A program made the translations under genes and the position numbers. This document shows, piece by piece, positions 1 to 64,000 of a stretch of DNA of 64,000 nt (its first letter is position 1; the number at the start of each line of letters is the position of its first letter). The notes below the pieces were generated by a model. It made no database searches. It was not told where the DNA came from and saw nothing but the letters and a program-made list of their open reading frames with translations. The DNA comes from Burkholderia sp. USMB20 (GTDB taxonomy: Bacteria > Pseudomonadota > Gammaproteobacteria > Burkholderiales > Burkholderiaceae), in assembly GCF_000949135.2 (NCBI RefSeq), contig NZ_JTAN02000021.1, forward strand, positions 930,001 to 994,000, read 5' to 3'.

Positions 1-640
1 GCGCTCGAGCCGCGGCGACAGCAGCGCCGCGAGCGAGCCCGAGTCCCACACCTGTTGTGCGCGCAGCCCGACCGTGCCGAGCCGGTTCGTGTGCCGGCTG
101 TCCGGATCGGGCGGCACGTCGAGACTCACCGCCCCGGCCCGGAAGAAGTCGGTCGGGTTGTAGCCGATCGCCGCGCCGAGCCGCTCGTTCACGCGCCCCG
201 CGTCGACGACGAACGCGGGCGACGCGCGCCAGCTCGCATACGCTTCCTTCACGAGCGTCACGTCGCGCGACGACGTGCGCGACGTGCCGAGCGGATCGAA
301 GCGGTCGAAGCGCATCGAGAAATGCGCGGCGAACGACGGCGTCAGCCACTGGCCGTATTCGAACTCGATCGACAGCTGGTTGCGGCCGGCCTCGCCGCCG
401 TCGCGATAGCGGCTCGCGCGCAGCGCGTCCTGCACGTTCAGCTTCCACGGCTTCGCGGTGTCGGCGGGCGTCGCGGCCGGCTGGTCGGCCAGCGCGAGCG
501 CCGCGGCGTCGGCCGCGTCGACGCCGGCCGTGCCATCCGCCGCACCCGCTCCACCCGCCCCACCCGCATCCGCTGCACGCACGAGCGCAGGCAGCAGCAC
601 GAACGCGAGCGCGGCGATCCGGCCTCGGCGCCGCGCCGTC
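1..640 (-). CDS. Outer-membrane beta-barrel-like protein, N-terminal part (runs off window)
   Basis: The ATG at 640 overlaps the stop of the upstream LolA-like gene (ATGA), and the frame stays open to the window edge, giving 213 residues. The start MTARRRGR followed by a hydrophobic stretch and VRAADAG is a signal peptide. An Ala/Gly linker follows. From about residue 65 the sequence alternates polar and hydrophobic residues with many aromatics (for example LSIEFEYGQWL, AHFSMRFDRF, KEAYASWRA), as in outer-membrane barrels of the alginate-export or DUF1302 kind. Being last in the train behind a LolA-like protein and a LolCDE-like ABC pair, it may be the outer-membrane partner of a lipid or lipopeptide export route. 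The family is a guess because the C-terminus is missing. Confidence 0.7.
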
Positions 641-1418
641 ATTGCGCCTGGAAGCGGGACAGGTAGTCGCGCTGCAGCCATGCATCGGGAATGTCGCGCC
701 ACGCGTAGTCCGAGAAACGCATGACCGTGACCCAGTTGCTGTCGAGCCCGTCGACGATGACGGTCTCGGTCGGCCGCTCGACGCCCAGTTGCATCGTGTA
801 GCGGCGATAGAACGCGGTCTTCAGCAGCCGGTCGCTTTCCGAATAGAAGCGTGCCTTCAGCGGCCGGTTGTTCGCCGCGTCGATCCAGATCTCGATGCGG
901 CGATACGTGAGCCCGTCGCCGTGGCCGGCAAGCGCGAGCCGGTACGCGCGACGGGTCTGCCGATCGCCGTCGACGATGTCCTCGACGCCCTTCAGCGCGG
1001 CCGTATAGTCGTGCGCGAGATTGACCGTCACGACGTCGCCGTTCGCGGCCTGGCCGAGCAGCCGCTGGTCCGGCGAGATCCGCACGCTGGCCTGGTTCGC
1101 CGGATCGTAGAACCACAGGTCGTTGCCGTTCTTCAGCATCAGCTTGCCCGTGTCGCGCGCCGGCGCGACGAAGCGCACCAGCGTGCGGAACGCACCGCCG
1201 GGCGCGTCGGGCTTCGAATAGATCGACAGCGTATTGCCGTCGACCTGCTTGCCGGACCGGTACTCGACGAGCGTCGCGGTCAGCACGAACGATTTCTCCG
1301 GTGTGCGGATCGCGTCGCTCGCCGCGAGCACCTTCTGCGGATCGGGCGCCGGCTGCGCACGCGCGACGCCGGCCAGGAACGAAAGACTCAGACAGCATGA
1401 AACGAACAGGCGACGCAC
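639..1418 (-). CDS. LolA-like outer membrane lipoprotein-sorting family protein
   Basis: This is a 259-residue exported protein with a signal peptide ending near VARA|QPAP. The mature part is rich in beta strands and has features of the outer-membrane lipoprotein-sorting family (COG2834-type LolA/LolB fold), including LWFYDPANQASVRIS, RIEIWIDAANNRPLKARFY and a C-terminal DYAWRDIPDAWLQRDYL stretch. Proteins of this fold carry acyl chains in a hydrophobic cavity across the periplasm. It sits 51 bases after the ABC permease gene and overlaps the barrel gene by 4 bases, so the three are probably translated together. By inference it hands a lipid, or an acylated product of the upstream synthase, from the inner-membrane ABC unit to the outer membrane. 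Confidence 0.75.
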   Translation of the reverse strand: MRRLFVSCCLSLSFLAGVARAQPAPDPQKVLAASDAIRTPEKSFVLTATLVEYRSGKQVDGNTLSIYSKPDAPGGAFRTLVRFVAPARDTGKLMLKNGNDLWFYDPANQASVRISPDQRLLGQAANGDVVTVNLAHDYTAALKGVEDIVDGDRQTRRAYRLALAGHGDGLTYRRIEIWIDAANNRPLKARFYSESDRLLKTAFYRRYTMQLGVERPTETVIVDGLDSNWVTVMRFSDYAWRDIPDAWLQRDYLSRFQAQ

Positions 1419-1469
1419 GGGCGCTCTCCCGAAAGTGAAGTGAACGAAAAACGCGGCAATCGGGCGACC

Positions 1470-2876
1470 TCACACGTGCCGCAGCGCATCGACGATCGAC
1501 AGCCGCGCCGCATGCCGCGACGGCAGCCACGCGGACAGCCCGGCCACGCACGCTAGCCCGGCGAACGTGACGGCGATGGTTCGCCACTCGCCCCACACGC
1601 GCACCGTCAGCGCGACGGCGTCGATCCGCGCGGGCGGCGTCCAGGCCAGCCCGCTGCGATTGACGATCGCGGCAATGGCGAGCGCGACCAGCACGCCGAG
1701 CGACGCGCCGGCCACGCCGAGCAGCGCGCCCTCGCAGACGAACAGCGCCTGGATGCCGCCGCGCCGCATGCCCATCGCGCGCAGCGTGCCGATCTCGACG
1801 GTGCGCTCGATGATCGCGGTGCTCATCGTGTTGCTGATCACGAACAGCACGATCGCGCTGATCAGCACGAACACGAAACCGAAGATCACCGAGAACATCC
1901 GGTTGGTCTGGTCGTAGAACGGGTTCAGCGTCGCGAAATCGACGACGTCGAGCGCCTGCCCGTCGAAGCCGCCGTGCAGCAGCTGTTCGATGCGCGCGCG
2001 CGCCGCCGGCAGCTCGGCCGTGCGCGCGAGCTGGATCTCGATCGCGGTCGCGCGCGGCGCGGCGCCGCCGTAGACGAGCCGCTGCGCCTGCGGCAGGTGC
2101 ACCGCGAGATACACGTCGTCGAGTTCCTTCACGCCCTGCTGGTCCGCCTTCACGACCGAGAAGGCGGCGACGTTCGGCGCGCCGCCCGCGCTCGCGGTCA
2201 GCACTTCGACATGGGCGCGCGTCGGCGGCCGGCCGCGTGCCGGCCTCGGCCTGTGCGAGCGCGAGCACGTCGGGCGCGCGGTCGCGGCCGGCCGTCGGCG
2301 CGGCGGCTCGGCCGGGCCGGCGGCGCATCGCGCAATCCGGCACGCCAGCGGGCCGCACACGTGCAGCACGCCGCGCGACGCCGAGGCCGACGATCGCGCG
2401 TCGCCGGGGGTGCTGCCGCGCAACGCGAATGTGCGCAGCTGCAGCGGGAACCCGTAGGCGTTCCATTGCTGCATCCGGTACTGGTCGTCCGGAATCGCAC
2501 CGAAGCCCATCACGGTGCGCGACACGCCGGCCGCGAAGTTGCCGGCGATCCCGCCGAACTGCAGCGTCGGCGTGACGACCTGCAGCAGCGGCGCGAGCTG
2601 CGGGTCGTGCCGCAACCGTTCGATCAGCGCCGGGTAGCCGCGAATCCCGTACGCGGCCGGGTCGCCCGTGCCGTACAGGAAATAGCCCTGCCGCTGGATC
2701 TGCAGGTGGCCGCTGCGCTGCACGAAGTCGGTCTGCAGGCCGAGCGTGATGTCGCGGCTGAAGCCGCCGAACAACAGGATTGCGCTGACGCCGACGATCA
2801 TCGCGAGCAGCGTGGTGAGCGAGCGCCGGCGGTTGCGCTGCAGGTTGCGCAGCGCGAGCATCAGCGTATGGGTCAT
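1470..2876 (-). CDS. ABC transporter permease, FtsX/MacB/LolC-like
   Basis: The start is the ATG at 2876, which overlaps the stop of the ATPase gene (ATGA) and gives 468 residues. One N-terminal membrane segment (about residues 20-42, after RNRRRSLTTL) precedes a large periplasmic domain. Three C-terminal membrane segments follow, with the FtsX-type stretch ERTVEIGTLRAMGMRR. This 1+3 layout is that of MacB, LolC and LolE, which extract lipids or peptides from the inner membrane instead of pumping from the cytosol. Within the periplasmic domain, about 2230-2405, the frame reads as Arg/Pro/Ala-rich sequence (PPRRRPAATARP) while the neighbouring frame gives natural-looking sequence (AIVGLGVAR, APDVLALAQAEAGTRP). 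Compensating indels or sequence errors are likely there. Confidence 0.8.
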   Translation of the reverse strand: MTHTLMLALRNLQRNRRRSLTTLLAMIVGVSAILLFGGFSRDITLGLQTDFVQRSGHLQIQRQGYFLYGTGDPAAYGIRGYPALIERLRHDPQLAPLLQVVTPTLQFGGIAGNFAAGVSRTVMGFGAIPDDQYRMQQWNAYGFPLQLRTFALRGSTPGDARSSASASRGVLHVCGPLACRIARCAAGPAEPPRRRPAATARPTCSRSHRPRPARGRPPTRAHVEVLTASAGGAPNVAAFSVVKADQQGVKELDDVYLAVHLPQAQRLVYGGAAPRATAIEIQLARTAELPAARARIEQLLHGGFDGQALDVVDFATLNPFYDQTNRMFSVIFGFVFVLISAIVLFVISNTMSTAIIERTVEIGTLRAMGMRRGGIQALFVCEGALLGVAGASLGVLVALAIAAIVNRSGLAWTPPARIDAVALTVRVWGEWRTIAVTFAGLACVAGLSAWLPSRHAARLSIVDALRHV

Positions 2877-3589
2877 CGGCACACCTCCTGCGTCGCCGTG
2901 TCGTCGCCGGCCCGTTCGTGGCCGACGATGCGGCCGTCGAGAATCCGGATCACGGCGTCGGCCACCTTCACCACCTGCGGATCGTGCGACGACACGATGA
3001 ACGACACGTCGCGCTCGCGCTGGATCGCGCGCATCAACGCGATGATCGCGTGCCCGGTCGCGCTGTCGAGGTTCGCGGTGGGTTCGTCCGCGAGGACCAT
3101 CGCGGGCTCGGCCGCGAGCGCACGCGCGATCGCGACGCGCTGGCGCTGGCCGCCCGACAGCTGGCTCGGCCGGTGCCGCGCCTTGTCGGCCAGGCCGACC
3201 GCGTCGAGCAGGTCGCGCACCCGCGCCGCGCGCCGCGCCGGTGCCCAGCCCGCCATCAGCAGCGGATACTCGACGTTCTCGTACGCGGACAGGACCGGCA
3301 GCAGGTTGAAGGTCTGGAACACGTGGCCGACATGACGCGCGCGGAAATCCGACAGCGCATCGTCCGACAGCGACGCCGTGTCGTGACCGGCGATCGTCAC
3401 GCGCCCGCTGTCGGGGCGGTCGATGCAGCCGATCAGGTTCAGCAGCGTCGTCTTGCCGCTGCCCGACGGGCCGCTCAGCACGGTGAAGCGGCCCGCGTCG
3501 AGCGTCGCCGACACGTCGGCGAGCCCGGTCACGCGCACGCTGTCGAGCAGGTAGGTCTTCGACAGGTGTTCGACATGCACGAGGCTCAC
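2873..3589 (-). CDS. ABC transporter ATP-binding protein, LolD/MacB type
   Basis: This is a 238-residue ATPase. Walker A is SGPSGSGKTT, the signature is LSGGQRQR, Walker B with the following D-loop is VLADEPTANLDS, and the switch His is in SSHDP. The start chosen is the GTG at 3589, which overlaps the monooxygenase stop (GTGA) and has GGAGG 6 bases upstream. Its length and motifs match LolD/MacB-type ATPases that pair with FtsX-domain permeases, and the next gene encodes such a permease. By inference it powers extraction of a lipid-like or peptide product from the inner membrane. Confidence 0.85.
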   Translation of the reverse strand: MSLVHVEHLSKTYLLDSVRVTGLADVSATLDAGRFTVLSGPSGSGKTTLLNLIGCIDRPDSGRVTIAGHDTASLSDDALSDFRARHVGHVFQTFNLLPVLSAYENVEYPLLMAGWAPARRAARVRDLLDAVGLADKARHRPSQLSGGQRQRVAIARALAAEPAMVLADEPTANLDSATGHAIIALMRAIQRERDVSFIVSSHDPQVVKVADAVIRILDGRIVGHERAGDDTATQEVCR

Positions 3590-4971
3590 GACGCACCTCC
3601 CGCGCGCACCGCGTGCGCCGGCGCCGCCTTCGATGCCACCGCGCTCGCACCGCCGGGCAAGGCCGGCAACCCGCGTATCAGCCGTCGCAGCTGCAGCCGA
3701 TACGCGAAATGCTCGACCTCGATCACGTGCCGCGGCGTGCGATGGAACGCGATGCCGCCGCTCCAGTCCGAGCGGCCGCGCCGAATCAGCCGGTCGATGC
3801 GCGCGGCCTTGCGCGGCGCCGCGTCGCGCGCATGCAGGTAGCGGGCGAGCAGCTGCGCCTGGTAGTCCATCAACGGCCAGTTGCCGGTCGAAGTCTGGAA
3901 CAGCCCGATGAAGAACAGGTCGCGATGCTGCGCGTCGAACAGGTTCAGGTACAGCGACGGCTGCCGCTTGCGCCATTGCAGGTGCGCCTGGTCGATGAAC
4001 GGGAAGCTCGGCTGGTAGCCCGTCGCGTACACGATCACGTCGATCGCCTCCTCGCTGCCGTCGACGAACACGACGCGATCGCCCTTCAGTTCGCGCACGT
4101 CCGGCCGCGCGTCGAGGTCGCCGTGTCCGAGGTGATAGAACAGCGTCGAATTGATGATGAAATGCGATTCGAACAGCTTGTGGTCCGGCTTGCGCAGCCC
4201 GTAGTGTTCGGGTTGCCCGGCCGTCGTCAGGCGCAGCAGCCGTTCGCCGAAATAGCGCCGCGCCCACAGCGGCATGCGCAGCCGCAGCGGCCATTCCGCC
4301 CACTCGTCCGCCGGCATCCCGAACAGGAATTTCGGCCAGTAGTAGTAACCGCGGCGCGTGCTGTGGAAGACCGCGCGCGCACGATGCGACGCCTCGACCG
4401 CGATGTCGCAGCCGGAATTGCCGGCGCCGACCACGAGCACGCGCTTGCCGTCGAAGATCTCCGGCGTGCGGTACTGCGACGAATGCAGCTGCAGCCCGTC
4501 GAACCGCCCCGGATAGTCGGGCAGTTGCGGATGCGACAGGTGGCCGTTGCAGACGATCACGCCGCGATAGGTCCGCACCTCGCCGCGATCCAGTTCCACG
4601 CGCCACTGCGTGCCGCCCTGCACCGGTGCGATCTCGAGCACCGAGCGGCCGAACTCGATCCGGTCGTACACGCCGAAGCGCCGCGCGTACGCGCGCAGAT
4701 ACGCGAGTGCCTGGTCGCCGCGTGCATAGGTCGGATAGTCGTCGGGAATCGGAAAGTCGGTGTACTCGGAAAACCGCTTCGAGCTGATCATGTGGATCGA
4801 GCGATACACCGCGCCGCTCGGGCGGCCGTAGTACCAGTTGCCGCCGACGTCGTCCTCGCGCTCGATCACGTCGAAGCCGATGCCGGCCGCGAGCAGGTTC
4901 TTCGCGGCGGTGATGCCCGCCGCGCCCGCGCCGATGATGCAGTACCGCGCGCCGTCGTTGCGCTCCGTCAT
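3586..4971 (-). CDS. Flavin-containing monooxygenase (FMO-like, FAD/NADPH)
   Basis: The ATG at 4971 follows AGGAGG and gives 461 residues. The FAD-binding motif IIGAGAAG is at the N-terminus, the FMO fingerprint FDGLQLHSSQY lies near residue 160-170, and a second dinucleotide motif VVGAGNSG binds NADPH. These are the hallmarks of class B flavin monooxygenases, which oxygenate N, S or carbonyl carbon (Baeyer-Villiger) using FAD, NADPH and O2. It is 20 bases downstream of the P450-KR-DH gene and overlaps the ATPase gene by 4 bases. I infer it is a tailoring enzyme for the acyl chain or polyketide made by the cluster. The substrate cannot be read from the sequence. Confidence 0.85.
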   Translation of the reverse strand: MTERNDGARYCIIGAGAAGITAAKNLLAAGIGFDVIEREDDVGGNWYYGRPSGAVYRSIHMISSKRFSEYTDFPIPDDYPTYARGDQALAYLRAYARRFGVYDRIEFGRSVLEIAPVQGGTQWRVELDRGEVRTYRGVIVCNGHLSHPQLPDYPGRFDGLQLHSSQYRTPEIFDGKRVLVVGAGNSGCDIAVEASHRARAVFHSTRRGYYYWPKFLFGMPADEWAEWPLRLRMPLWARRYFGERLLRLTTAGQPEHYGLRKPDHKLFESHFIINSTLFYHLGHGDLDARPDVRELKGDRVVFVDGSEEAIDVIVYATGYQPSFPFIDQAHLQWRKRQPSLYLNLFDAQHRDLFFIGLFQTSTGNWPLMDYQAQLLARYLHARDAAPRKAARIDRLIRRGRSDWSGGIAFHRTPRHVIEVEHFAYRLQLRRLIRGLPALPGGASAVASKAAPAHAVRAGGAS

Positions 4972-4991
4972 GGTGAACCTCCTCTTCCCGT

Positions 4992-9142
<4,151 letters not shown>

Positions 9143-9146
<4 letters not shown>

Positions 9147-12100
9147 GCGGACACCTGTTCGGAAGACGCGCGCCCGGCCAGTTGCGCGTCGATCTCGCCG
9201 CGCGCGGCGAACGCGCCGGTCACGCGATGCACGTAGCCGATCACGATGCCCGTCACGTCGCGCATCTGCATCAGGATCCTGCCGTCCGGGCGCACCGCGA
9301 CGAACCGGTTGCCGCTGCTCGCCGGCCCTTCCAGCGCGAACGCGCGCGGGCTCACGCGCAGCGCGATCGACGCGTGGCGGCTCGCCAGCTCGCAGTCGTT
9401 GCCGGCTTCGTAGATATCGATGCGGCCGATCGACATCGGCGCCGCGAGCGGAATGTAGTCGCCGGCGACGTGATCGAGCGCGGCCACGCGCGCGAGCCCG
9501 TCGAGCAGGATGCTCGGCACCACGAAGCGCGAGAACACCGGGTCGCCGTCCGGCACGTTCAGCCGGAAGCGCGCCTGCTTGCCCGCGTCGCTCATGCCGG
9601 TGTCGGTCGTCGACACGAACATGCCGGTCAGCCGCACCGGCGCCGCATCGAAGTGATACGGATCGGCGACGGGCGTGAACGTCGCCATGGCCGGTTCGTG
9701 CCAAACCGGCGCCGGCGCGTAGGCGTCGGCCAGGCGCACGGTGATCTCGAAGTGCGGCTTGTCGCGCACGAGCACCTGCCCGTCCGGCGCCAGCACGTCG
9801 CCGGAAATCCGCACGCGCACGTGCACCGCGTCGCCGTCGCGCGACGCGATCCACGCGCGGATGCGCTTCACGCTCGGCCGCTTCGCGTCGTACACACGCA
9901 GGAAGTGCAGGAATGCCGCGTCCGCGAAGCCGACGACCTTGAGCCCCGGCACGAGCCGCAGCGCGGCCTCGGCGGCCACTTCGGGCACGAAGGTTCCCGG
10001 CAGCGTCGGAAAGCCGTTGACGACGTGATGCTGCAGGTACGCGTCGCGTTCGAGGTCGAACACGCGCTCGAACGTCACGCTGTCGTCGGTTCGCGCGCGT
10101 TCCGCGCCGAGATAGAAATCGGGATCGCGCGACGCGGCGACGGCGGCCGGCGCGCCTTCGTCGAGGTCGAAGTAACCGGGCAGGTGCGTTTCGATCGCGC
10201 GCCGCTCGGCGTCGCCGAGATGCACGGACATCGCCGCGCGCTCGCCGAGGCCGAGTTCGCGCATGAAGTGATGCTGCCCCTCCGCGGTGCGCATGCTCGT
10301 GAACAGTCCGCTCTTCTCGAGAAACGCACGCGTGACTGGGTTCGCGCCGAGCCCGACCGAGCGCCACAGCGTCCAGCCGATCGTGAATTCGTCGTGACCG
10401 AGCGCCGCGCGGTGATACGACGCCTGCGTGTTCAGGAAGTCGTTGCCCGACGCGTAGTCGGTTTCGCCCGCCTGCCCGGTCAGCCCGATGAACGAGCCGA
10501 AGTTGCACCACAGGCGCGGCTGCCGCGCGCCGAACGCGCGGCGCAGGTTCCAGTAGCCGCGTACCTTGATGTCGCGCACCGCGACGAAATCGTCCAGCGA
10601 CTTCACGCGCACCGAGGCCGAACGGTTCAGTCCGGCCGCGTTGACCAGCAGGTCGACGCGCGGCTCGCGCGCGAGAATCGTGTCGATGGCCGCCTTCACG
10701 CTGTCGGGGTCGAGCACGTCGGCGCGCAGGTAGGTCACGCGGTGCGCGCCGCAGAACGCGCGCATCGCCTCGATGTTCATGCAGGCCGTGCGCGCGTCGG
10801 CACGTCGCTCGAAGGCGCGGATGATCTCGGGCAACGACCGTTGCGGATGCAGCGCCTTCTGCTGGCGGATGTAGTCCGGACGGCTCTTCGCGAACGTTTC
10901 GTCATCCATAGCGAGCAGTTCCGCGTCGATCGCGTCCAGCGCGCTGCTGCCGATCAGGTACAGCGTCGGGCGCACCTGCGCGGCGAGCGTCTTCATCAGC
11001 TCGCCGGTGATCCCGCGCGCACCACCGACCGCGACCACGACCGAATCCTGGCCGAGCGACAGCCGCTCGTCCGCGCGCAGTTCGCCCGCGTCCGCGATCA
11101 CGCGCGGCGTGCGGCGCCGTCCGGCGCCCAGCGCGACGACCGGCAGCCAGTGACGGGCGCCGCTTTCCCGCTCCGCGTCGCGCAGCGCGTCCGGCAGCGC
11201 GCGCGCATCGGTCAGCACGGCAACCGGGCGCGCTTCCGGCATCTCGATCGCCAGCGCCTTCACGAGGCCCGTGAACAGGCCGGCATCCGGATGCGGCACG
11301 TCGCCCGCGAGCGCGTCGAGCAGCAATACGATCAAGCTGCCGTCGCGCTCGAGTGCCGCATGGCAGCGCTTGATCGCGAGAAACGCCAGGTCGTGCAGCG
11401 CGAGCCGCGCGGACGCGGCCGGCGCTGCTGCGCCCGGTGCGAGCGTGCCGGCGTCGAGCGACGTGAGCACGCGCACGTGGCCGATGTCGTCGGGCAGGAA
11501 ATCGAGCGCCGCCGCATCGATCCGCTCGATCCAGTGCCAGCCCGGCCGGTGCGTGGCGAACGGCCGCGTCGACAGCACCACGCAGCCGGGGCCCGCATCG
11601 GCGTGTGCGGCCTGTGCGGCCAGCGCGTCCGGCATGTCGGTCACGATCACGCAGCGCGGCGCGATGAACGGCGTCGACCGGCCCGCGGGCCGCCACGGCG
11701 CGTCGCGCCATTCGATCCGGTAACGCGCGACGCCGAGCGGCTCGCCGTCGGCCGCGACGCCGGTCCGGCGCAGCGGGCCGGGTATCAGGGTGCCGCGTTC
11801 AACGGGTGCGGTCGCCGAGGTTGTCGATGCGGCCGGTTCCGCGGTCGCGGCGGCATGCGCCGTCGCATCGGCGGGCGGCACACGCAGCGCGTAGCGATGC
11901 GGCTCGTGCGGCGTGGTCCCGTGCGGGCCGGCCGGCTCGCATGCAACGTGCAGCGCGTAGCGCGCGCGGTCGCCGCCGCCGTCGCGCGTGAGCGTCGTGC
12001 CGGCATCGCGCGCGACGATTGCGCGCAGCACGTCGATCGCCGAGTCGGCCCCCGCATACGTGACCGCGCGGCCCGTCGCATCGCACGGCGCAGCCGGTTC

Positions 12101-15100
12101 GACAGCAGCCCGCGCGTCGCCGCCGCCCACTACCGCGAGCACCGGCAGCCCTTCGGCCTGCGCACGCCGCACCGTCGTGACGGCGAACAGCACGATGCCC
12201 TCCGCGAGCGGCAGCCCGAACGCGGGCCGCACCTCTTCCGCCGAGTTGCCGTTGATGCCGCCGACGATCGCCATGTCGAGTTCGCCGCTGCACAGGAAAC
12301 GCTCGGCCGCCTCGAATGCCGCGAGCGTCGACGCGTGGCCCGCATCGACCGTCATGTTCATTCCGTGCAGGTCGTGATAGTTCGCGACGCGCGCCGGGAT
12401 CACGTTCGGCATCATTCCCGGAAACGAATTCTCGGTCGTCGGCGCGACGAGTTGCTTCGTCGCCTCGCGCAAGCCGTCCAGCACGCGTTCGGTCGCCGCG
12501 CGTTGGTCCGGCCGCGTCGCGTCGAGCACCGCGGCCGCGATGTCGTCGAGATAGCAGCGGCTCGCATAGAGCGCCGCATTGCGCGTGGGTCCCATGTGCC
12601 CCATCACGAGTCCGATCGTGTCCGCATGCGCGTGCCAGAATGTGCCGAGGCGTTCGCGCAGGTCGTGCGCGGCGTCGAGCGCCATCAGCTGGCAGCGATC
12701 GAGCGCGCGCAGCACCGCCGGAGGCATCTTCACGCGCGCGAAGCTCGGCAGCGGGTAGCCGGTTCCGAAGCTCGCGTCGGGCGCACGGCCTTCGCCGCGC
12801 AGCCACGCGGCGACCTGGGCGTCGCCGTCGAGGCCCGGAAACTTCGCGGACCAGCCGACGATCGCGAGCGGTTCGCGCGCGAACCGCCCGCTCGCCTCGC
12901 CGGCAGGCAGATCCGCGCGGTATTCCGACACGATCAGGTGACCGTTCGTGCCGCCGAAGCCGAACCCGGACACCGCCGCGACGCGTGCCGATTCACGCCG
13001 GACCGGCCACGATACCGGCGCCACCGGAATCCGCAGGTTCGTGCCGGCGATGTCGAACTCAGGCGGCGGCTCGCTGAAGCGGTGCTGCGGCGGGATCACC
13101 TGATGCCGCAACCCGAGCAGCACCTGGATCACCGACACGACGCCGGCCGCCCACCCCGTATGCCCGACCAGCGACTTGTTCGACGTCACCTGCACCGGGC
13201 GGTCGCGCCGGATCGCGTCGCGCAGGCTCTGGAATTCCGCGAGATCGCCGGCCGGCGTACCGGTTGCATGCGCAACCACCCAGTCGACGTCGGCCGGCAC
13301 CGTCGCGGTGCGCGCGTACGCGCGGTCGATCGCGATGCGCTGGCCGGCCGAATTCGGCGCGTAGATCGCCTTGCCCTTGCCGTCGGACGACGAGCCGAAC
13401 GATTTCAGCACGCCGAGGATGCGGTCGCCGTCCGCGCGCGCCCGCGCGACGCGCTTCAGGATCACGACGCCCGCGCCGTCCGCGAACAGCACGCCGTCGC
13501 AGTCGCGATCGAGCGGCCGCACCTCGCCGCTGCGCGACAGCCCGTGCAGCTTCGAGAACAGGACCGAGCCGCGCGGCGCGAGCGCGAAGGCGCCGCCGCA
13601 CGCGACCACGTCCTGCTTGCCGAGCAGCAGCGCCTTGATCCCGAGATCGATCGAATACAGCGACGACGAACACGCGGTGTCGACCATCATGCATTGCGCG
13701 TCGTCCGGCAGCACGCCCTGCATCGCGTTCAGGCCGACCCGGTGCGGGAAGAACGACGCGAGATCGCCGGCGCCGCGCGCATAACGCGCGCTCAGCACCG
13801 CATCGATCGCGGCCACGCGCCGCTCGCGCTCGGCCGCGTCCGCGCCCGCCTCGATCAGCACCGCGTTCAGGCGTTCGCGCGCGGCGGCCAGCACCATCCC
13901 CTCCTCGAGATGCTGGCTGCCGTCCGCCGTGTAGCCGACGAGGAACGCCACGCGATCGGCGTCACGCAGCGTCACGCCGTCGAGCGACTGGCACAGCGCG
14001 TGACGCAGCCACAGCGTCGTCAGCTCGTGCGGCGCGGTACCCGCGTCGAGTTCGGCGCGCACCGTCGGGCACGGCTCGAGCTGCTCGATGAAGACCGAGC
14101 GCGACTGATAGCTCTTGTCCTCGGCCGACGTGTCGGGCGAATAGAACGAGCGGTAATCCCAGCGATCCGGCGGCACGTTGCCGAACAGTTCGGGGCCGTC
14201 GAGCAGTGCGCGCCAGAACGCATCGGGGTCGCTCGCGCCGGGCAACGCGAGACCCATGCCGACCACGGCGATGTCGTCGCTGTCCGGCGCGTCGTCCGGC
14301 GGCGCGGCGGGACCATCGGCCCGCTGCGCGTTCACGGAGACGGGCGGCACCGCGGCCGGCGCCGCCTCGCCCGCGCCCTCGGCACGCGCCGCGCCCGCCC
14401 ATTCCGCGCGTGGCGACAACCCTTCGCTGCACAGCGACAGCCCGCCGTCCGCGACGACCACCTGCCCGGTGATCCAGCGCGCCGCATCCGATGCGAGAAA
14501 CACCACGAGATCGGCGAGGTCCTCCGCGCGTGCGAGCCGCTTCAGCGGCGTCGCGGCGATGCTCGAGCGCTTCGTGTTCTCCGGGTCCGGAAACTGCGCG
14601 GCGACGTCGCCGTCGATCAGCGTCGACGACGCGCCGTTCACGCGAATGTCGCGGCCCGCGTACTCGACCGCGAGATAGCGCGTCAGCGATTCGAGCGCTG
14701 CCTTCGCGGTGCCGACGACCAGGTAGTTCGCCGGCACGAGCGTCGCGCCCACCGACGACACGTTGACGATCGCGCCGCCGCCCGAGCGCGCCATCAGCGA
14801 CGCGGCACGACGCGCGCACCAGAACGCGCCCTTCAGGTTGGTATCGAGCGCGCGATCGAAATGCTCGGCGCCGATCTCGTCGACGCCGAGCAACGCACCG
14901 GACGCCGCATTGTTGACGAGCACGTCGAGCCGGCCGTAGCGCCGTTCGATCTCGTCGAACATCCGGTCGACCTGCGCCTGCTGCGCGACCGACGCACGGA
15001 TCACGTCGACCGTCGCGCCGAGCGCGCGCAGTTCGTCGGCCGTCTGCTTCGACGCGTCGAGCGAGTGGAAGAAATTCAGGATCACGTGCGCGCCCTGCTC

Positions 15101-15187
15101 GGCGAAACGCCTGCAGATCGCCTTGCCCACGTTTTTCGCGCCGCCCGTCACGAGGACGAGCTTGCCGCGCATGCTGGTATTCGACAT
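9143..15187 (-). CDS. Multidomain iterative synthase: FabL-type ER - KS - KS-like/CLF - KR - DH-DH (PUFA-synthase type)
   Basis: This is a 2014-residue protein starting at the ATG at 15187 (MSNTSMRGK), with AGGCAGG upstream. Residues 1-250 are a short-chain reductase closely resembling FabL enoyl-ACP reductase (VTGGAKNVGKAI, LVNNAASGAL, TAKAALESLTRYLAVEY, GQVVVADGG). After an Ala/Pro linker, residues about 325-745 are a ketosynthase with DTACSSS (Cys506), HATGTPAGD and NKSLVGHTGW. Residues about 755-1110 are a second KS-like domain in which the active-site motif reads TVDAGHAST, so Cys is replaced by His, as in chain-length-factor domains. A KR follows (GGARGIT about 1390; Ser/Tyr in NFGSFIG and ETDYASGND). 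Two hot-dog folds close it, with catalytic motifs HVVNGFPTLP and SILLDGLARV intact. No AT or ACP is present; both are supplied by the preceding gene. Confidence 0.85.
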
Positions 15188-15262
15188 GGATCGCCTGCCT
15201 ATCGAGAACTTGTCATTACGGGCAGGCCCCCCCCTGCCGACCAACGTTTCAGCCCACGGCCG

Positions 15263-16867
15263 TCAGGCGGCCGCCTTCCCCTGGTTCTCGTAGACGAAAT
15301 CGACGATCTGCCCCATCGCCTTGAAATCGCCGCTGCGGAAATTGGCCGCCAGCGGCGGCAGCGCGTAGCGCGCGGTGATGCGCTGGATGATCTCGGTCTG
15401 CTTGACCGAATCGATGCCGAGTTCGGCTTCGAGCTCGATCGTTTCGGAGAACACCTCGGCCGGATACTCCATCGCTTGCGCGTAGATATCGACGAGCTCC
15501 GTGAACAGCCGCTCGCGCGGCACGTGGGCGGGCTTCGCCGCCGCGAGCGGCTTGTGAGGCGCCGACGGCGCCGGCACCGCCGTCAGGGTCGGCGCGGCCA
15601 CGGCCACCGCCGACAGGCGCGGCGCGGACGCGACGAGCGGCTCGGCCTGAGGTGCCAATGCGGCGAGCGTCGGTGCCGCGACCGGCGCGGCGCCGGCCGG
15701 CGCCGTGCTCGCCGCATCGAACGCGTGACGCAGCTCGCCCTTGAGCCAGTCGACGATGTGCGGTCCGCGCGCATGCCAGAACGCGTCGAACCCGGAGCCG
15801 GCGTTGCCGATGCGAATATCGTCCTTCATGATGCTGTCCTCCTGGAAATAACGGGTGATGGTCGTGACGACGCTCGATTCCTCGGTCGCATTCGACGGGC
15901 CGCCGAACGTCCTGGCCGTGCCGGGCCCCGCGATGCGCACGACGATGCGCGCCAGCGCGTTGAGCGCGCCGCATTCGACGTAGCGCCCGATGCCGTCCGC
16001 GCACGCGGCGCGAATCGCATCGGCGAACCGCACCGGCAGCACGAAATGCGACGCGAGCCGCGCGCCCGGATCGTCGGCGCCGCTGTAGCGGCGGCCGAGG
16101 ATCGGCGAATACACCGGAATTGCGAGCGGGCCGTGCCGATACGCGGCGAGCCGCGCGGCGAACTGTTCGCGCGCGCCAGCCAGATCGGGGTGATGAAATC
16201 CATACGGAGATCTGAGCGTCTGTGCTGTCACGCCGCGTGCCGCGCATGCCGCGACGAAGCGCTCCAGCGCGTCGCGCGGGCCGGACACGACGGTCTGCGA
16301 CGGATGGTTCTCGACCGCGACGCACACGTTGCGCACCGCGTGCGTGACGGCGCTCGCGCCGATCAGCTCGCGCGTCGCGTCGGCACCCGCGGCGATCGCG
16401 GCCATCATCCCGTCGGCCGGCGCCGCCGCCTGCAACGACGCTATCCGGTCGCAGACGATCCGCGCGCCCTGCTCGATCGAATACATGCCGCCGCACACCA
16501 GCGCCGCGATCTCGCCGAAGCTGTGTCCGATCAGCACGTCGGGCGTCACGCCGCGCTCGCGCAGCACGCCGAACATCCCGACCGACGCGCCGTAAATCCC
16601 GAGCTGCAGCAGATCGGGCGCTTCGTGCAGCCAGACGTCGAGCCCGGCATCGTCACGCCACAGCGCGCCCGTCAGCGGGTGGCCGAGGCGCTCGCTCGCG
16701 ACCGCGTCGAGCAGGTCGAGCGTCAGCCGCACGCTCGAGTGTTCGCGACCCAGCTGCCGCAGCACGCCCGCATAAAATGCGCCCTGTCCCGGGAACAGGA
16801 ACGCGCAGCCGCGCGCTTGCGCGCCGCTCGCGTCCGGCCCGGCGCCGTTCAGCCCGCGTCGTTCCAT
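15263..16867 (-). CDS. Acyltransferase - acyl carrier protein (AT-ACP) fusion
   Basis: This is a 534-residue protein. The ATG at 16867 lies 19 bases inside the end of the TolC-like gene, with GGGAGG upstream. The AT domain has FLFPGQG near residue 24-30 and the nucleophile elbow IGHSFGE (Ser116). The specificity loop reads YGFHHP, which does not clearly predict malonyl over other units. After an Ala/Pro linker (about 370-440) a single ACP follows with LGIDSVKQTEI. Ser487 is the phosphopantetheine site, and the DSVKQ form is typical of PUFA-synthase ACPs. It supplies and carries extender units for the neighbouring synthase. No phosphopantetheinyl transferase or thioesterase is visible in the window, so activation and release must come from elsewhere. 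Confidence 0.85.
   Translation of the reverse strand: MERRGLNGAGPDASGAQARGCAFLFPGQGAFYAGVLRQLGREHSSVRLTLDLLDAVASERLGHPLTGALWRDDAGLDVWLHEAPDLLQLGIYGASVGMFGVLRERGVTPDVLIGHSFGEIAALVCGGMYSIEQGARIVCDRIASLQAAAPADGMMAAIAAGADATRELIGASAVTHAVRNVCVAVENHPSQTVVSGPRDALERFVAACAARGVTAQTLRSPYGFHHPDLAGAREQFAARLAAYRHGPLAIPVYSPILGRRYSGADDPGARLASHFVLPVRFADAIRAACADGIGRYVECGALNALARIVVRIAGPGTARTFGGPSNATEESSVVTTITRYFQEDSIMKDDIRIGNAGSGFDAFWHARGPHIVDWLKGELRHAFDAASTAPAGAAPVAAPTLAALAPQAEPLVASAPRLSAVAVAAPTLTAVPAPSAPHKPLAAAKPAHVPRERLFTELVDIYAQAMEYPAEVFSETIELEAELGIDSVKQTEIIQRITARYALPPLAANFRSGDFKAMGQIVDFVYENQGKAAA
15827..15843 (-). promoter_or_regulatory. Possible internal ribosome-binding site and start for a free ACP
   Basis: Within the AT-ACP frame, AGGAGGA (15837-15843) sits 7 bases before an in-frame ATG at 15829 (MKDDIRIG). 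Starting here would give a separate 188-residue linker-ACP protein ending at 15263. Extra free ACP relative to AT-ACP would make sense, but use of this site is only inferred. Confidence 0.4.
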
Positions 16868-18276
16868 AATCCCAACCTCCCAAGGCTCTCCGCCAGTTTC
16901 AGTCTCGCGATCCGCCACTTCGACACCGCGAGCACGCGCTGCCGACGCGCATCCGCGAGCGCCGACTGCGCGTTCAGCAATTCCGTGAACGTGCCGACGC
17001 CGGCCTTGTAGCGCCCACGTGCGATGTCGAGCGAATGCAGCGCGGTATCGAGCAGATGCCGCGAGTTGTCCAGGTTCGTCGTATCGGTCTGCAGGCTCTG
17101 GTAGCTCTTCCACACGTCGAGCGACACCTTCAGTTCGGTATTGCGCACGTCGGCTTCCTGTGCATCCGCTTGCGCCTTCGCTTGCGCGACCCGGTAGCCC
17201 GACGCGAACCCTTCGAACAGCGGAATCGAAACCTGGATGCCGATCGAGTTGCTGTGACTGCTCTGCAACTGGAGAAACGACGCCTGCTGCTGGTAGGACG
17301 GGTTGTTGCGCGCGACGCTGCCCGTCAGCGAAATCGTCGGCAACGACTGCGCGCGCACCGCACGCACCTCGTCGCGCGCCGCTTCGAGCTTTTCGCGCGC
17401 GGCGATCAGCTTCGGGTGATGGCGCTTCGCTTCGGCGATCAGGTCGGCGACACCGCGCGTGAAGTCGTCGCGATCGGGCGACGGTTCCGCGTCGGCGATG
17501 CGCAGCGGCGTATCGGCGTCGGCGCCCAGCGTCGTCGCGAGCGTGCCGATCGCGCTCTGCAGGTCGCCCTCCGCGCTCACGCGATCGAGCAGCGCCTTGC
17601 GGTAGGTGGTCTGCGCCTGCAATGCGTCGCCGAGCGTGCCGGCGCCGCCGTCGTGCCGCGCGCTCGCCTCGGCGAGGCTCTCCTGCGCCGCGTGCTCGAC
17701 CGCCTGCGCGGCGGCGAGCGCCGCCTGCGCGTCGCGCAGCGCGTAGAACGCCTGCGCCGCATCGTAGAACACGCTCTGCAGCGCATCGTCGTGCGCCGCG
17801 TTGGCCGCGCGCAGCAGCGCGCGCGCACGGTCGAGCGTCGCGCCGCGCTTGCCGAAATCGAACAGCACCCAGCTCAGGTTGAGCATGCCGTAGCGGCTGG
17901 TGCTGCGCTGGTCCTGCGAGTAGCCGCCGCTGTAGTTCGTCGTCAGGTTGTCTCGCTCGATACCCGCCGTCGCATTGAGCGTCGGCCAGTACGCGGCCTT
18001 CGACACGCCGACCTCGGCCGCGGCCGCGCGCGCATCCGACCATGTCCGGCTCAGTTGCGGATGCGAGCAGATCGCCAGCAGGATCGCGTCCTCCAGAGCG
18101 AGCGGCCGCGCGTCGACAGGCTGTGCGCCGCACGCGGTGGCCGACGCCATCGCCCCGGCCGGCGTGGCCGCGACGTCATTGCGCGTGCCGTACACGTCGA
18201 GCAGCTGCGCGCGTGCCGGCGGCGCGGACACCGCGAGCGCGACGACAGCCAGCACGGTAGCGAGGGGACGCTTCAT
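16849..18276 (-). CDS. TolC-family outer membrane efflux protein
   Basis: This is a 475-residue protein with a signal peptide ending near PARA|QLLD. Two internally similar halves rich in Ala/Gln coiled helices (for example AKAQADAQEADVRNTEL) and the strands WVLFDFGKRGATL and VSIPLFEGFASG mark an outer-membrane factor of the TolC/CyaE type, which forms the outer-membrane and periplasmic channel of type I secretion systems. Only 3 bases separate it from the exporter gene upstream, and its end overlaps the AT-ACP gene by 19 bases. With the HlyD and C39-ABC genes it completes a three-part exporter for the double-glycine peptide, and it links that exporter physically to the synthase genes. Confidence 0.9.
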   Translation of the reverse strand: MKRPLATVLAVVALAVSAPPARAQLLDVYGTRNDVAATPAGAMASATACGAQPVDARPLALEDAILLAICSHPQLSRTWSDARAAAAEVGVSKAAYWPTLNATAGIERDNLTTNYSGGYSQDQRSTSRYGMLNLSWVLFDFGKRGATLDRARALLRAANAAHDDALQSVFYDAAQAFYALRDAQAALAAAQAVEHAAQESLAEASARHDGGAGTLGDALQAQTTYRKALLDRVSAEGDLQSAIGTLATTLGADADTPLRIADAEPSPDRDDFTRGVADLIAEAKRHHPKLIAAREKLEAARDEVRAVRAQSLPTISLTGSVARNNPSYQQQASFLQLQSSHSNSIGIQVSIPLFEGFASGYRVAQAKAQADAQEADVRNTELKVSLDVWKSYQSLQTDTTNLDNSRHLLDTALHSLDIARGRYKAGVGTFTELLNAQSALADARRQRVLAVSKWRIARLKLAESLGRLGLWNDAG

Positions 18277-18279
18277 CGC

Positions 18280-20502
18280 TCAGCGCCCCGCGACCGGTTC
18301 CGCCGCGCCGGCGTCGTGTGTCGCCGGCTGCGGCGCGACGGGTGCAGCGGCGGACGTCCTTGCCGCCATCGCCGCGCGCATCGCGGCGGTCGACTGGTCG
18401 AGCACGACCTTGCCGCCCTGCAGCATGATGACGCGCTGCGCGGACGCGATCGTCTCCGGCCGGTGCGCGACGATCAGCCGCGTCATCGCGAGCTGCGTGA
18501 CGGCCGCGTTGACCTGCATCTCGCGCTGGATGTCGAGATGGCTCGTCGCTTCGTCGAGCACCAGAATGCCCGGCCGCTTGTACAGCGCACGCGCGAGCAG
18601 CACGCGCTGCTTCTGCCCGCCGGACAGCACCGTGCCCATGTCGCCGACCAGCGTGTTGTAGCCCATCGGCATCGCGGCGATGTCGTCGTGCACGGCCGCG
18701 ACGCGCGCGCATTCGGCGACCCAGCGCGGGTCCGCGTCCGGATCGAAGAAACTGATGTTGTCCGCGATCGAGCCCGCGAACAGCACGTCGTCCTGCAGCA
18801 CCGTGCCGACCAGCGCGCGCAGCCGCTCGATGCCGAGCCGGCCGACGTCGAGCCCGCCGATCCGCACCGTGCCGCCCGTCGGTTCGTGGATGCCGAGCAG
18901 CACGCCGATCAGCGTCGTCTTGCCGCAACCCGACGGCCCGACGATCGCGACCGACTCGCCCGCCGCGATCGTCGCGCTCACGCCGTCCAGCACGAGCGGC
19001 TCGCCTTCCGCGTAGCGGAACGACAGCGCGTCGATCTCGATGCTCGCGTCGAGCGCGTCGGCCTCTCCCGGCACGTTGCGCAGGCTCGCGTCCGGCTCGC
19101 TTGCCGCGAACACGATGTCGGCCAGCCGCTCGCCCTGGAGCTGCAGCATCCTGACTTCGAAGTACTTGTCGATCAGGCTGCCGACCCGGCTGTCGAACTG
19201 GTTCTTGTACGCGTTGAACGCCATCAGCACGCCGACGGTGAACTGGCCGTCCATCACCATGCGCGCGCCGAGCCAGATGATCAGCACGTTCTCGATGCCG
19301 AACAGCAGGCCGTTGAGCTGCTGGTAGAAGATCTGCAGCTTCTGCACGTGCAGGCTCGCATTGACCTGCTCGACCAGCAGCGTGATCCAGCTCGCGCGGC
19401 GCTCCGTCTGGCGGTTGAACAGCTTGATCGTCTTCACGCCGCGCACCGTTTCGAGGAGATGGCTCTGCTGCTTGGCCGCGTGCACGATCTGGTCCTCGGT
19501 CGCACGCCGCAGCGGGCCGTACCACAGCCACCGGACGAGCGCGTACAGCGCCATCGTCGCCAGCGCGACCAGGCCGAGCACGCGGCTGTACACGAACATC
19601 ATCGCGAGCGTCACGATCGTCATCAGCCCGTCGATCACCGCGCCGAGAAACGACGTGGTCAGCGTCTGCTGGATCGTGTCGATCGAACCGAAGCGCGACA
19701 CGACGTCGCCGAGGTGGCGCCGCTCGTAGTAGCGCACCGGCAGGCTCAGCAGGTGCGTGAACACGTTCGCGCGCCACTGGATGTTCAGCGTGACGCCGAC
19801 GTACATCAGCGCCCACGCGCGAATCGTGCCGGTCGCCTGCTGCATCAGCAGCAACAGGCCGAAACCGAGCGCCAGCACCGTCAGCAGGTCGCGATCGGCG
19901 CTGACGATCACCTCGTCGATCACCCACTGCAGGAAGAACGGCTGCACCAGCATGAAGACTTCGAGCGCGATCGCGAGCGCGAGGATCTGCGCGAGCGAGC
20001 GCGAAAGCCCCGACACCGGGCCGAGCAGCTCGCGCAGCTTCACCGCCGGCCGCGCCGCGCGCGGCGCGAACCCGGCGGCCGGCCACAGTTCGAGCGCGAC
20101 GCCGGTGAAGGCGCGCGACACTTCCGCGAGCGGCACCTTGCGGATGCCGTGCGACGGGTCATGAATCGTCGCGGTCTTGCCGCTCACTTCCTTCAGCACC
20201 ACGAAGTGGTTGAAATTCCAGTGCAGCAGGCACGGCAGGCGAAGCTGGCCGAGCTGCGCCAGGTCGAGCTTCACCGCGCGCGTGCCGAGCGCGAGGCGCT
20301 GCGCGACCTCGATCACGCGCCCGAGCCCCGCGCCCTTCAGCGAAACGGGGAATTGCCCGCGCAGCGTCGCGAGATCCACGTGATGGCCGTGATAGCCGGC
20401 CACCATCGCGAGACACGCGAGCCCGCATTCCGCGGCCTCCGTCTGCAGGATCATCGGCAGCTGGCGGCCGAGGCCGAACGAGAGTCGATCGAGTAGTGCC
20501 AT
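18280..20502 (-). CDS. Peptidase-containing ABC transporter (C39 protease, bacteriocin exporter)
   Basis: This is a 740-residue protein with its start at the ATG at 20502 (MALLDRLSF), 9 bases after GAGG. The N-terminal C39 peptidase has a full catalytic triad: Cys26 in TEAAECGLAC, His99 in WNFNHFVVL and Asp115 in TIHDPSHG. Membrane segments lie in about residues 155-430. The C-terminal ATPase has Walker A GPSGCGKTT, signature LSGGQKQR and Walker B/D-loop ILVLDEATSHLD. Such enzymes cut leaders after a Gly-Gly pair and export the core peptide. A fitting substrate is encoded at the head of this gene train (21944-22138). Intact catalytic residues separate it from the inactive C39-like domains of RTX toxin exporters. 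Confidence 0.93.
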   Translation of the reverse strand: MALLDRLSFGLGRQLPMILQTEAAECGLACLAMVAGYHGHHVDLATLRGQFPVSLKGAGLGRVIEVAQRLALGTRAVKLDLAQLGQLRLPCLLHWNFNHFVVLKEVSGKTATIHDPSHGIRKVPLAEVSRAFTGVALELWPAAGFAPRAARPAVKLRELLGPVSGLSRSLAQILALAIALEVFMLVQPFFLQWVIDEVIVSADRDLLTVLALGFGLLLLMQQATGTIRAWALMYVGVTLNIQWRANVFTHLLSLPVRYYERRHLGDVVSRFGSIDTIQQTLTTSFLGAVIDGLMTIVTLAMMFVYSRVLGLVALATMALYALVRWLWYGPLRRATEDQIVHAAKQQSHLLETVRGVKTIKLFNRQTERRASWITLLVEQVNASLHVQKLQIFYQQLNGLLFGIENVLIIWLGARMVMDGQFTVGVLMAFNAYKNQFDSRVGSLIDKYFEVRMLQLQGERLADIVFAASEPDASLRNVPGEADALDASIEIDALSFRYAEGEPLVLDGVSATIAAGESVAIVGPSGCGKTTLIGVLLGIHEPTGGTVRIGGLDVGRLGIERLRALVGTVLQDDVLFAGSIADNISFFDPDADPRWVAECARVAAVHDDIAAMPMGYNTLVGDMGTVLSGGQKQRVLLARALYKRPGILVLDEATSHLDIQREMQVNAAVTQLAMTRLIVAHRPETIASAQRVIMLQGGKVVLDQSTAAMRAAMAARTSAAAPVAPQPATHDAGAAEPVAGR

Positions 20503-20513
20503 GCGCGACCTCG

Positions 20514-21791
20514 TCAGAGTTTGCCGGTGAGGCTGTAAAGCGGCTCCAGCACCCATTCGTACAGGCGCCTGCGCTCCTGCAGGATGTCTGCCTGCAGCGT
20601 CATGCCCGCCTGCAACGGTTGCTGCGCGCCATACGCGGTGACGTGCTGCGCATCGAGCGCGACGACCACGCGATAGAAGGTCGCATCGCGCCCCTCGCCC
20701 GGCGTCGCCGCCGGGCCGCCGTCGTTCGCGAGTTCGGCCGCCGACAGCGCCGTGCGCGCGATCGACACGACCTCGGCGCGATACTGGCCGAATTTCTGGT
20801 ACGGAAATGCCTGGTAGCGGACCAGCACCGGCTCGCCGACCCGCACGAAACCGATCGCCGTGCTCGGCACGAACAGGTGCGCCTGCCAGCGCGCGCCGCC
20901 CGGCACCACGCTCGCGAGCGGCCGGGATGTATCGACCGACTGGCCGACGTCGGCGATCGCCGCCGTCACGACGCCCGCTTCCGGCGCGGTGACGACGATC
21001 CGGCGCTTCGCCTCGCTTTCGATCAGGTTCTGGTCGACGTCGATCACGTTGCGGTCGATCTGCGCGAGCTGGTTCTGCTGCTTGAGGTCGAGGCCGGCCA
21101 GCTGGTTGTTCGCTTCCGTCAGCGACTGCGCCGTCGACGCACGCTCGCGCAGCAGCCCGTTCAGCTTCGACTGCTGGTCGAGCAGGTCGGCTTCGCGCTG
21201 CTGCGCCTGATCCTTCGAGATGTAGTCCTGGGCCAGCAGGCCGCGATAGCGTTTCGCGCCGTCAGCCGCGATCGACGTGCGCAACCGCTGCGCCGCGAGC
21301 TGATCGTCGATCTGCGCAAGCTCGCCGCCCAGGCTCGCGATCTTCGCGCGCACCGTTGCGCGTTCGTCCTGCTGCAGGCTGCGCGTCTTGTCCATTTCCG
21401 TGAGCAGCGACGCCTTGCGTTGCCGCGCCTGCGCGATCAGCGCGGCCTGCGTCGCGCCTTGCGCCGCGCTCTGCAGGTCGGTGGACACCGTATAGAGCGT
21501 CTGCCCGCGTGCGACGTGCTGCCCTTCCTTCACGTCGCGCTCGACAACGATCCCCGGCTGCAGCGCATAGACCTTCACCAGCCCCGCATCCGGCATCACG
21601 ACGCCGCTGACCGTCGTGCGACGCGTGTAGGTGCCGAACGTGAAGAACAGCAGCACGCACGCGGCCATCGCGACCGCGGCGGCCGCCAGCAGCGTCAGCG
21701 ACACGGGGCGCACCAGCACGATCTCGCCCAGCGCGCCGGCGCGCTGCGCCTGTTGTGCTTCGTGCCGGAAGAGAGAAGTCGGGTTCGTCAA
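20514..21791 (-). CDS. HlyD-family periplasmic adaptor (type I secretion)
   Basis: This is a 425-residue protein with a short cytosolic N-terminus, one membrane segment (about residues 30-52, LTLLAAAAVAMAACVLLFF) and a long coiled coil (about 95-255). The lipoyl/barrel halves are marked by VSGVVMPDAGLVKVYALQPG and RIVVTAPEAGVVTAAIADVGQ. This is the usual membrane-fusion adaptor that joins a C39-type ABC exporter to a TolC channel. It ends 11 bases before the exporter gene and starts 152 bases after the peptide gene, with two stable hairpins in that gap. Confidence 0.92.
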   Translation of the reverse strand: MTNPTSLFRHEAQQAQRAGALGEIVLVRPVSLTLLAAAAVAMAACVLLFFTFGTYTRRTTVSGVVMPDAGLVKVYALQPGIVVERDVKEGQHVARGQTLYTVSTDLQSAAQGATQAALIAQARQRKASLLTEMDKTRSLQQDERATVRAKIASLGGELAQIDDQLAAQRLRTSIAADGAKRYRGLLAQDYISKDQAQQREADLLDQQSKLNGLLRERASTAQSLTEANNQLAGLDLKQQNQLAQIDRNVIDVDQNLIESEAKRRIVVTAPEAGVVTAAIADVGQSVDTSRPLASVVPGGARWQAHLFVPSTAIGFVRVGEPVLVRYQAFPYQKFGQYRAEVVSIARTALSAAELANDGGPAATPGEGRDATFYRVVVALDAQHVTAYGAQQPLQAGMTLQADILQERRRLYEWVLEPLYSLTGKL

Positions 21792-21853
21792 GATACGGGA
21801 TGACAGACAGTCAGTTGGGTTCGACGGGATGCGTTCCGGTTGCCCGGGAAGAT

Positions 21854-21884
21854 CGCCGCGGCACCCCGCTTCGGTGCCGCGGCG
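21854..21884 (-). promoter_or_regulatory. Perfect 12-bp stem-loop between peptide and HlyD genes
   Basis: CGCCGCGGCACC (21854-21865) pairs with GGTGCCGCGGCG (21873-21884) across a 7-base loop. No T-run follows on the minus strand, so it is more likely a leaky terminator or an RNA-stabilising stem than a classic terminator. It lies where peptide operons commonly lower expression of the export genes relative to the peptide. Confidence 0.6.
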
Positions 21885-21897
21885 GTCCGCGATTCAC

Positions 21898-21925
21898 GCG
21901 ATGGCGGCGCAGCGCGCGCCATCGC
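21898..21925 (-). promoter_or_regulatory. Second stem-loop directly after the peptide gene
   Basis: GCGATGGCG (21898-21906) pairs with CGCCATCGC (21917-21925) around a 10-base loop, 18 bases past the peptide stop. With the next hairpin it forms a tandem structure in the 152-base peptide-to-hlyD gap. Confidence 0.5.
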
Positions 21926-21943
21926 ACGGAGATCGCGTCCGGC

Positions 21944-22138
21944 TTACGCGTGCTGACCGCCCAGCAGGCCGAGCAGTGCGTTGCCCGTGCCCACGACAGC
22001 CGTCGTCAGCGCTTCGCCGACGTTGTAGAGCGTCTGGCCGTACAGCTCGACCACGTTGCCCAGCGTGTCGAAAATCGAGCCGCCGCCGTAGTAGCCGCCG
22101 GAAACTTGTGCGATTTCCTGCTGATTCAGTTCTTGCAT
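21944..22138 (-). CDS. Double-glycine-leader peptide (bacteriocin/microcin-like precursor)
   Basis: This is a 64-residue precursor. The ATG at 22138 has GGAG about 10 bases upstream; an in-frame ATG 36 bases further up lacks such a site. The leader MQELNQQEIAQVSGG fits the class II double-glycine pattern (EL..EI..VSGG), so a C39 peptidase should cut after residue 15. The 49-residue core starts YYGGGSIFDTLG, is rich in Gly, Leu, Val and Thr, has no Cys, and ends LLGLLGGQHA. This is like a hydrophobic, unmodified class II microcin or a pore-forming peptide. It heads the train that encodes its exporter. No immunity gene was recognised beside it. Target and activity are unknown. The Tyr-Tyr and Gly-rich start of the core offers possible modification sites for the P450 or FMO, but that is conjecture. 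Confidence 0.8.
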   Translation of the reverse strand: MQELNQQEIAQVSGGYYGGGSIFDTLGNVVELYGQTLYNVGEALTTAVVGTGNALLGLLGGQHA

Positions 22139-22160
22139 TGCGTTTCTCCAGATTGAGAAT

Positions 22161-22179
22161 GCTAGATAACCCATCTAGC
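22161..22179. promoter_or_regulatory. 7-bp inverted repeat upstream of peptide gene
   Basis: GCTAGAT-aaccc-ATCTAGC is a perfect palindrome 23-41 bases before the peptide ATG. It could be an operator or a leader hairpin. Confidence 0.4.
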
Positions 22180-22221
22180 GGGGCATCGAACCACGCCGCG
22201 AATCGCGACGCAGATCAATAC

Positions 22222-22239
22222 GTTAAATATGTTAAATTT
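22222..22239. repeat. 9-bp tandem repeat in AT-rich promoter region
   Basis: gttaaatat is followed directly by gttaaattt in an AT-rich patch about 85-100 bases upstream of the peptide start. This may be a regulator site or part of the promoter. Confidence 0.35.
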
Positions 22240-22935
22240 ATGAACGAAACGACTCCATCGCCCTTTTATATTTCATCGATCATTCCAGCCAGATGGCGTG
22301 CGACGTCCCATCGAATCGAATATCGCGATGAATTCTTTCGCAACGCCCTCACGATCGGTCAGCATTCGACAAACCGGCTGTTTGTCGATATGCAATTAAT
22401 CCTCGAGCCGCCCGGCATCCGGTTCGACGACTTCAATCTGCAGACGAGCAGACACCCCGTGCGTGGACCTCACGGCACCATGCGCGTCGCGGAACAAAAG
22501 AATGAAAACGCGAATGAATACTTGCCCGATAATCAGCAAAAAATCAGATACGCACCGATTACCAGCCGCCCAATCAACCATCAAGAAATGATTGAGCCGC
22601 GTCAGTTTTTGCTCAATGAATTTCTTACAAAAAATGAATTCACGGGCCAATGATCCGACACTTTCCGGCCCCTCTTTGTACGATACCGCACCATCGGGCA
22701 AACCCGATATCAGCGGGCTATTGATTCTATTTTCAGGTGGAATTCGGGGCGCAAATATGGAGATTGAATTCCCGCAGTTGATGCCGGAAAGCGATTGTCG
22801 TGGCGGCCGATCTGCCCGATGGAATCCGTCGAATTGATATGCAAACAGAGTGCATGAACAGGTCGCACGCAACGGCGAGCGCGCGAGCGGATGTACGCAC
22901 CGGGCCTTGCAGACGGCCCGGCGCGCAGCACCGCA
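22240..22935. other. Low-GC stretch with two competing unrecognised ORFs
   Basis: This stretch is clearly lower in GC than its surroundings. A plus-strand frame from the ATG at 22240 to 22653 (137 residues, beginning MNETTPSPFYISSII) and a minus-strand frame 22872-22396 (158 residues, ending VEPDAGRLED) overlap each other. Neither has a clear ribosome site, signal peptide or family motif. The plus frame has somewhat better third-codon GC in its middle. It could be a small divergent gene, such as immunity or regulation for the peptide, or decayed DNA. I make no functional call. Confidence 0.35.
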
Positions 22936-23100
22936 TCACGCCGCTTTCGGCTTCGCGAGCTGGTCCGCGACGGGCAGGCTGCGGATGCGCGTGCCCGTCG
23001 CCGCGAAGATCGCGTTGGTCAGCGCCGGTGCGACCGGCGGCAGCCCCGGCTCGCCGACGCCGCCGAGCGGCGTCGCATAGTCGTCCGGTGTCCGCGGCAT
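22936..23100 (-). pseudogene. C-terminal remnant of isoquinoline 1-oxidoreductase beta subunit (IorB-like molybdoenzyme)
   Basis: Fifty-four codons ending in TGA at 22936 read [16 protein letters not shown], then [14 protein letters not shown] and [10 protein letters not shown]. This matches the conserved C-terminal end of IorB/xanthine-dehydrogenase-type molybdopterin subunits (GGVGE.G.PP.APAL.NA). Those proteins are about 700 residues, and nothing upstream continues the frame, so this is a fragment left by deletion or insertion. Confidence 0.7.
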
Positions 23101-23499
23101 CGATCATGCAGGAATCGGTGTGGCGTCCGCGAATGCGGAACGTGTATGGCTGTCAGTATCCGTGGCCGACGCTGTGCCGCGGAAGGGCTATTCCGCGAAA
23201 ACACTTTGGCATCCGGGGGACATTCGCATTTTCTGCAGAATGTGCAACGCACCGGGAGCGCACGTGTATCCCGTGACGCGACAGGAGAAACGGCAGATCT
23301 TCGCGAACGCCGTGCTCGCGGTCTGCTTCAGCAGGTACTTGCGCTGCGACGACAGCGGCGTCTCGCCGAACCAGCACGGGGCCGCCGATTCGATCCTGCC
23401 GATGTAGCCGCGAAAGTCGTCGTCCGAGCAGCCATCCTGGCGTGCGGCCCACGGCGCCAGGAAGCGCAGCGCATCATGCGCGTCGCGCCGGTCCCGTCA
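23101..23499 (-). other. Decayed stretch with an unrecognised coding-like fragment
   Basis: No intact gene was found. On the minus strand, directly after the TGA TGA that ends the ABC ATPase gene, a frame from about 23496 to 23290 reads coding-like sequence (HDALRFLAPWAARQDG, then YIGRIESAAPCWFGETPL and QRKYLLKQTASTAFAKI). It has no start codon and loses coding character after that. It looks like the broken end of a former gene whose family I do not recognise. The remaining part, about 23101-23290, shows nothing definite. Confidence 0.4.
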
Positions 23500-24174
23500 T
23501 CACTGCTCGACATGCATTGCAACGTTCGACGGTCTCGACAGGACGATACCGTGTGCCGTCAGTTCGAGGATGCACGCGCGGGTCGCGGCGACCAGTTCCG
23601 CGTCGTGGGTCGACATCAGCACGACCGACGTCGGCGCCGCGGCCGCAATCATCCGGCACAGCTGCGCATGTGCGGCGGCATCGAGTGCATTGCTCGGTTC
23701 GTCGAGCAGTATCAAGGCCGGAGGGCCCATGAACGCACCGACCAGAAATACCTTGCGGCGCGTTCCCTGCGACAGCGCGCCAAGCGGTTCGTCGGCGTAT
23801 CGCGTCAACCCAAGGCGGTCGGCCGTCACCAGACCCTGCTCGAGATTCGTCCCCCGCGCATCGGCAATCAGCCGCCATACCGACGATGGTGTCACGAAAT
23901 CGTAGAACTCCTCACTGTCCGGCATGTAGCCAGTACAGGCCTTGGCCTTGTCCGCTGCACGGTCGATCGCGTGACCGCCCACTTCGACGACGCCCTCGTC
24001 GGGCCGGACCACGCCTGCCAGCAATTTCAGCAACGTCGATTTGCCGCTGCCGTTCTTGCCCCTCAGTGCATAGACGCCTGCCTGCAGTTCCAATTGTACG
24101 TCGCTGAAGATCGTCCGTCCGGCGTATCGCTTGCCCAGCCCCGCTACTCTCAGGATGCTCATGTCGTTTTCCAT
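23500..24174 (-). CDS. ABC transporter ATP-binding protein (ABC-2 exporter type)
   Basis: This is a 224-residue ATPase with Walker A GKNGSGKST, signature LSQGTRRK, Walker B ILLDEPSNALD and switch STHD. The form LSxGxRRK is common in ATPases that pair with ABC-2 permeases for drugs, lipids or small peptides. The start is taken at the ATG at 24174, next to the permease stop (TAG at 24177-24175). An ATG at 24162 (MSILRV) with GGAAA upstream is a good alternative. It is the last gene of the MbtH - permease - ATPase set. Two stop codons in a row end it. Confidence 0.85.
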   Translation of the reverse strand: MENDMSILRVAGLGKRYAGRTIFSDVQLELQAGVYALRGKNGSGKSTLLKLLAGVVRPDEGVVEVGGHAIDRAADKAKACTGYMPDSEEFYDFVTPSSVWRLIADARGTNLEQGLVTADRLGLTRYADEPLGALSQGTRRKVFLVGAFMGPPALILLDEPSNALDAAAHAQLCRMIAAAAPTSVVLMSTHDAELVAATRACILELTAHGIVLSRPSNVAMHVEQ

Positions 24175-25332
24175 CTATTTCAACATGCCGTAGCAAGCGA
24201 TCGCACAGCCCGCCGTCAGAAACGTATCGACGATGCGAGACGCCCGCGCGCCCCACCAGCGACACGCCGCCAATGCAACGGCGAGGCCGGCGTAGCATGC
24301 AAAGACGATGGCGTAGCGACGGCCTTCGTCGGTTGCAATTGCGAACGGAACGCAAATCGCCAGCACATAGGCACTCGACAGCCCCACGATGCTCATCGCC
24401 GCCGCCCGATTGAAGCGGGCAATCGCGCGAGGCAAGCTGCCCAGCCAACTGGTCAGCCGGCCTGATTCGTCGCGCATCCACCCATGCAGGATCGCGATCT
24501 GGTACAGCGCGAACGGCAGCACCACGTTCACGATGCCCCAATGTCGCGACAGATAGTCGGGCATCGAGACGATCCATCCGCAGATCATCGCCAGCACGGC
24601 CAGCATCAAGCCGCCCAGCCGCAGTGAATGACCGTAGACGTTCACCATCACCGCACGAACGAGTTCGAACGGATTCCCACCGCGGAGCAACGTCGCTCCG
24701 TGCTGTTCGCGCTCGACGAACGCGTCAAGCCGCGCGCGCCACAGTGCGACAACGCCGCACGCCAGGGCAAGTGCCGCGCAGGCGGTCCCTGCGACGCCGA
24801 AGCGAAGGACGATCCATAACAATGCGTTGGCCGCGAACACCGCCGTCAACGCCGCGCGCGACCGCGCAAGCAGCGCGAGCGGCGCGCCCGTCCAGGCGAG
24901 CGCAAGCGTCGCGACGACCAGCGCAAAGGTTGCGCCGGTCACCGTGTCGCGCGCGCCCAGCACGTGTCGCGCAATCGCGGCAGCGAGCATGATCCAGAAC
25001 GGCCACAGAGCAGCGCCCGTCACGATGAGATCGGCCGCACGATGCGCGCGGATCCCGCCTGGCAAACTCGCGCTCCAGCGGCGCGCGGCGCCACCGAACA
25101 CCGTATCGCCCTGCACGGCCACAGACGCGGCAGCCAGCATCGACAAGGTCGCCAGCACCGATGCCACGCCGAGTCCGGTTGCGTGTTCGGCCAGCAACAC
25201 TTTCATCGGCATGCCGAGCAGGTCGAGTTGCGCATTCAACGGCAGCCCGAACACGAAGATGCCGACGATGATCGCCAGCGTCTTCGCATGACGCGCGACA
25301 GCCTGTGCGACCACACGCGAATAGGCCTTCAT
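24175..25332 (-). CDS. ABC-2-type transporter membrane protein
   Basis: From the ATG at 25332 (MKAYSRVVAQ) this is a 385-residue, highly hydrophobic protein with about ten likely membrane segments. It has no enzyme motif. It has the size and context of a membrane partner for the adjacent ATPase, whose gene begins at the next base. It shows no resemblance to the FtsX-type permease at 1470-2876. The MbtH-like gene lies 68 bases upstream on the same strand. Substrate is unknown; an exported peptide or siderophore-like product is a guess from the MbtH neighbour. Confidence 0.75.
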   Translation of the reverse strand: MKAYSRVVAQAVARHAKTLAIIVGIFVFGLPLNAQLDLLGMPMKVLLAEHATGLGVASVLATLSMLAAASVAVQGDTVFGGAARRWSASLPGGIRAHRAADLIVTGAALWPFWIMLAAAIARHVLGARDTVTGATFALVVATLALAWTGAPLALLARSRAALTAVFAANALLWIVLRFGVAGTACAALALACGVVALWRARLDAFVEREQHGATLLRGGNPFELVRAVMVNVYGHSLRLGGLMLAVLAMICGWIVSMPDYLSRHWGIVNVVLPFALYQIAILHGWMRDESGRLTSWLGSLPRAIARFNRAAAMSIVGLSSAYVLAICVPFAIATDEGRRYAIVFACYAGLAVALAACRWWGARASRIVDTFLTAGCAIACYGMLK

Positions 25333-25400
25333 GCGCCAACCTATCAGCGTCCTCGATGCCCGCACGTTCGCGGCCGGCAAGCCGGCCTGCCTCGCGGCGT

Positions 25401-25613
25401 TCACGCGGCTCCCTCGCCTGCCATCGCCTGACGCACGCTCAGCGGACGCATGTCGGTCCAGGCGCTTCGAATGTGGTCGAGACATGGTTCCCGGGTGCCG
25501 CCGAATTCGGCCTTTTTCCAGCCGGACGGAATCTCCGTAGAAGTCGGCCAGATCGAATACTGCCCCTCCTGATTCGTCACGGCCTCATGGCGCTGGCTTT
25601 CGATTTCCTTCAT
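25401..25613 (-). CDS. MbtH-like protein (orphan, no NRPS nearby)
   Basis: This is a 70-residue protein with the MbtH core: NQEGQYSIWP, then IPSGWKKAEFGG, then CLDHI and WTDMRPLSV. The conserved Trp residues and the N-E/G-x-Y-S-x-W-P and WTDMRP motifs identify the family. MbtH proteins bind and activate adenylation domains of nonribosomal peptide synthetases. No adenylation domain of NRPS type is visible in the window; the AMP-ligase at 31.5 kb is of acyl-CoA synthetase type. It leads an apparent operon with the ABC-2 exporter. It may be the remains of a lost NRPS cluster or may serve NRPSs elsewhere. Confidence 0.85.
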   Translation of the reverse strand: MKEIESQRHEAVTNQEGQYSIWPTSTEIPSGWKKAEFGGTREPCLDHIRSAWTDMRPLSVRQAMAGEGAA

Positions 25614-26064
25614 GCTGCGTTTCTCTTTGTTCTCTCGGAAAACTGTTCTCGTTTTTGAACAAAGATTATTTCACGCCTGAATGGCAACTGTACGGCCCGG
25701 GTGTGCATCGGGCTCGCTTTCTCCGCTCTTTTCGAGATCGGACAACCCTAACCTCAGGTTCAGGCATTTCCATAATGCGCGCGCACATTTGCCACGCGAT
25801 GTCATATGGCGCTCGATAATGGCCCGCATTTTCTTTATCTTGAAAAATTGCATGCCTACGGACATGCAGCACCACCATGCTGCCCGTTATTCTCGCCTTC
25901 AGGCGAAAGTAAGAACTCGATGAGTCAACGCCGCCGACGGATGCCGCAATGCTCGACAAAGTTGCAGCGATGGTCACTAACGCCAAGGACCAAGTAGCGG
26001 CTCTTTCCATGCAACTTTGGTGGAATGACATCATCCTCGGCGGACTTGTACTTCGGCACCGGTG
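25614..26064. other. AT-rich intergenic stretch upstream of the MbtH-like gene
   Basis: No supported gene was found. Close to the MbtH start are direct repeats TTGTTCTC (25627-25634) and CTGTTCTC (25643-25650) and an opposed TTGAACAA (25656-25663), possibly regulator sites. Short ORFs on both strands lack ribosome sites and family motifs. This is probably island DNA in decay. Confidence 0.4.
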
Positions 26065-26282
26065 AGAAACCGCCTCGTCAAGCGGCTAACCGCTAACGCG
26101 TTCGGGCGGGCTTTCCGTCGGCCCACGCAGCGGGCACGCGCCCGGTACGAAGCGACAAGCCGTTTTTTGAACACGGACTGAACATCATGGAAGTTGCCAG
26201 TATCACCGGGCACAAGACGCTTGCCATGCTGCGGCGGTATATGCACCTGCGAGCCGACGACTTCGCTCTGAGGCTAGACTGA
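26065..26282 (+). pseudogene. Phage-type tyrosine recombinase (integrase), C-terminal remnant
   Basis: One frame reads LTANAFGRAFRRPTQRARARYEATSRF. The next frame continues EHGLNIMEVASITGHKTLAM and LRRYMHLRADDFALRL, then TGA. Together these match the C-terminal part of phage-type integrases, including GHKT and the catalytic Tyr in RRYMHL. The frame change falls in a run of six T (26163-26168), and the segment with the HxLRH motif is missing between RYE and ATSRF. It is therefore both deleted and frameshifted. It lies about 1.5 kb from tRNA-Arg, a usual attachment target. Confidence 0.8.
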
Positions 26283-26388
26283 CAGACTCCGAGCAAGGGG
26301 CGGGACGGGGAACGTTTCCCGTCACCGCCCGAAGCCTCAATTGGCGCAACCGCGATCTATCAATCAAGAGGGATCGCAAGTCGAATGG

Positions 26389-27015
26389 CTATTTGCTCGC
26401 CGTCGTTGACGAATCGAGGATTCCGGTATTGATGACCTTGTCCACGAAATTCTCCATCGCATTCGCGATTGCCTTCTGTCCGGCGTCCGCCAACGCGTCT
26501 GCACCTACGCCGCAAGACCCATCTTGACTCGAATGTCCCTGTCCGCGAAACGTCGTCGCAATCAGTTCCTTACCCGCCTTATCAGATACGCGGGCGCGAA
26601 TTGCTATGTCTACGTTCGCATCTGCTGTCGGGACGAAGAAGCCGGGGGTAAAACGGACGCGCGGATCGAACTCAGCGAGGTCGAACTTGAAAACCAGTCC
26701 GTCACCCAATGTGGGAATTGCACCGCCGTTCCTGACCGCGTGAGGAAAGGCCGCTTCAACCGTCTTCGACAAGGAATTTTCGAGGGTCTCTCCGATATAC
26801 ATGGGGTATCGGTGAGCGCCGCACTGGAACCCCGGCTTCACCTCCTTCCCGGCAGTCGCTAGGTTGTCACTGAACACCACATACGCCTTGTCCTGCTTGA
26901 CCTTGGTGCTCATTACTTCAGCAGCCCCTGATTGGGACGACACTTGCACGTTATAAGCGCAACCCGAACACAGACTAACCACTGCAAGAGCGGTTAGTGA
27001 TTTGATCCATCGCAT
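26389..27015 (-). CDS. Hypothetical lipoprotein
   Basis: This is a 208-residue protein. The start MRWIKSLTALAVVSLCSGC has a lipobox (LCSGC), so the mature protein should be acylated at Cys19 and anchored in a membrane. The body has no motif I recognise; it contains FQCGAHRYPMYIGETLENSL and a C-terminal stretch ALADAGQKAIANAMENFVDK that looks helical. GC content is below that of the core genes. It lies alone in the island next to the integrase remnant. Confidence 0.75.
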   Translation of the reverse strand: MRWIKSLTALAVVSLCSGCAYNVQVSSQSGAAEVMSTKVKQDKAYVVFSDNLATAGKEVKPGFQCGAHRYPMYIGETLENSLSKTVEAAFPHAVRNGGAIPTLGDGLVFKFDLAEFDPRVRFTPGFFVPTADANVDIAIRARVSDKAGKELIATTFRGQGHSSQDGSCGVGADALADAGQKAIANAMENFVDKVINTGILDSSTTASK

Positions 27016-27181
27016 AGCATTCCCCGTAACTCATTCATTTTGTAAGCCATCCCGCTAAAGGAGATAGCTCGAATAGGTTAACGGCAGCAGTAGCTTCAAT
27101 CTATAGGTGTCGCCGAACATCGGCCCCCTGCAGCGCGCCTCACAATTTCAAATCAACACAATAACGACATCTCGGGGAAGC

Positions 27182-27773
27182 ATGAGGACAATGACATTGG
27201 CGTGTGTAGCCATTGGACTATTGACTGAGTGCGGGAAATCCGACCAGCGGACCACGGGAACACCAGTGTCCAATACGAATGCGCCGACAGTCGTCGCGCT
27301 TTCGTTCACCATCGAAGGTGCATCGTTGATGCGATATGTTTCAGAACAACCTCAAGTTCGCCAAGGTACAGGTCGGCGTGAATGGCGGAGCGGCGGTGCA
27401 ATGGTCCGCAACCTCGATTGCGATAGCCGGGAAGGTCGCGACGTTCGGCGCGGATTCGGTCGAAGTGTCGGTGCGTCGCAATGAGGTGCTCCAATCGCAC
27501 GGCGGCAGATTCCGGGAAGTCGCACACGCGTACTACAGCCAGAATCCCAACCATTCAGAGGTCAGCCTACCAAGCATCCACGCCTCGATCTTGTCGTGCG
27601 ACCGGCTCGGCATTTCAGCTTACGACGCCGTCAAAAATGCTTGTCAGAGTGAGCCGCCGGTCTCACATGGATTGGTTGCGATCGTGGTTGACTACAAACA
27701 CCTACATGCTGCCCACACGAGCGCGCCGACAGAGGATGAGAAATTTGAAAATAAATATCAGCTAACGCACTGA
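27182..27773 (+). pseudogene. Probable frameshifted lipoprotein gene
   Basis: A first frame from the ATG at 27182 (MRTMTLACVAIGLLTECGKS) has a lipobox-like LTEC and a ribosome site (GGGGAAG). It reads well to about SFTIEGASLMRY near 27340. From 27336 another frame reads coding-like sequence to a stop at 27773 (FAKVQVGVNGGAAVQW, then ADSVEVSVRRNEVLQSHGG), with no ribosome site before its ATG. I read this as one lipoprotein gene of about 200 codons broken by a frameshift near 27330-27345. Two separate genes are possible. Confidence 0.45.
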
Positions 27774-27779
27774 TTCCAT

Positions 27780-27856
27780 TGGCCCGCCCTACACGATTCG
27801 AACGTGTGACCTACGGCTTAGAAGGCCGTTGCTCTATCCAACTGAGCTAAGGGCGG
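27780..27856 (-). tRNA. tRNA-Arg (anticodon UCU)
   Basis: This is a 77-base tRNA with encoded CCA. The acceptor stem is CCGCCCT/AGGGCGG, the anticodon stem-loop is CGGCCTTCTAAGCCG with TCT, and the T arm is ACACG-TTCGAAT-CGTGT. Its 3' end faces the island with the integrase remnant, which suggests it is the attachment target. Confidence 0.95.
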
Positions 27857-28047
27857 TCGAGGGGAAAAGACACGGCGACAAGACAAAACCCGGACCGCAT
27901 TCCACGCGAAAGGCTTCGAGCGCCACCACCACACCGCAAAACTCGAAACTCCGAAACGAAACGGGCCCGGCATGAAGCCGAGCCCGAAATTATACCCGAT
28001 CATCGCGTCACATCACGCGCGACGCGCGACCGGCGGCACCGCAACCC

Positions 28048-28878
28048 TCAAACCGGCTGCGGATGCAGCATGAACCAGCCGAGACAGAACACCCCGGCAA
28101 TCACGCAATACACGCCGAACGAAGCCAGGCGCCCGCGCCCTTCGAAATAGCGCATCAGGAACCGCACGCTCAGATAAGCCGCGATCGCCGTCAGCACGCC
28201 GCCGAGCAGCGCATCCGCGAGCTGGTCGCGCGCATGGAACAGCTTCGGCAGTTCGAGCACGCCCGCGGCAAAAATGATCGGCGTGCCGAGCAGGAACGAA
28301 AACTCCGCGGCCTTCTCCGCCGTCAGCCCGGCCACGTTGCCGGCGATCATCGTCAGCCCGCTGCGCGAGAAACCCGGGATCAGCGCGCCGATCTGCGCCA
28401 GGCCCACGAAGAACGCCTGCTTGAACGTCATCTTCTCGGGCGGTTGATGCGCACGGCTGCGCTGGATCCGGTCGCCGATCCACAGCAGCACGCCGTTGAC
28501 GATCAGCGCGATCGCGACGATCCGCAGGTCGTGGAACACGCGCTCGATGCGCTTCTCGAGCAGCAGGCCGACGATCCCGGTCGGGATCGTACCGATGATC
28601 AGCGCCCACATCAGGTGCCCGTCGTCGTTCTTGCGGCCGCCGAGCTGCGCGAAGAAGCCGCTGATCAGCGCGATCCAGCGCGCGCGGAAATACCACAGCA
28701 GCGCGAGCGCGGTGCCGAGGTGCAGCGCGACGAGGAACGGCAGCAACTGCGGCGCATGCTTGTCGATGTGCATGCCGAACAGCGCGGGCACGAGCAGCGT
28801 GTGGCCGAGACTGCTGACGGGGAAGAGTTCGGTAACGCCCTGCAGGACGCTCAGGAATACCAGAAACCAGAGACTCAC
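28048..28878 (-). CDS. uppP: Undecaprenyl-diphosphatase (BacA/UppP)
   Basis: This membrane enzyme removes a phosphate from undecaprenyl diphosphate to recycle the lipid carrier for peptidoglycan and other wall polymers. The motif [13 protein letters not shown] holds the catalytic Glu and Ser, and PGFSRSG is the second active-site motif. Seven to eight hydrophobic segments are visible. I use the GTG at 28878 (VSLWFLVFL), preceded by AAAGGA, giving 276 residues, the usual family size. An ATG at 28929 would add 17 polar residues that do not fit a membrane N-terminus. Confidence 0.92.
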
Positions 28879-29047
28879 GCGTCGGTCCTTTTGGTGGTGA
28901 TCAGTCGGGAAGAGGAGCGGACGACGCATCGCGCGTCCGAAAAAACGCGCCCCGATTATGCCCAGCCCAGATTACTGCGCCAAGGCATTTGACTGGTTAT
29001 TGCGGCAATGCACACAAACGCTTGCAATTTGTAAGCGCGCAGAAAGC

Positions 29048-29074
29048 AAAAAGCCCGCCATTTGCATGGCGGGC
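29048..29074 (-). terminator. Rho-independent terminator of the 28-residue ORF
   Basis: GCCCGCCAT (29053-29061) pairs with ATGGCGGGC (29066-29074). On the minus strand the stem is followed directly by five T. It lies 26 bases past the stop of the small membrane protein gene. Confidence 0.85.
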
Positions 29075-29099
29075 CTTGCGATTCCGGCAGAAATTGCCG

Positions 29100-29186
29100 T
29101 CAGCGGCCGAGCTGATAGAAAAACAATACCGTGCTGCCGGTGAACATGCCGAACAGTGCGATTCCCATTGCCATTGCCAGATCCAT
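29100..29186 (-). CDS. 28-residue single-pass membrane protein
   Basis: The ATG at 29186 lies just after GGAGGGG. The product starts MDLAMAMGIALFGMFTG, is hydrophobic throughout, and ends YQLGR. A strong terminator follows. A ribosome site, short ORF and terminator together argue for a real small membrane protein, though no family is known to me. Confidence 0.65.
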   Translation of the reverse strand: MDLAMAMGIALFGMFTGSTVLFFYQLGR

Positions 29187-29364
29187 GGCCCCCTCCACGA
29201 AGTGTCATGACCCGGCAACATCACCGGTTTAGAGGCATTATCCAGACCGTCGGCAGGTTGAAAAACTCGCAATTTCCCCGAGAAGGGTTTTCCCCGACCG
29301 CCTCGCAACCCGATAATGGAGCGCGCCATCGCGCACCCCGCCCACCCGTTCATACCGATTCGCC

Positions 29365-30276
29365 ATGCCGATCTTCCAGCAGCACGACATTCATGAACTC
29401 CACGCCGGCCCGTCGCTCGTTCGGGTCGCCCCGCAATTCGGCGGCCGCCTGCTGTCGTGGCACGTCGACGGCGAGCCGGTCATCTTCTGGCCGGACGCGG
29501 CCGACTGGAGCAACCTCGCGCGCGTGCGCGGCGGCAATCCGCTGCTGTTTCCGTTCCTCGGCCGCCATCGCGTCGACGGCGAACTGGGCCGCTGGCGCGA
29601 TGCCGCCGGCGTGGTCCGCGACCTGCCGATGCACGGCTTCGCGCGCGACCTGCCGTTCGCGGCACGCCCGTCGGCCGACGGCGCCGCGCTGTCGATGACG
29701 CTCGACGCGAACGACGCGCTGCGCGACAGCTATCCGTTCGATTTCCGGTTCGAGACGACCTACCGGCTCGCCGATGCGCACACGCTCGACGTCGCGCTCA
29801 CCACGACCAACCGCGGCGACACGCCGCTGCCCTACTACGCGGGCCATCATTTCTATTTCGCGCTGCCGCACGGCGAACGTGCAGAAACCACGCTCGAGCT
29901 GCCGCCGACGCGCCGCTGCATGCAGCGCGCCGACGGCTCGATCAGCCCGCTCGAGCCCGGCGCAGCGTCGTACAGCCTCGGCGATCCGGACATCCTCGAC
30001 CGCTTCCACTGTCTCGACGGCGCGCCGTCCACGCCGGTACGCATCGTGATGCCGGGCCGCCGCCGCACGATCGAGATCGCGCTCGACGTACCGGGCTCGA
30101 TCCCGTGGTACGCGGTCACGACCTGGACGGAAAAACCGGAATCGGACTTCTACTGCGTCGAGCCTTGGCTCGGCCTGCCGGACGCTATCCACAACGGCCT
30201 CGGGCTGCGCATGCTCGCGCCGGGCGCGACGGAAACGGCCACACTGCGGATTCGCGTGCTGCCGCTCGCCGGCTGA
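29365..30276 (+). CDS. Aldose 1-epimerase (GalM) family protein
   Basis: This is a 303-residue protein of the galactose-mutarotase fold. Motifs include APQFGGRLLSWH, GNPLLFPFLGRHR, PMHGFARDLPF, a catalytic-type His pair in YAGHHFYFALP and the conserved Glu in CVEPWLG. The family interconverts alpha and beta anomers of free or phosphorylated hexoses in the cytosol. The sequence does not show which sugar. It stands as a single gene; a hairpin with a short T-run follows before the nlpD-like gene. Confidence 0.8.
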   Translation: MPIFQQHDIHELHAGPSLVRVAPQFGGRLLSWHVDGEPVIFWPDAADWSNLARVRGGNPLLFPFLGRHRVDGELGRWRDAAGVVRDLPMHGFARDLPFAARPSADGAALSMTLDANDALRDSYPFDFRFETTYRLADAHTLDVALTTTNRGDTPLPYYAGHHFYFALPHGERAETTLELPPTRRCMQRADGSISPLEPGAASYSLGDPDILDRFHCLDGAPSTPVRIVMPGRRRTIEIALDVPGSIPWYAVTTWTEKPESDFYCVEPWLGLPDAIHNGLGLRMLAPGATETATLRIRVLPLAG

Positions 30277-30371
30277 CATCGGCCGCGCCGAACCGGTGCG
30301 CGCCGGCCGCGCCCGCGGCCCGAAACTGCGGTGCGCGGGTCGAACCCGTTAAAATCGGACGTTTTGTATCG

Positions 30372-30398
30372 CCTGCCGCGTCGCGCGCGGCAGGGTTT
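30372..30398 (+). terminator. Hairpin with T4 between epimerase and nlpD-like genes
   Basis: CCTGCCGCG (30372-30380) pairs with CGCGGCAGG (30386-30394), followed by GTTTTG. It ends 12 bases before the nlpD-like ATG, so it may be a terminator for the epimerase gene or a 5' UTR stem. Confidence 0.45.
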
Positions 30399-30409
30399 TG
30401 CGAGGTTCA

Positions 30410-31102
30410 ATGATCGGAACAACAACGAAGCGGCTCGTCGCGGCCGCCTGCGCCGCGCTGCTCGTCGCGTGCGGCTCCGCTCCCGTCGGCCCGGGTTACT
30501 ACCGCGTCGAGCGCGGCGACACGCTCTACAAGATCGCGCGCGAGAATCGCACGTCGACGGCCAACATCGTGCGCTGGAACCAGATCACGAACCCCGACGC
30601 GATCGAGGTCGGCCAGGTGCTGCGGGTCGCGCCGCCGCCCGGCACGACGACCGCGTCGACCACCGGCACCGGCAGCGCGGGCCGCAGCCGCCCCGCGCCT
30701 TCCGCGCCGGTCGAATCGGCGGTCAAGCCGGCCAGCAGCATCGCGCTGATCTGGCCGGCCGCCGGCAACGTGGTGCGCAGCTTCGACGGCTCGAAATCCA
30801 AGGGCATCGATATCGCGAACGCTGCGGGCACGCCGGTGCTGGCCGCCGCGCCGGGCACCGTCGTCTATGCGGGCAACGGATTGCGCGGCTACGGCAACCT
30901 GATCATCCTCAAGCACAACGCCGATTACCTGACGGCCTACGCGCACAACCGTGCGCTGCTCGTGAAGGAAGGCCAGCCGGTCACGCAAGGGCAGACGATC
31001 GCGGAGATGGGCAACAGCGACAGCGACCGCACCGCGCTGCACTTCGAGCTGCGCTACGGTGGCCGCTCGATCGATCCGGCACGCTACCTGCCGGCGCGCT
31101 GA
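30410..31102 (+). CDS. nlpD: NlpD-like LysM/LytM lipoprotein (degenerate M23 peptidase)
   Basis: The ATG at 30410 follows GAGG and gives 230 residues. The signal and lipobox LLVACG, a LysM domain (YYRVERGDTLYKIARENR, about residues 28-75), a Thr/Ala linker and a LytM domain (about 110-230) give the NlpD layout. The zinc ligands of active M23 enzymes are replaced: the usual HxGxD reads SKGIDIA and HxH reads TALHFE. The protein is therefore expected to activate cell-wall amidases and not to cut peptidoglycan itself. The usual neighbours of nlpD (surE, pcm, rpoS) are not beside it, so it may be a paralogue. Confidence 0.8.
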   Translation: MIGTTTKRLVAAACAALLVACGSAPVGPGYYRVERGDTLYKIARENRTSTANIVRWNQITNPDAIEVGQVLRVAPPPGTTTASTTGTGSAGRSRPAPSAPVESAVKPASSIALIWPAAGNVVRSFDGSKSKGIDIANAAGTPVLAAAPGTVVYAGNGLRGYGNLIILKHNADYLTAYAHNRALLVKEGQPVTQGQTIAEMGNSDSDRTALHFELRYGGRSIDPARYLPAR

Positions 31103-31199
31103 GCGCGCCAGCGTCGACGGAAGGCGACGGCAGGCGACGGACGACACGCGATGCCGGCACGCATCGCATGTCGTCGCGAGGGAGATCGGGAAGGTTGGG

Positions 31200-31319
31200 T
31201 CAGCGCTTGCGCAGACGGCCGGTGAACCGGCCGGACAGCGGATCGACGCGGCTGGCGAACGCCACCAGCGCCCCGATTCCGAAGAGGCTGAACCCCGCAG
31301 CTATCAGAAGCAAATCCAT
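31200..31319 (-). CDS. Small membrane protein (39 residues)
   Basis: The start is ATG 31319 (MDLLLIAAGFSLFGIGALVA), or ATG 31325 two codons earlier. One hydrophobic helix is followed by a basic tail ending TGRLRKR. The ribosome site is weak. The short helix plus positive tail is a credible small inner-membrane protein, but no family is recognised. The rest of the 31103-31496 gap shows only the upstream region of the AMP-ligase gene. Confidence 0.4.
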   Translation of the reverse strand: MDLLLIAAGFSLFGIGALVAFASRVDPLSGRFTGRLRKR

Positions 31320-31496
31320 GGTCATATCACTGTTTTGTCGTGATCTTATGCGTCATGACGGAATCGTGCACTGAGCCGCACCGGTTGCACGAGTCCGCAC
31401 ATTCCCTATCTATCAGACGCCATTGTGGTTTCGGTCGCGTGAAATGCCGATGTAATCTATCGACCGATGCCGACGATCGACGCCAAGGAGACTCGC

Positions 31497-33116
31497 ATGC
31501 TGCCCGCCGCCGACCGCTACGACGACCTGCTCGCCCGCTTCCGGTGGGACGTTCCGGCCCGTTACAACATCGGCGTGGACGTCTGCGACAAGTGGGCCGA
31601 CGGCAGCGGACGGCTCGCGCTGATCCACGAAGCGGCGCAAGGCGACGTGTCGCGCGTCACGTTCGACGACCTGAAGAATGCTTCTAACCGTTTCGCGAAC
31701 AGCCTCGCGCGGGCAGGTTTGCAACGCGGCGACCGGATCGCGATCTTCCTCGCACAGGGTCCGGAAACAGCGATCGCGCATCTCGCCGCGTACAAGCTCG
31801 GCGCGATCGCGGTGCCGCTGTTCACGCTGTTCGGCGCCGACGCACTCGAATACCGGCTCGCGAACAGCGAAGCCGCCGCGCTCGTCACCGACGCAGCCGG
31901 TTACGCGAAGATCGCGCCGCTGCGCGCGCAACTGCCGATGCTGCGCACGTGCTACTGCATCGGCGACGATGCACCCGACGCACCCGGCGTGCTGCGCTTC
32001 GACGCCTCGCTCGCCGCCGAATCGCCGGACTTCGTGCCGGCGGACACCGCGGCCGACGATCCGGCGGTGATCATCTACACGTCCGGGACGACCGGCAAGC
32101 CGAAAGGCGCGCTCCATGCGCATCGCGTGCTGCTGGGCCATCTGCCGGGCGTCGAGATGTCGCAGCAATGCTTCCCGCGCGACGCACGCCTGTTCTGGAC
32201 GCCCGCCGACTGGGCCTGGATCGGCGGGCTGCTCGACGTGCTGCTGCCGTCATGGCATCACGGCGTGCCCGTGCTCGCGCGCCGCTTCGAGAAGTTCGAC
32301 GGCGAAGCCGCGTTCGCGCTGATGGCGCGGCACGGCGTGACCCACGCGTTCCTGCCGCCCACCGCGCTGAAGCTGATGCGCGCGGTGCCGGCGCCGCGCG
32401 AGCGCCACGCGCTGTCGCTGAAATCGGTCGCGAGCGGTGGAGAATCCCTCGGCACCGGGCTGACGGCCTGGGGGCGCGACGCGCTCGGCGTGACGATCAA
32501 CGAGTTCTACGGACAGACCGAATGCAACATGGTGCTGTCGTCGTGCGCGGCGCTGTTCGATGCGCAGCCCGGTGCGATCGGCAAGGCCGTGCCCGGCCAC
32601 GTGGTCGCGATCGTCGACGAGCACGGCACGCCGCTGCCGCCCGGCGTCGAGGGGCGCATCGCGGTGCGCCGCCCCGACCCGGTGATGTTTATCGAATACT
32701 GGCGCAATCCCGCCGCCACGCGCGACAAGTTCGCGGGCGACTACCTGCTCACCGGCGACACCGGCACGATCGACGCCGACGGCTTCGTGCGCTTCGTCGG
32801 CCGCGACGACGACGTGATCACCAGCGCCGGCTACCGGATCGGCCCGGGGCCGATCGAGGACTGCCTGCTCACGCATCCGGCGGTACGGATGGCGGCCGTC
32901 GTCGGCGTGCCCGATCCGACGCGCACCGAGATCGTCAAGGCGTTCGTCGTGCTGAACCCCGGCCACGTCGGCGACGACGCGCTCGTGCAGGCGCTGCAGG
33001 CGCACGTGCGCACGCGCCTGGCCGCGCACGAGTACCCGCGCGCGATCGCGTTCGTCGACGGCCTGCCGATGACGCCGACCGGCAAGATCGTGCGGCGCGC
33101 GTTGCGCGACGCCTGA
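31497..33116 (+). CDS. Acyl-CoA synthetase / AMP-dependent ligase
   Basis: The ATG at 31497 follows AAGGAG and gives 539 residues. The P-loop YTSGTTGKPKG lies near residue 194, the adenylate motif NEFYGQTECN near 337, the hinge region LTGDTGTIDADGFVRFVGRDDD near 418-440, and the C-terminal catalytic Lys is in PTGKIVRRAL. The family joins a carboxylic acid to CoA through an acyl-AMP. The spacing is that of acetyl- to medium-chain acyl-CoA synthetases. The exact acid cannot be read. It is followed 83 bases later by a DUF2288 gene and is not part of the synthase cluster. Confidence 0.88.
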   Translation: MLPAADRYDDLLARFRWDVPARYNIGVDVCDKWADGSGRLALIHEAAQGDVSRVTFDDLKNASNRFANSLARAGLQRGDRIAIFLAQGPETAIAHLAAYKLGAIAVPLFTLFGADALEYRLANSEAAALVTDAAGYAKIAPLRAQLPMLRTCYCIGDDAPDAPGVLRFDASLAAESPDFVPADTAADDPAVIIYTSGTTGKPKGALHAHRVLLGHLPGVEMSQQCFPRDARLFWTPADWAWIGGLLDVLLPSWHHGVPVLARRFEKFDGEAAFALMARHGVTHAFLPPTALKLMRAVPAPRERHALSLKSVASGGESLGTGLTAWGRDALGVTINEFYGQTECNMVLSSCAALFDAQPGAIGKAVPGHVVAIVDEHGTPLPPGVEGRIAVRRPDPVMFIEYWRNPAATRDKFAGDYLLTGDTGTIDADGFVRFVGRDDDVITSAGYRIGPGPIEDCLLTHPAVRMAAVVGVPDPTRTEIVKAFVVLNPGHVGDDALVQALQAHVRTRLAAHEYPRAIAFVDGLPMTPTGKIVRRALRDA

Positions 33117-33199
33117 AACGGTCGTGGCCGTACCGGGCGGCCGGCCGCGCGCCCGGATGGTTTATAGTGGCGCCACGCAGTCTTTCCAGCACACAACCG

Positions 33200-33526
33200 A
33201 TGTCCTCCCACCAACACGAATCCGCCGCGGGCGCGTCGCACAGCCCGCTTTACGCCAAACTCCTGGGCGAAACCGCCAAGATCGACTGGTGCGATCTCGA
33301 ACGCTTCTTCGCACAGGGCAAGCTGCTGTCGGTCGCACGCGATCTCGATCTCGTGAGCGTCGCGGAAGCGATCGCCGGCGACGACGCGCAACAGGTCACG
33401 CGCTGGCTGTCGTCCGGCCTCGTCGCACGCATGCCGGCGGAAACCGCCGCCGACTTCGCGGCGCGCAATCCGGAGCTGTGGGCGGTCGTCGTGTCGCCGT
33501 GGGTCTGCGTGCAGGAACGCGCCTGA
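33200..33526 (+). CDS. DUF2288 family protein
   Basis: This is a 108-residue soluble protein. Motifs AKLLGETAKIDWCDLERFFA, VARDLDLVSVAEAIAGDD and WVCVQER match the small DUF2288 family of proteobacteria, whose function is unknown. The start ATG at 33200 has no strong ribosome site but includes the whole family region after a polar N-terminus. It lies 10 bases before the MATE pump gene, suggesting co-transcription. Confidence 0.75.
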   Translation: MSSHQHESAAGASHSPLYAKLLGETAKIDWCDLERFFAQGKLLSVARDLDLVSVAEAIAGDDAQQVTRWLSSGLVARMPAETAADFAARNPELWAVVVSPWVCVQERA

Positions 33527-33536
33527 CGCGTTCGCC

Positions 33537-34907
33537 ATGTCCGAATCCGCATTACCGCACGGGGCCGGCACCGGGTCGGCCGCCGTCTCGCACCGGCGCG
33601 TCCTTGCGCTCGCCTTCCCGATCGTCCTCGCGAACCTGACCCAGCCGATCCTCGGCGCGGTCGACACGGCCGTCGCCGGCCACCTCGACGGCGCCCAGTA
33701 TCTCGGCGGCGTCGCGCTCGGCGGGCTGTTCTTCAATTTCGTGTTCTGGGGCTTCGGCTTCCTGCGCATGGGCACGACCGGCCTCGTCGCGCAGGCGCAC
33801 GGCGCCGGCGACGCCGCCGGCATCCGGCTGAACGTGCTGCGCGCGCTGATCGTAGCGTTCGCGCTCGGCACTGCCGTGCTCGCGCTGCAGGTGCCGCTGC
33901 TGTCGTTCGCGCTGACCGCGCTGGGCGGCAGCGAGGCCGTGCGCGCGACGGCGCTGGCCTATGGCCACGCACGGATCTGGAGCGCGCCGTTCGCGCTCGC
34001 GAACTACGTCGTGCTCGGCTACCTGCTCGGCGTGCAACGCGTACGGCTCGCGCTCGTCGCGCAGGTCTTCATCAATGCGGTGAATATCGGGGCCGTGCTG
34101 CTCTACGTGTACGGCTTCGGCTGGGGCATCGCCGGAATCGGTGCGGCGACCGCGACCGCCGACGCATGCGGCTTCGCGCTCGGCGCCTGGATGCTGTGGC
34201 GGCTGCGGCCGCGCGGCCTCGCGCCGCTGGCCGCGCGGGCGCTCGCGGACCTTGCGGCGCTCAAGCGGCTGATCGCGCTCAATCGCGACATCTTCCTGCG
34301 CACGCTGTGCCTGCTCGGCGCGTTCGGCTGGTTCGCGCATCTCGGCGCCCGGCAGGGCGACGCGACGCTCGCGGCCAACGCACTGCTGCTGAATTTCCAG
34401 ACCTTCATGGCCTACGGGCTCGACGGTTTCGCGCATGCGGCCGAGGCGCTCGTCGGCGCCGCCGCCGGCGCGCGCGACCGCGCCGCCTTCCGGCAGGCCG
34501 TGCGCGTCACGCTGCTGTGGTCCGCGCTCGGCGCGCTGCTGTTCGCGCTCGTCTACTGGGTCGCGGGCGGCTGGATCGTCGCGCGGCTGACCGACCAGGC
34601 CGAGATCCGCGCGGTCGCGCTGCGCTACCTGCCCTGGGCGGCGGTCTCGCCGATCGTGTCCGTGTGGGGATTCCTGCTCGACGGCGTGTTCATCGGCGCA
34701 ACGCAGACGCAATCGCTGATGCGTGCGATGGTCGCGTCGTTCGCGATCTTCATCGCCGCGACGCTGGCGGCCGTCGGCCCGTTCGGCAATCACGGGCTGT
34801 GGTTCGCGCTGCTGCTGTTCATGGTCGCGCGCGGCGCGACGCTCGCGCGCTACCTGCCGGCGCTGACGCGGCGGATCGGCGCCGACGCGGCCGCGGCCGG
34901 CACCTGA
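33537..34907 (+). CDS. MATE-family efflux transporter (DinF-like)
   Basis: This is a 456-residue protein with about twelve membrane segments in two halves. The N-terminal stretch ALAFPIVLANLTQPILGAVDTAVAGHL and FLRMGTTGLVAQAHGAGD are typical of the DinF branch of MATE transporters, which export cationic drugs or metabolites by Na+ or H+ antiport. It ends 25 bases from the convergent small lipoprotein gene. Confidence 0.88.
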   Translation: MSESALPHGAGTGSAAVSHRRVLALAFPIVLANLTQPILGAVDTAVAGHLDGAQYLGGVALGGLFFNFVFWGFGFLRMGTTGLVAQAHGAGDAAGIRLNVLRALIVAFALGTAVLALQVPLLSFALTALGGSEAVRATALAYGHARIWSAPFALANYVVLGYLLGVQRVRLALVAQVFINAVNIGAVLLYVYGFGWGIAGIGAATATADACGFALGAWMLWRLRPRGLAPLAARALADLAALKRLIALNRDIFLRTLCLLGAFGWFAHLGARQGDATLAANALLLNFQTFMAYGLDGFAHAAEALVGAAAGARDRAAFRQAVRVTLLWSALGALLFALVYWVAGGWIVARLTDQAEIRAVALRYLPWAAVSPIVSVWGFLLDGVFIGATQTQSLMRAMVASFAIFIAATLAAVGPFGNHGLWFALLLFMVARGATLARYLPALTRRIGADAAAAGT

Positions 34908-34932
34908 CGACCGCGACGGCCTGCCGCTATCG

Positions 34933-35118
34933 TCACTGCACGGCTGCGGGTGCCGACGACGCCGGCTCGCCGAGCATCGACGGCGGCGTCATGTCGGTCG
35001 GCACACCGTGGTAATCGGCCGGATCTTGCGGCGGGTGGCCACGACGGGCCTGGCGGGGATCGCTGGCACAGCCGGCAAGAATGGACGCGGCCAGCACGGC
35101 CAGCATGAAACGGGTCAT
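34933..35118 (-). CDS. Small lipoprotein (61 residues)
   Basis: The ATG at 35118 has GGAG upstream. MTRFMLAVLAASILAGCAS contains the lipobox LAGC, so the mature part is about 45 residues, polar and Pro-rich (HPPQDPADYHGVP). No family is recognised. It is convergent with the MATE gene. Confidence 0.7.
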   Translation of the reverse strand: MTRFMLAVLAASILAGCASDPRQARRGHPPQDPADYHGVPTDMTPPSMLGEPASSAPAAVQ

Positions 35119-35253
35119 CGGGAAGGCTCCGTAAGACGGCGCGCCCATCGCGCGCCAGGACCGCGCCGAGTCTAGCGGAATTCCGGGTTAGGGATCGTCC
35201 CGCGCGTGTCCTAATATGAATCCATGGCGCTGTGCCGTTGAAAGGAGGCAGCC

Positions 35254-35424
35254 ATGTCGTCTGAAGAGATTGCCGGCCTGATCGGCCTGTTCATCGGCCT
35301 GATGGTGCTCGTCGCCCTGTCCTATTTCGAGTCGCGCGAATACAAGCGCAACCATGGCGGCGAAGGGATGGTCCATCACTGGATGGCCGAACACCATCTG
35401 CTCGACTGGCGGCGCAAGCACTAG
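35254..35424 (+). CDS. 56-residue membrane-anchored small protein
   Basis: A strong ribosome site, AAAGGAGG, precedes the ATG at 35254. The product starts MSSEEIAGLIGLFIGLMVLV, one membrane helix, and has a charged, His-rich tail (YKRNHGGEGMVHHWMAEHH). It ends with TAG at 35422. The ribosome site and codon pattern support a real gene. Function is unknown. Confidence 0.7.
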   Translation: MSSEEIAGLIGLFIGLMVLVALSYFESREYKRNHGGEGMVHHWMAEHHLLDWRRKH

Positions 35425-35551
35425 GCAAGCCCGCCGTGTCGTCCGGGCCGCCGCGCGCGGGGCCCGCTGCGAACGTGCGCCCACCCGCACGGGGGTCGGC
35501 GCATATCGCTCGAATTAACAGGGTCGGGTAAGACAACATCCCCGGAACGGT

Positions 35552-35592
35552 CGAACGCCGTCGCGCGACAACTTGCCGCGCGACGGCGTTCG
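35552..35592. terminator. Perfect 16-bp inverted repeat between convergent genes
   Basis: CGAACGCCGTCGCGCG (35552-35567) pairs with its exact complement at 35577-35592 around a 9-base loop. It lies between the 56-residue ORF and olsB, which converge, so it probably ends transcription from both sides, although T-runs are lacking. Confidence 0.6.
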
Positions 35593-35632
35593 CTTGCGCG
35601 CGCCCGGAGCAGCGCGCCGCGATCGGGATGGC

Positions 35633-36439
35633 TCAGCCCAGGAAGTGCCGGGCGTAGCGGGCGTTGATGTCCGACAGCCGGAACAGCGTCAGGAAGTCCG
35701 CGCAGTTGAAATCGGGATCCCACGCCGGCGCGCCGCAAATCTTCGCGCCGAGACGCAGATAGCCCTTGATCAGCGGCGGCGGCGCGACGACGGTGCCCGT
35801 CTGCAGTTCGTCGACCGGCAGCGCCGTATGCGGGAACGCACGGTATTCCGGCGCCGTCAGCGCGTTCGCCGGCAGCGACTGATACAGGTTCGCCGCGTAA
35901 TGGCCGCCGTCGGCCATCGACACGCTCGCGCAGCCGAGCATCGTCTCGTAGCCGTTTTGCATCATGTATGCGCCGAGACCACCCCACAGCGCCATGATGA
36001 CGGCGCCGCTGCGGTAGTCGCTGTGCACGCACGAGCGGCCGACCTCGACCATCTTGCCGCGCAGGTGCGTGAGGCGCGACAGGTCGAATTCGCCCTCGGC
36101 ATACAGGCGGCCGACCCGAGCGGCCTCGTGCGGCGGCAGCACGCGGTACGTACCGACCACCTTCAGCGTGTCGAGATCGCGCACCAGCAGATGGTCGCAG
36201 TAGGCATCGAACGGATCGACGTCGAGACCGGACGGACCGCTGACCTGCGCGCCCATCTCTTCGGCGAACACGGTGTAGCGCAGGCGTTGGGCCTCGCGCA
36301 GTTCGTCTTCCGTGCGCGCCCAGGCGGCACGCAGACGGTACTCGGATGTGACGGTTTCAGCAGCGCGCGGCAGGTGACGCCGCGTCGTGTCGAGGGGAAG
36401 CGAGGCAAAAGGGAGCGTAGGCGTCGGCAGTTCTCGCAT
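35633..36439 (-). CDS. olsB: Ornithine N-acyltransferase, OlsB-like (GNAT fold)
   Basis: This makes lyso-ornithine lipid by moving a 3-hydroxyacyl chain from ACP to the alpha-amine of ornithine, the first step of ornithine lipid synthesis. Motifs are LREAQRLRYTVFAEEMGA, then VGTYRVLPP and KMVEVGRSCVHSDYRSG, followed by YETMLGCASVSM. This is the OlsB/PlsC-associated GNAT pattern. The ATG at 36439 follows AGGAAAG and gives 268 residues. An upstream ATG at 36514 lacks a ribosome site. An olsA partner is not adjacent. Ornithine lipids often replace phospholipids under phosphate starvation, but no Pho box was found here. Confidence 0.82.
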   Translation of the reverse strand: MRELPTPTLPFASLPLDTTRRHLPRAAETVTSEYRLRAAWARTEDELREAQRLRYTVFAEEMGAQVSGPSGLDVDPFDAYCDHLLVRDLDTLKVVGTYRVLPPHEAARVGRLYAEGEFDLSRLTHLRGKMVEVGRSCVHSDYRSGAVIMALWGGLGAYMMQNGYETMLGCASVSMADGGHYAANLYQSLPANALTAPEYRAFPHTALPVDELQTGTVVAPPPLIKGYLRLGAKICGAPAWDPDFNCADFLTLFRLSDINARYARHFLG

Positions 36440-36598
36440 TAGGCTTTCCTGATCGTAAGGAATAGGACGACATGCCAGCCAATGTAGTAACCGGTCGTTA
36501 CCGTTCTGTGGCACGACCGTGTCCTTTCAATGACGTGTCGCCGAATTGACTTTAGCAGAAAGCTTGCGAAACCGTATGATCAAAGCCCGCAAACCCCT

Positions 36599-37060
36599 TC
36601 AGGCCAGCTCCGGCGTCAATACCGCGCGCAGCACGGCCTGATGGTTGCCGTCGCGCGTGCGGCTCGCGAGCCACACGATGCCGCCCTTCTTGATGCTCCA
36701 GCTGTCGTCGTTGCCGGCCATCAATTGCGCCGCGACGCTGCCGAGCGTCGGCTGGTGTCCGACGATCACGACCGTCGGCGCGATGCCGTCCGGCCAGCCG
36801 GCGGCGGCCAGTACGTCGTCGACGCTACCGCCCGGCGCGAGCGCATCGACGGTCCGGTACTGGTCGGTCAGTGCCTCGACCGTCTGCACGGTGCGCGCCG
36901 CCGGGCTCGCGAGGATCACGCTGTTCGACTCGAGGCGGCTGCGCAGCCATTTGGCCATGGCCTGCGCTTCCTTGCGCCCGCGGGCCGTCAACTGGCGTGC
37001 GAGGTCGTTTGCCGCGTAGTCTTCGGCTTCGGCGTGGCGCCACAGGATCAGGTTCATCAT
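36599..37060 (-). CDS. sixA: Phosphohistidine phosphatase SixA
   Basis: This is a 153-residue histidine phosphatase of the phosphoglycerate-mutase-like fold. The RHG-type motif is LILWRHAEAED at the N-terminus with the nucleophile His, and VVIVGHQPTL holds the second catalytic His. SixA removes phosphate from phosphohistidine in signalling or PTS proteins. The start is ATG 37060 with GAGGGAGA upstream; the next codon is also ATG. It appears to be monocistronic, upstream of tRNA-Pro and pointing away from it. Confidence 0.85.
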   Translation of the reverse strand: MMNLILWRHAEAEDYAANDLARQLTARGRKEAQAMAKWLRSRLESNSVILASPAARTVQTVEALTDQYRTVDALAPGGSVDDVLAAAGWPDGIAPTVVIVGHQPTLGSVAAQLMAGNDDSWSIKKGGIVWLASRTRDGNHQAVLRAVLTPELA

Positions 37061-37182
37061 GATGTCTCCCTCCATGCTTCGACGAATGGTTCGGCCGACC
37101 ACCCGCGGGCCGGACGATCACACTTCGAATTGTCGCCAATCGCGAGCGGTTCGTGATGATGTGCGCCGTATGCAAAACGTGA

Positions 37183-37212
37183 TTGACCCGGTCACCCATT
37201 AGACGATACAAT
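37183..37212 (+). promoter_or_regulatory. Sigma-70 promoter of tRNA-Pro
   Basis: The -35 TTGACC (37183-37188), an 18-base spacer and the -10 TACAAT (37207-37212) end 11 bases before the tRNA. Confidence 0.75.
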
Positions 37213-37223
37213 TTTTGGCTCGT

Positions 37224-37300
37224 CGGAGCGTAGCGCAGCCTGGTAGCGCATCTGATTTGGGATCAGAGGGTCGTAGGTTCGAATCCTATCGCTCCGACCA
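37224..37300 (+). tRNA. tRNA-Pro (anticodon UGG)
   Basis: This is a 77-base tRNA with encoded CCA. The acceptor stem is CGGAGCG/CGCTCCG, the anticodon stem-loop is TCTGA-TTTGGGA-TCAGA with TGG, and the T arm contains GTTCGAATC. Confidence 0.96.
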
Positions 37301-37313
37301 CGATACACGATAA

Positions 37314-37346
37314 GGGTTGCAAGCCATCGCGCTTGCAGCCCTTTTT
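37314..37346 (+). terminator. Rho-independent terminator after tRNA-Pro
   Basis: GGGTTGCAAG (37314-37323) pairs with CTTGCAGCCC (37332-37341), with one mismatch, followed by TTTTT. Confidence 0.85.
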
Positions 37347-37454
37347 CGTTTGCTCCGCCGTGCGCCTTCTCAACCGCTGCCGCCCCATGCAGAGCCCGCG
37401 CACGAATCTTGCGGGAACACGCGATAATGTCCGCGACCCAACCCGCAACCGCGC

Positions 37455-37904
37455 ATGAAAAACCAAGTTTTCAAGACCGCCCTGCTCGGCGCGCTGCTCG
37501 CAATCGGCGCATTCGGCACCCTCGGCGCGTCCGGCGCCGCGTCGGCCAAGTCGCTCGACGACGCGCTCGACTGCCATTCGAACGGCCACAAGTTCGTCGC
37601 GCCGCTGCTCGCGGCCGGCGACATCCAGTCGGAGCCGATGCACGTCGAAGCGAATTCGGTGAACGCGTTTCGCACGAACCATCCGCTGACCGCCTACGGC
37701 TTCGGCGTCTACGTCGTGCTCGGCTACCAGGCGAACGATCCGATCTTCCAGCCGGGCGACGGCACGCCGATCGGCAAATGGGCGTACGGCGTCGTGGTAC
37801 GCGGCACGAAGAGTGCGGTCGAACAGGCCGTTCGCAATGCCGGCAGCGACGCAACCGTCAAGCAGGCGTTCCCGTTCCTGACCGCGATCGTGTGCTCCGA
37901 CTGA
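37455..37904 (+). CDS. Exported hypothetical protein
   Basis: This is a 149-residue protein. MKNQVFKTALLGALLAIGAF and the following ALA-type stretch form a signal peptide ending near ASA|KSLDD. The mature part has two Cys (DCHSNGH near the start, IVCSD at the end), which could form a disulfide in the periplasm. No family motif is recognised. It is convergent with ppx, 52 bases apart. Confidence 0.7.
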   Translation: MKNQVFKTALLGALLAIGAFGTLGASGAASAKSLDDALDCHSNGHKFVAPLLAAGDIQSEPMHVEANSVNAFRTNHPLTAYGFGVYVVLGYQANDPIFQPGDGTPIGKWAYGVVVRGTKSAVEQAVRNAGSDATVKQAFPFLTAIVCSD

Positions 37905-37956
37905 GCACACCGCGAGGCAAGCGGCGCGAGCGCGCCGCGCCCTCGATGGCGTCTCG

Positions 37957-39474
37957 TTACGCGCCCGTATAAACCACGCGATACGGAATCCCGACCTTCT
38001 CCCACTCGGCCGCTTCCTGGCTGAGGCTGTAGTCGGTCAACGGGTTCTGCTCGACCCATGCGCTCGGCAGGCGCACTTCATACCCGCCCTTCTTCATCTG
38101 CGACACGGAAATGTCCGGCAGCCCGGCATCGGTCCGGCGCCGGCACAGTAGCGCGGCGAGCCGCAGGCAAAACAGCAGCGGCCATTCGACGTCGCGCGCC
38201 TGCGACAGCTTGCCGAGCTTGCCCGCATGCCCGAGCACGAGCGCGGCGAGGCGCGCCTGGTCGGTGCGCGAGAAGCCCGGCATGTCGGCGTTGCTGGCGA
38301 TATACGCGGAATGCTTGTGATACGAGCTGTGCGAGATCGACAGGCCGATCTCGTGCAGCGCGGCGGCCCAGCCGAGGAACATCCGGCCTTCCTCGCGCGC
38401 TTCTTCGTCGTCGGACGCCTCGAGCTCGTCGTAGAACCGCACCGCCAGTGCGGCGATCCGCTCGGCCTGCGCGCGATCGACGCCGTAGCGGCGCGTGAAA
38501 CCCTCGACGGTCACCGCACGCATGTCCTCGTGCTGGGCCCGGCCGAGCAGGTCGTACAGCACGCCGAGACGCAGCGCGCCGTCGGTGGTGTCGACGTAGT
38601 CGACACCCAGTTCCTCGAATACCGCGAGCATGATCGCGAGGCCGCCGGCAAGCACCGGCACGCGATCGGGCTTCAGCGCGATCAGCTTCAGCCGGTTCAC
38701 GTTCTCGGCCTTGATCAGCGCGCGCTTCAGGCGTTCGAGCCCGCCGCGCGAAATGCCGTGCGTGATGCCGGCGTCGTTGAAACCGTTCGCCTCGACGAGC
38801 TCCGCGAGCGCACGCGCGGTGCCCGACGAACCGATCGCCTGGTCCCATCCGGCCTTCTTGTACTCGCTGGAAATGATCTGGATCTCGCGCTTGGCCGCGA
38901 GTTCGGCCTGCCGCATCGTGTATTCGTCGACGTTGCCGGCCGGGAAGAACGCCCGGCTATGGCTCACGCAGCCGATGTAGAGACTCTCCATCACGAGCGG
39001 CGTGTAGTGCGAGCCGATGATGAATTCGGTCGAGCCGCCGCCGATGTCGACGACGAGCCGCTTGCCCGCGCTCGCCGGCACCGAATGCGCGGCACCCGCA
39101 TAGATCAGGCGCGCCTCTTCGCGGCCCGCGATCACTTCGATCGGAAAACCGAGCGCCGCTTCGGCTTCGCCGAGGAATTCGCCCGCGTTCTTCGCGACGC
39201 GCAGCGTGTTGGTCGCCACCGCGCGCACATGATCGGGATGGAAATCGCGCAGGCGCTCGCCGAACCGCTTGAGCGCCTCCCAGCCACGTTCCTGCGACGC
39301 GCGATCGAGCATCTTGTCGCTCGACAGCCCCGCAGCCAGTCGAACCGGCTCGCGCAGCGCATCGACGGGATAGATCTGGCTGCCCGCCGGCGTTTCCTCG
39401 ACGCGCCCGACGATCAGCCGGAAGCTGTTCGAGCCGAGATCCACGGCAGCCAGCAAGTGGGGGGATGTAACCAT
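37957..39474 (-). CDS. ppx: Exopolyphosphatase / Ppx-GppA family phosphatase
   Basis: This is a 505-residue protein that releases phosphate from the ends of polyphosphate chains, with possible activity on pppGpp. The ASKHA-type motifs are DLGSNSFRL at residue 12 and VVDIGGGSTEF near 140. The C-terminal half carries the HD-like domain (LHEIGLSISHSSYHKHS). It is divergent from ppk, the enzyme for the opposite reaction. The two share a 279-base intergenic region containing a Pho box on the ppk side. Confidence 0.9.
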   Translation of the reverse strand: MVTSPHLLAAVDLGSNSFRLIVGRVEETPAGSQIYPVDALREPVRLAAGLSSDKMLDRASQERGWEALKRFGERLRDFHPDHVRAVATNTLRVAKNAGEFLGEAEAALGFPIEVIAGREEARLIYAGAAHSVPASAGKRLVVDIGGGSTEFIIGSHYTPLVMESLYIGCVSHSRAFFPAGNVDEYTMRQAELAAKREIQIISSEYKKAGWDQAIGSSGTARALAELVEANGFNDAGITHGISRGGLERLKRALIKAENVNRLKLIALKPDRVPVLAGGLAIMLAVFEELGVDYVDTTDGALRLGVLYDLLGRAQHEDMRAVTVEGFTRRYGVDRAQAERIAALAVRFYDELEASDDEEAREEGRMFLGWAAALHEIGLSISHSSYHKHSAYIASNADMPGFSRTDQARLAALVLGHAGKLGKLSQARDVEWPLLFCLRLAALLCRRRTDAGLPDISVSQMKKGGYEVRLPSAWVEQNPLTDYSLSQEAAEWEKVGIPYRVVYTGA

Positions 39475-39672
39475 CAGAAGGGGGCTCCGTGCGCGTTCGC
39501 CCGCGGCAGCCGCTCCGGCCTCGCTGGACGATCAATCAAAGGCGATATTTTAAGCGTGGAACGCTTGCCATTGCCACGCTTCACGGGCATGTACTCGGGT
39601 AGAAAGTATATGGCCGAAACATTTATGAGACGAATCGGTTCAAGCGTAGAATTTCCCGATATAAATACATTA

Positions 39673-39690
39673 TTGTCATCAGCACGTCAT
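39673..39690 (+). promoter_or_regulatory. Pho box upstream of ppk
   Basis: TTGTCAT-CAGC-ACGTCAT has the 7+4+7 spacing of the PhoB site (consensus CTGTCAT repeats). It lies 64 bases before the ppk ATG at 39754, which suggests induction of polyphosphate synthesis by phosphate starvation. Confidence 0.6.
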
Positions 39691-39753
39691 CGTACCGTGA
39701 GAGTTTCCGAGCGTCCTTTCGAATCATCGCCCGAATCACCCCCTACTCTGCCG

Positions 39754-41817
39754 ATGTCCGTCCGCTATCCGCTTCTCAATCGTGAACTCGGCATCCTCGG
39801 CTTCAACGAGCGCGTGCTGGCCCAGGCAGCCGACCCGCACATTCCGTTGCTCGAGCGACTGCGCTTCATCTGCATCACCAGCAGCAACCTCGACGAGTTC
39901 TTCGAAGTCCGGATGGCCGGCCTCCAGGAACAGATCCGCGACAACCCGGGCGCCCTGACGCCCGACGGCATGTCGCTGCAGCACGCCTACGATCTCGTCG
40001 TCGAGCGCGCGCAACGGCTCGTGCACCGCCAGTACACGATGCTGCACGAAACCGTGCTCCCCGCGCTCGAACAGGAAGGCATCTACTTCCACGCGAGCGA
40101 CTCGTGGAACGACGAGCAGCTCGAATGGGCGCGCCGCTACTTCCTCGACGAACTGCTGCCGGTGCTGACGCCGATCGGCCTCGATCCCGCGCATCCGTTC
40201 CCGCGCGTGCTGAACAAGAGCCTGAACTTCGTCGTCGAGCTCGAAGGCCGCGACGCGTTCGGCCGCCAGGCGGTGATGGGCATCGTGCAGGCGCCGCGCG
40301 CGCTGCCGCGCGTCGTGCGCATGCCGCAGGCGCTGTCGGGCTTCGAGCACGGCTTCGTGCTGCTCAGCTCGTTCATGCAGCGCTTCGTCGGCGAACTGTT
40401 CCCGCAACTGGTCGTGAAGAGCTGCAACCAGTTCCGCATCACGCGCAACAGCGAGCTGTTCGTCGACGAGGACGAAATCACCAACCTGCGCGTCGCGCTG
40501 CAGGGCGAACTGCCCGCGCGCCACCTCGGCAATGCGGTACGGCTCGAAGTGTCGGCCGATACGCCCGCGCATATCGTGCGACGCCTGCTCGAGGAAAGCC
40601 TGCTCGGCGAGAAGGACTGCTACCGCGTGTCCGGCTCCGTGAACCTCGTGCGGCTGATGCAGATCCCCGATCTCGTCGATCGACCCGACCTGAAGTTCGC
40701 GCCGTTCACCGCATCGATCCCGCCCGCGATCGCGAACGCGCCGACGATGTTCGACGCGATCGACGACGGCGACATCCTGCTGCATCACCCGTACGAGAGC
40801 TTCCAGCCGGTGCTCGAACTGCTGCAGCAGGCCGCGAAGGACCCGAGCGTCGTCGCGATCAAGCAGACGATCTATCGCACCGGCACCGATTCGCCGCTGA
40901 TGGACGCGCTGATGGAAGCCGCGCGCAACGGCAAGGAAGTGACCGTCGTCGTCGAGCTGCTCGCGCGCTTCGACGAGGAAACCAACATCAACTGGGCGTC
41001 GCAGCTCGAAGCCGTCGGCGCGCACGTCGTGTACGGCGTGGTCGGCCACAAGTGCCACGCGAAGATGATGCTGATCGTGCGGCGCGTCGTGCAGAACGGC
41101 AAGGCGTCGCTGCGCCGCTACGTGCACCTCGGCACCGGCAACTATCATCCGCGCACCGCCCGCCTCTACACCGACTTCGGGCTGATGACGGCCGACCAGA
41201 AGATCTGCGAAGACGTCCATCACGTGTTCCAGCAGCTGACCGGGATCGGCGGCGAGCTCACGCTGCACGAGCTGTGGCAGTCGCCGTTCACGCTGCATCC
41301 GCGCATCATCGAATCGATCCGCGCGGAGATCGACAATGCACGCGCCGGCAAGCGCGCGCGCGTGGTCGCGAAGATGAACGCGCTGCTGGAGCCGTCGGTG
41401 ATCGCCGCGCTGTACGAAGCATCGCAGGCCGGCGTGAAGGTCGACCTGATCGTGCGCGGCGTGTGCGCGCTGAAGCCGGGCGTGCCGGGGCTGTCGGACA
41501 ACATCACGGTGCGCTCGATCGTCGGGCGCTTCCTCGAACACCACCGCATCTACTATTTCCACGCGGGCGGCGCCGAGGACGTGTATCTGTCGAGCGCCGA
41601 CTGGATGGACCGCAACCTGTTCCGCCGCGTCGAAGTCGCGTTCCCGATCCGCGAGCGCAAGCTGAAGCGCCGCGTGATCGCCGAAGGGCTGTCGGTCTGT
41701 CTCGGCGACAACCAGTCGGCCTGGCAGATGCTCAGCGACGGCCACTACCGCCGGCGGCGCGCAGGCAAGACGATCCGCAACGCACAGCTCGGGCTGCTCG
41801 CGAAGTTCTGTTCGTAG
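39754..41817 (+). CDS. ppk: Polyphosphate kinase 1
   Basis: This is a 687-residue enzyme that polymerises the gamma-phosphate of ATP into polyphosphate, reversibly, at the membrane. The N-terminal domain starts NRELGILGFNERVL and SSNLDEFFEVRMAG. The catalytic PLD-like region carries GHKCHAKMMLI with the phosphorylated His, and YVHLGTGNYHPRTA. The end LSVCLGDNQSAWQMLSDGHY is conserved. The start ATG at 39754 is chosen because a Pho box lies just upstream and the usual PPK1 N-terminus begins there; an in-frame ATG at 39610 would place the box inside the gene. It is divergent from ppx. Confidence 0.95.
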   Translation: MSVRYPLLNRELGILGFNERVLAQAADPHIPLLERLRFICITSSNLDEFFEVRMAGLQEQIRDNPGALTPDGMSLQHAYDLVVERAQRLVHRQYTMLHETVLPALEQEGIYFHASDSWNDEQLEWARRYFLDELLPVLTPIGLDPAHPFPRVLNKSLNFVVELEGRDAFGRQAVMGIVQAPRALPRVVRMPQALSGFEHGFVLLSSFMQRFVGELFPQLVVKSCNQFRITRNSELFVDEDEITNLRVALQGELPARHLGNAVRLEVSADTPAHIVRRLLEESLLGEKDCYRVSGSVNLVRLMQIPDLVDRPDLKFAPFTASIPPAIANAPTMFDAIDDGDILLHHPYESFQPVLELLQQAAKDPSVVAIKQTIYRTGTDSPLMDALMEAARNGKEVTVVVELLARFDEETNINWASQLEAVGAHVVYGVVGHKCHAKMMLIVRRVVQNGKASLRRYVHLGTGNYHPRTARLYTDFGLMTADQKICEDVHHVFQQLTGIGGELTLHELWQSPFTLHPRIIESIRAEIDNARAGKRARVVAKMNALLEPSVIAALYEASQAGVKVDLIVRGVCALKPGVPGLSDNITVRSIVGRFLEHHRIYYFHAGGAEDVYLSSADWMDRNLFRRVEVAFPIRERKLKRRVIAEGLSVCLGDNQSAWQMLSDGHYRRRRAGKTIRNAQLGLLAKFCS

Positions 41818-41855
41818 GCACCCGGCGCACGGTTTCGCGTGCCGCGCACCCAACG

Positions 41856-41886
41856 AAAAAGCACAGCCCGAGGGCTGTGCTTTTTT
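41856..41886. terminator. Bidirectional terminator between ppk and phoR
   Basis: GCACAGCCC (41861-41869) pairs with GGGCTGTGC (41872-41880), flanked by AAAAA on the left and TTTTTT on the right, so it works on both strands for these convergent genes. Confidence 0.92.
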
Positions 41887-41932
41887 CATTCCGCCGGGGT
41901 GCCGACGTGAGGCGCCGCTTCGCGTGACGCGC

Positions 41933-43252
41933 TCACGCCTCGAACGCGGCCGGCCGGATCGCGATGATCCGCGAGCCCGGGAAGCGCGCGGTAAACGTGC
42001 TGCCGCGCCCTTCCTCGCTCTGCACGTACAAGTGCGAGTCGTGCCGCTGCAGCACGTGCTTGACGATCGCGAGGCCGAGCCCCGTGCCGCCCGTATCGCG
42101 CGAGCGGCTGCGGTCCACGCGGTAGAAGCGTTCGGTCAGCCGCGGCAGGTCGGCGGCCGGAATGCCGAAGCCGCTGTCGGTGACGGAGAACACGCCCTGC
42201 GCGCCCTCGCGCCGCCACGACACGAAAATCTTGCCGCCGTCCGGCGTATAGCGGATCGCGTTGGTCACGAGGTTCGCGAACGCACTGAACACTTCGGTCT
42301 GCGCGCCCGTGACGCCGAGCGTCTCGTCGATCGCGAACGCGATCTCGTGATGCCCGTTCGACAGCGTCTGCGCATCTTCCTTCAGATGGTCGAACACGGC
42401 ACGCATGTCGATCGCGTGATCCATCGGCGGCTTGCTTTCGCCCTCGAGCTTCGCGAGCACCAGCAGGTCGGTGACGATGTGCCGCATCCGCGACGCCTGC
42501 TGCTCCATCATCTCGAGATAGCGCGCGCGATCTTCCTCGTTCAGCGGCAGTTCGCGCATCGTCTCGAGGAAGCCCGACAGCACGGTGAGCGGCGTCTTCA
42601 GTTCGTGCGACACGTTCGCGACGAAGTCGCGCCGCATCGCGTCGGTCCGCTCGAGCTCCGTGATGTCCTGCGTGAGCAGCAGCTTGCGGTTCTCGCCGTA
42701 CGGGAACACCTGCACTTCCAGCACGTTCTGCCGCGAGTCGCCCATCCCGCGCATCACGAGCGTCTCGTCGTAATGCTGCGCGTTCAGGTAACGGACGAAC
42801 TCCGGATGACGCACCAGGTTCGTGATGTGCTGGCGCAGGTCGCGCTTCGCATCGAGGCCGAAGTGCACCTCGGCGATCGCGTTGCACCACTCGATCTGGT
42901 CATGGTCGTCGAGCATCGCGACGCCGTTCGGCGACGCCTGGATCGCCTGGATGAAGCGCGAATGCTGCTGCTCGACCTGGCGCACCTGCGCATGCCACTG
43001 CTTCGCGAGCTTGTGCAGCCGGTAGTAGATTTCACCCCAGATGCCCGGTGCGCTCGGCACCTCGCCGTAGACGGGCGCATCGAGCAGACGCCACAGGCGT
43101 TGCGTATGGAAGGTGCTGAAGAAGCCCTGCGCGACCAGCATCACGACCGCGAACCCGAGGGCCGCGGTCGGGCCGGCGAATACGCCGACCAATACGCTGA
43201 TCAGCACGAGCAGCACGAGCGACACCAGAAAGCGCGCCCAGATGATGTTCAT
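41933..43252 (-). CDS. phoR: Phosphate regulon sensor histidine kinase PhoR
   Basis: This is a 439-residue protein with one or two N-terminal membrane segments (residues about 6-45), a PAS domain (about 100-190), and the HisKA site VANVSHELKTPLT with the phosphorylated His near 216. The ATPase boxes are NLVTNAIRYTPDGG, DSGFGIP and GTGLGLAIVKH. It senses low phosphate through PstSCAB-PhoU and phosphorylates PhoB. It is the last gene of the pst-pho series, 57 bases after phoB. Confidence 0.96.
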   Translation of the reverse strand: MNIIWARFLVSLVLLVLISVLVGVFAGPTAALGFAVVMLVAQGFFSTFHTQRLWRLLDAPVYGEVPSAPGIWGEIYYRLHKLAKQWHAQVRQVEQQHSRFIQAIQASPNGVAMLDDHDQIEWCNAIAEVHFGLDAKRDLRQHITNLVRHPEFVRYLNAQHYDETLVMRGMGDSRQNVLEVQVFPYGENRKLLLTQDITELERTDAMRRDFVANVSHELKTPLTVLSGFLETMRELPLNEEDRARYLEMMEQQASRMRHIVTDLLVLAKLEGESKPPMDHAIDMRAVFDHLKEDAQTLSNGHHEIAFAIDETLGVTGAQTEVFSAFANLVTNAIRYTPDGGKIFVSWRREGAQGVFSVTDSGFGIPAADLPRLTERFYRVDRSRSRDTGGTGLGLAIVKHVLQRHDSHLYVQSEEGRGSTFTARFPGSRIIAIRPAAFEA

Positions 43253-43309
43253 GATTCAGCGTCCGAAAGAATGAACGGCATGCCGCGGCACACGGCATGC
43301 CCGGATACG

Positions 43310-44011
43310 TTACGCGTGCTTGGCGAGCCGGTAGCCGCTGCCGCGCACGGTCTCGATCATCGCATCGCAGCCGGCCGGTTTCAAGGCCGCGCGCAATCGT
43401 TTGATATGGACGTCGACGGTGCGTTCCTCGACGAACACATGATCGCCCCAGACCTGGTCGAGCAGTTGCGTGCGGCTGTGCACGCGCTCCGGATGCGTCA
43501 TGAAGAAATGCAGCAGGCGGAATTCGGTCGGGCCGAGATCGAGCTTGATCTCGCTGCCGTCGCCGTGCGCGGCGACCCGATGCGTGGCCGGATCGAGGCG
43601 CAGCCCGTTGATCGATACGACGTCCTCGGTCAGCTGCGGCGCGCGGCGGCGCAGCACGGCCTTGATGCGCGCCATCAGTTCCTTCGGCGAGAACGGCTTC
43701 GTCACGTAGTCGTCCGCGCCGATCTCGAGGCCGAGCACCTTGTCCTGCTCGTCGCCGCGCGCGGTCAGCATGATGATCGGGATGTGCTTGGTCCGTTCGT
43801 TGTTGCGCAGGTCGCGCGCGAACGCGATGCCGGACTTGCCCGGCAGCATCCAGTCGAGCAGCACGAGATCGGGCAGCACGTCGCTGATCAGGTTCTGCGC
43901 CTGCTCCGCGTTGTACGCGCGGATCGGGCAGTGACCGGCATGCTGGAGATTCACCGAGATCAGTTCGGAAATCGCTGGCTCATCTTCGACGACGAGAATG
44001 TTGCTGGGCAT
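43310..44011 (-). CDS. phoB: Phosphate regulon response regulator PhoB
   Basis: This is a 233-residue OmpR-type regulator. The receiver domain has the acidic pair ED at 9-10, phospho-acceptor Asp53 (LVLLDWMLPG) and TKPFSPKEL. The C-terminal winged helix has LGPTEFRLLHFFM and RTVDVHIKRLRAAL. PhoB binds Pho boxes such as those before pstS and ppk in this window. The ATG at 44011 is preferred over a GTG two codons upstream because GAGG is correctly spaced for it. Confidence 0.96.
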   Translation of the reverse strand: MPSNILVVEDEPAISELISVNLQHAGHCPIRAYNAEQAQNLISDVLPDLVLLDWMLPGKSGIAFARDLRNNERTKHIPIIMLTARGDEQDKVLGLEIGADDYVTKPFSPKELMARIKAVLRRRAPQLTEDVVSINGLRLDPATHRVAAHGDGSEIKLDLGPTEFRLLHFFMTHPERVHSRTQLLDQVWGDHVFVEERTVDVHIKRLRAALKPAGCDAMIETVRGSGYRLAKHA

Positions 44012-44042
44012 CGGCACCTCTGTTCTTCCTATACGGAGTCGA

Positions 44043-44747
44043 TTAACTGTTGGCTTCGCGATCGAGCGTGTCGCGCGGCTGGTGCCGCACGTCGGTGCCC
44101 TTCACGATGTAGATGATGAATTCGGCGATGTTCTTCGCGTGGTCGCCGATCCGTTCGATCGCCTTCGCGATGAACAGATACTCGAGGCCGACCGAGATCG
44201 TGCGCGGATCTTCCTGCATGTACGACACGAGCTTGCGCACGAACGCGCGGAATTCGAGGTCGATTTCCTTGTCGTCCTTGACGATCTGCGCGGCCGCCAC
44301 CGTGTCGAGGCGCGCGAACGCGTCGAGCGCGCGGCGCAGGATCGTCACGGCCATCTCGCCCGACACCTTGATCTCGGCAATGTTCACCGCACGCGCGGCC
44401 GGTTCTTCGATCAGGCGGCGCACGCGCTTCGCGATCTTCTCGGCCTCGTCGCCGGCGCGCTCGAGGTTCGTAATCGTTTTCGAAATCGACATCAGAAGAC
44501 GCAGGTCGCGCGCGGCCGGCTGCCTCCGCGCGATGATGTTGCCGCACTCCTGGTCGATGTCGACTTCCATCGCGTTCAGCGTTTCCTCGGCCGCGATCAC
44601 CTTCTCGGCCGCATCGCGGTCGAATTCGTTCAGCGCATGCATCGCACCGACGATCTGCGACTCGACGAGCCCGCCCATTTCCAGCACTTTCGACGACACG
44701 GCATTCAGGTCCGCGTCGAACTGGCTCGACAGATGTTTATCCGACAT
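44043..44747 (-). CDS. phoU: Phosphate signalling protein PhoU
   Basis: This is a 234-residue all-helical protein of two PhoU repeats, with the metal-binding motifs typical of the family: EMGGLVESQIVGAMHAL and the matching stretch in IERIGDHAKNIAEFIIYI. It links the PstSCAB transporter to PhoR and keeps the regulon off when phosphate is plentiful. It lies 18 bases after pstB. Confidence 0.95.
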   Translation of the reverse strand: MSDKHLSSQFDADLNAVSSKVLEMGGLVESQIVGAMHALNEFDRDAAEKVIAAEETLNAMEVDIDQECGNIIARRQPAARDLRLLMSISKTITNLERAGDEAEKIAKRVRRLIEEPAARAVNIAEIKVSGEMAVTILRRALDAFARLDTVAAAQIVKDDKEIDLEFRAFVRKLVSYMQEDPRTISVGLEYLFIAKAIERIGDHAKNIAEFIIYIVKGTDVRHQPRDTLDREANS

Positions 44748-44765
44748 GGTTGTGATTCTCCGTCA

Positions 44766-45614
44766 TCAGCCGAAACGGCCGGTGATGTAGTCTTCCGTTT
44801 CCTTGCGCACCGGCTTGATGAAGATCTTTTCGGTTTCGCCGAATTCGATCAGCTCGCCCAGGTACATGTAGGCCGTGAAGTCCGAGCAGCGCGCGGCCTG
44901 CTGCATGTTGTGCGTGACGATCACGACCGTGTAGTCGCTCTTCAGCTCCGCGATCAGTTCCTCGATGCGGCCCGTCGAGATCGGGTCGAGCGCCGAGCAC
45001 GGCTCGTCGAGCAGCAGCACTTCCGGACGGATCGCGATGCCGCGCGCGATGCACAGACGCTGCTGCTGGCCGCCCGACAGACCGTAGCCGCTCTGGTTCA
45101 GCTTGTCCTTCACTTCGTTCCACAGCGCGGCCTTCGTCAGCGCCCACTCGACGCGGTCGTCCATCTCCGAGCGCGTGAGCTTTTCGAACATCTTCACGCC
45201 GAACGCGATGTTGTCGTAGATCGACATCGGGAACGGGGTCGGCTTCTGGAACACCATGCCGATCCGCGCACGCAGCAGCGAGATGTCGCGCTTGGTGGTC
45301 AGCAGGTTCTCGCCGTCCATCAGGATTTCGCCTTCGGCGCGCTGCTCCGGATAGAGCGCGAACATCTTGTTGAACGTGCGCAAGAGCGTCGACTTGCCGC
45401 AGCCCGACGGGCCGATGAACGCCGTCACCTTCCCTTCGGGAATGCGCAGGTTGATGTTCTTCAGCGCGTGGAACTTGTTGTAGAAGAAGTTGAGGTTGTT
45501 GACCTCGATCTTCGCGTTCAGCGGCGCCAGTGGACGGCCATGCGCCGCATCGTGCGTGCCGGCGGGCGCAGCGGTGCGCTCGACGGGATTCAGGTGGCTT
45601 TCTGCCATATTCAT
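44766..45614 (-). CDS. pstB: Phosphate ABC transporter ATPase PstB
   Basis: This is a 282-residue ATPase with Walker [10 protein letters not shown], signature LSGGQQQR and Walker [14 protein letters not shown]. The family-specific start [19 protein letters not shown] follows a poorly conserved 30-residue N-terminal tail. It powers phosphate import through PstCA. It lies 15 bases after pstA. Confidence 0.96.
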
Positions 45615-45629
45615 CGGATTGCTCCGCCG

Positions 45630-46523
45630 TTACTTTTTCGAGAAGATCGAGCGCGCCAGGATGTTGAGTCCGAGCACCCCGAGCGTGATCAGGAACACGC
45701 CCGCCCATGCGAGCGACTGCCATTCGGCGAACGGGCTCATCGCGAACTTGTAGATCGTGACGGGCAGGTTGGCCATCGGCTGGCTCATGTCGACCGAGAA
45801 GAACTGGTTCGACAGGGCCGTGAACAGCAGCGGCGCCGTTTCGCCGGCGATCCGCGCGACCGCGAGCAGCACGCCCGTCACGATCCCGCCGACCGACGCG
45901 CGCAGCGTGATCTTCAGCACCATGCGCCACTTCGGCGTGCCGAGCGCGACGGCTGCCTCACGCAGCGCGTTCGGCACGAGCTTCAGCATGTTCTCGGTCG
46001 TGCGGATCACGATCGGAATCTGCAGCAGCGCGAGCGCGATCACGCCGGCCCAGCCCGAGAAGCGCCCCGACTTCGCGACGACGATCGCGTACACGAACAG
46101 GCCGATCACGATCGACGGCGCCGACAGCAGGATGTCGTTGATGAAGCGGATCGTGCTCGCCAGCAGGTTCTTCTGGCCGTATTCGGCGAGATAGACGCCC
46201 GCGAGAATGCCGATCGGCGTGCCGACCAGCGTGCCGAAACCGCACAGCAGCAGGCTGCCGACGATCGCGTTCGCCAGGCCGCCGCCTTCGGTGTTCGGTG
46301 CCGGCGTCGATTCGGTGAACAGCTGCAGCGACAGGCCGCCGACACCGAGATGCACCGTCGTGTAGAGAATCCACACGAGCCACAGCAGGCCGAATGCCAT
46401 CGCGGCGAGCGACGCGGTCAGCGCGATCGCGTTGGTCACCTTGCGCTTGCGCTGCAGGCGGTTGCGCATCGCGTCGAGCGCGGCGCCGTTCGGCCCCGGG
46501 AAATTCATGATGGGCTCGCTCAT
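45630..46523 (-). CDS. pstA: Phosphate ABC transporter permease PstA
   Basis: This is a 297-residue protein with about six membrane segments. The EAA-type loop is [19 protein letters not shown], and [14 protein letters not shown] is typical. The ATG at 46523 overlaps the pstC stop (ATGA). It forms the inner-membrane channel together with PstC. Confidence 0.95.
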
Positions 46524-47503
46524 TTCTTGCCCTCTCCCTTCTCGAGACGAAGCAGCAGCAGTTTGGAGATGGACAGCACGATGAACGTGATCACGAACAG
46601 GATCAGGCCCAGTTCCATCAGGGCGGACGTATGCAGGCCCGGTTGCGCTTCCGCGAATTCGTTCGCGAGCGCCGACGTGATGCTGTTGCCCGGTGCGAAC
46701 AGCGACACGCTGTCGAGCAGGTTCGTGTTGCCGATCACGAAGGTCACGGCCATCGTTTCGCCGAGCGCGCGGCCGAGGCCGAGCATCACGCCGCCGATCA
46801 CGCCGGTCTTCGTATAGGGCAGCACGACCTTCCACATCACTTCCCACGTCGTGCAGCCGATCCCGTACGCCGATTCCTTCAGCAGCACGGGCGTGACTTC
46901 GAACACGTCGCGCATCACCGATGCGATGTACGGGATGATCATGATCGCGAGGATCACGCCGGCCGCGAGAATGCCGATGCCGATCGGCGCGCCGGCCGTC
47001 AGCGGACCGAGCACCCACACGTCCTTGAAGAGATGGCCGATCGGCTTCTGGAAGTATTCGGCGAAGATCGGCGCGAACACGAGCAGGCCCCACATGCCGT
47101 ACACGATCGACGGAATCGCGGCGAGCAGCTCGATCGCGATGCCGAGCGGGCGGCGCAGCCACACGGGCGACAGTTCGGTGAGAAACAGCGCGATGCCGAA
47201 GCTGACCGGCACCGCGATGACGAGTGCAATCAACGACGTCACGATCGTGCCGTAGATCGGCACGACTGCGCCGTAGACATCCGAGTTCGGATCCCACTCG
47301 GATTGCCACAGGAAGCCGAGGCCGAACTTCTGGATGGTCGGCAGCGACGCAATGATGAGGGAAACGATGATCCCGCCCAGCAGCAGCAGGGTCACGATCG
47401 CGGCGAGCCGTGCGAGGCCGCCGAACAGAACGTCTCCGAGACGGCTCGGCGCGCGTTGCTGCGCGGCATCGGACCGGGAGGACGTGTACGAAATATCAGA
47501 CAT
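46520..47503 (-). CDS. pstC: Phosphate ABC transporter permease PstC
   Basis: This is a 327-residue protein with about six membrane segments and motifs [17 protein letters not shown] and [20 protein letters not shown] (EAA-type loop). The start is ATG 47503 (MSDISYTSS); the longer reading frame upstream runs into the intergenic region. It overlaps pstA by 4 bases. Confidence 0.95.
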
Positions 47504-47597
47504 GGGCGCCTGTTCTGGATCGCCGGGCGCCGTAACGCCCGGCCTTACCGCACACACTGCCCGGCCGGCACGACCGGGCAGCGAACCGCTGGATGGC

Positions 47598-48632
47598 TTA
47601 CTCTGCGGCGACCGGCTTGCCCGATGCGTCCGTCACCTTCGTCTTCCACTGCTTGCGGATTTCCGTCTCGACCGATGCCGGCAGCGAGATGTAGTCGAGG
47701 TTGTCGGCGGCCTTCTCGCCGTTCTTGAACGCCCAGCTGAAGAACTTCAGCGTTTCGGCGCCCTGCTCCGGCTTGTCCTGCTTCGCGTGCAGCAGCACGA
47801 ACGTCGCGCCGACGACCGGCCATGCTTCCTTGCCCGGCTGGTTCGTCAGGATCTGGTAGAACGACTTCGACCAGTTCGCGCCTGCAGCAGCAGCCTTGAA
47901 CGTTTCGGTCTTCGGCTCGACCACCGTGCCCGTCGAGTTCTTCAGGGCCGTGTAGATCATGTTGTTCTTCTTCGCGTACGCCCACTCGACGTAGCCGATC
48001 GCGCCCGGCAGGCGCTGCACGAACGCCGCGACGCCGTCGTTGCCCTTGCCGCCCGTACCCGTCGGCCAGTTGACCGTCGTGCCTTCGCCGATCTTCGACT
48101 TCCATTCGTCGTTGACCTTCGACAGGTAGTTCGTCCAGATGAAGCTCGTGCCCGAGCCGTCAGCGCGGCGAACGACCGCGATGTCCGTATCCGGCAGCTT
48201 GACCTTCGGGTTCAGCGCGGCGATCGCCGGGTCGTTCCACTTCTTGATCTTGCCGAGATAGATGTCGCCGAGCACCGGGCCCGACAGCGTCAGTTCGCCA
48301 GCCTTCACGCCCGGCACGTTGATCACCGGCACCACGCCGCCGACCACCGTCGGGAACTGGAACAGGCCTTCCTTCGCGAGCTCTTCATCCTTCAGCGGCG
48401 CGTCCGAACCGGCAAAATCGACCGTCTTCGCGACGATCTGCTTCAGGCCGCCCGACGAGCCGATACCCTGGTAGTTCACCTTCGCGCCGCCGGACTGCTG
48501 GTAGTCCGCAGCCCATTTCGTATAGATCGGCATCGCGAACGTGCTGCCTGCGCCCGTGATGTCGGCAGCTTGCGCGGCGACTGCGAAAAGCGCGCCAGCC
48601 AGGCCGGCAATCGCGGTTTGCATCAATTTCAT
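47598..48632 (-). CDS. pstS: Phosphate-binding protein PstS
   Basis: This is a 344-residue periplasmic phosphate receptor. Its signal peptide ends near AAQA|ADITG. Phosphate-contact motifs are [30 protein letters not shown] and [11 protein letters not shown]. The ribosome site GGAGG precedes the ATG. It is the first gene of the pstSCAB-phoU-phoB-phoR series and lies behind strong Pho boxes. The gap of 94 bases before pstC may hold a partial terminator that favours PstS, although no clear T-run was seen. Confidence 0.97.
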
Positions 48633-48688
48633 GAGACCTCCAGTGTGTGAGCGGATGACTACGGCACCGCGAAGGTTAGGGGCTCCTC

Positions 48689-48738
48689 ATGACGATAATG
48701 TGACAATCGATGAAACTGGCGTGACAGTAACATGACTG
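48689..48738 (-). promoter_or_regulatory. Tandem Pho boxes of the pst operon
   Basis: Read on the minus strand, CAGTCAT-GTTA-CTGTCAC (48721-48738) and TTGTCAC-ATTA-TCGTCAT (48689-48706) are two full 7+4+7 PhoB sites. A weaker heptamer lies between them at 48711-48717, so five repeats are spaced about 11 bases on one DNA face. A plausible -10 (TAACCT) lies about 10 bases downstream. Confidence 0.85.
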
Positions 48739-48739
48739 G

Positions 48740-49085
48740 TTGAAAGGGTGTAGCGGGCCCGGTTCGGGCAGCCGCACAAGCGCGGCGTGGCGGGGTTGGC
48801 GGCAAGAATTGCCGGCCGGGAAGAGGCAGATCGGCACCGCCGATGCGGCATGCGAGCGAATCGTATCGCAGCGCACGCGGGCCGGAAAGCCCCGTTGCCG
48901 CGGCTGTCGCGATTCAGGTCGGATGGTTTCTTTGATCAGACGAAATCCGCGTCGAAAGCGCCTTCTATCTAATAGCGCAAACCTTTGCGTCTGACGAATT
49001 GCGGCGCCCGCAGACGCCGCATGTCGAATCACCGGGGCGGCGGCGCGCAGACGGCCGGACCGTCGCGCGCCGTCGCCGAGCCGGT
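48740..49085. other. Intergenic stretch between pstS promoter and glmM end
   Basis: About 345 bases hold no supported gene. Short ORFs here lack ribosome sites. A small inverted repeat GCGGCG...CGCCGC near 49003-49022 could help end glmM transcription. Nothing else was seen. Confidence 0.4.
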
Positions 49086-50441
49086 TCAGGCCGTCGCCGC
49101 GCGCACCGCGTCGGCGATTGCTTCCGCGTGACGCGTCGCGTCGGCCGCATGCCGGGCCTCGACCATCACGCGCAGCACGGGCTCGGTCCCCGACGCGCGG
49201 ATCAGCACGCGGCCGTGACCGGCCAGCGCGCCTTCGGCCGCGTCGATCGCCGCGCGAATCGATGCGTTGCCCTTCCAGTCGGCACCCGGTTTCATCCGCA
49301 CGTTGATCAGCTTCTGCGGGAACAGCGTGACGCCGTCGAGCATCTGCGCGAGCGTGCGGCCGCTGCGCTTGAGCGCGGCCAGCACGAGCAGCGCCGACAC
49401 GATGCCGTCGCCGGTCGAATGGCGGTCGAGCGACAGAATGTGGCCCGAGCCTTCCGCGCCGAGCTGCCAGCCGCGCTCGCGCAACTGTTCGAGCACGTAG
49501 CGGTCGCCGACCGCCGCGCGCACGAACTCGACGCCCTCACGCTGCAGCGCAACTTCGACTGCGAGGTTCGTCATCAGTGTGCCGACCGCGCCGTCGACCT
49601 TGCCAACGGTCGCGATGCGGTCCTTCACGAGCACGTAGAGCAGCTCGTCGCCGTTGTACAGCCGGCCGGTCGAATCGACGACCTGCAGGCGGTCCGCATC
49701 GCCGTCGAGCGCGATGCCGAGGTCCGCATGGTTCGCCCGCACCGCGCGCATCAGCGCGTCGGGCGCCGTCGCGCCGACCCCGTCGTTGATGTTGAAGCCG
49801 TTCGGCGCGACGCCGACCGGGATCACGTCCGCGCCGAGCTCGTGGAACACGTGCGGTGCGATCTGGTACGCGGCGCCGTGCGCGCAGTCGATCACGAGCT
49901 TCAGCCCGCGCAGATCGTAGGCGGCCGGAAACGTGCTCTTGCAGAACTCGATGTAGCGGCCGGCCGCATCGTCGAGGCGGCGCGCCTTGCCGAGCCGGTC
50001 CGACGATGCGCATTCGAGCGGCTTGTCGAGCCATGCCTCGATCTCGGCTTCCGTTTCGTCGGGCAGCTTGTTGCCGTCGGCGGAGAAGAACTTGATCCCG
50101 TTGTCCTGGTACGGGTTGTGCGATGCGCTGATCACGACGCCGGCTGACAGGCGCAGCGCGCGCGTGAGATACGCGACGCCCGGCGTCGGCATCGGGCCGG
50201 CCAGCATCACGTCGACGCCTGCCGCCGAGAAGCCGGCCTCGAGCGCGGCCTCGAGCATGTAGCCCGACACGCGCGTGTCCTTGCCGATCAGTACCGTCGG
50301 CCGCGCACCGGCCGCGACGTCGGCCGCACCGGCCAGTACCTTGCCGGCTGCATAGCCGAGACGCAACACGAAATCAGGCGTGATGGGCGCCTCGCCCACC
50401 GTGCCGCGAATGCCGTCCGTGCCGAAATATCGACGTCCCAT
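49086..50441 (-). CDS. glmM: Phosphoglucosamine mutase GlmM
   Basis: This is a 451-residue enzyme that converts glucosamine-6-phosphate to glucosamine-1-phosphate for UDP-GlcNAc, peptidoglycan and LPS synthesis. Motifs are [12 protein letters not shown] at the start, the phospho-Ser loop [17 protein letters not shown], the Mg site ALDGDADRL and the phosphate-binding [12 protein letters not shown] near the end. It is the last gene of the rlmE-ftsH-folP-glmM series, 36 bases after folP. Confidence 0.96.
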
Positions 50442-50477
50442 GGCGAACCTTCCTCCTTCGTCTTTCTGATTTCTGAC

Positions 50478-51371
50478 TTATCGTTGCCGCGCGGCTTCGC
50501 GCACGGCGTTCCAGACCTTCAACGCATCGACCGTCGCCGCGACGTCGTGCACGCGCACGATCGCAGCTCCACGCTCGAGCGCGCACAACGCGGCCGCCAC
50601 GCTCGCCGCGACGCGTTCCATCGGCGGCTTGCCGCCGATCACCGCGCCGAGCATCGACTTGCGCGACATGCCCGCGAGAATCGGATACGCGCGCCCGTCG
50701 GGCCGCGCCGGCGCCGTGTCCGGCAGCGCGGCCAGCAGCGCGTAGTTGTCGTCGACCACCGCCTTGCCGAACCCGAAGCCCGGATCGACGCAGATCCGTT
50801 CCGGCGCGACGCCCGCGTCGCGCAGCGCCTGCGCGCGCGCGGCGAGAAAATCGCGCACGTCGCTCACGACGTCGCCGTAATCGGGCTCGCCGACCTGCAT
50901 CGTCTGCGGCTCGCCGAGCATGTGCATCGCGCACAGCCCGCTGTTACCCTCGCGCACCGCATCGATCGCGCCCGGCTGACGGAAACCCCAGATGTCGTTG
51001 ATCAGGTCCGCGCCGGCAGCGAGCGCCGCGCGCATCACGGCCGGCTTGTAGGTGTCGATCGACAGCGGCACGTTCAGCGGCCGCAACGCTTCGACCAGCG
51101 GGATCACGCGCGCGAGTTCCTCGTCGAGCGGCACGGGCGGCGCGCCGGGACGGGTCGACTCGCCACCGATGTCGATCAGGTCGACGCCTTCGGCGATCAT
51201 CCGCTCGGCCTGGCGCAGCGCATCGTCGCGCGCGAGGAAGCGGCCGCCGTCGGAGAACGAATCGGGGGTGGCGTTCAGAATGCCCATCACGAGCGGGCGC
51301 TCGAACGTCAGGGAGAAACGGCCGCACTGCAGCGGCGCGGGAATGGATGCTGAAACAGCGGAATCGGGCAC
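50478..51371 (-). CDS. folP: Dihydropteroate synthase FolP
   Basis: This condenses 4-aminobenzoate with dihydropterin pyrophosphate in folate synthesis and is the sulfonamide target. Motifs are VMGILNATPDSFSDGG, DIGGESTRPG, the pterin-binding DINDIWGF-like LINDIWGF, and VRVHDVAAT at the end. The frame is open to a GTG at 51419, but that codon lies inside the ftsH terminator hairpin. I therefore place the start at the GTG at 51371 (VPDSAVSAS), giving 297 residues. Its ribosome site is weak, so the start is uncertain. Confidence 0.93.
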   Translation of the reverse strand: MPDSAVSASIPAPLQCGRFSLTFERPLVMGILNATPDSFSDGGRFLARDDALRQAERMIAEGVDLIDIGGESTRPGAPPVPLDEELARVIPLVEALRPLNVPLSIDTYKPAVMRAALAAGADLINDIWGFRQPGAIDAVREGNSGLCAMHMLGEPQTMQVGEPDYGDVVSDVRDFLAARAQALRDAGVAPERICVDPGFGFGKAVVDDNYALLAALPDTAPARPDGRAYPILAGMSRKSMLGAVIGGKPPMERVAASVAAALCALERGAAIVRVHDVAATVDALKVWNAVREAARQR

Positions 51372-51394
51372 GGGCGGGAGGCGTTGATGAATGC

Positions 51395-51426
51395 AAAACG
51401 GGCCGGTGTGAAGCCACACCAGCCCG
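51395..51426 (-). terminator. Terminator between ftsH and folP
   Basis: On the minus strand CGGGC-T-GGTGTG pairs with CACACC-G-GCCCG around GCTT, followed by TTTT. It follows the ftsH stop by about 20 bases and may allow partial read-through to folP. Confidence 0.75.
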
Positions 51427-51447
51427 TGAACGGTGCTACGGCGAAGG

Positions 51448-53343
<1,896 letters not shown>

Positions 53344-53509
53344 AGCACCACTCCTTCACTCGTAGACGAGCGCCTACATTTTCCTTGCGGCGCTCCTCGG
53401 TCATTCTAATCCAGTCCGACCACCCCTGCCATAAGGATTGACAACCGCCGCGATAGCGCTTCGCTTGTCTGGCAAGGGCCGGAGCCCGTTTGCGGCACCC
53501 CGCTCCGCG

Positions 53510-54172
53510 TCACCGCGGATGCTTCAGATGCCGACCCAAAATGAACGTTTCGGACGATTTGTCGCGGGACGCCTTCGGCTTGCGCGGCGCGACAGTCTTA
53601 AACTGCTGTTTGAACTTTTCGACGATCTGGCTGTAGCCGCTGCCGTGAAAGCACTTCACGAGCAGCGCACCGTCCGGCTTCAGATGATTCTGCGCGAATT
53701 CGAGCGCCAGATCGCACAGATGCTCGATGCGCGCCGCGTCCGCCGAGGCCACGCCGGAGAGGTTGGGGGCCATGTCGGAAATAACAAGGTCCACCGCGCG
53801 ACCTTCGAGCACTTCTTCGAGCCGGTGAAGGACCTCGTCCTCGCGGAAATCGCCCTGCAGGAAGTGGACGTCCGCGATCGGCTCCATCGGCAGGATGTCG
53901 AGCGCCACGATCGTGCCGTCGATGCCGCCTTCGCGCTCCGCGTCGCGCTTCTTGCCCTGCGCGAGCTTGTTGCGGGCATACTGGCTCCAGCTGCCCGGCG
54001 TCGCGCCGAGGTCGACGATCACCTGGCCCGGACGGATCAGCTTGTCCTGCTCGTCGATTTCCTTCAGCTTGTACGCGGCGCGCGCGCGATAGCCCTCCCG
54101 CTGCGCCATTTTGACGTACGGGTCGTTGATGTGGTCGTGCAGCCAGTGCTGGTTAAAGCGGTTTTTTGCCAT
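53510..54172 (-). CDS. rlmE: 23S rRNA (uridine-2'-O)-methyltransferase RlmE (FtsJ/RrmJ)
   Basis: This is a 220-residue enzyme that methylates U2552 of 23S rRNA (E. coli numbering) late in 50S assembly. The K-D-K-E catalytic set is visible: Lys35 in AAYKLKEI, Asp in ISDMAPN, Lys in LLVKCFHG and Glu in SSETFILG. The SAM motif is [12 protein letters not shown]. The family N-terminus of about 50 residues is complete. It is divergent from yhbY with a shared 193-base promoter region. Confidence 0.95.
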
Positions 54173-54365
54173 TCGAGAGAGAGATTGCTGCTATTTGCTT
54201 CGTGAAGCCGTGCTTTTGGCGGATAATACGCGTCTTCTTCGCGCGGCTGCGGCCCCTTCCGGGCCCAAGCCGCGATTTTACGTGGTTTCGGCGCGCGGCT
54301 GATGCGGTAACTTCCCGCGATTCGCTTCTGACGCAGCGCGCCCCTATTTAGATTTCGACATTTCC

Positions 54366-54893
54366 ATGCCCGCCCTTTCGCTTTCCCCCGCCGAGCGCTC
54401 CGCGCTGCGCTCCCAGGCCCATGCGCTCAAGCCCGTCGTGCTGATCGGCGCCGAAGGGCTCACCGACGCCGTGCTGAAGGAAATCAAGGTGCACCTCGCC
54501 GCGCACCAGTTGATCAAGATCCGTGTGTTCGGTGACGAGCGCGACGAGCGCGTCGCCATTTACGACGAGATCTGCGACCGCCTGAACGCGGCGCCGATCC
54601 AGCACATCGGCAAGCTGCTGGTGATCTGGAAGCCCGAGGCTGCCGTGGCGGCCCCGGCCCGCGGCCGTCGTGCCGGCGCGCTGCCGAGCGCGGCCGAAGC
54701 CGTCGACGACAAGAAAGGCCGTGCACCGCGCACCGTCAAGGTCGTCAAGGTGTCGCCGAACGCGAGCCCGGTGCGCCGTCCGCGGCCGGTGAAGGTCACG
54801 GTGCGCGGCAACGAGCGCGTGACGGCAGGCGGCACGGTGAAGCGCGCGAAAAAGCGTCAGGCCAGCACGAAGCGGCCGCACCAGGGCAAGTAA
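54366..54893 (+). CDS. yhbY: YhbY-type CRM-domain RNA-binding protein
   Basis: This is a 175-residue protein. The CRM domain (about residues 1-95) has LKPVVLIGAEGLTDAV with the GxxG-like RNA loop, and HQLIKIRVFG. YhbY proteins bind pre-50S ribosomal RNA. E. coli YhbY is about 97 residues; here a basic Lys/Arg/Pro-rich tail of about 80 residues is added, probably for extra RNA contact. It is divergent from rlmE, another 50S maturation gene. Confidence 0.88.
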   Translation: MPALSLSPAERSALRSQAHALKPVVLIGAEGLTDAVLKEIKVHLAAHQLIKIRVFGDERDERVAIYDEICDRLNAAPIQHIGKLLVIWKPEAAVAAPARGRRAGALPSAAEAVDDKKGRAPRTVKVVKVSPNASPVRRPRPVKVTVRGNERVTAGGTVKRAKKRQASTKRPHQGK

Positions 54894-54951
54894 TCCCGCC
54901 GCGCGGCACGGGGCACCCCGTGCCGCGTTGCCCGCGCGGCGCTCAGGCCAT

Positions 54952-55410
54952 TCAGGCGTCTTGCGCCGGCAGACGCCAGATCAGCATCAGCCCCAGCACG
55001 CTCTCGACGAGATAGAACAGGCTCGAGACGCCGTGCAGCATCCCGAAGCGGCTCGCATACGGCGAGTTCGCGATATCGGTGCCCGCCTCCATCGCGGCCA
55101 CCCGCAGCGCGTTCATGAACGGCTGCAACGCAAAATACCCGACCAGCACGCACGCGACCATCGCCGCGACGATCCAGCGCACGCGACGATAATCGCCGCT
55201 GCCGCGTCGCACCTGCTGGTTCGACAGCGCGAGCAGCAGCACGCCGCATACGACACCGAGGATCGCCTCGATGCGGAACAGCTGGGCGGCGACCGAGCCG
55301 GCCGTCATCCGCTCCAGCGTCCTGAACAGCACGGGCGCGACCGCATACCCGATCGTCAGCAGGCTGCCGACCCACACGGCCGACAGCAGGCGGAACACGC
55401 GATGCGGCAT
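54952..55410 (-). CDS. DUF4149 family membrane protein
   Basis: This is a 152-residue protein with four membrane segments. The N-terminal FRLLSAVWVGSLLTIGYAVAPVLFRTL and the mid-region SRFGMLHGVSSLFYLVE are typical of DUF4149. Function is unknown. The start is ATG 55410 with GGGGAG upstream; the codon before it is GTG. It lies 14 bases after greA and is probably co-transcribed. Confidence 0.8.
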   Translation of the reverse strand: MPHRVFRLLSAVWVGSLLTIGYAVAPVLFRTLERMTAGSVAAQLFRIEAILGVVCGVLLLALSNQQVRRGSGDYRRVRWIVAAMVACVLVGYFALQPFMNALRVAAMEAGTDIANSPYASRFGMLHGVSSLFYLVESVLGLMLIWRLPAQDA

Positions 55411-55424
55411 CACGTCTCCCCGCT

Positions 55425-55901
55425 TCAGATATAGCTGACCGAGATGATTTCGTACTCGCGCACGCCGCTCGGCGCCTGCACGGCCGCGACGTCGCCTTCG
55501 GACTTGCCGATCAGCGCGCGGGCGATCGGCGAGCTGACCGAGATCAGGCCGTGATCGATATCGGCTTCGTCGTCGCCGACGATCTGGTACTTGACGGTGT
55601 CGCCGGACTCGAGATCCTCGAGTTCGACCGTCGATGCGAAGACCACGCGGCCTTCGGCGTCGAGCACGGTGGGATCGATGACCTGCGCGGCCGACAGCTT
55701 CGATTCGATTTCCGCGATGCGACCCTCGATGAAGCCCTGTTTTTCTTTCGCAGCGTCGTATTCGGCGTTTTCGGACAGATCGCCCTGTGCGCGGGCCTCC
55801 GCGATCGCGTTGATCACGGCCGGCCGCTCGACGGACTTGAGACGCTGCAATTCATCGCGCAGTTGCTCTGCGCCACGCTTTGTCAACGGAATGGTGCTCA
55901 T
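55425..55901 (-). CDS. greA: Transcription elongation factor GreA
   Basis: This is a 158-residue protein. The N-terminal coiled coil carries the acidic tip [14 protein letters not shown], which enters the RNA polymerase secondary channel and stimulates transcript cleavage. The C-terminal FKBP-like domain includes [11 protein letters not shown] and [10 protein letters not shown]. The gene follows carB after a strong terminator. Confidence 0.96.
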
Positions 55902-55928
55902 AAACGGCTCAATCGCTAAAAACGGCTA

Positions 55929-55989
55929 TAAAAAAAATCACCGCGATTAAACGTATTTCCGGTGAACCGGAAACACCGCTTAATCGCGG
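55929..55989 (-). terminator. Nested-stem terminator after carB
   Basis: The outer arms CCGCGATTAA (55941-55950) and TTAATCGCGG (55980-55989) pair perfectly. Inside, TTTCCGG/CCGGAAA (55956-55973) forms a second stem. On the minus strand a run of eight or more T follows. Confidence 0.85.
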
Positions 55990-56019
55990 CACGTGTTGCT
56001 TCGACAGGTAACTGACTGC

Positions 56020-59274
<3,255 letters not shown>

Positions 59275-59334
59275 GGCTTGTGAATTCAGTAAGTAATCTT
59301 TGTCGTGGCGTTGTCGTCGGTCGGCAGGCCGCGC

Positions 59335-60006
59335 TCAGCTCATGGTGGCGAGCGCGAGCTTCACCGAGAAACCGATGAACAGGCCGCCCACGCTGCTCGC
59401 CGCGCCCGCCGCGAGCCTGCGGCGGCGGCGGAAATGCTCGGCGAGCCGTGCGCCCGCGAAGATCAGCGTGCTCAGGTACAGGAAGCTCGCGCATTGCGCG
59501 ATCGCCCCGAGCACGACGAACGACAGCGCGGGATGCGGGAATGCCGGGTCGACGAACTGGATGAAGAACGAGATGAAGAACAGGATCGCCTTCGGATTCA
59601 GGAGGCTCACGATCAGCGCCTTGCGGAACGGCTTGTCGAAAGACTGTTCGCCGTCGACCGCCTGCGGCGCGTCAGCCGGCGCATCGCTGCGCGCGCGCAG
59701 CTTCTGCCACGCGCTGCGCAGCATGCCGGAGCCGATGTAGAGCAGATACGCGGCGCCGCCGTACTTCACGACGGAGAACAGCAGCGGGTTCGCCTTCAGC
59801 AGCGACGCGACGCCCGCGGCGGACAGCACCATCAGCACCGTATCGCCGACGAACACGCCGCAGGCCGCGCGATAGCCGGCCTTCACGCCGCGCTGCGCCG
59901 CGAGCGACAGCACGTACATCGAGTTCGGCCCCGGCAGCAGGATGATGAAGATCACGCCGAACACGTAGGTCCAGATATCCGTGATGCCGAGTGCGTGGCC
60001 GAACAT
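59335..60006 (-). CDS. LysE/RhtB-family amino acid exporter (LeuE-like)
   Basis: This is a 223-residue protein with about six membrane segments. The motif FIILLPGPNSMYVLSLAAQRG is the LysE/RhtB signature, and the later LNPKAILFFISFF is typical. The family exports amino acids such as leucine, threonine or homoserine. It lies between carA and carB on the same strand (37 and 60 bases apart), so it is expected to be made with carbamoyl-phosphate synthase; a link to arginine or pyrimidine overflow is conjecture. Confidence 0.85.
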   Translation of the reverse strand: MFGHALGITDIWTYVFGVIFIILLPGPNSMYVLSLAAQRGVKAGYRAACGVFVGDTVLMVLSAAGVASLLKANPLLFSVVKYGGAAYLLYIGSGMLRSAWQKLRARSDAPADAPQAVDGEQSFDKPFRKALIVSLLNPKAILFFISFFIQFVDPAFPHPALSFVVLGAIAQCASFLYLSTLIFAGARLAEHFRRRRRLAAGAASSVGGLFIGFSVKLALATMS

Positions 60007-60043
60007 GATGCGAATCTCCCGTTCTTCGGTTGCTTCAGTTGCG

Positions 60044-61189
60044 TCAGGCGTTGCGCTGCTTCGCCGCGTCCATCAGTGCGGTGAAACGGTCGAACAGATA
60101 GCCGATGTCGTGCGGGCCGGGCGACGCTTCCGGGTGGCCCTGGAAGCAGAATGCCGGCTTGTCGGTCAGCTCGAAGCCCTGCAGCGTGCCGTCGAACAGC
60201 GACACGTGCGTCACGCGCGCGTTGGCCGGCAGCGAATCCGCGTCGACCGCGAAGCCGTGGTTCTGCGACGTGATCACCACGCGACCGTCGCCGAGATCCT
60301 TCACCGGATGGTTCGCGCCGTGGTGGCCCGTCTTCATCTTGAGCGTCTTCGCGCCGACCGCGAGGCCCATGATCTGGTGGCCGAGGCAGATGCCGAAGGT
60401 CGGCACGCCGCGCTCGATGAACTGCTTCGTGGCCGCGATCGCGTAGTCGCACGGTTCCGGATCGCCGGGGCCGTTCGACAGGAAGATGCCGTCCGGATTC
60501 AGCGCGAGCGCATCTTCCGCGCTCGCTTGTGCCGGCAGCACCGTCACGTGGCAGCCGCGCTCCGCGAGCATGCGCAGGATGTTGTACTTGACGCCGAAGT
60601 CATACGCGACGACGCGGTACTTCGGCGCTTCCTGCATGCCGTAGCCGCTGCCGAGGCGCCATTCGGTCTGCTTCCACTCGAACGGCTTGGTGGTCGACAC
60701 GACCTTCGCGAGATCCATGCCCGCGAGGCCCGCGAACGAGCGCGCGAGCTCGATCGCCTTCGCCTCGTCGTCCGAGCCGGCCAGGATGCAGCCGCTCTGC
60801 GCGCCCTTGTCGCGCAGGATCCGGGTCAGCTTGCGGGTATCGATGCCGGCGATCGCGACGACGCCTTCGTCGCGCAGGTAATCGCCGAGCGTGCGGTCCA
60901 TGCGGAAGTTCGATGCGAGCGTCGGCAGATCACGGATGATCAGGCCGGCGGCATGGACTTTCGTGGCTTCGACGTCTTCGGCGTTGACGCCGACGTTGCC
61001 GATATGCGGGTAGGTGAGCGTGACGATCTGACGCGCGTAGCTCGGATCGGTCAGGATTTCCTGATAGCCGGTAATCGCGGTGTTGAACACGACTTCACCG
61101 ATCGTGTGGCCTTCGGCCCCGATCGAATAACCACGAAAGACCGTGCCGTCGGCGAGTGCAAGCAAGGCGGGAGAAAAAGACGGCAACAC
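60044..61189 (-). CDS. carA: Carbamoyl-phosphate synthase small subunit (glutaminase)
   Basis: This is a 381-residue subunit that hydrolyses glutamine and passes ammonia to CarB. The N-terminal domain has [19 protein letters not shown]. The class I amidotransferase triad is Cys in FGICLGHQI and His/Glu in GHPEASPGP. The start chosen is the GTG at 61189, spaced 7-8 bases after AAGGAG; the frame extends to an ATG at 61210 that would use up this ribosome site. A strong promoter lies about 230 bases upstream. Confidence 0.95.
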
Positions 61190-61421
61190 GGGAGGCTCCT
61201 TGGGGAACACCCTGCTGCCGACCTGTTTACCCTGCCGCGCGAGCGCCGCGCTGCGTAGGCGCGCGGAATCGCTAGCTGGACGCGACCTGCGTTGTCGAGA
61301 CGCGAACCCGGCGCGTGGCGCACGAGGCTTCGCGGCATCGCCCGACAGGCGGCGTGCGGCGGATGAACGGGATGAGTGAGGTAGGCGCTAGGGTGCGAGG
61401 TTGATCAGCACAAACTTTCAA

Positions 61422-61451
61422 ATTATAGCCCGAAAATGGCCTTATCTTCAA
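61422..61451 (-). promoter_or_regulatory. Sigma-70-like promoter upstream of carA
   Basis: The -35 TTGAAG (61446-61451), an 18-base spacer and a perfect -10 TATAAT (61422-61427) are read on the minus strand. The leader to the carA GTG would be about 220 bases, long enough for control by pyrimidines or arginine, although no clear riboswitch was recognised in 61190-61420. Confidence 0.7.
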
Positions 61452-61561
61452 TCGATATGGCCGTCCGATCGTGCATGCGGCGTGCATGCGGCGCGCGTGA
61501 CGGCGCGCGGTCGCGCACGACACTCGTTGCTGCGGCCCCGTTTCCGCAGCCGCCCTACCCG

Positions 61562-62794
61562 TCAGCGTACCGCCGGATCAACGTGCTTGCCAGCGCTGCG
61601 CGCGGGCCACACGCACCAGACCGCGCTCGCGAGCTGCAGCGCGAGCAGCACGCTCCACGCGGTGACGTGCGCGGCGGCCGGGTAATGGCCGTCGACGGCC
61701 GGCCAGTGCGACAGCACCGCGCCGATGCCGATCTGGAACGCAAAGATCAGCACGAAGATCACGAGCGTCAGCGTCGTATTCGCGCGGCCGATCAGATGCG
61801 CCGGAAAGTGACCGGCCAGCACCGCGTAGGTCAGGATCCCGACGCCGCCGAACATCCCGTAGGCCGCCCACAGCACGGCCGGCGGCAGCGGCACGCGCGC
61901 GACGATCGCGCCCTGCGTGGCGACGAACAGCACCATGCCGATGCCGCAAAATGCCTGGACGGACACCCCGCGGCGCTCGAGCACGCGCGCCGCCGCGCCG
62001 AAGCCGACGCAGCCCGCCATCATCGCGAAGCCGAGCACCGACACGAGCCGCGCGGCGTGCTGCGCATCGAACCCCGCGACGTCGCGCAGGTACGGGCCGA
62101 CCCACAGCGACTGCATCGCATAGAACACGCCCTGCGTGACGATCGAGAACGACGAAATCTTCCAGAACGCACGGCTGCCCAGGATGTGCCACGTGCCCTT
62201 GAACTGGCTGACGATCCCGCCCTGCTGACGCGGCCGCTCGGCTTCCGGCGCACCGAGGCCGATCGCGGCCGCGACGACGATCGTCAGCACCGCGAGGCCG
62301 CCGCAGATCACGCGCCAGCTCGTCACGCCGAGCAGCCAGGTCAGCGGCGAGCCGACCGCGACGCCGCCGAGGCCGCCGACGGCCATCACGAGACCGTTGA
62401 CGAGCGGCAGCCGGCCGACCGGAAAATGCTGCGCGAGCGCCTTGAACGCCGCGCCGAGACACACCGACACGCCGACGCCGATCAGGAGCCGGCCGACCAT
62501 CATCGTGCCGAGGTCGTGCGCGATGCCGAACACGGCGGCGCCGGCTGCCGCGAACAGCAGCATCCCGGCCGCCACGCGGCGCGGGCCGAAATGGTCGAGC
62601 AGCACGCCGGCCGGAATCTGCGCGCCGGCGAAGCCGAGGAAATAGAGACTGGTGAGCAGCCCGAGATCGGCGGCCGACAGCCCGAGCTCGTGCGTGACGA
62701 ACGGCGCGAAGCCGAGATTGACGCCGCGGAACACGTACGACACGAAATATCCGATCGCAAACAGCGCGAGCACCCTCACCTGCACCGACGACAT
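61562..62794 (-). CDS. MFS transporter
   Basis: This is a 410-residue protein with twelve predicted membrane segments. The loop 2-3 motif GVLLDHFGPRRVAAGM (GxxxDxxGxRR type) marks the major facilitator superfamily. The start is ATG 62794 (MSSVQVRVLALFAIGYFVSYV), preceded by AAGGAG; the frame extends further up without a ribosome site. The substrate is unknown, though the overall look is of anion or sugar-phosphate-like symporters. Confidence 0.85.
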   Translation of the reverse strand: MSSVQVRVLALFAIGYFVSYVFRGVNLGFAPFVTHELGLSAADLGLLTSLYFLGFAGAQIPAGVLLDHFGPRRVAAGMLLFAAAGAAVFGIAHDLGTMMVGRLLIGVGVSVCLGAAFKALAQHFPVGRLPLVNGLVMAVGGLGGVAVGSPLTWLLGVTSWRVICGGLAVLTIVVAAAIGLGAPEAERPRQQGGIVSQFKGTWHILGSRAFWKISSFSIVTQGVFYAMQSLWVGPYLRDVAGFDAQHAARLVSVLGFAMMAGCVGFGAAARVLERRGVSVQAFCGIGMVLFVATQGAIVARVPLPPAVLWAAYGMFGGVGILTYAVLAGHFPAHLIGRANTTLTLVIFVLIFAFQIGIGAVLSHWPAVDGHYPAAAHVTAWSVLLALQLASAVWCVWPARSAGKHVDPAVR

Positions 62795-62851
62795 CGCTTC
62801 TCCTTGTGACTGCGCGCAGCGCGCAGCAACGGCCGCGCTACCGCGCACAAA

Positions 62852-62881
62852 CGAAAACGCCGTCACCTCGGTGACGGCGTT
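62852..62881 (-). terminator. Terminator after mltD
   Basis: AACGCCGTCAC (62856-62866) pairs with GTGACGGCGTT (62871-62881) around CTCG. On the minus strand TTTTCG follows. Confidence 0.8.
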
Positions 62882-62953
62882 GCTACGCGTTTCGTCGGAT
62901 GATAACGCAATCGCGCGCCCCGGTCGGGCCGCCGCGCCGCGATCGCGGCCGCG

Positions 62954-64000
62954 TTACTTCTTGCCCTTGTGCGCAGCGGCCTTCGGTGCAGCCTTCGCGG
63001 GCGCGGCCTTGGCCACGCGGGCCGCCGGCTTCGCGGCACCGTGCTTCGCGCCGCGCGACTTGCCGCCGACCGACAGGCTCGCGCGCTCGATATGCGCGCC
63101 GGCGGTCGACGTCGCGATCCGCTCCGGCCCCGGCTCGGCCGGCACCGCGCGGCCGACCGGCACGTGCAGCACGAGCGCCTGGCCCGGCATCGCGAGATCG
63201 CGATGCGTGCGGTTCCATGCCTTCAGCTGCGCGACCGACACGCCGTAGCGGCCGGCGATCGCCGCCATCGACTGCTTGCGGCGCACGCGGATCAGCATCT
63301 TGCGCGTGTCGGGCACGTCGGGCTCCATCGCGAGCACACCGTTTTCCGCGACGTCCGCGCTGATGTCCTCGTCGTCGTCATCGCCGCGCGGCACGACGAT
63401 CGTCGAGCCCGGCTTCAGGCGCATGCCGGCCGGAATCTTGTTGACCGACATCAGCGTGTCGGCGTCCACGCCGATCTTCTCGGCGATCGCGGCCGGGCGC
63501 GCGCGCTCGCTGACCGTATAGGTGGTCCACGTCGACAACTGGCCGTTGTAGGCCTTCAGGTTCTTCTCGAACGCCGCCGCGTTGTCGAACGGCAGCAGGA
63601 TCTGCGGCTCGGTCGCGCCGAGGATCACCGGCTTCGCGAACGACGGGTTCAGCGAGCGGAACTCGTCGAGCGACAGGTTCGCGAGCTTCGCGGCCACCGC
63701 CACGTCGATGTCGCGCGCCGTCGTGACCGTCACGAAATACGGGTGGTTGGGGATCTCCGGCAGCGTCAGGCCGAACTGCTGCGGATTCGCGATGATGTTC
63801 TTCACCGCCTGCAGCTTCGGCACGTAGTTGCGCGTCTCGTTCGGCATCCGCAGGCTCTGGTAATCGGTCGGCAGGCCGGCCGCCTGGTTGCGCGCGATCG
63901 CACGCTGCACGTTGCCTTCGCCCCAGTTGTACGCGGCCAGTGCGAGGTACCAGTCGCCGAACATGTCATGCAGGCGCGACAGGTAGTCGAGCGCGGCGCT
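62954..64000 (-). CDS. mltD: Membrane-bound lytic murein transglycosylase D, C-terminal part
   Basis: The frame runs off the right edge. The visible part begins ALDYLSRLHDMFGDWYLALA, then AYNWGEGNVQRAI, the end of the SLT catalytic domain (AYNxG motif). The N-terminal lipobox and catalytic Glu lie outside the window. A LysM-like repeat follows (VTTARDIDVAVAAKLANLS, then TYTVSERARPAAIAEKIGV, then VRRKQSMAAIAGRYGVSVAQ), ending in a Lys/Ala-rich tail. The family cuts glycan strands to give anhydromuropeptides during wall growth. A terminator follows. Confidence 0.92.
   Translation of the reverse strand, partial: SAALDYLSRLHDMFGDWYLALAAYNWGEGNVQRAIARNQAAGLPTDYQSLRMPNETRNYVPKLQAVKNIIANPQQFGLTLPEIPNHPYFVTVTTARDIDVAVAAKLANLSLDEFRSLNPSFAKPVILGATEPQILLPFDNAAAFEKNLKAYNGQLSTWTTYTVSERARPAAIAEKIGVDADTLMSVNKIPAGMRLKPGSTIVVPRGDDDDEDISADVAENGVLAMEPDVPDTRKMLIRVRRKQSMAAIAGRYGVSVAQLKAWNRTHRDLAMPGQALVLHVPVGRAVPAEPGPERIATSTAGAHIERASLSVGGKSRGAKHGAAKPAARVAKAAPAKAAPKAAAHKGKK

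What the first reader, a model, noticed from the sequence alone, without database searches (positions are those of the whole stretch)
1..22138. One gene train joins a double-glycine peptide exporter to a PUFA-type synthase and a Lol/MacB-like lipid route
Seen: twelve minus-strand genes with short gaps or 3-, 4- and 19-base overlaps run from a GG-leader peptide through HlyD, C39-ABC and TolC to AT-ACP, FabL-KS-KR-DH, P450-KR-DH, FMO, LolD/MacB-like ABC, LolA-like protein and an outer-membrane barrel. Known: C39 exporters mature GG-leader peptides; PUFA-type synthases make acyl chains; Lol/MacB systems handle lipids. Inference: this may make a lipidated or co-exported peptide, a peptide-polyketide hybrid secretion system that I do not recognise as described. 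Two separate products from one operon is the simpler alternative.
Basis: partly seen in the sequence, partly recalled or inferred. Interest (0 to 1): 0.88.

Follow-up and report, generated by a model that had tools for sequence, protein, structure and literature searches.

The report
Lipid-synthase operon with exported peptide
A Burkholderia gene train joins a small exported peptide and its secretion machine to a lipid-making enzyme set, and the peptide was found only in genomes that also carry the lipid genes, which suggests that the two work together without showing that they form one molecule.

Summary
Minus-strand genes 22138-1 form one tight train: double-glycine (GG) peptide, HlyD, C39-ABC, TolC, AT-ACP, SDR-KS-CLF-KR-DH, P450-KR-DH, FMO, one ABC with one FtsX permease, LolA-like protein, and a gene cut by the window edge. 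TolC and AT-ACP overlap by 19 bases, also in 9 of 9 close relatives.

Of 65 genus genomes, 16 carry the synthase and the same 16 carry the peptide family; 0 of 49 others do. The exporter lies upstream (9 genomes), downstream (Paraburkholderia ginsengisoli) or, with a peptide, away from the synthase (7). The reverse fails: four of five related clusters outside the genus set, and 6 of 6 actinomycetes tested, lack the peptide.

No enzyme that would join peptide and acyl chain was recognised, and peptide alleles differ while the synthase stays 96% alike. Best reading: two products, two export routes, coupled function, the peptide depending on the lipid. A covalent hybrid is possible but unsupported. 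No immunity gene shared by all loci was seen.

A conserved 8-bp hairpin sits before the ribosome site of these peptide genes: 20 of 20 exact genome hits, reversed control 0. Product and activity are unknown; linkage and shared ancestry weaken the count.

The parts
22161..22179 (-). inverted repeat GCTAGATGGGTTATCTAGC, an 8-bp hairpin just before the ribosome site of the peptide gene
   Evidence: One match in the window with up to 3 mismatches, 0.01 expected; 20 hits in 14 of 65 genomes, reversed control 0; read before GG-peptide genes; 135 of 136 pair cells kept in 17 sequences, most of them chosen by the pattern
21944..22138 (-). 64-aa precursor, leader MQELNQQEIAQVSGG, glycine-rich hydrophobic core of 49 aa
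   Evidence: family in 16 of 65 genus genomes at E<=1e-14; no Pfam/NCBIfam hit
20514..21791 (-). HlyD-type membrane fusion protein (TTG start)
   Evidence: PF13437 3.6e-18
18280..20502 (-). C39 peptidase-ABC exporter
   Evidence: PF03412 2.3e-34, PF00664, PF00005; Q/C and D motifs present; among PDB relatives the ABC-type bacteriocin transporter 4ry2, 9.3e-95
16849..18276 (-). TolC-family outer-membrane channel
   Evidence: PF02321 1.8e-64
15263..16867 (-). acyltransferase-ACP protein; start overlaps tolC by 19 bases
   Evidence: PF00698 1.8e-30, PF00550 0.002, under cut-off; GHSFG and GIDS; overlap in 9 of 9 relatives
9143..15187 (-). SDR(FabL-like)-KS-CLF-like-KR-DH iterative synthase
   Evidence: DTACSSS 503, DAGHAST 948, HxxxGxxxxP 1721
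4992..9146 (-). P450 - proline/threonine linker - KR - DH-fold protein
   Evidence: PF00067 1.9e-85, PF08659 3e-21; C-terminus PKS DH fold, Foldseek 1e-9
3586..4971 (-). flavin monooxygenase
   Evidence: PF00743 8.1e-65
2873..3589 (-). LolD/MacB-like ABC ATPase
   Evidence: PF00005 9.1e-33
1470..2876 (-). FtsX-type permease (one only)
   Evidence: PF02687 1.3e-16
639..1418 (-). LolA-like periplasmic carrier
   Evidence: PF17131 2.2e-33; PDB 3buu 4.3e-38
1..642 (-). start of a protein cut by the window edge; 404-aa relative in P. ginsengisoli

Best explanation
One operon makes two products that leave the cell by two parallel routes. The AT-ACP, SDR-KS-CLF-KR-DH, P450-KR-DH and FMO proteins build and oxidise a long acyl chain (inferred from domains). 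The single ABC/FtsX transporter, the LolA-like carrier and the last protein pass it through the envelope (inferred). In parallel the C39 exporter cuts the GG leader and exports a 49-residue hydrophobic glycine-rich peptide through HlyD and TolC (inferred from domains and leader). The peptide functionally depends on the lipid product: in the genomes searched it was not found without the synthase, while the synthase occurs without it (the pattern is shown by comparison, the dependence is inferred). The most likely use is in competition or at the cell surface, with the lipid as partner, anchor or self-protection for the peptide (inferred; not shown).
For: Order and overlaps; families. Synthase in 16 of 65 genus genomes, peptide family at E<=1e-14 in the same 16 and 0 of 49 others. 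Family level: peptide in 15 of 398 genomes, all 15 with synthase (a 16th, G028, matches over the leader only); synthase in 17 of 398. Arrangements: exporter upstream in 9, downstream in P. ginsengisoli on the same strand, exporter and peptide away from the synthase in 7. The window and P. ginsengisoli peptides, by plain tblastn at 1e-4, hit 5 of 20 unlinked exporter loci, all five in synthase genomes. 19-base overlap kept in 9 of 9. Between the linked loci and the others, the only shared frames seen were those of, or overlapping, the peptide and hlyD, i.e. no immunity gene common to all (17 loci compared, 8 printed, output cut).
Against: The co-occurrence is not 65 independent cases: on an rpoB tree the synthase label needs 10 changes, but in the cepacia-type genomes the genes are linked, and the 7 unlinked genomes are one or two old lineages in which all sampled members have both (the pair test run there had identical labels by construction, so its 6 of 6 adds nothing). 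The peptide model A5 was built from peptides of synthase genomes, so distant peptides elsewhere could be missed. Exporters of synthase genomes are not one clade. Peptide alleles are 57-97% alike while the KS is 94-96% alike between the window and the six long-allele genomes, so the synthase does not appear to read the core peptide. Short frames conserved within group A at about -700 to -450 were not examined as immunity genes. No transcript or product is known.
Confidence: 0.6

Rival explanations
1. The peptide is acylated by the synthase product: a ribosomal peptide-polyketide hybrid matured and exported by the C39 system.
For: Same train and overlap; where the peptide is, the synthase is; an alpha/beta-hydrolase lipase stands beside all 19 clusters mapped that far, with a weak match to an acyltransferase family (LCAT, E 0.095), and could in principle transfer acyl groups.
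Against: No GNAT, condensation or thioesterase domain in the window's genes or in the extra genes of P. ginsengisoli; the residue after GG varies (Y, H, A, G, N); peptide alleles differ between near-identical synthases; synthases without the peptide exist.
Confidence: 0.12
2. Two unrelated modules share a promoter or travel together by chance; the co-occurrence is shared ancestry.
For: The unlinked case is one or two old lineages; exporters of synthase genomes do not form one clade; exporters of the same subfamily carry other peptides in genomes without synthase.
Against: Three arrangements, including a different genus with the exporter at the other end of the same strand; no peptide without synthase among 398 family genomes; no partial block among the 9 linked genomes.
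Confidence: 0.25
3. Special case of the best explanation: the lipid pathway is the producer's immunity or the peptide's anchor. The lipid is placed in the outer membrane and protects against, or holds, the exported peptide.
For: No immunity gene common to the peptide loci seen; LolA-like and ABC route in the same train; direction of dependence from peptide to synthase.
Against: Activity of the peptide and place of the lipid are unknown; immunity could be encoded elsewhere or differ between groups.
Confidence: 0.2

Closest known systems
Class II microcins (colicin V type) with C39-ABC/HlyD/TolC export (PMC9746304 and PMC10233263 seen in a search listing only; features recalled)
   Same: 15-residue GG leader, glycine-rich core, C39-ABC exporter with HlyD and TolC
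   Different: No immunity gene common to the loci seen, no Pfam MccV match above cut-off (best 14.7 of 27 bits, P. ginsengisoli), tied to a lipid synthase, no known activity
Cdz glycine-zipper bacteriocin of Caulobacter (PMC5380434, passages read)
   Same: Small hydrophobic glycine-rich peptides with a presumed leader, type I export
   Different: Cdz has two peptides with extended GxxxG zippers and CdzI immunity; the window has one peptide without an extended zipper (read by eye); the term 'lipid' did not occur in the paper's main text
PUFA/Pfa-type synthases and their PKS-NRPS hybrids: zeamine, fabclavine, megapolipeptins (PMC13291983, passages read)
   Same: KS-CLF-type iterative acyl synthesis; hybrids of lipid and peptide are known
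   Different: There the peptide is nonribosomal and covalently joined; here it is ribosomal with its own exporter; TIGR02813 PfaA is far below cut-off (311 of 1010 bits)
RiPP-polyketide lipopeptides: goadvionin, lipolanthines (search listing only; enzyme details recalled)
   Same: Ribosomal peptide gene together with acyl-chain synthase genes
   Different: Those have peptide-modifying enzymes and an acyl-joining enzyme (recalled); none was recognised here
Lol/MacB-type ABC systems (recalled)
   Same: ABC ATPase, FtsX-type permease, LolA-like carrier
   Different: One permease, not two, and PF17131 instead of classical LolA; cargo unknown

Membership tests
Class II microcin system | double-glycine leader on a small precursor | tested here: met
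   MQELNQQEIAQVSGG; GG, or GA in P. ginsengisoli
Class II microcin system | C39-ABC, HlyD and TolC exporter | tested here: met
Class II microcin system | adjacent immunity gene | tested here: inconclusive
   only frames of or overlapping peptide and hlyD were seen as shared between linked loci and the others, -3000 to +1300, 17 loci compared, 8 printed and output cut; short frames conserved within group A were not examined
Class II microcin system | match to a microcin family model | tested here: not met
   no hit for the window peptide; P. ginsengisoli peptide MccV 14.7 bits, cut-off 27
Class II microcin system | antibacterial activity | not testable with these tools
   needs experiment
Pfa (PUFA) synthase | KS followed by CLF, with KR and DH | tested here: met
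Pfa (PUFA) synthase | tandem ACPs | tested here: not met
   one ACP stretch, just under its cut-off; none in the KS and P450 proteins
Pfa (PUFA) synthase | PfaA curated cut-off (TIGR02813) | tested here: not met
   311 of 1010 bits
RiPP-polyketide lipopeptide | enzyme that joins acyl chain and peptide | tested here: not met
   no such domain recognised; an unrecognised enzyme or the lipase is not excluded
RiPP-polyketide lipopeptide | covalent acyl-peptide product | not testable with these tools
   needs mass spectrometry
LolCDE/LolA lipoprotein route | LolD-like ATPase, FtsX permease, LolA-like carrier | tested here: met
   PF00005, PF02687, PF17131
LolCDE/LolA lipoprotein route | two different permeases and LolB | tested here: not met
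   one permease gene in the train; the last gene has no Pfam match
Cdz glycine-zipper bacteriocin | two adjacent peptides with extended GxxxG repeats | tested here: not met
   one peptide in the window; no extended zipper (sequence read by eye); some unlinked loci do have two adjacent peptides

The most novel reading that the evidence does not exclude
A two-part lipid-and-peptide system in which an exported microcin-like peptide has no protein immunity gene of its own and relies on a dedicated, oxidised lipid, made by its own synthase and sent to the outer membrane by a Lol-like route, as anchor, partner or self-protection.
Probability: 0.22. Interest if true: 0.88.

Novelty: new variant of a known kind. 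Interest (0 to 1): 0.62.

Why it matters
If peptide and lipid work together, this would be a ribosomal-peptide counterpart of the known PUFA-synthase hybrid lipopeptides, and a case where the partner or immunity of an exported peptide is a lipid. The comparison offers relatives with synthase and no peptide, relatives with different peptide alleles beside near-identical synthases, and a 5' hairpin usable to find further precursor genes, so the idea can be tested directly.

Tried and rejected
Rejected or weakened: (1) terminator between tolC and AT-ACP: terminator-like sites at chance level and a 19-base overlap in 9 of 9 (the stop was tied to tolC by motif in 7 of the 9). (2) ABC transporter genes at 23500-25485 as immunity: no orthologue in the stretches fetched at the other nine group A loci, only weak ABC matches of 31% or less. 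(3) Exporter co-inherited with the synthase: the exporter tree does not show it. (4) Hairpin restricted to synthase genomes: exact hits are, but G017, without synthase, has a one-mismatch copy before a different GG peptide. (5) Lipase as specific to the cluster: related lipases, 66-70% alike, occur on four Burkholderia replicons for which no synthase match was listed (replicons, not whole genomes). (6) Hairpin as an unusually stable fold: five of six folded 66-67 nt stretches are hardly more stable than shuffles (z -0.2 to -1.1), one is (z -3.1). (7) Known RNA family in the window: two tRNAs only. (8) PDB relatives of the peptide: best E 0.015, none credible. (9) Anti-phage defence, five proteins scanned: one partial ABC match only.

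Literature: ten searches (three of them returned no paper) gave no listed title or start of abstract that describes a PUFA-type synthase with a C39-exported ribosomal peptide; passages were read in two papers only. The library lacks most subscription papers.

Limits: the window's own genome is not held; rpoB was missing for G054, so the species tree has 64 genomes; contig ends cut the exporter loci of G040, G026 and one of the two of G044 before the peptide; genomes reached through lack contigs under 3,000 bases; the output was cut; the trees are quick ones; the fold of the gene at 1-642 was not attempted because its full-length relatives came from sources the fold tool does not accept.
Full report
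What is there. Pfam and NCBIfam confirm each family except the peptide and the cut gene at 1-642. The TolC and AT-ACP genes overlap by 19 bases with the likely AT-ACP ribosome site inside tolC; four other junctions overlap by 4 bases (with the ATPase start taken at the GTG at 3589). Terminator-like sites in 14500-24300 number 5, with 5.0 expected. The ABC protein keeps the C39 motifs, and solved bacteriocin exporters are among its PDB relatives.

Where it occurs. In 65 genomes of the window's genus the KS-CLF region (window residues 300-1060) is found in 16. Seven (group B, KS 75-77%; named twins B. singularis, Burkholderia sp. TSV86 and a strain recorded as B. multivorans WS-FJ9) have AT-ACP to the LolA-like and last genes in the same order (a few matches in pieces), plus a phosphopantetheinyl transferase, but no peptide or exporter in the stretch fetched upstream of AT-ACP. 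Outside the genus set the synthase occurs in five related proteobacterial genomes (P. ginsengisoli, P. sejongensis, P. antibiotica, Paraburkholderia sp. LEh10, and one recorded as Burkholderia sp. SRS-W-2-2016), in Methylocapsa aurea, and at about 49-60% identity (best segment) in some thirty actinomycete loci.

Peptide and synthase go together. A model of the peptide family (A5, 13 sequences) finds matches at E<=1e-14 in exactly the 16 synthase genomes and in 0 of 49 others; at E<=1 eleven more genomes ring, ten weakly (best E 0.05-0.74) and G028 at 4.5e-6 over the leader only. Because A5 was built from peptides of synthase genomes, a less circular test matters: plain tblastn with the window and P. 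ginsengisoli peptides at 1e-4 against 20 unlinked exporter loci hits 5, all five in group B genomes; the 12 loci of other kinds (10 from genomes without synthase, 2 second loci of synthase genomes) give none, and 3 group B loci end at contig ends before the peptide. By handle, 1 of 12 further genomes has the peptide: P. ginsengisoli; the four related genomes, Methylocapsa and 6 actinomycetes have none. Of the six proteobacterial ones only P. ginsengisoli has the close exporter, 81%; four others have C39-type exporters of about 30% identity and Methylocapsa none at that threshold.

Three arrangements. In group A the exporter lies between peptide and synthase. In P. ginsengisoli the peptide stands directly before AT-ACP, and HlyD, C39-ABC and TolC stand after the lipase and its foldase at the other end, all on one strand. 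In group B peptide(s) and exporter are on other contigs than the synthase; in the four assemblies of 2-4 contigs this is another large replicon. Extra peptide genes away from the close exporter lie in G026, G037, G040 and G044; the one in G037 stands a few kilobases from a distant C39 exporter.

Caveats on the count. On an rpoB tree of 64 genomes the synthase label needs 10 changes, so it is patchy among cepacia-type species, but there the genes are linked and cannot count as separate evidence. The pair test in that call was fed identical labels and adds nothing. The 7 unlinked genomes make up whole lineages in which every sampled member has both, so they are one or two events. The exporters of synthase genomes do not form a single clade and mix with exporters of genomes without synthase, whose cargo peptides differ. 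So the conserved partner of the synthase is the peptide rather than one exporter lineage.

Independence of the peptide sequence. Group A with the window holds two peptide alleles: 64-65 residues (window, G061, G054, G036) and 80 residues (the six others). The window's KS region is 96% identical to both G061 (same allele, 97%) and G062 (other allele, about 60%). The start of HlyD changes too: residues 1-60 are 62-67% identical in the four long-allele loci that could be read and 97% in G061, but only 77-78% in G054 and G036, which share the short allele; the rest of HlyD is 92-98% in all 7 of 9 loci read. This looks like a peptide cassette under diversification, as in bacteriocins (recalled), and argues against an enzyme of the synthase reading the core peptide.

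No sign of a joining enzyme; immunity open. Neither the window's genes nor the extra genes of P. ginsengisoli (DUF4345, phosphopantetheinyl transferase, lipase, foldase) show a GNAT, condensation or thioesterase domain; the lipase is an alpha/beta hydrolase with a weak LCAT match (E 0.095). In a screen of ORFs from -3000 to +1300 round the peptide in 17 loci, the only frames seen as shared between group A and the others belong to or overlap the peptide and hlyD (eight loci printed, output cut). Short frames at about -700 to -450 are conserved within group A on both strands and were not examined further. The ABC genes at 23500-25485 have no orthologue in the stretches fetched at the other group A loci.

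A hairpin before the peptide genes. The window has GCTAGATGGGTTATCTAGC at 22179-22161, ahead of the ribosome site (one match with up to 3 mismatches, 0.01 expected). The pattern GCYAGATGGGNNATCTRG occurs 20 times in 14 of 65 genomes, all synthase genomes; its reversed control occurs 0 times. All 20 sites stand before GG-peptide genes: 19 by script (one of them a copy of an already listed stretch), and one (L233) read by eye because the script chose a wrong frame. G032 and G039 have a GGA variant. In 17 sequences an 8-bp stem keeps 135 of 136 cells, with C-G to U-A changes in 3 and G-U pairs in 13. Most of these sequences were chosen by the pattern, so the share paired is partly built in; of the five measures, the number of pairs changed on both sides (1; 246 of 500 shuffles reach it) and the number of further pair types (500 of 500) are no better than shuffled. 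The G-U cells lean towards an RNA hairpin over a symmetric binding site, but they sit at the two ends of the stem, so this is weak. G017, without synthase, has a one-mismatch copy before another type of GG peptide, so the element marks this type of peptide gene rather than the synthase.

Judgement. The inference of a functional link is strengthened; the inference of a single hybrid molecule is not supported. The best reading is two products with coupled function in which the peptide depends on the lipid. Whether the lipid anchors, assists or protects is open, and no product, activity or transcript has been seen.

Noticed in passing
window 22161-22179 and 20 genome sites: Conserved 8-bp hairpin before the ribosome site of this type of GG-peptide gene; the window's Rfam scan shows no family there.
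   Followed up: partly
window 22607-23090: DNA shared with the upstream flank of 7 of 9 group A clusters. In G062, with relatives in G024, G045 and G055, a long ORF that looks like a molybdenum hydroxylase large subunit (name recalled) lies there; the window has only a remnant, beside different genes, which hints that the cluster has moved.
   Followed up: partly
L155, L158, L159, L036-L051: A secreted-lipase gene stands downstream of the synthase in all 19 clusters mapped that far (16 genus genomes, P. ginsengisoli, G353, G414); its foldase was seen in 11 of the 19, several stretches ending before it. Beyond the window's edge.
   Followed up: partly
L087-L118 except L104 and L117: Actinomycetes (Streptomyces, Nocardia, Kitasatospora and others) carry relatives of the synthase, many with AT-ACP, P450 and KR genes beside it; product unknown to me.
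   Followed up: no
L085 (Methylocapsa aurea): Synthase and FMO followed by DUF4345 with no Lol-type genes detected in between.
   Followed up: no
L161, L162, L163, L164, L167: Extra precursor genes of the same peptide family, away from the close exporter, in G026, G037, G040 and G044; four of these five have the hairpin, L161 does not.
   Followed up: partly
L054, L057, L232, L233: A second peptide type (MQELNMQEV..VSGAG, glycine-rich; L233 seen only at its start) with the same leader and the hairpin (one mismatch in L057), next to related exporters in L054 and L057.
   Followed up: partly
window 7590-7670 and 5960-6023: Simple (TP)n and (NPA)n repeats in linkers of the P450-KR-DH protein, likely to vary in length.
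   Followed up: no
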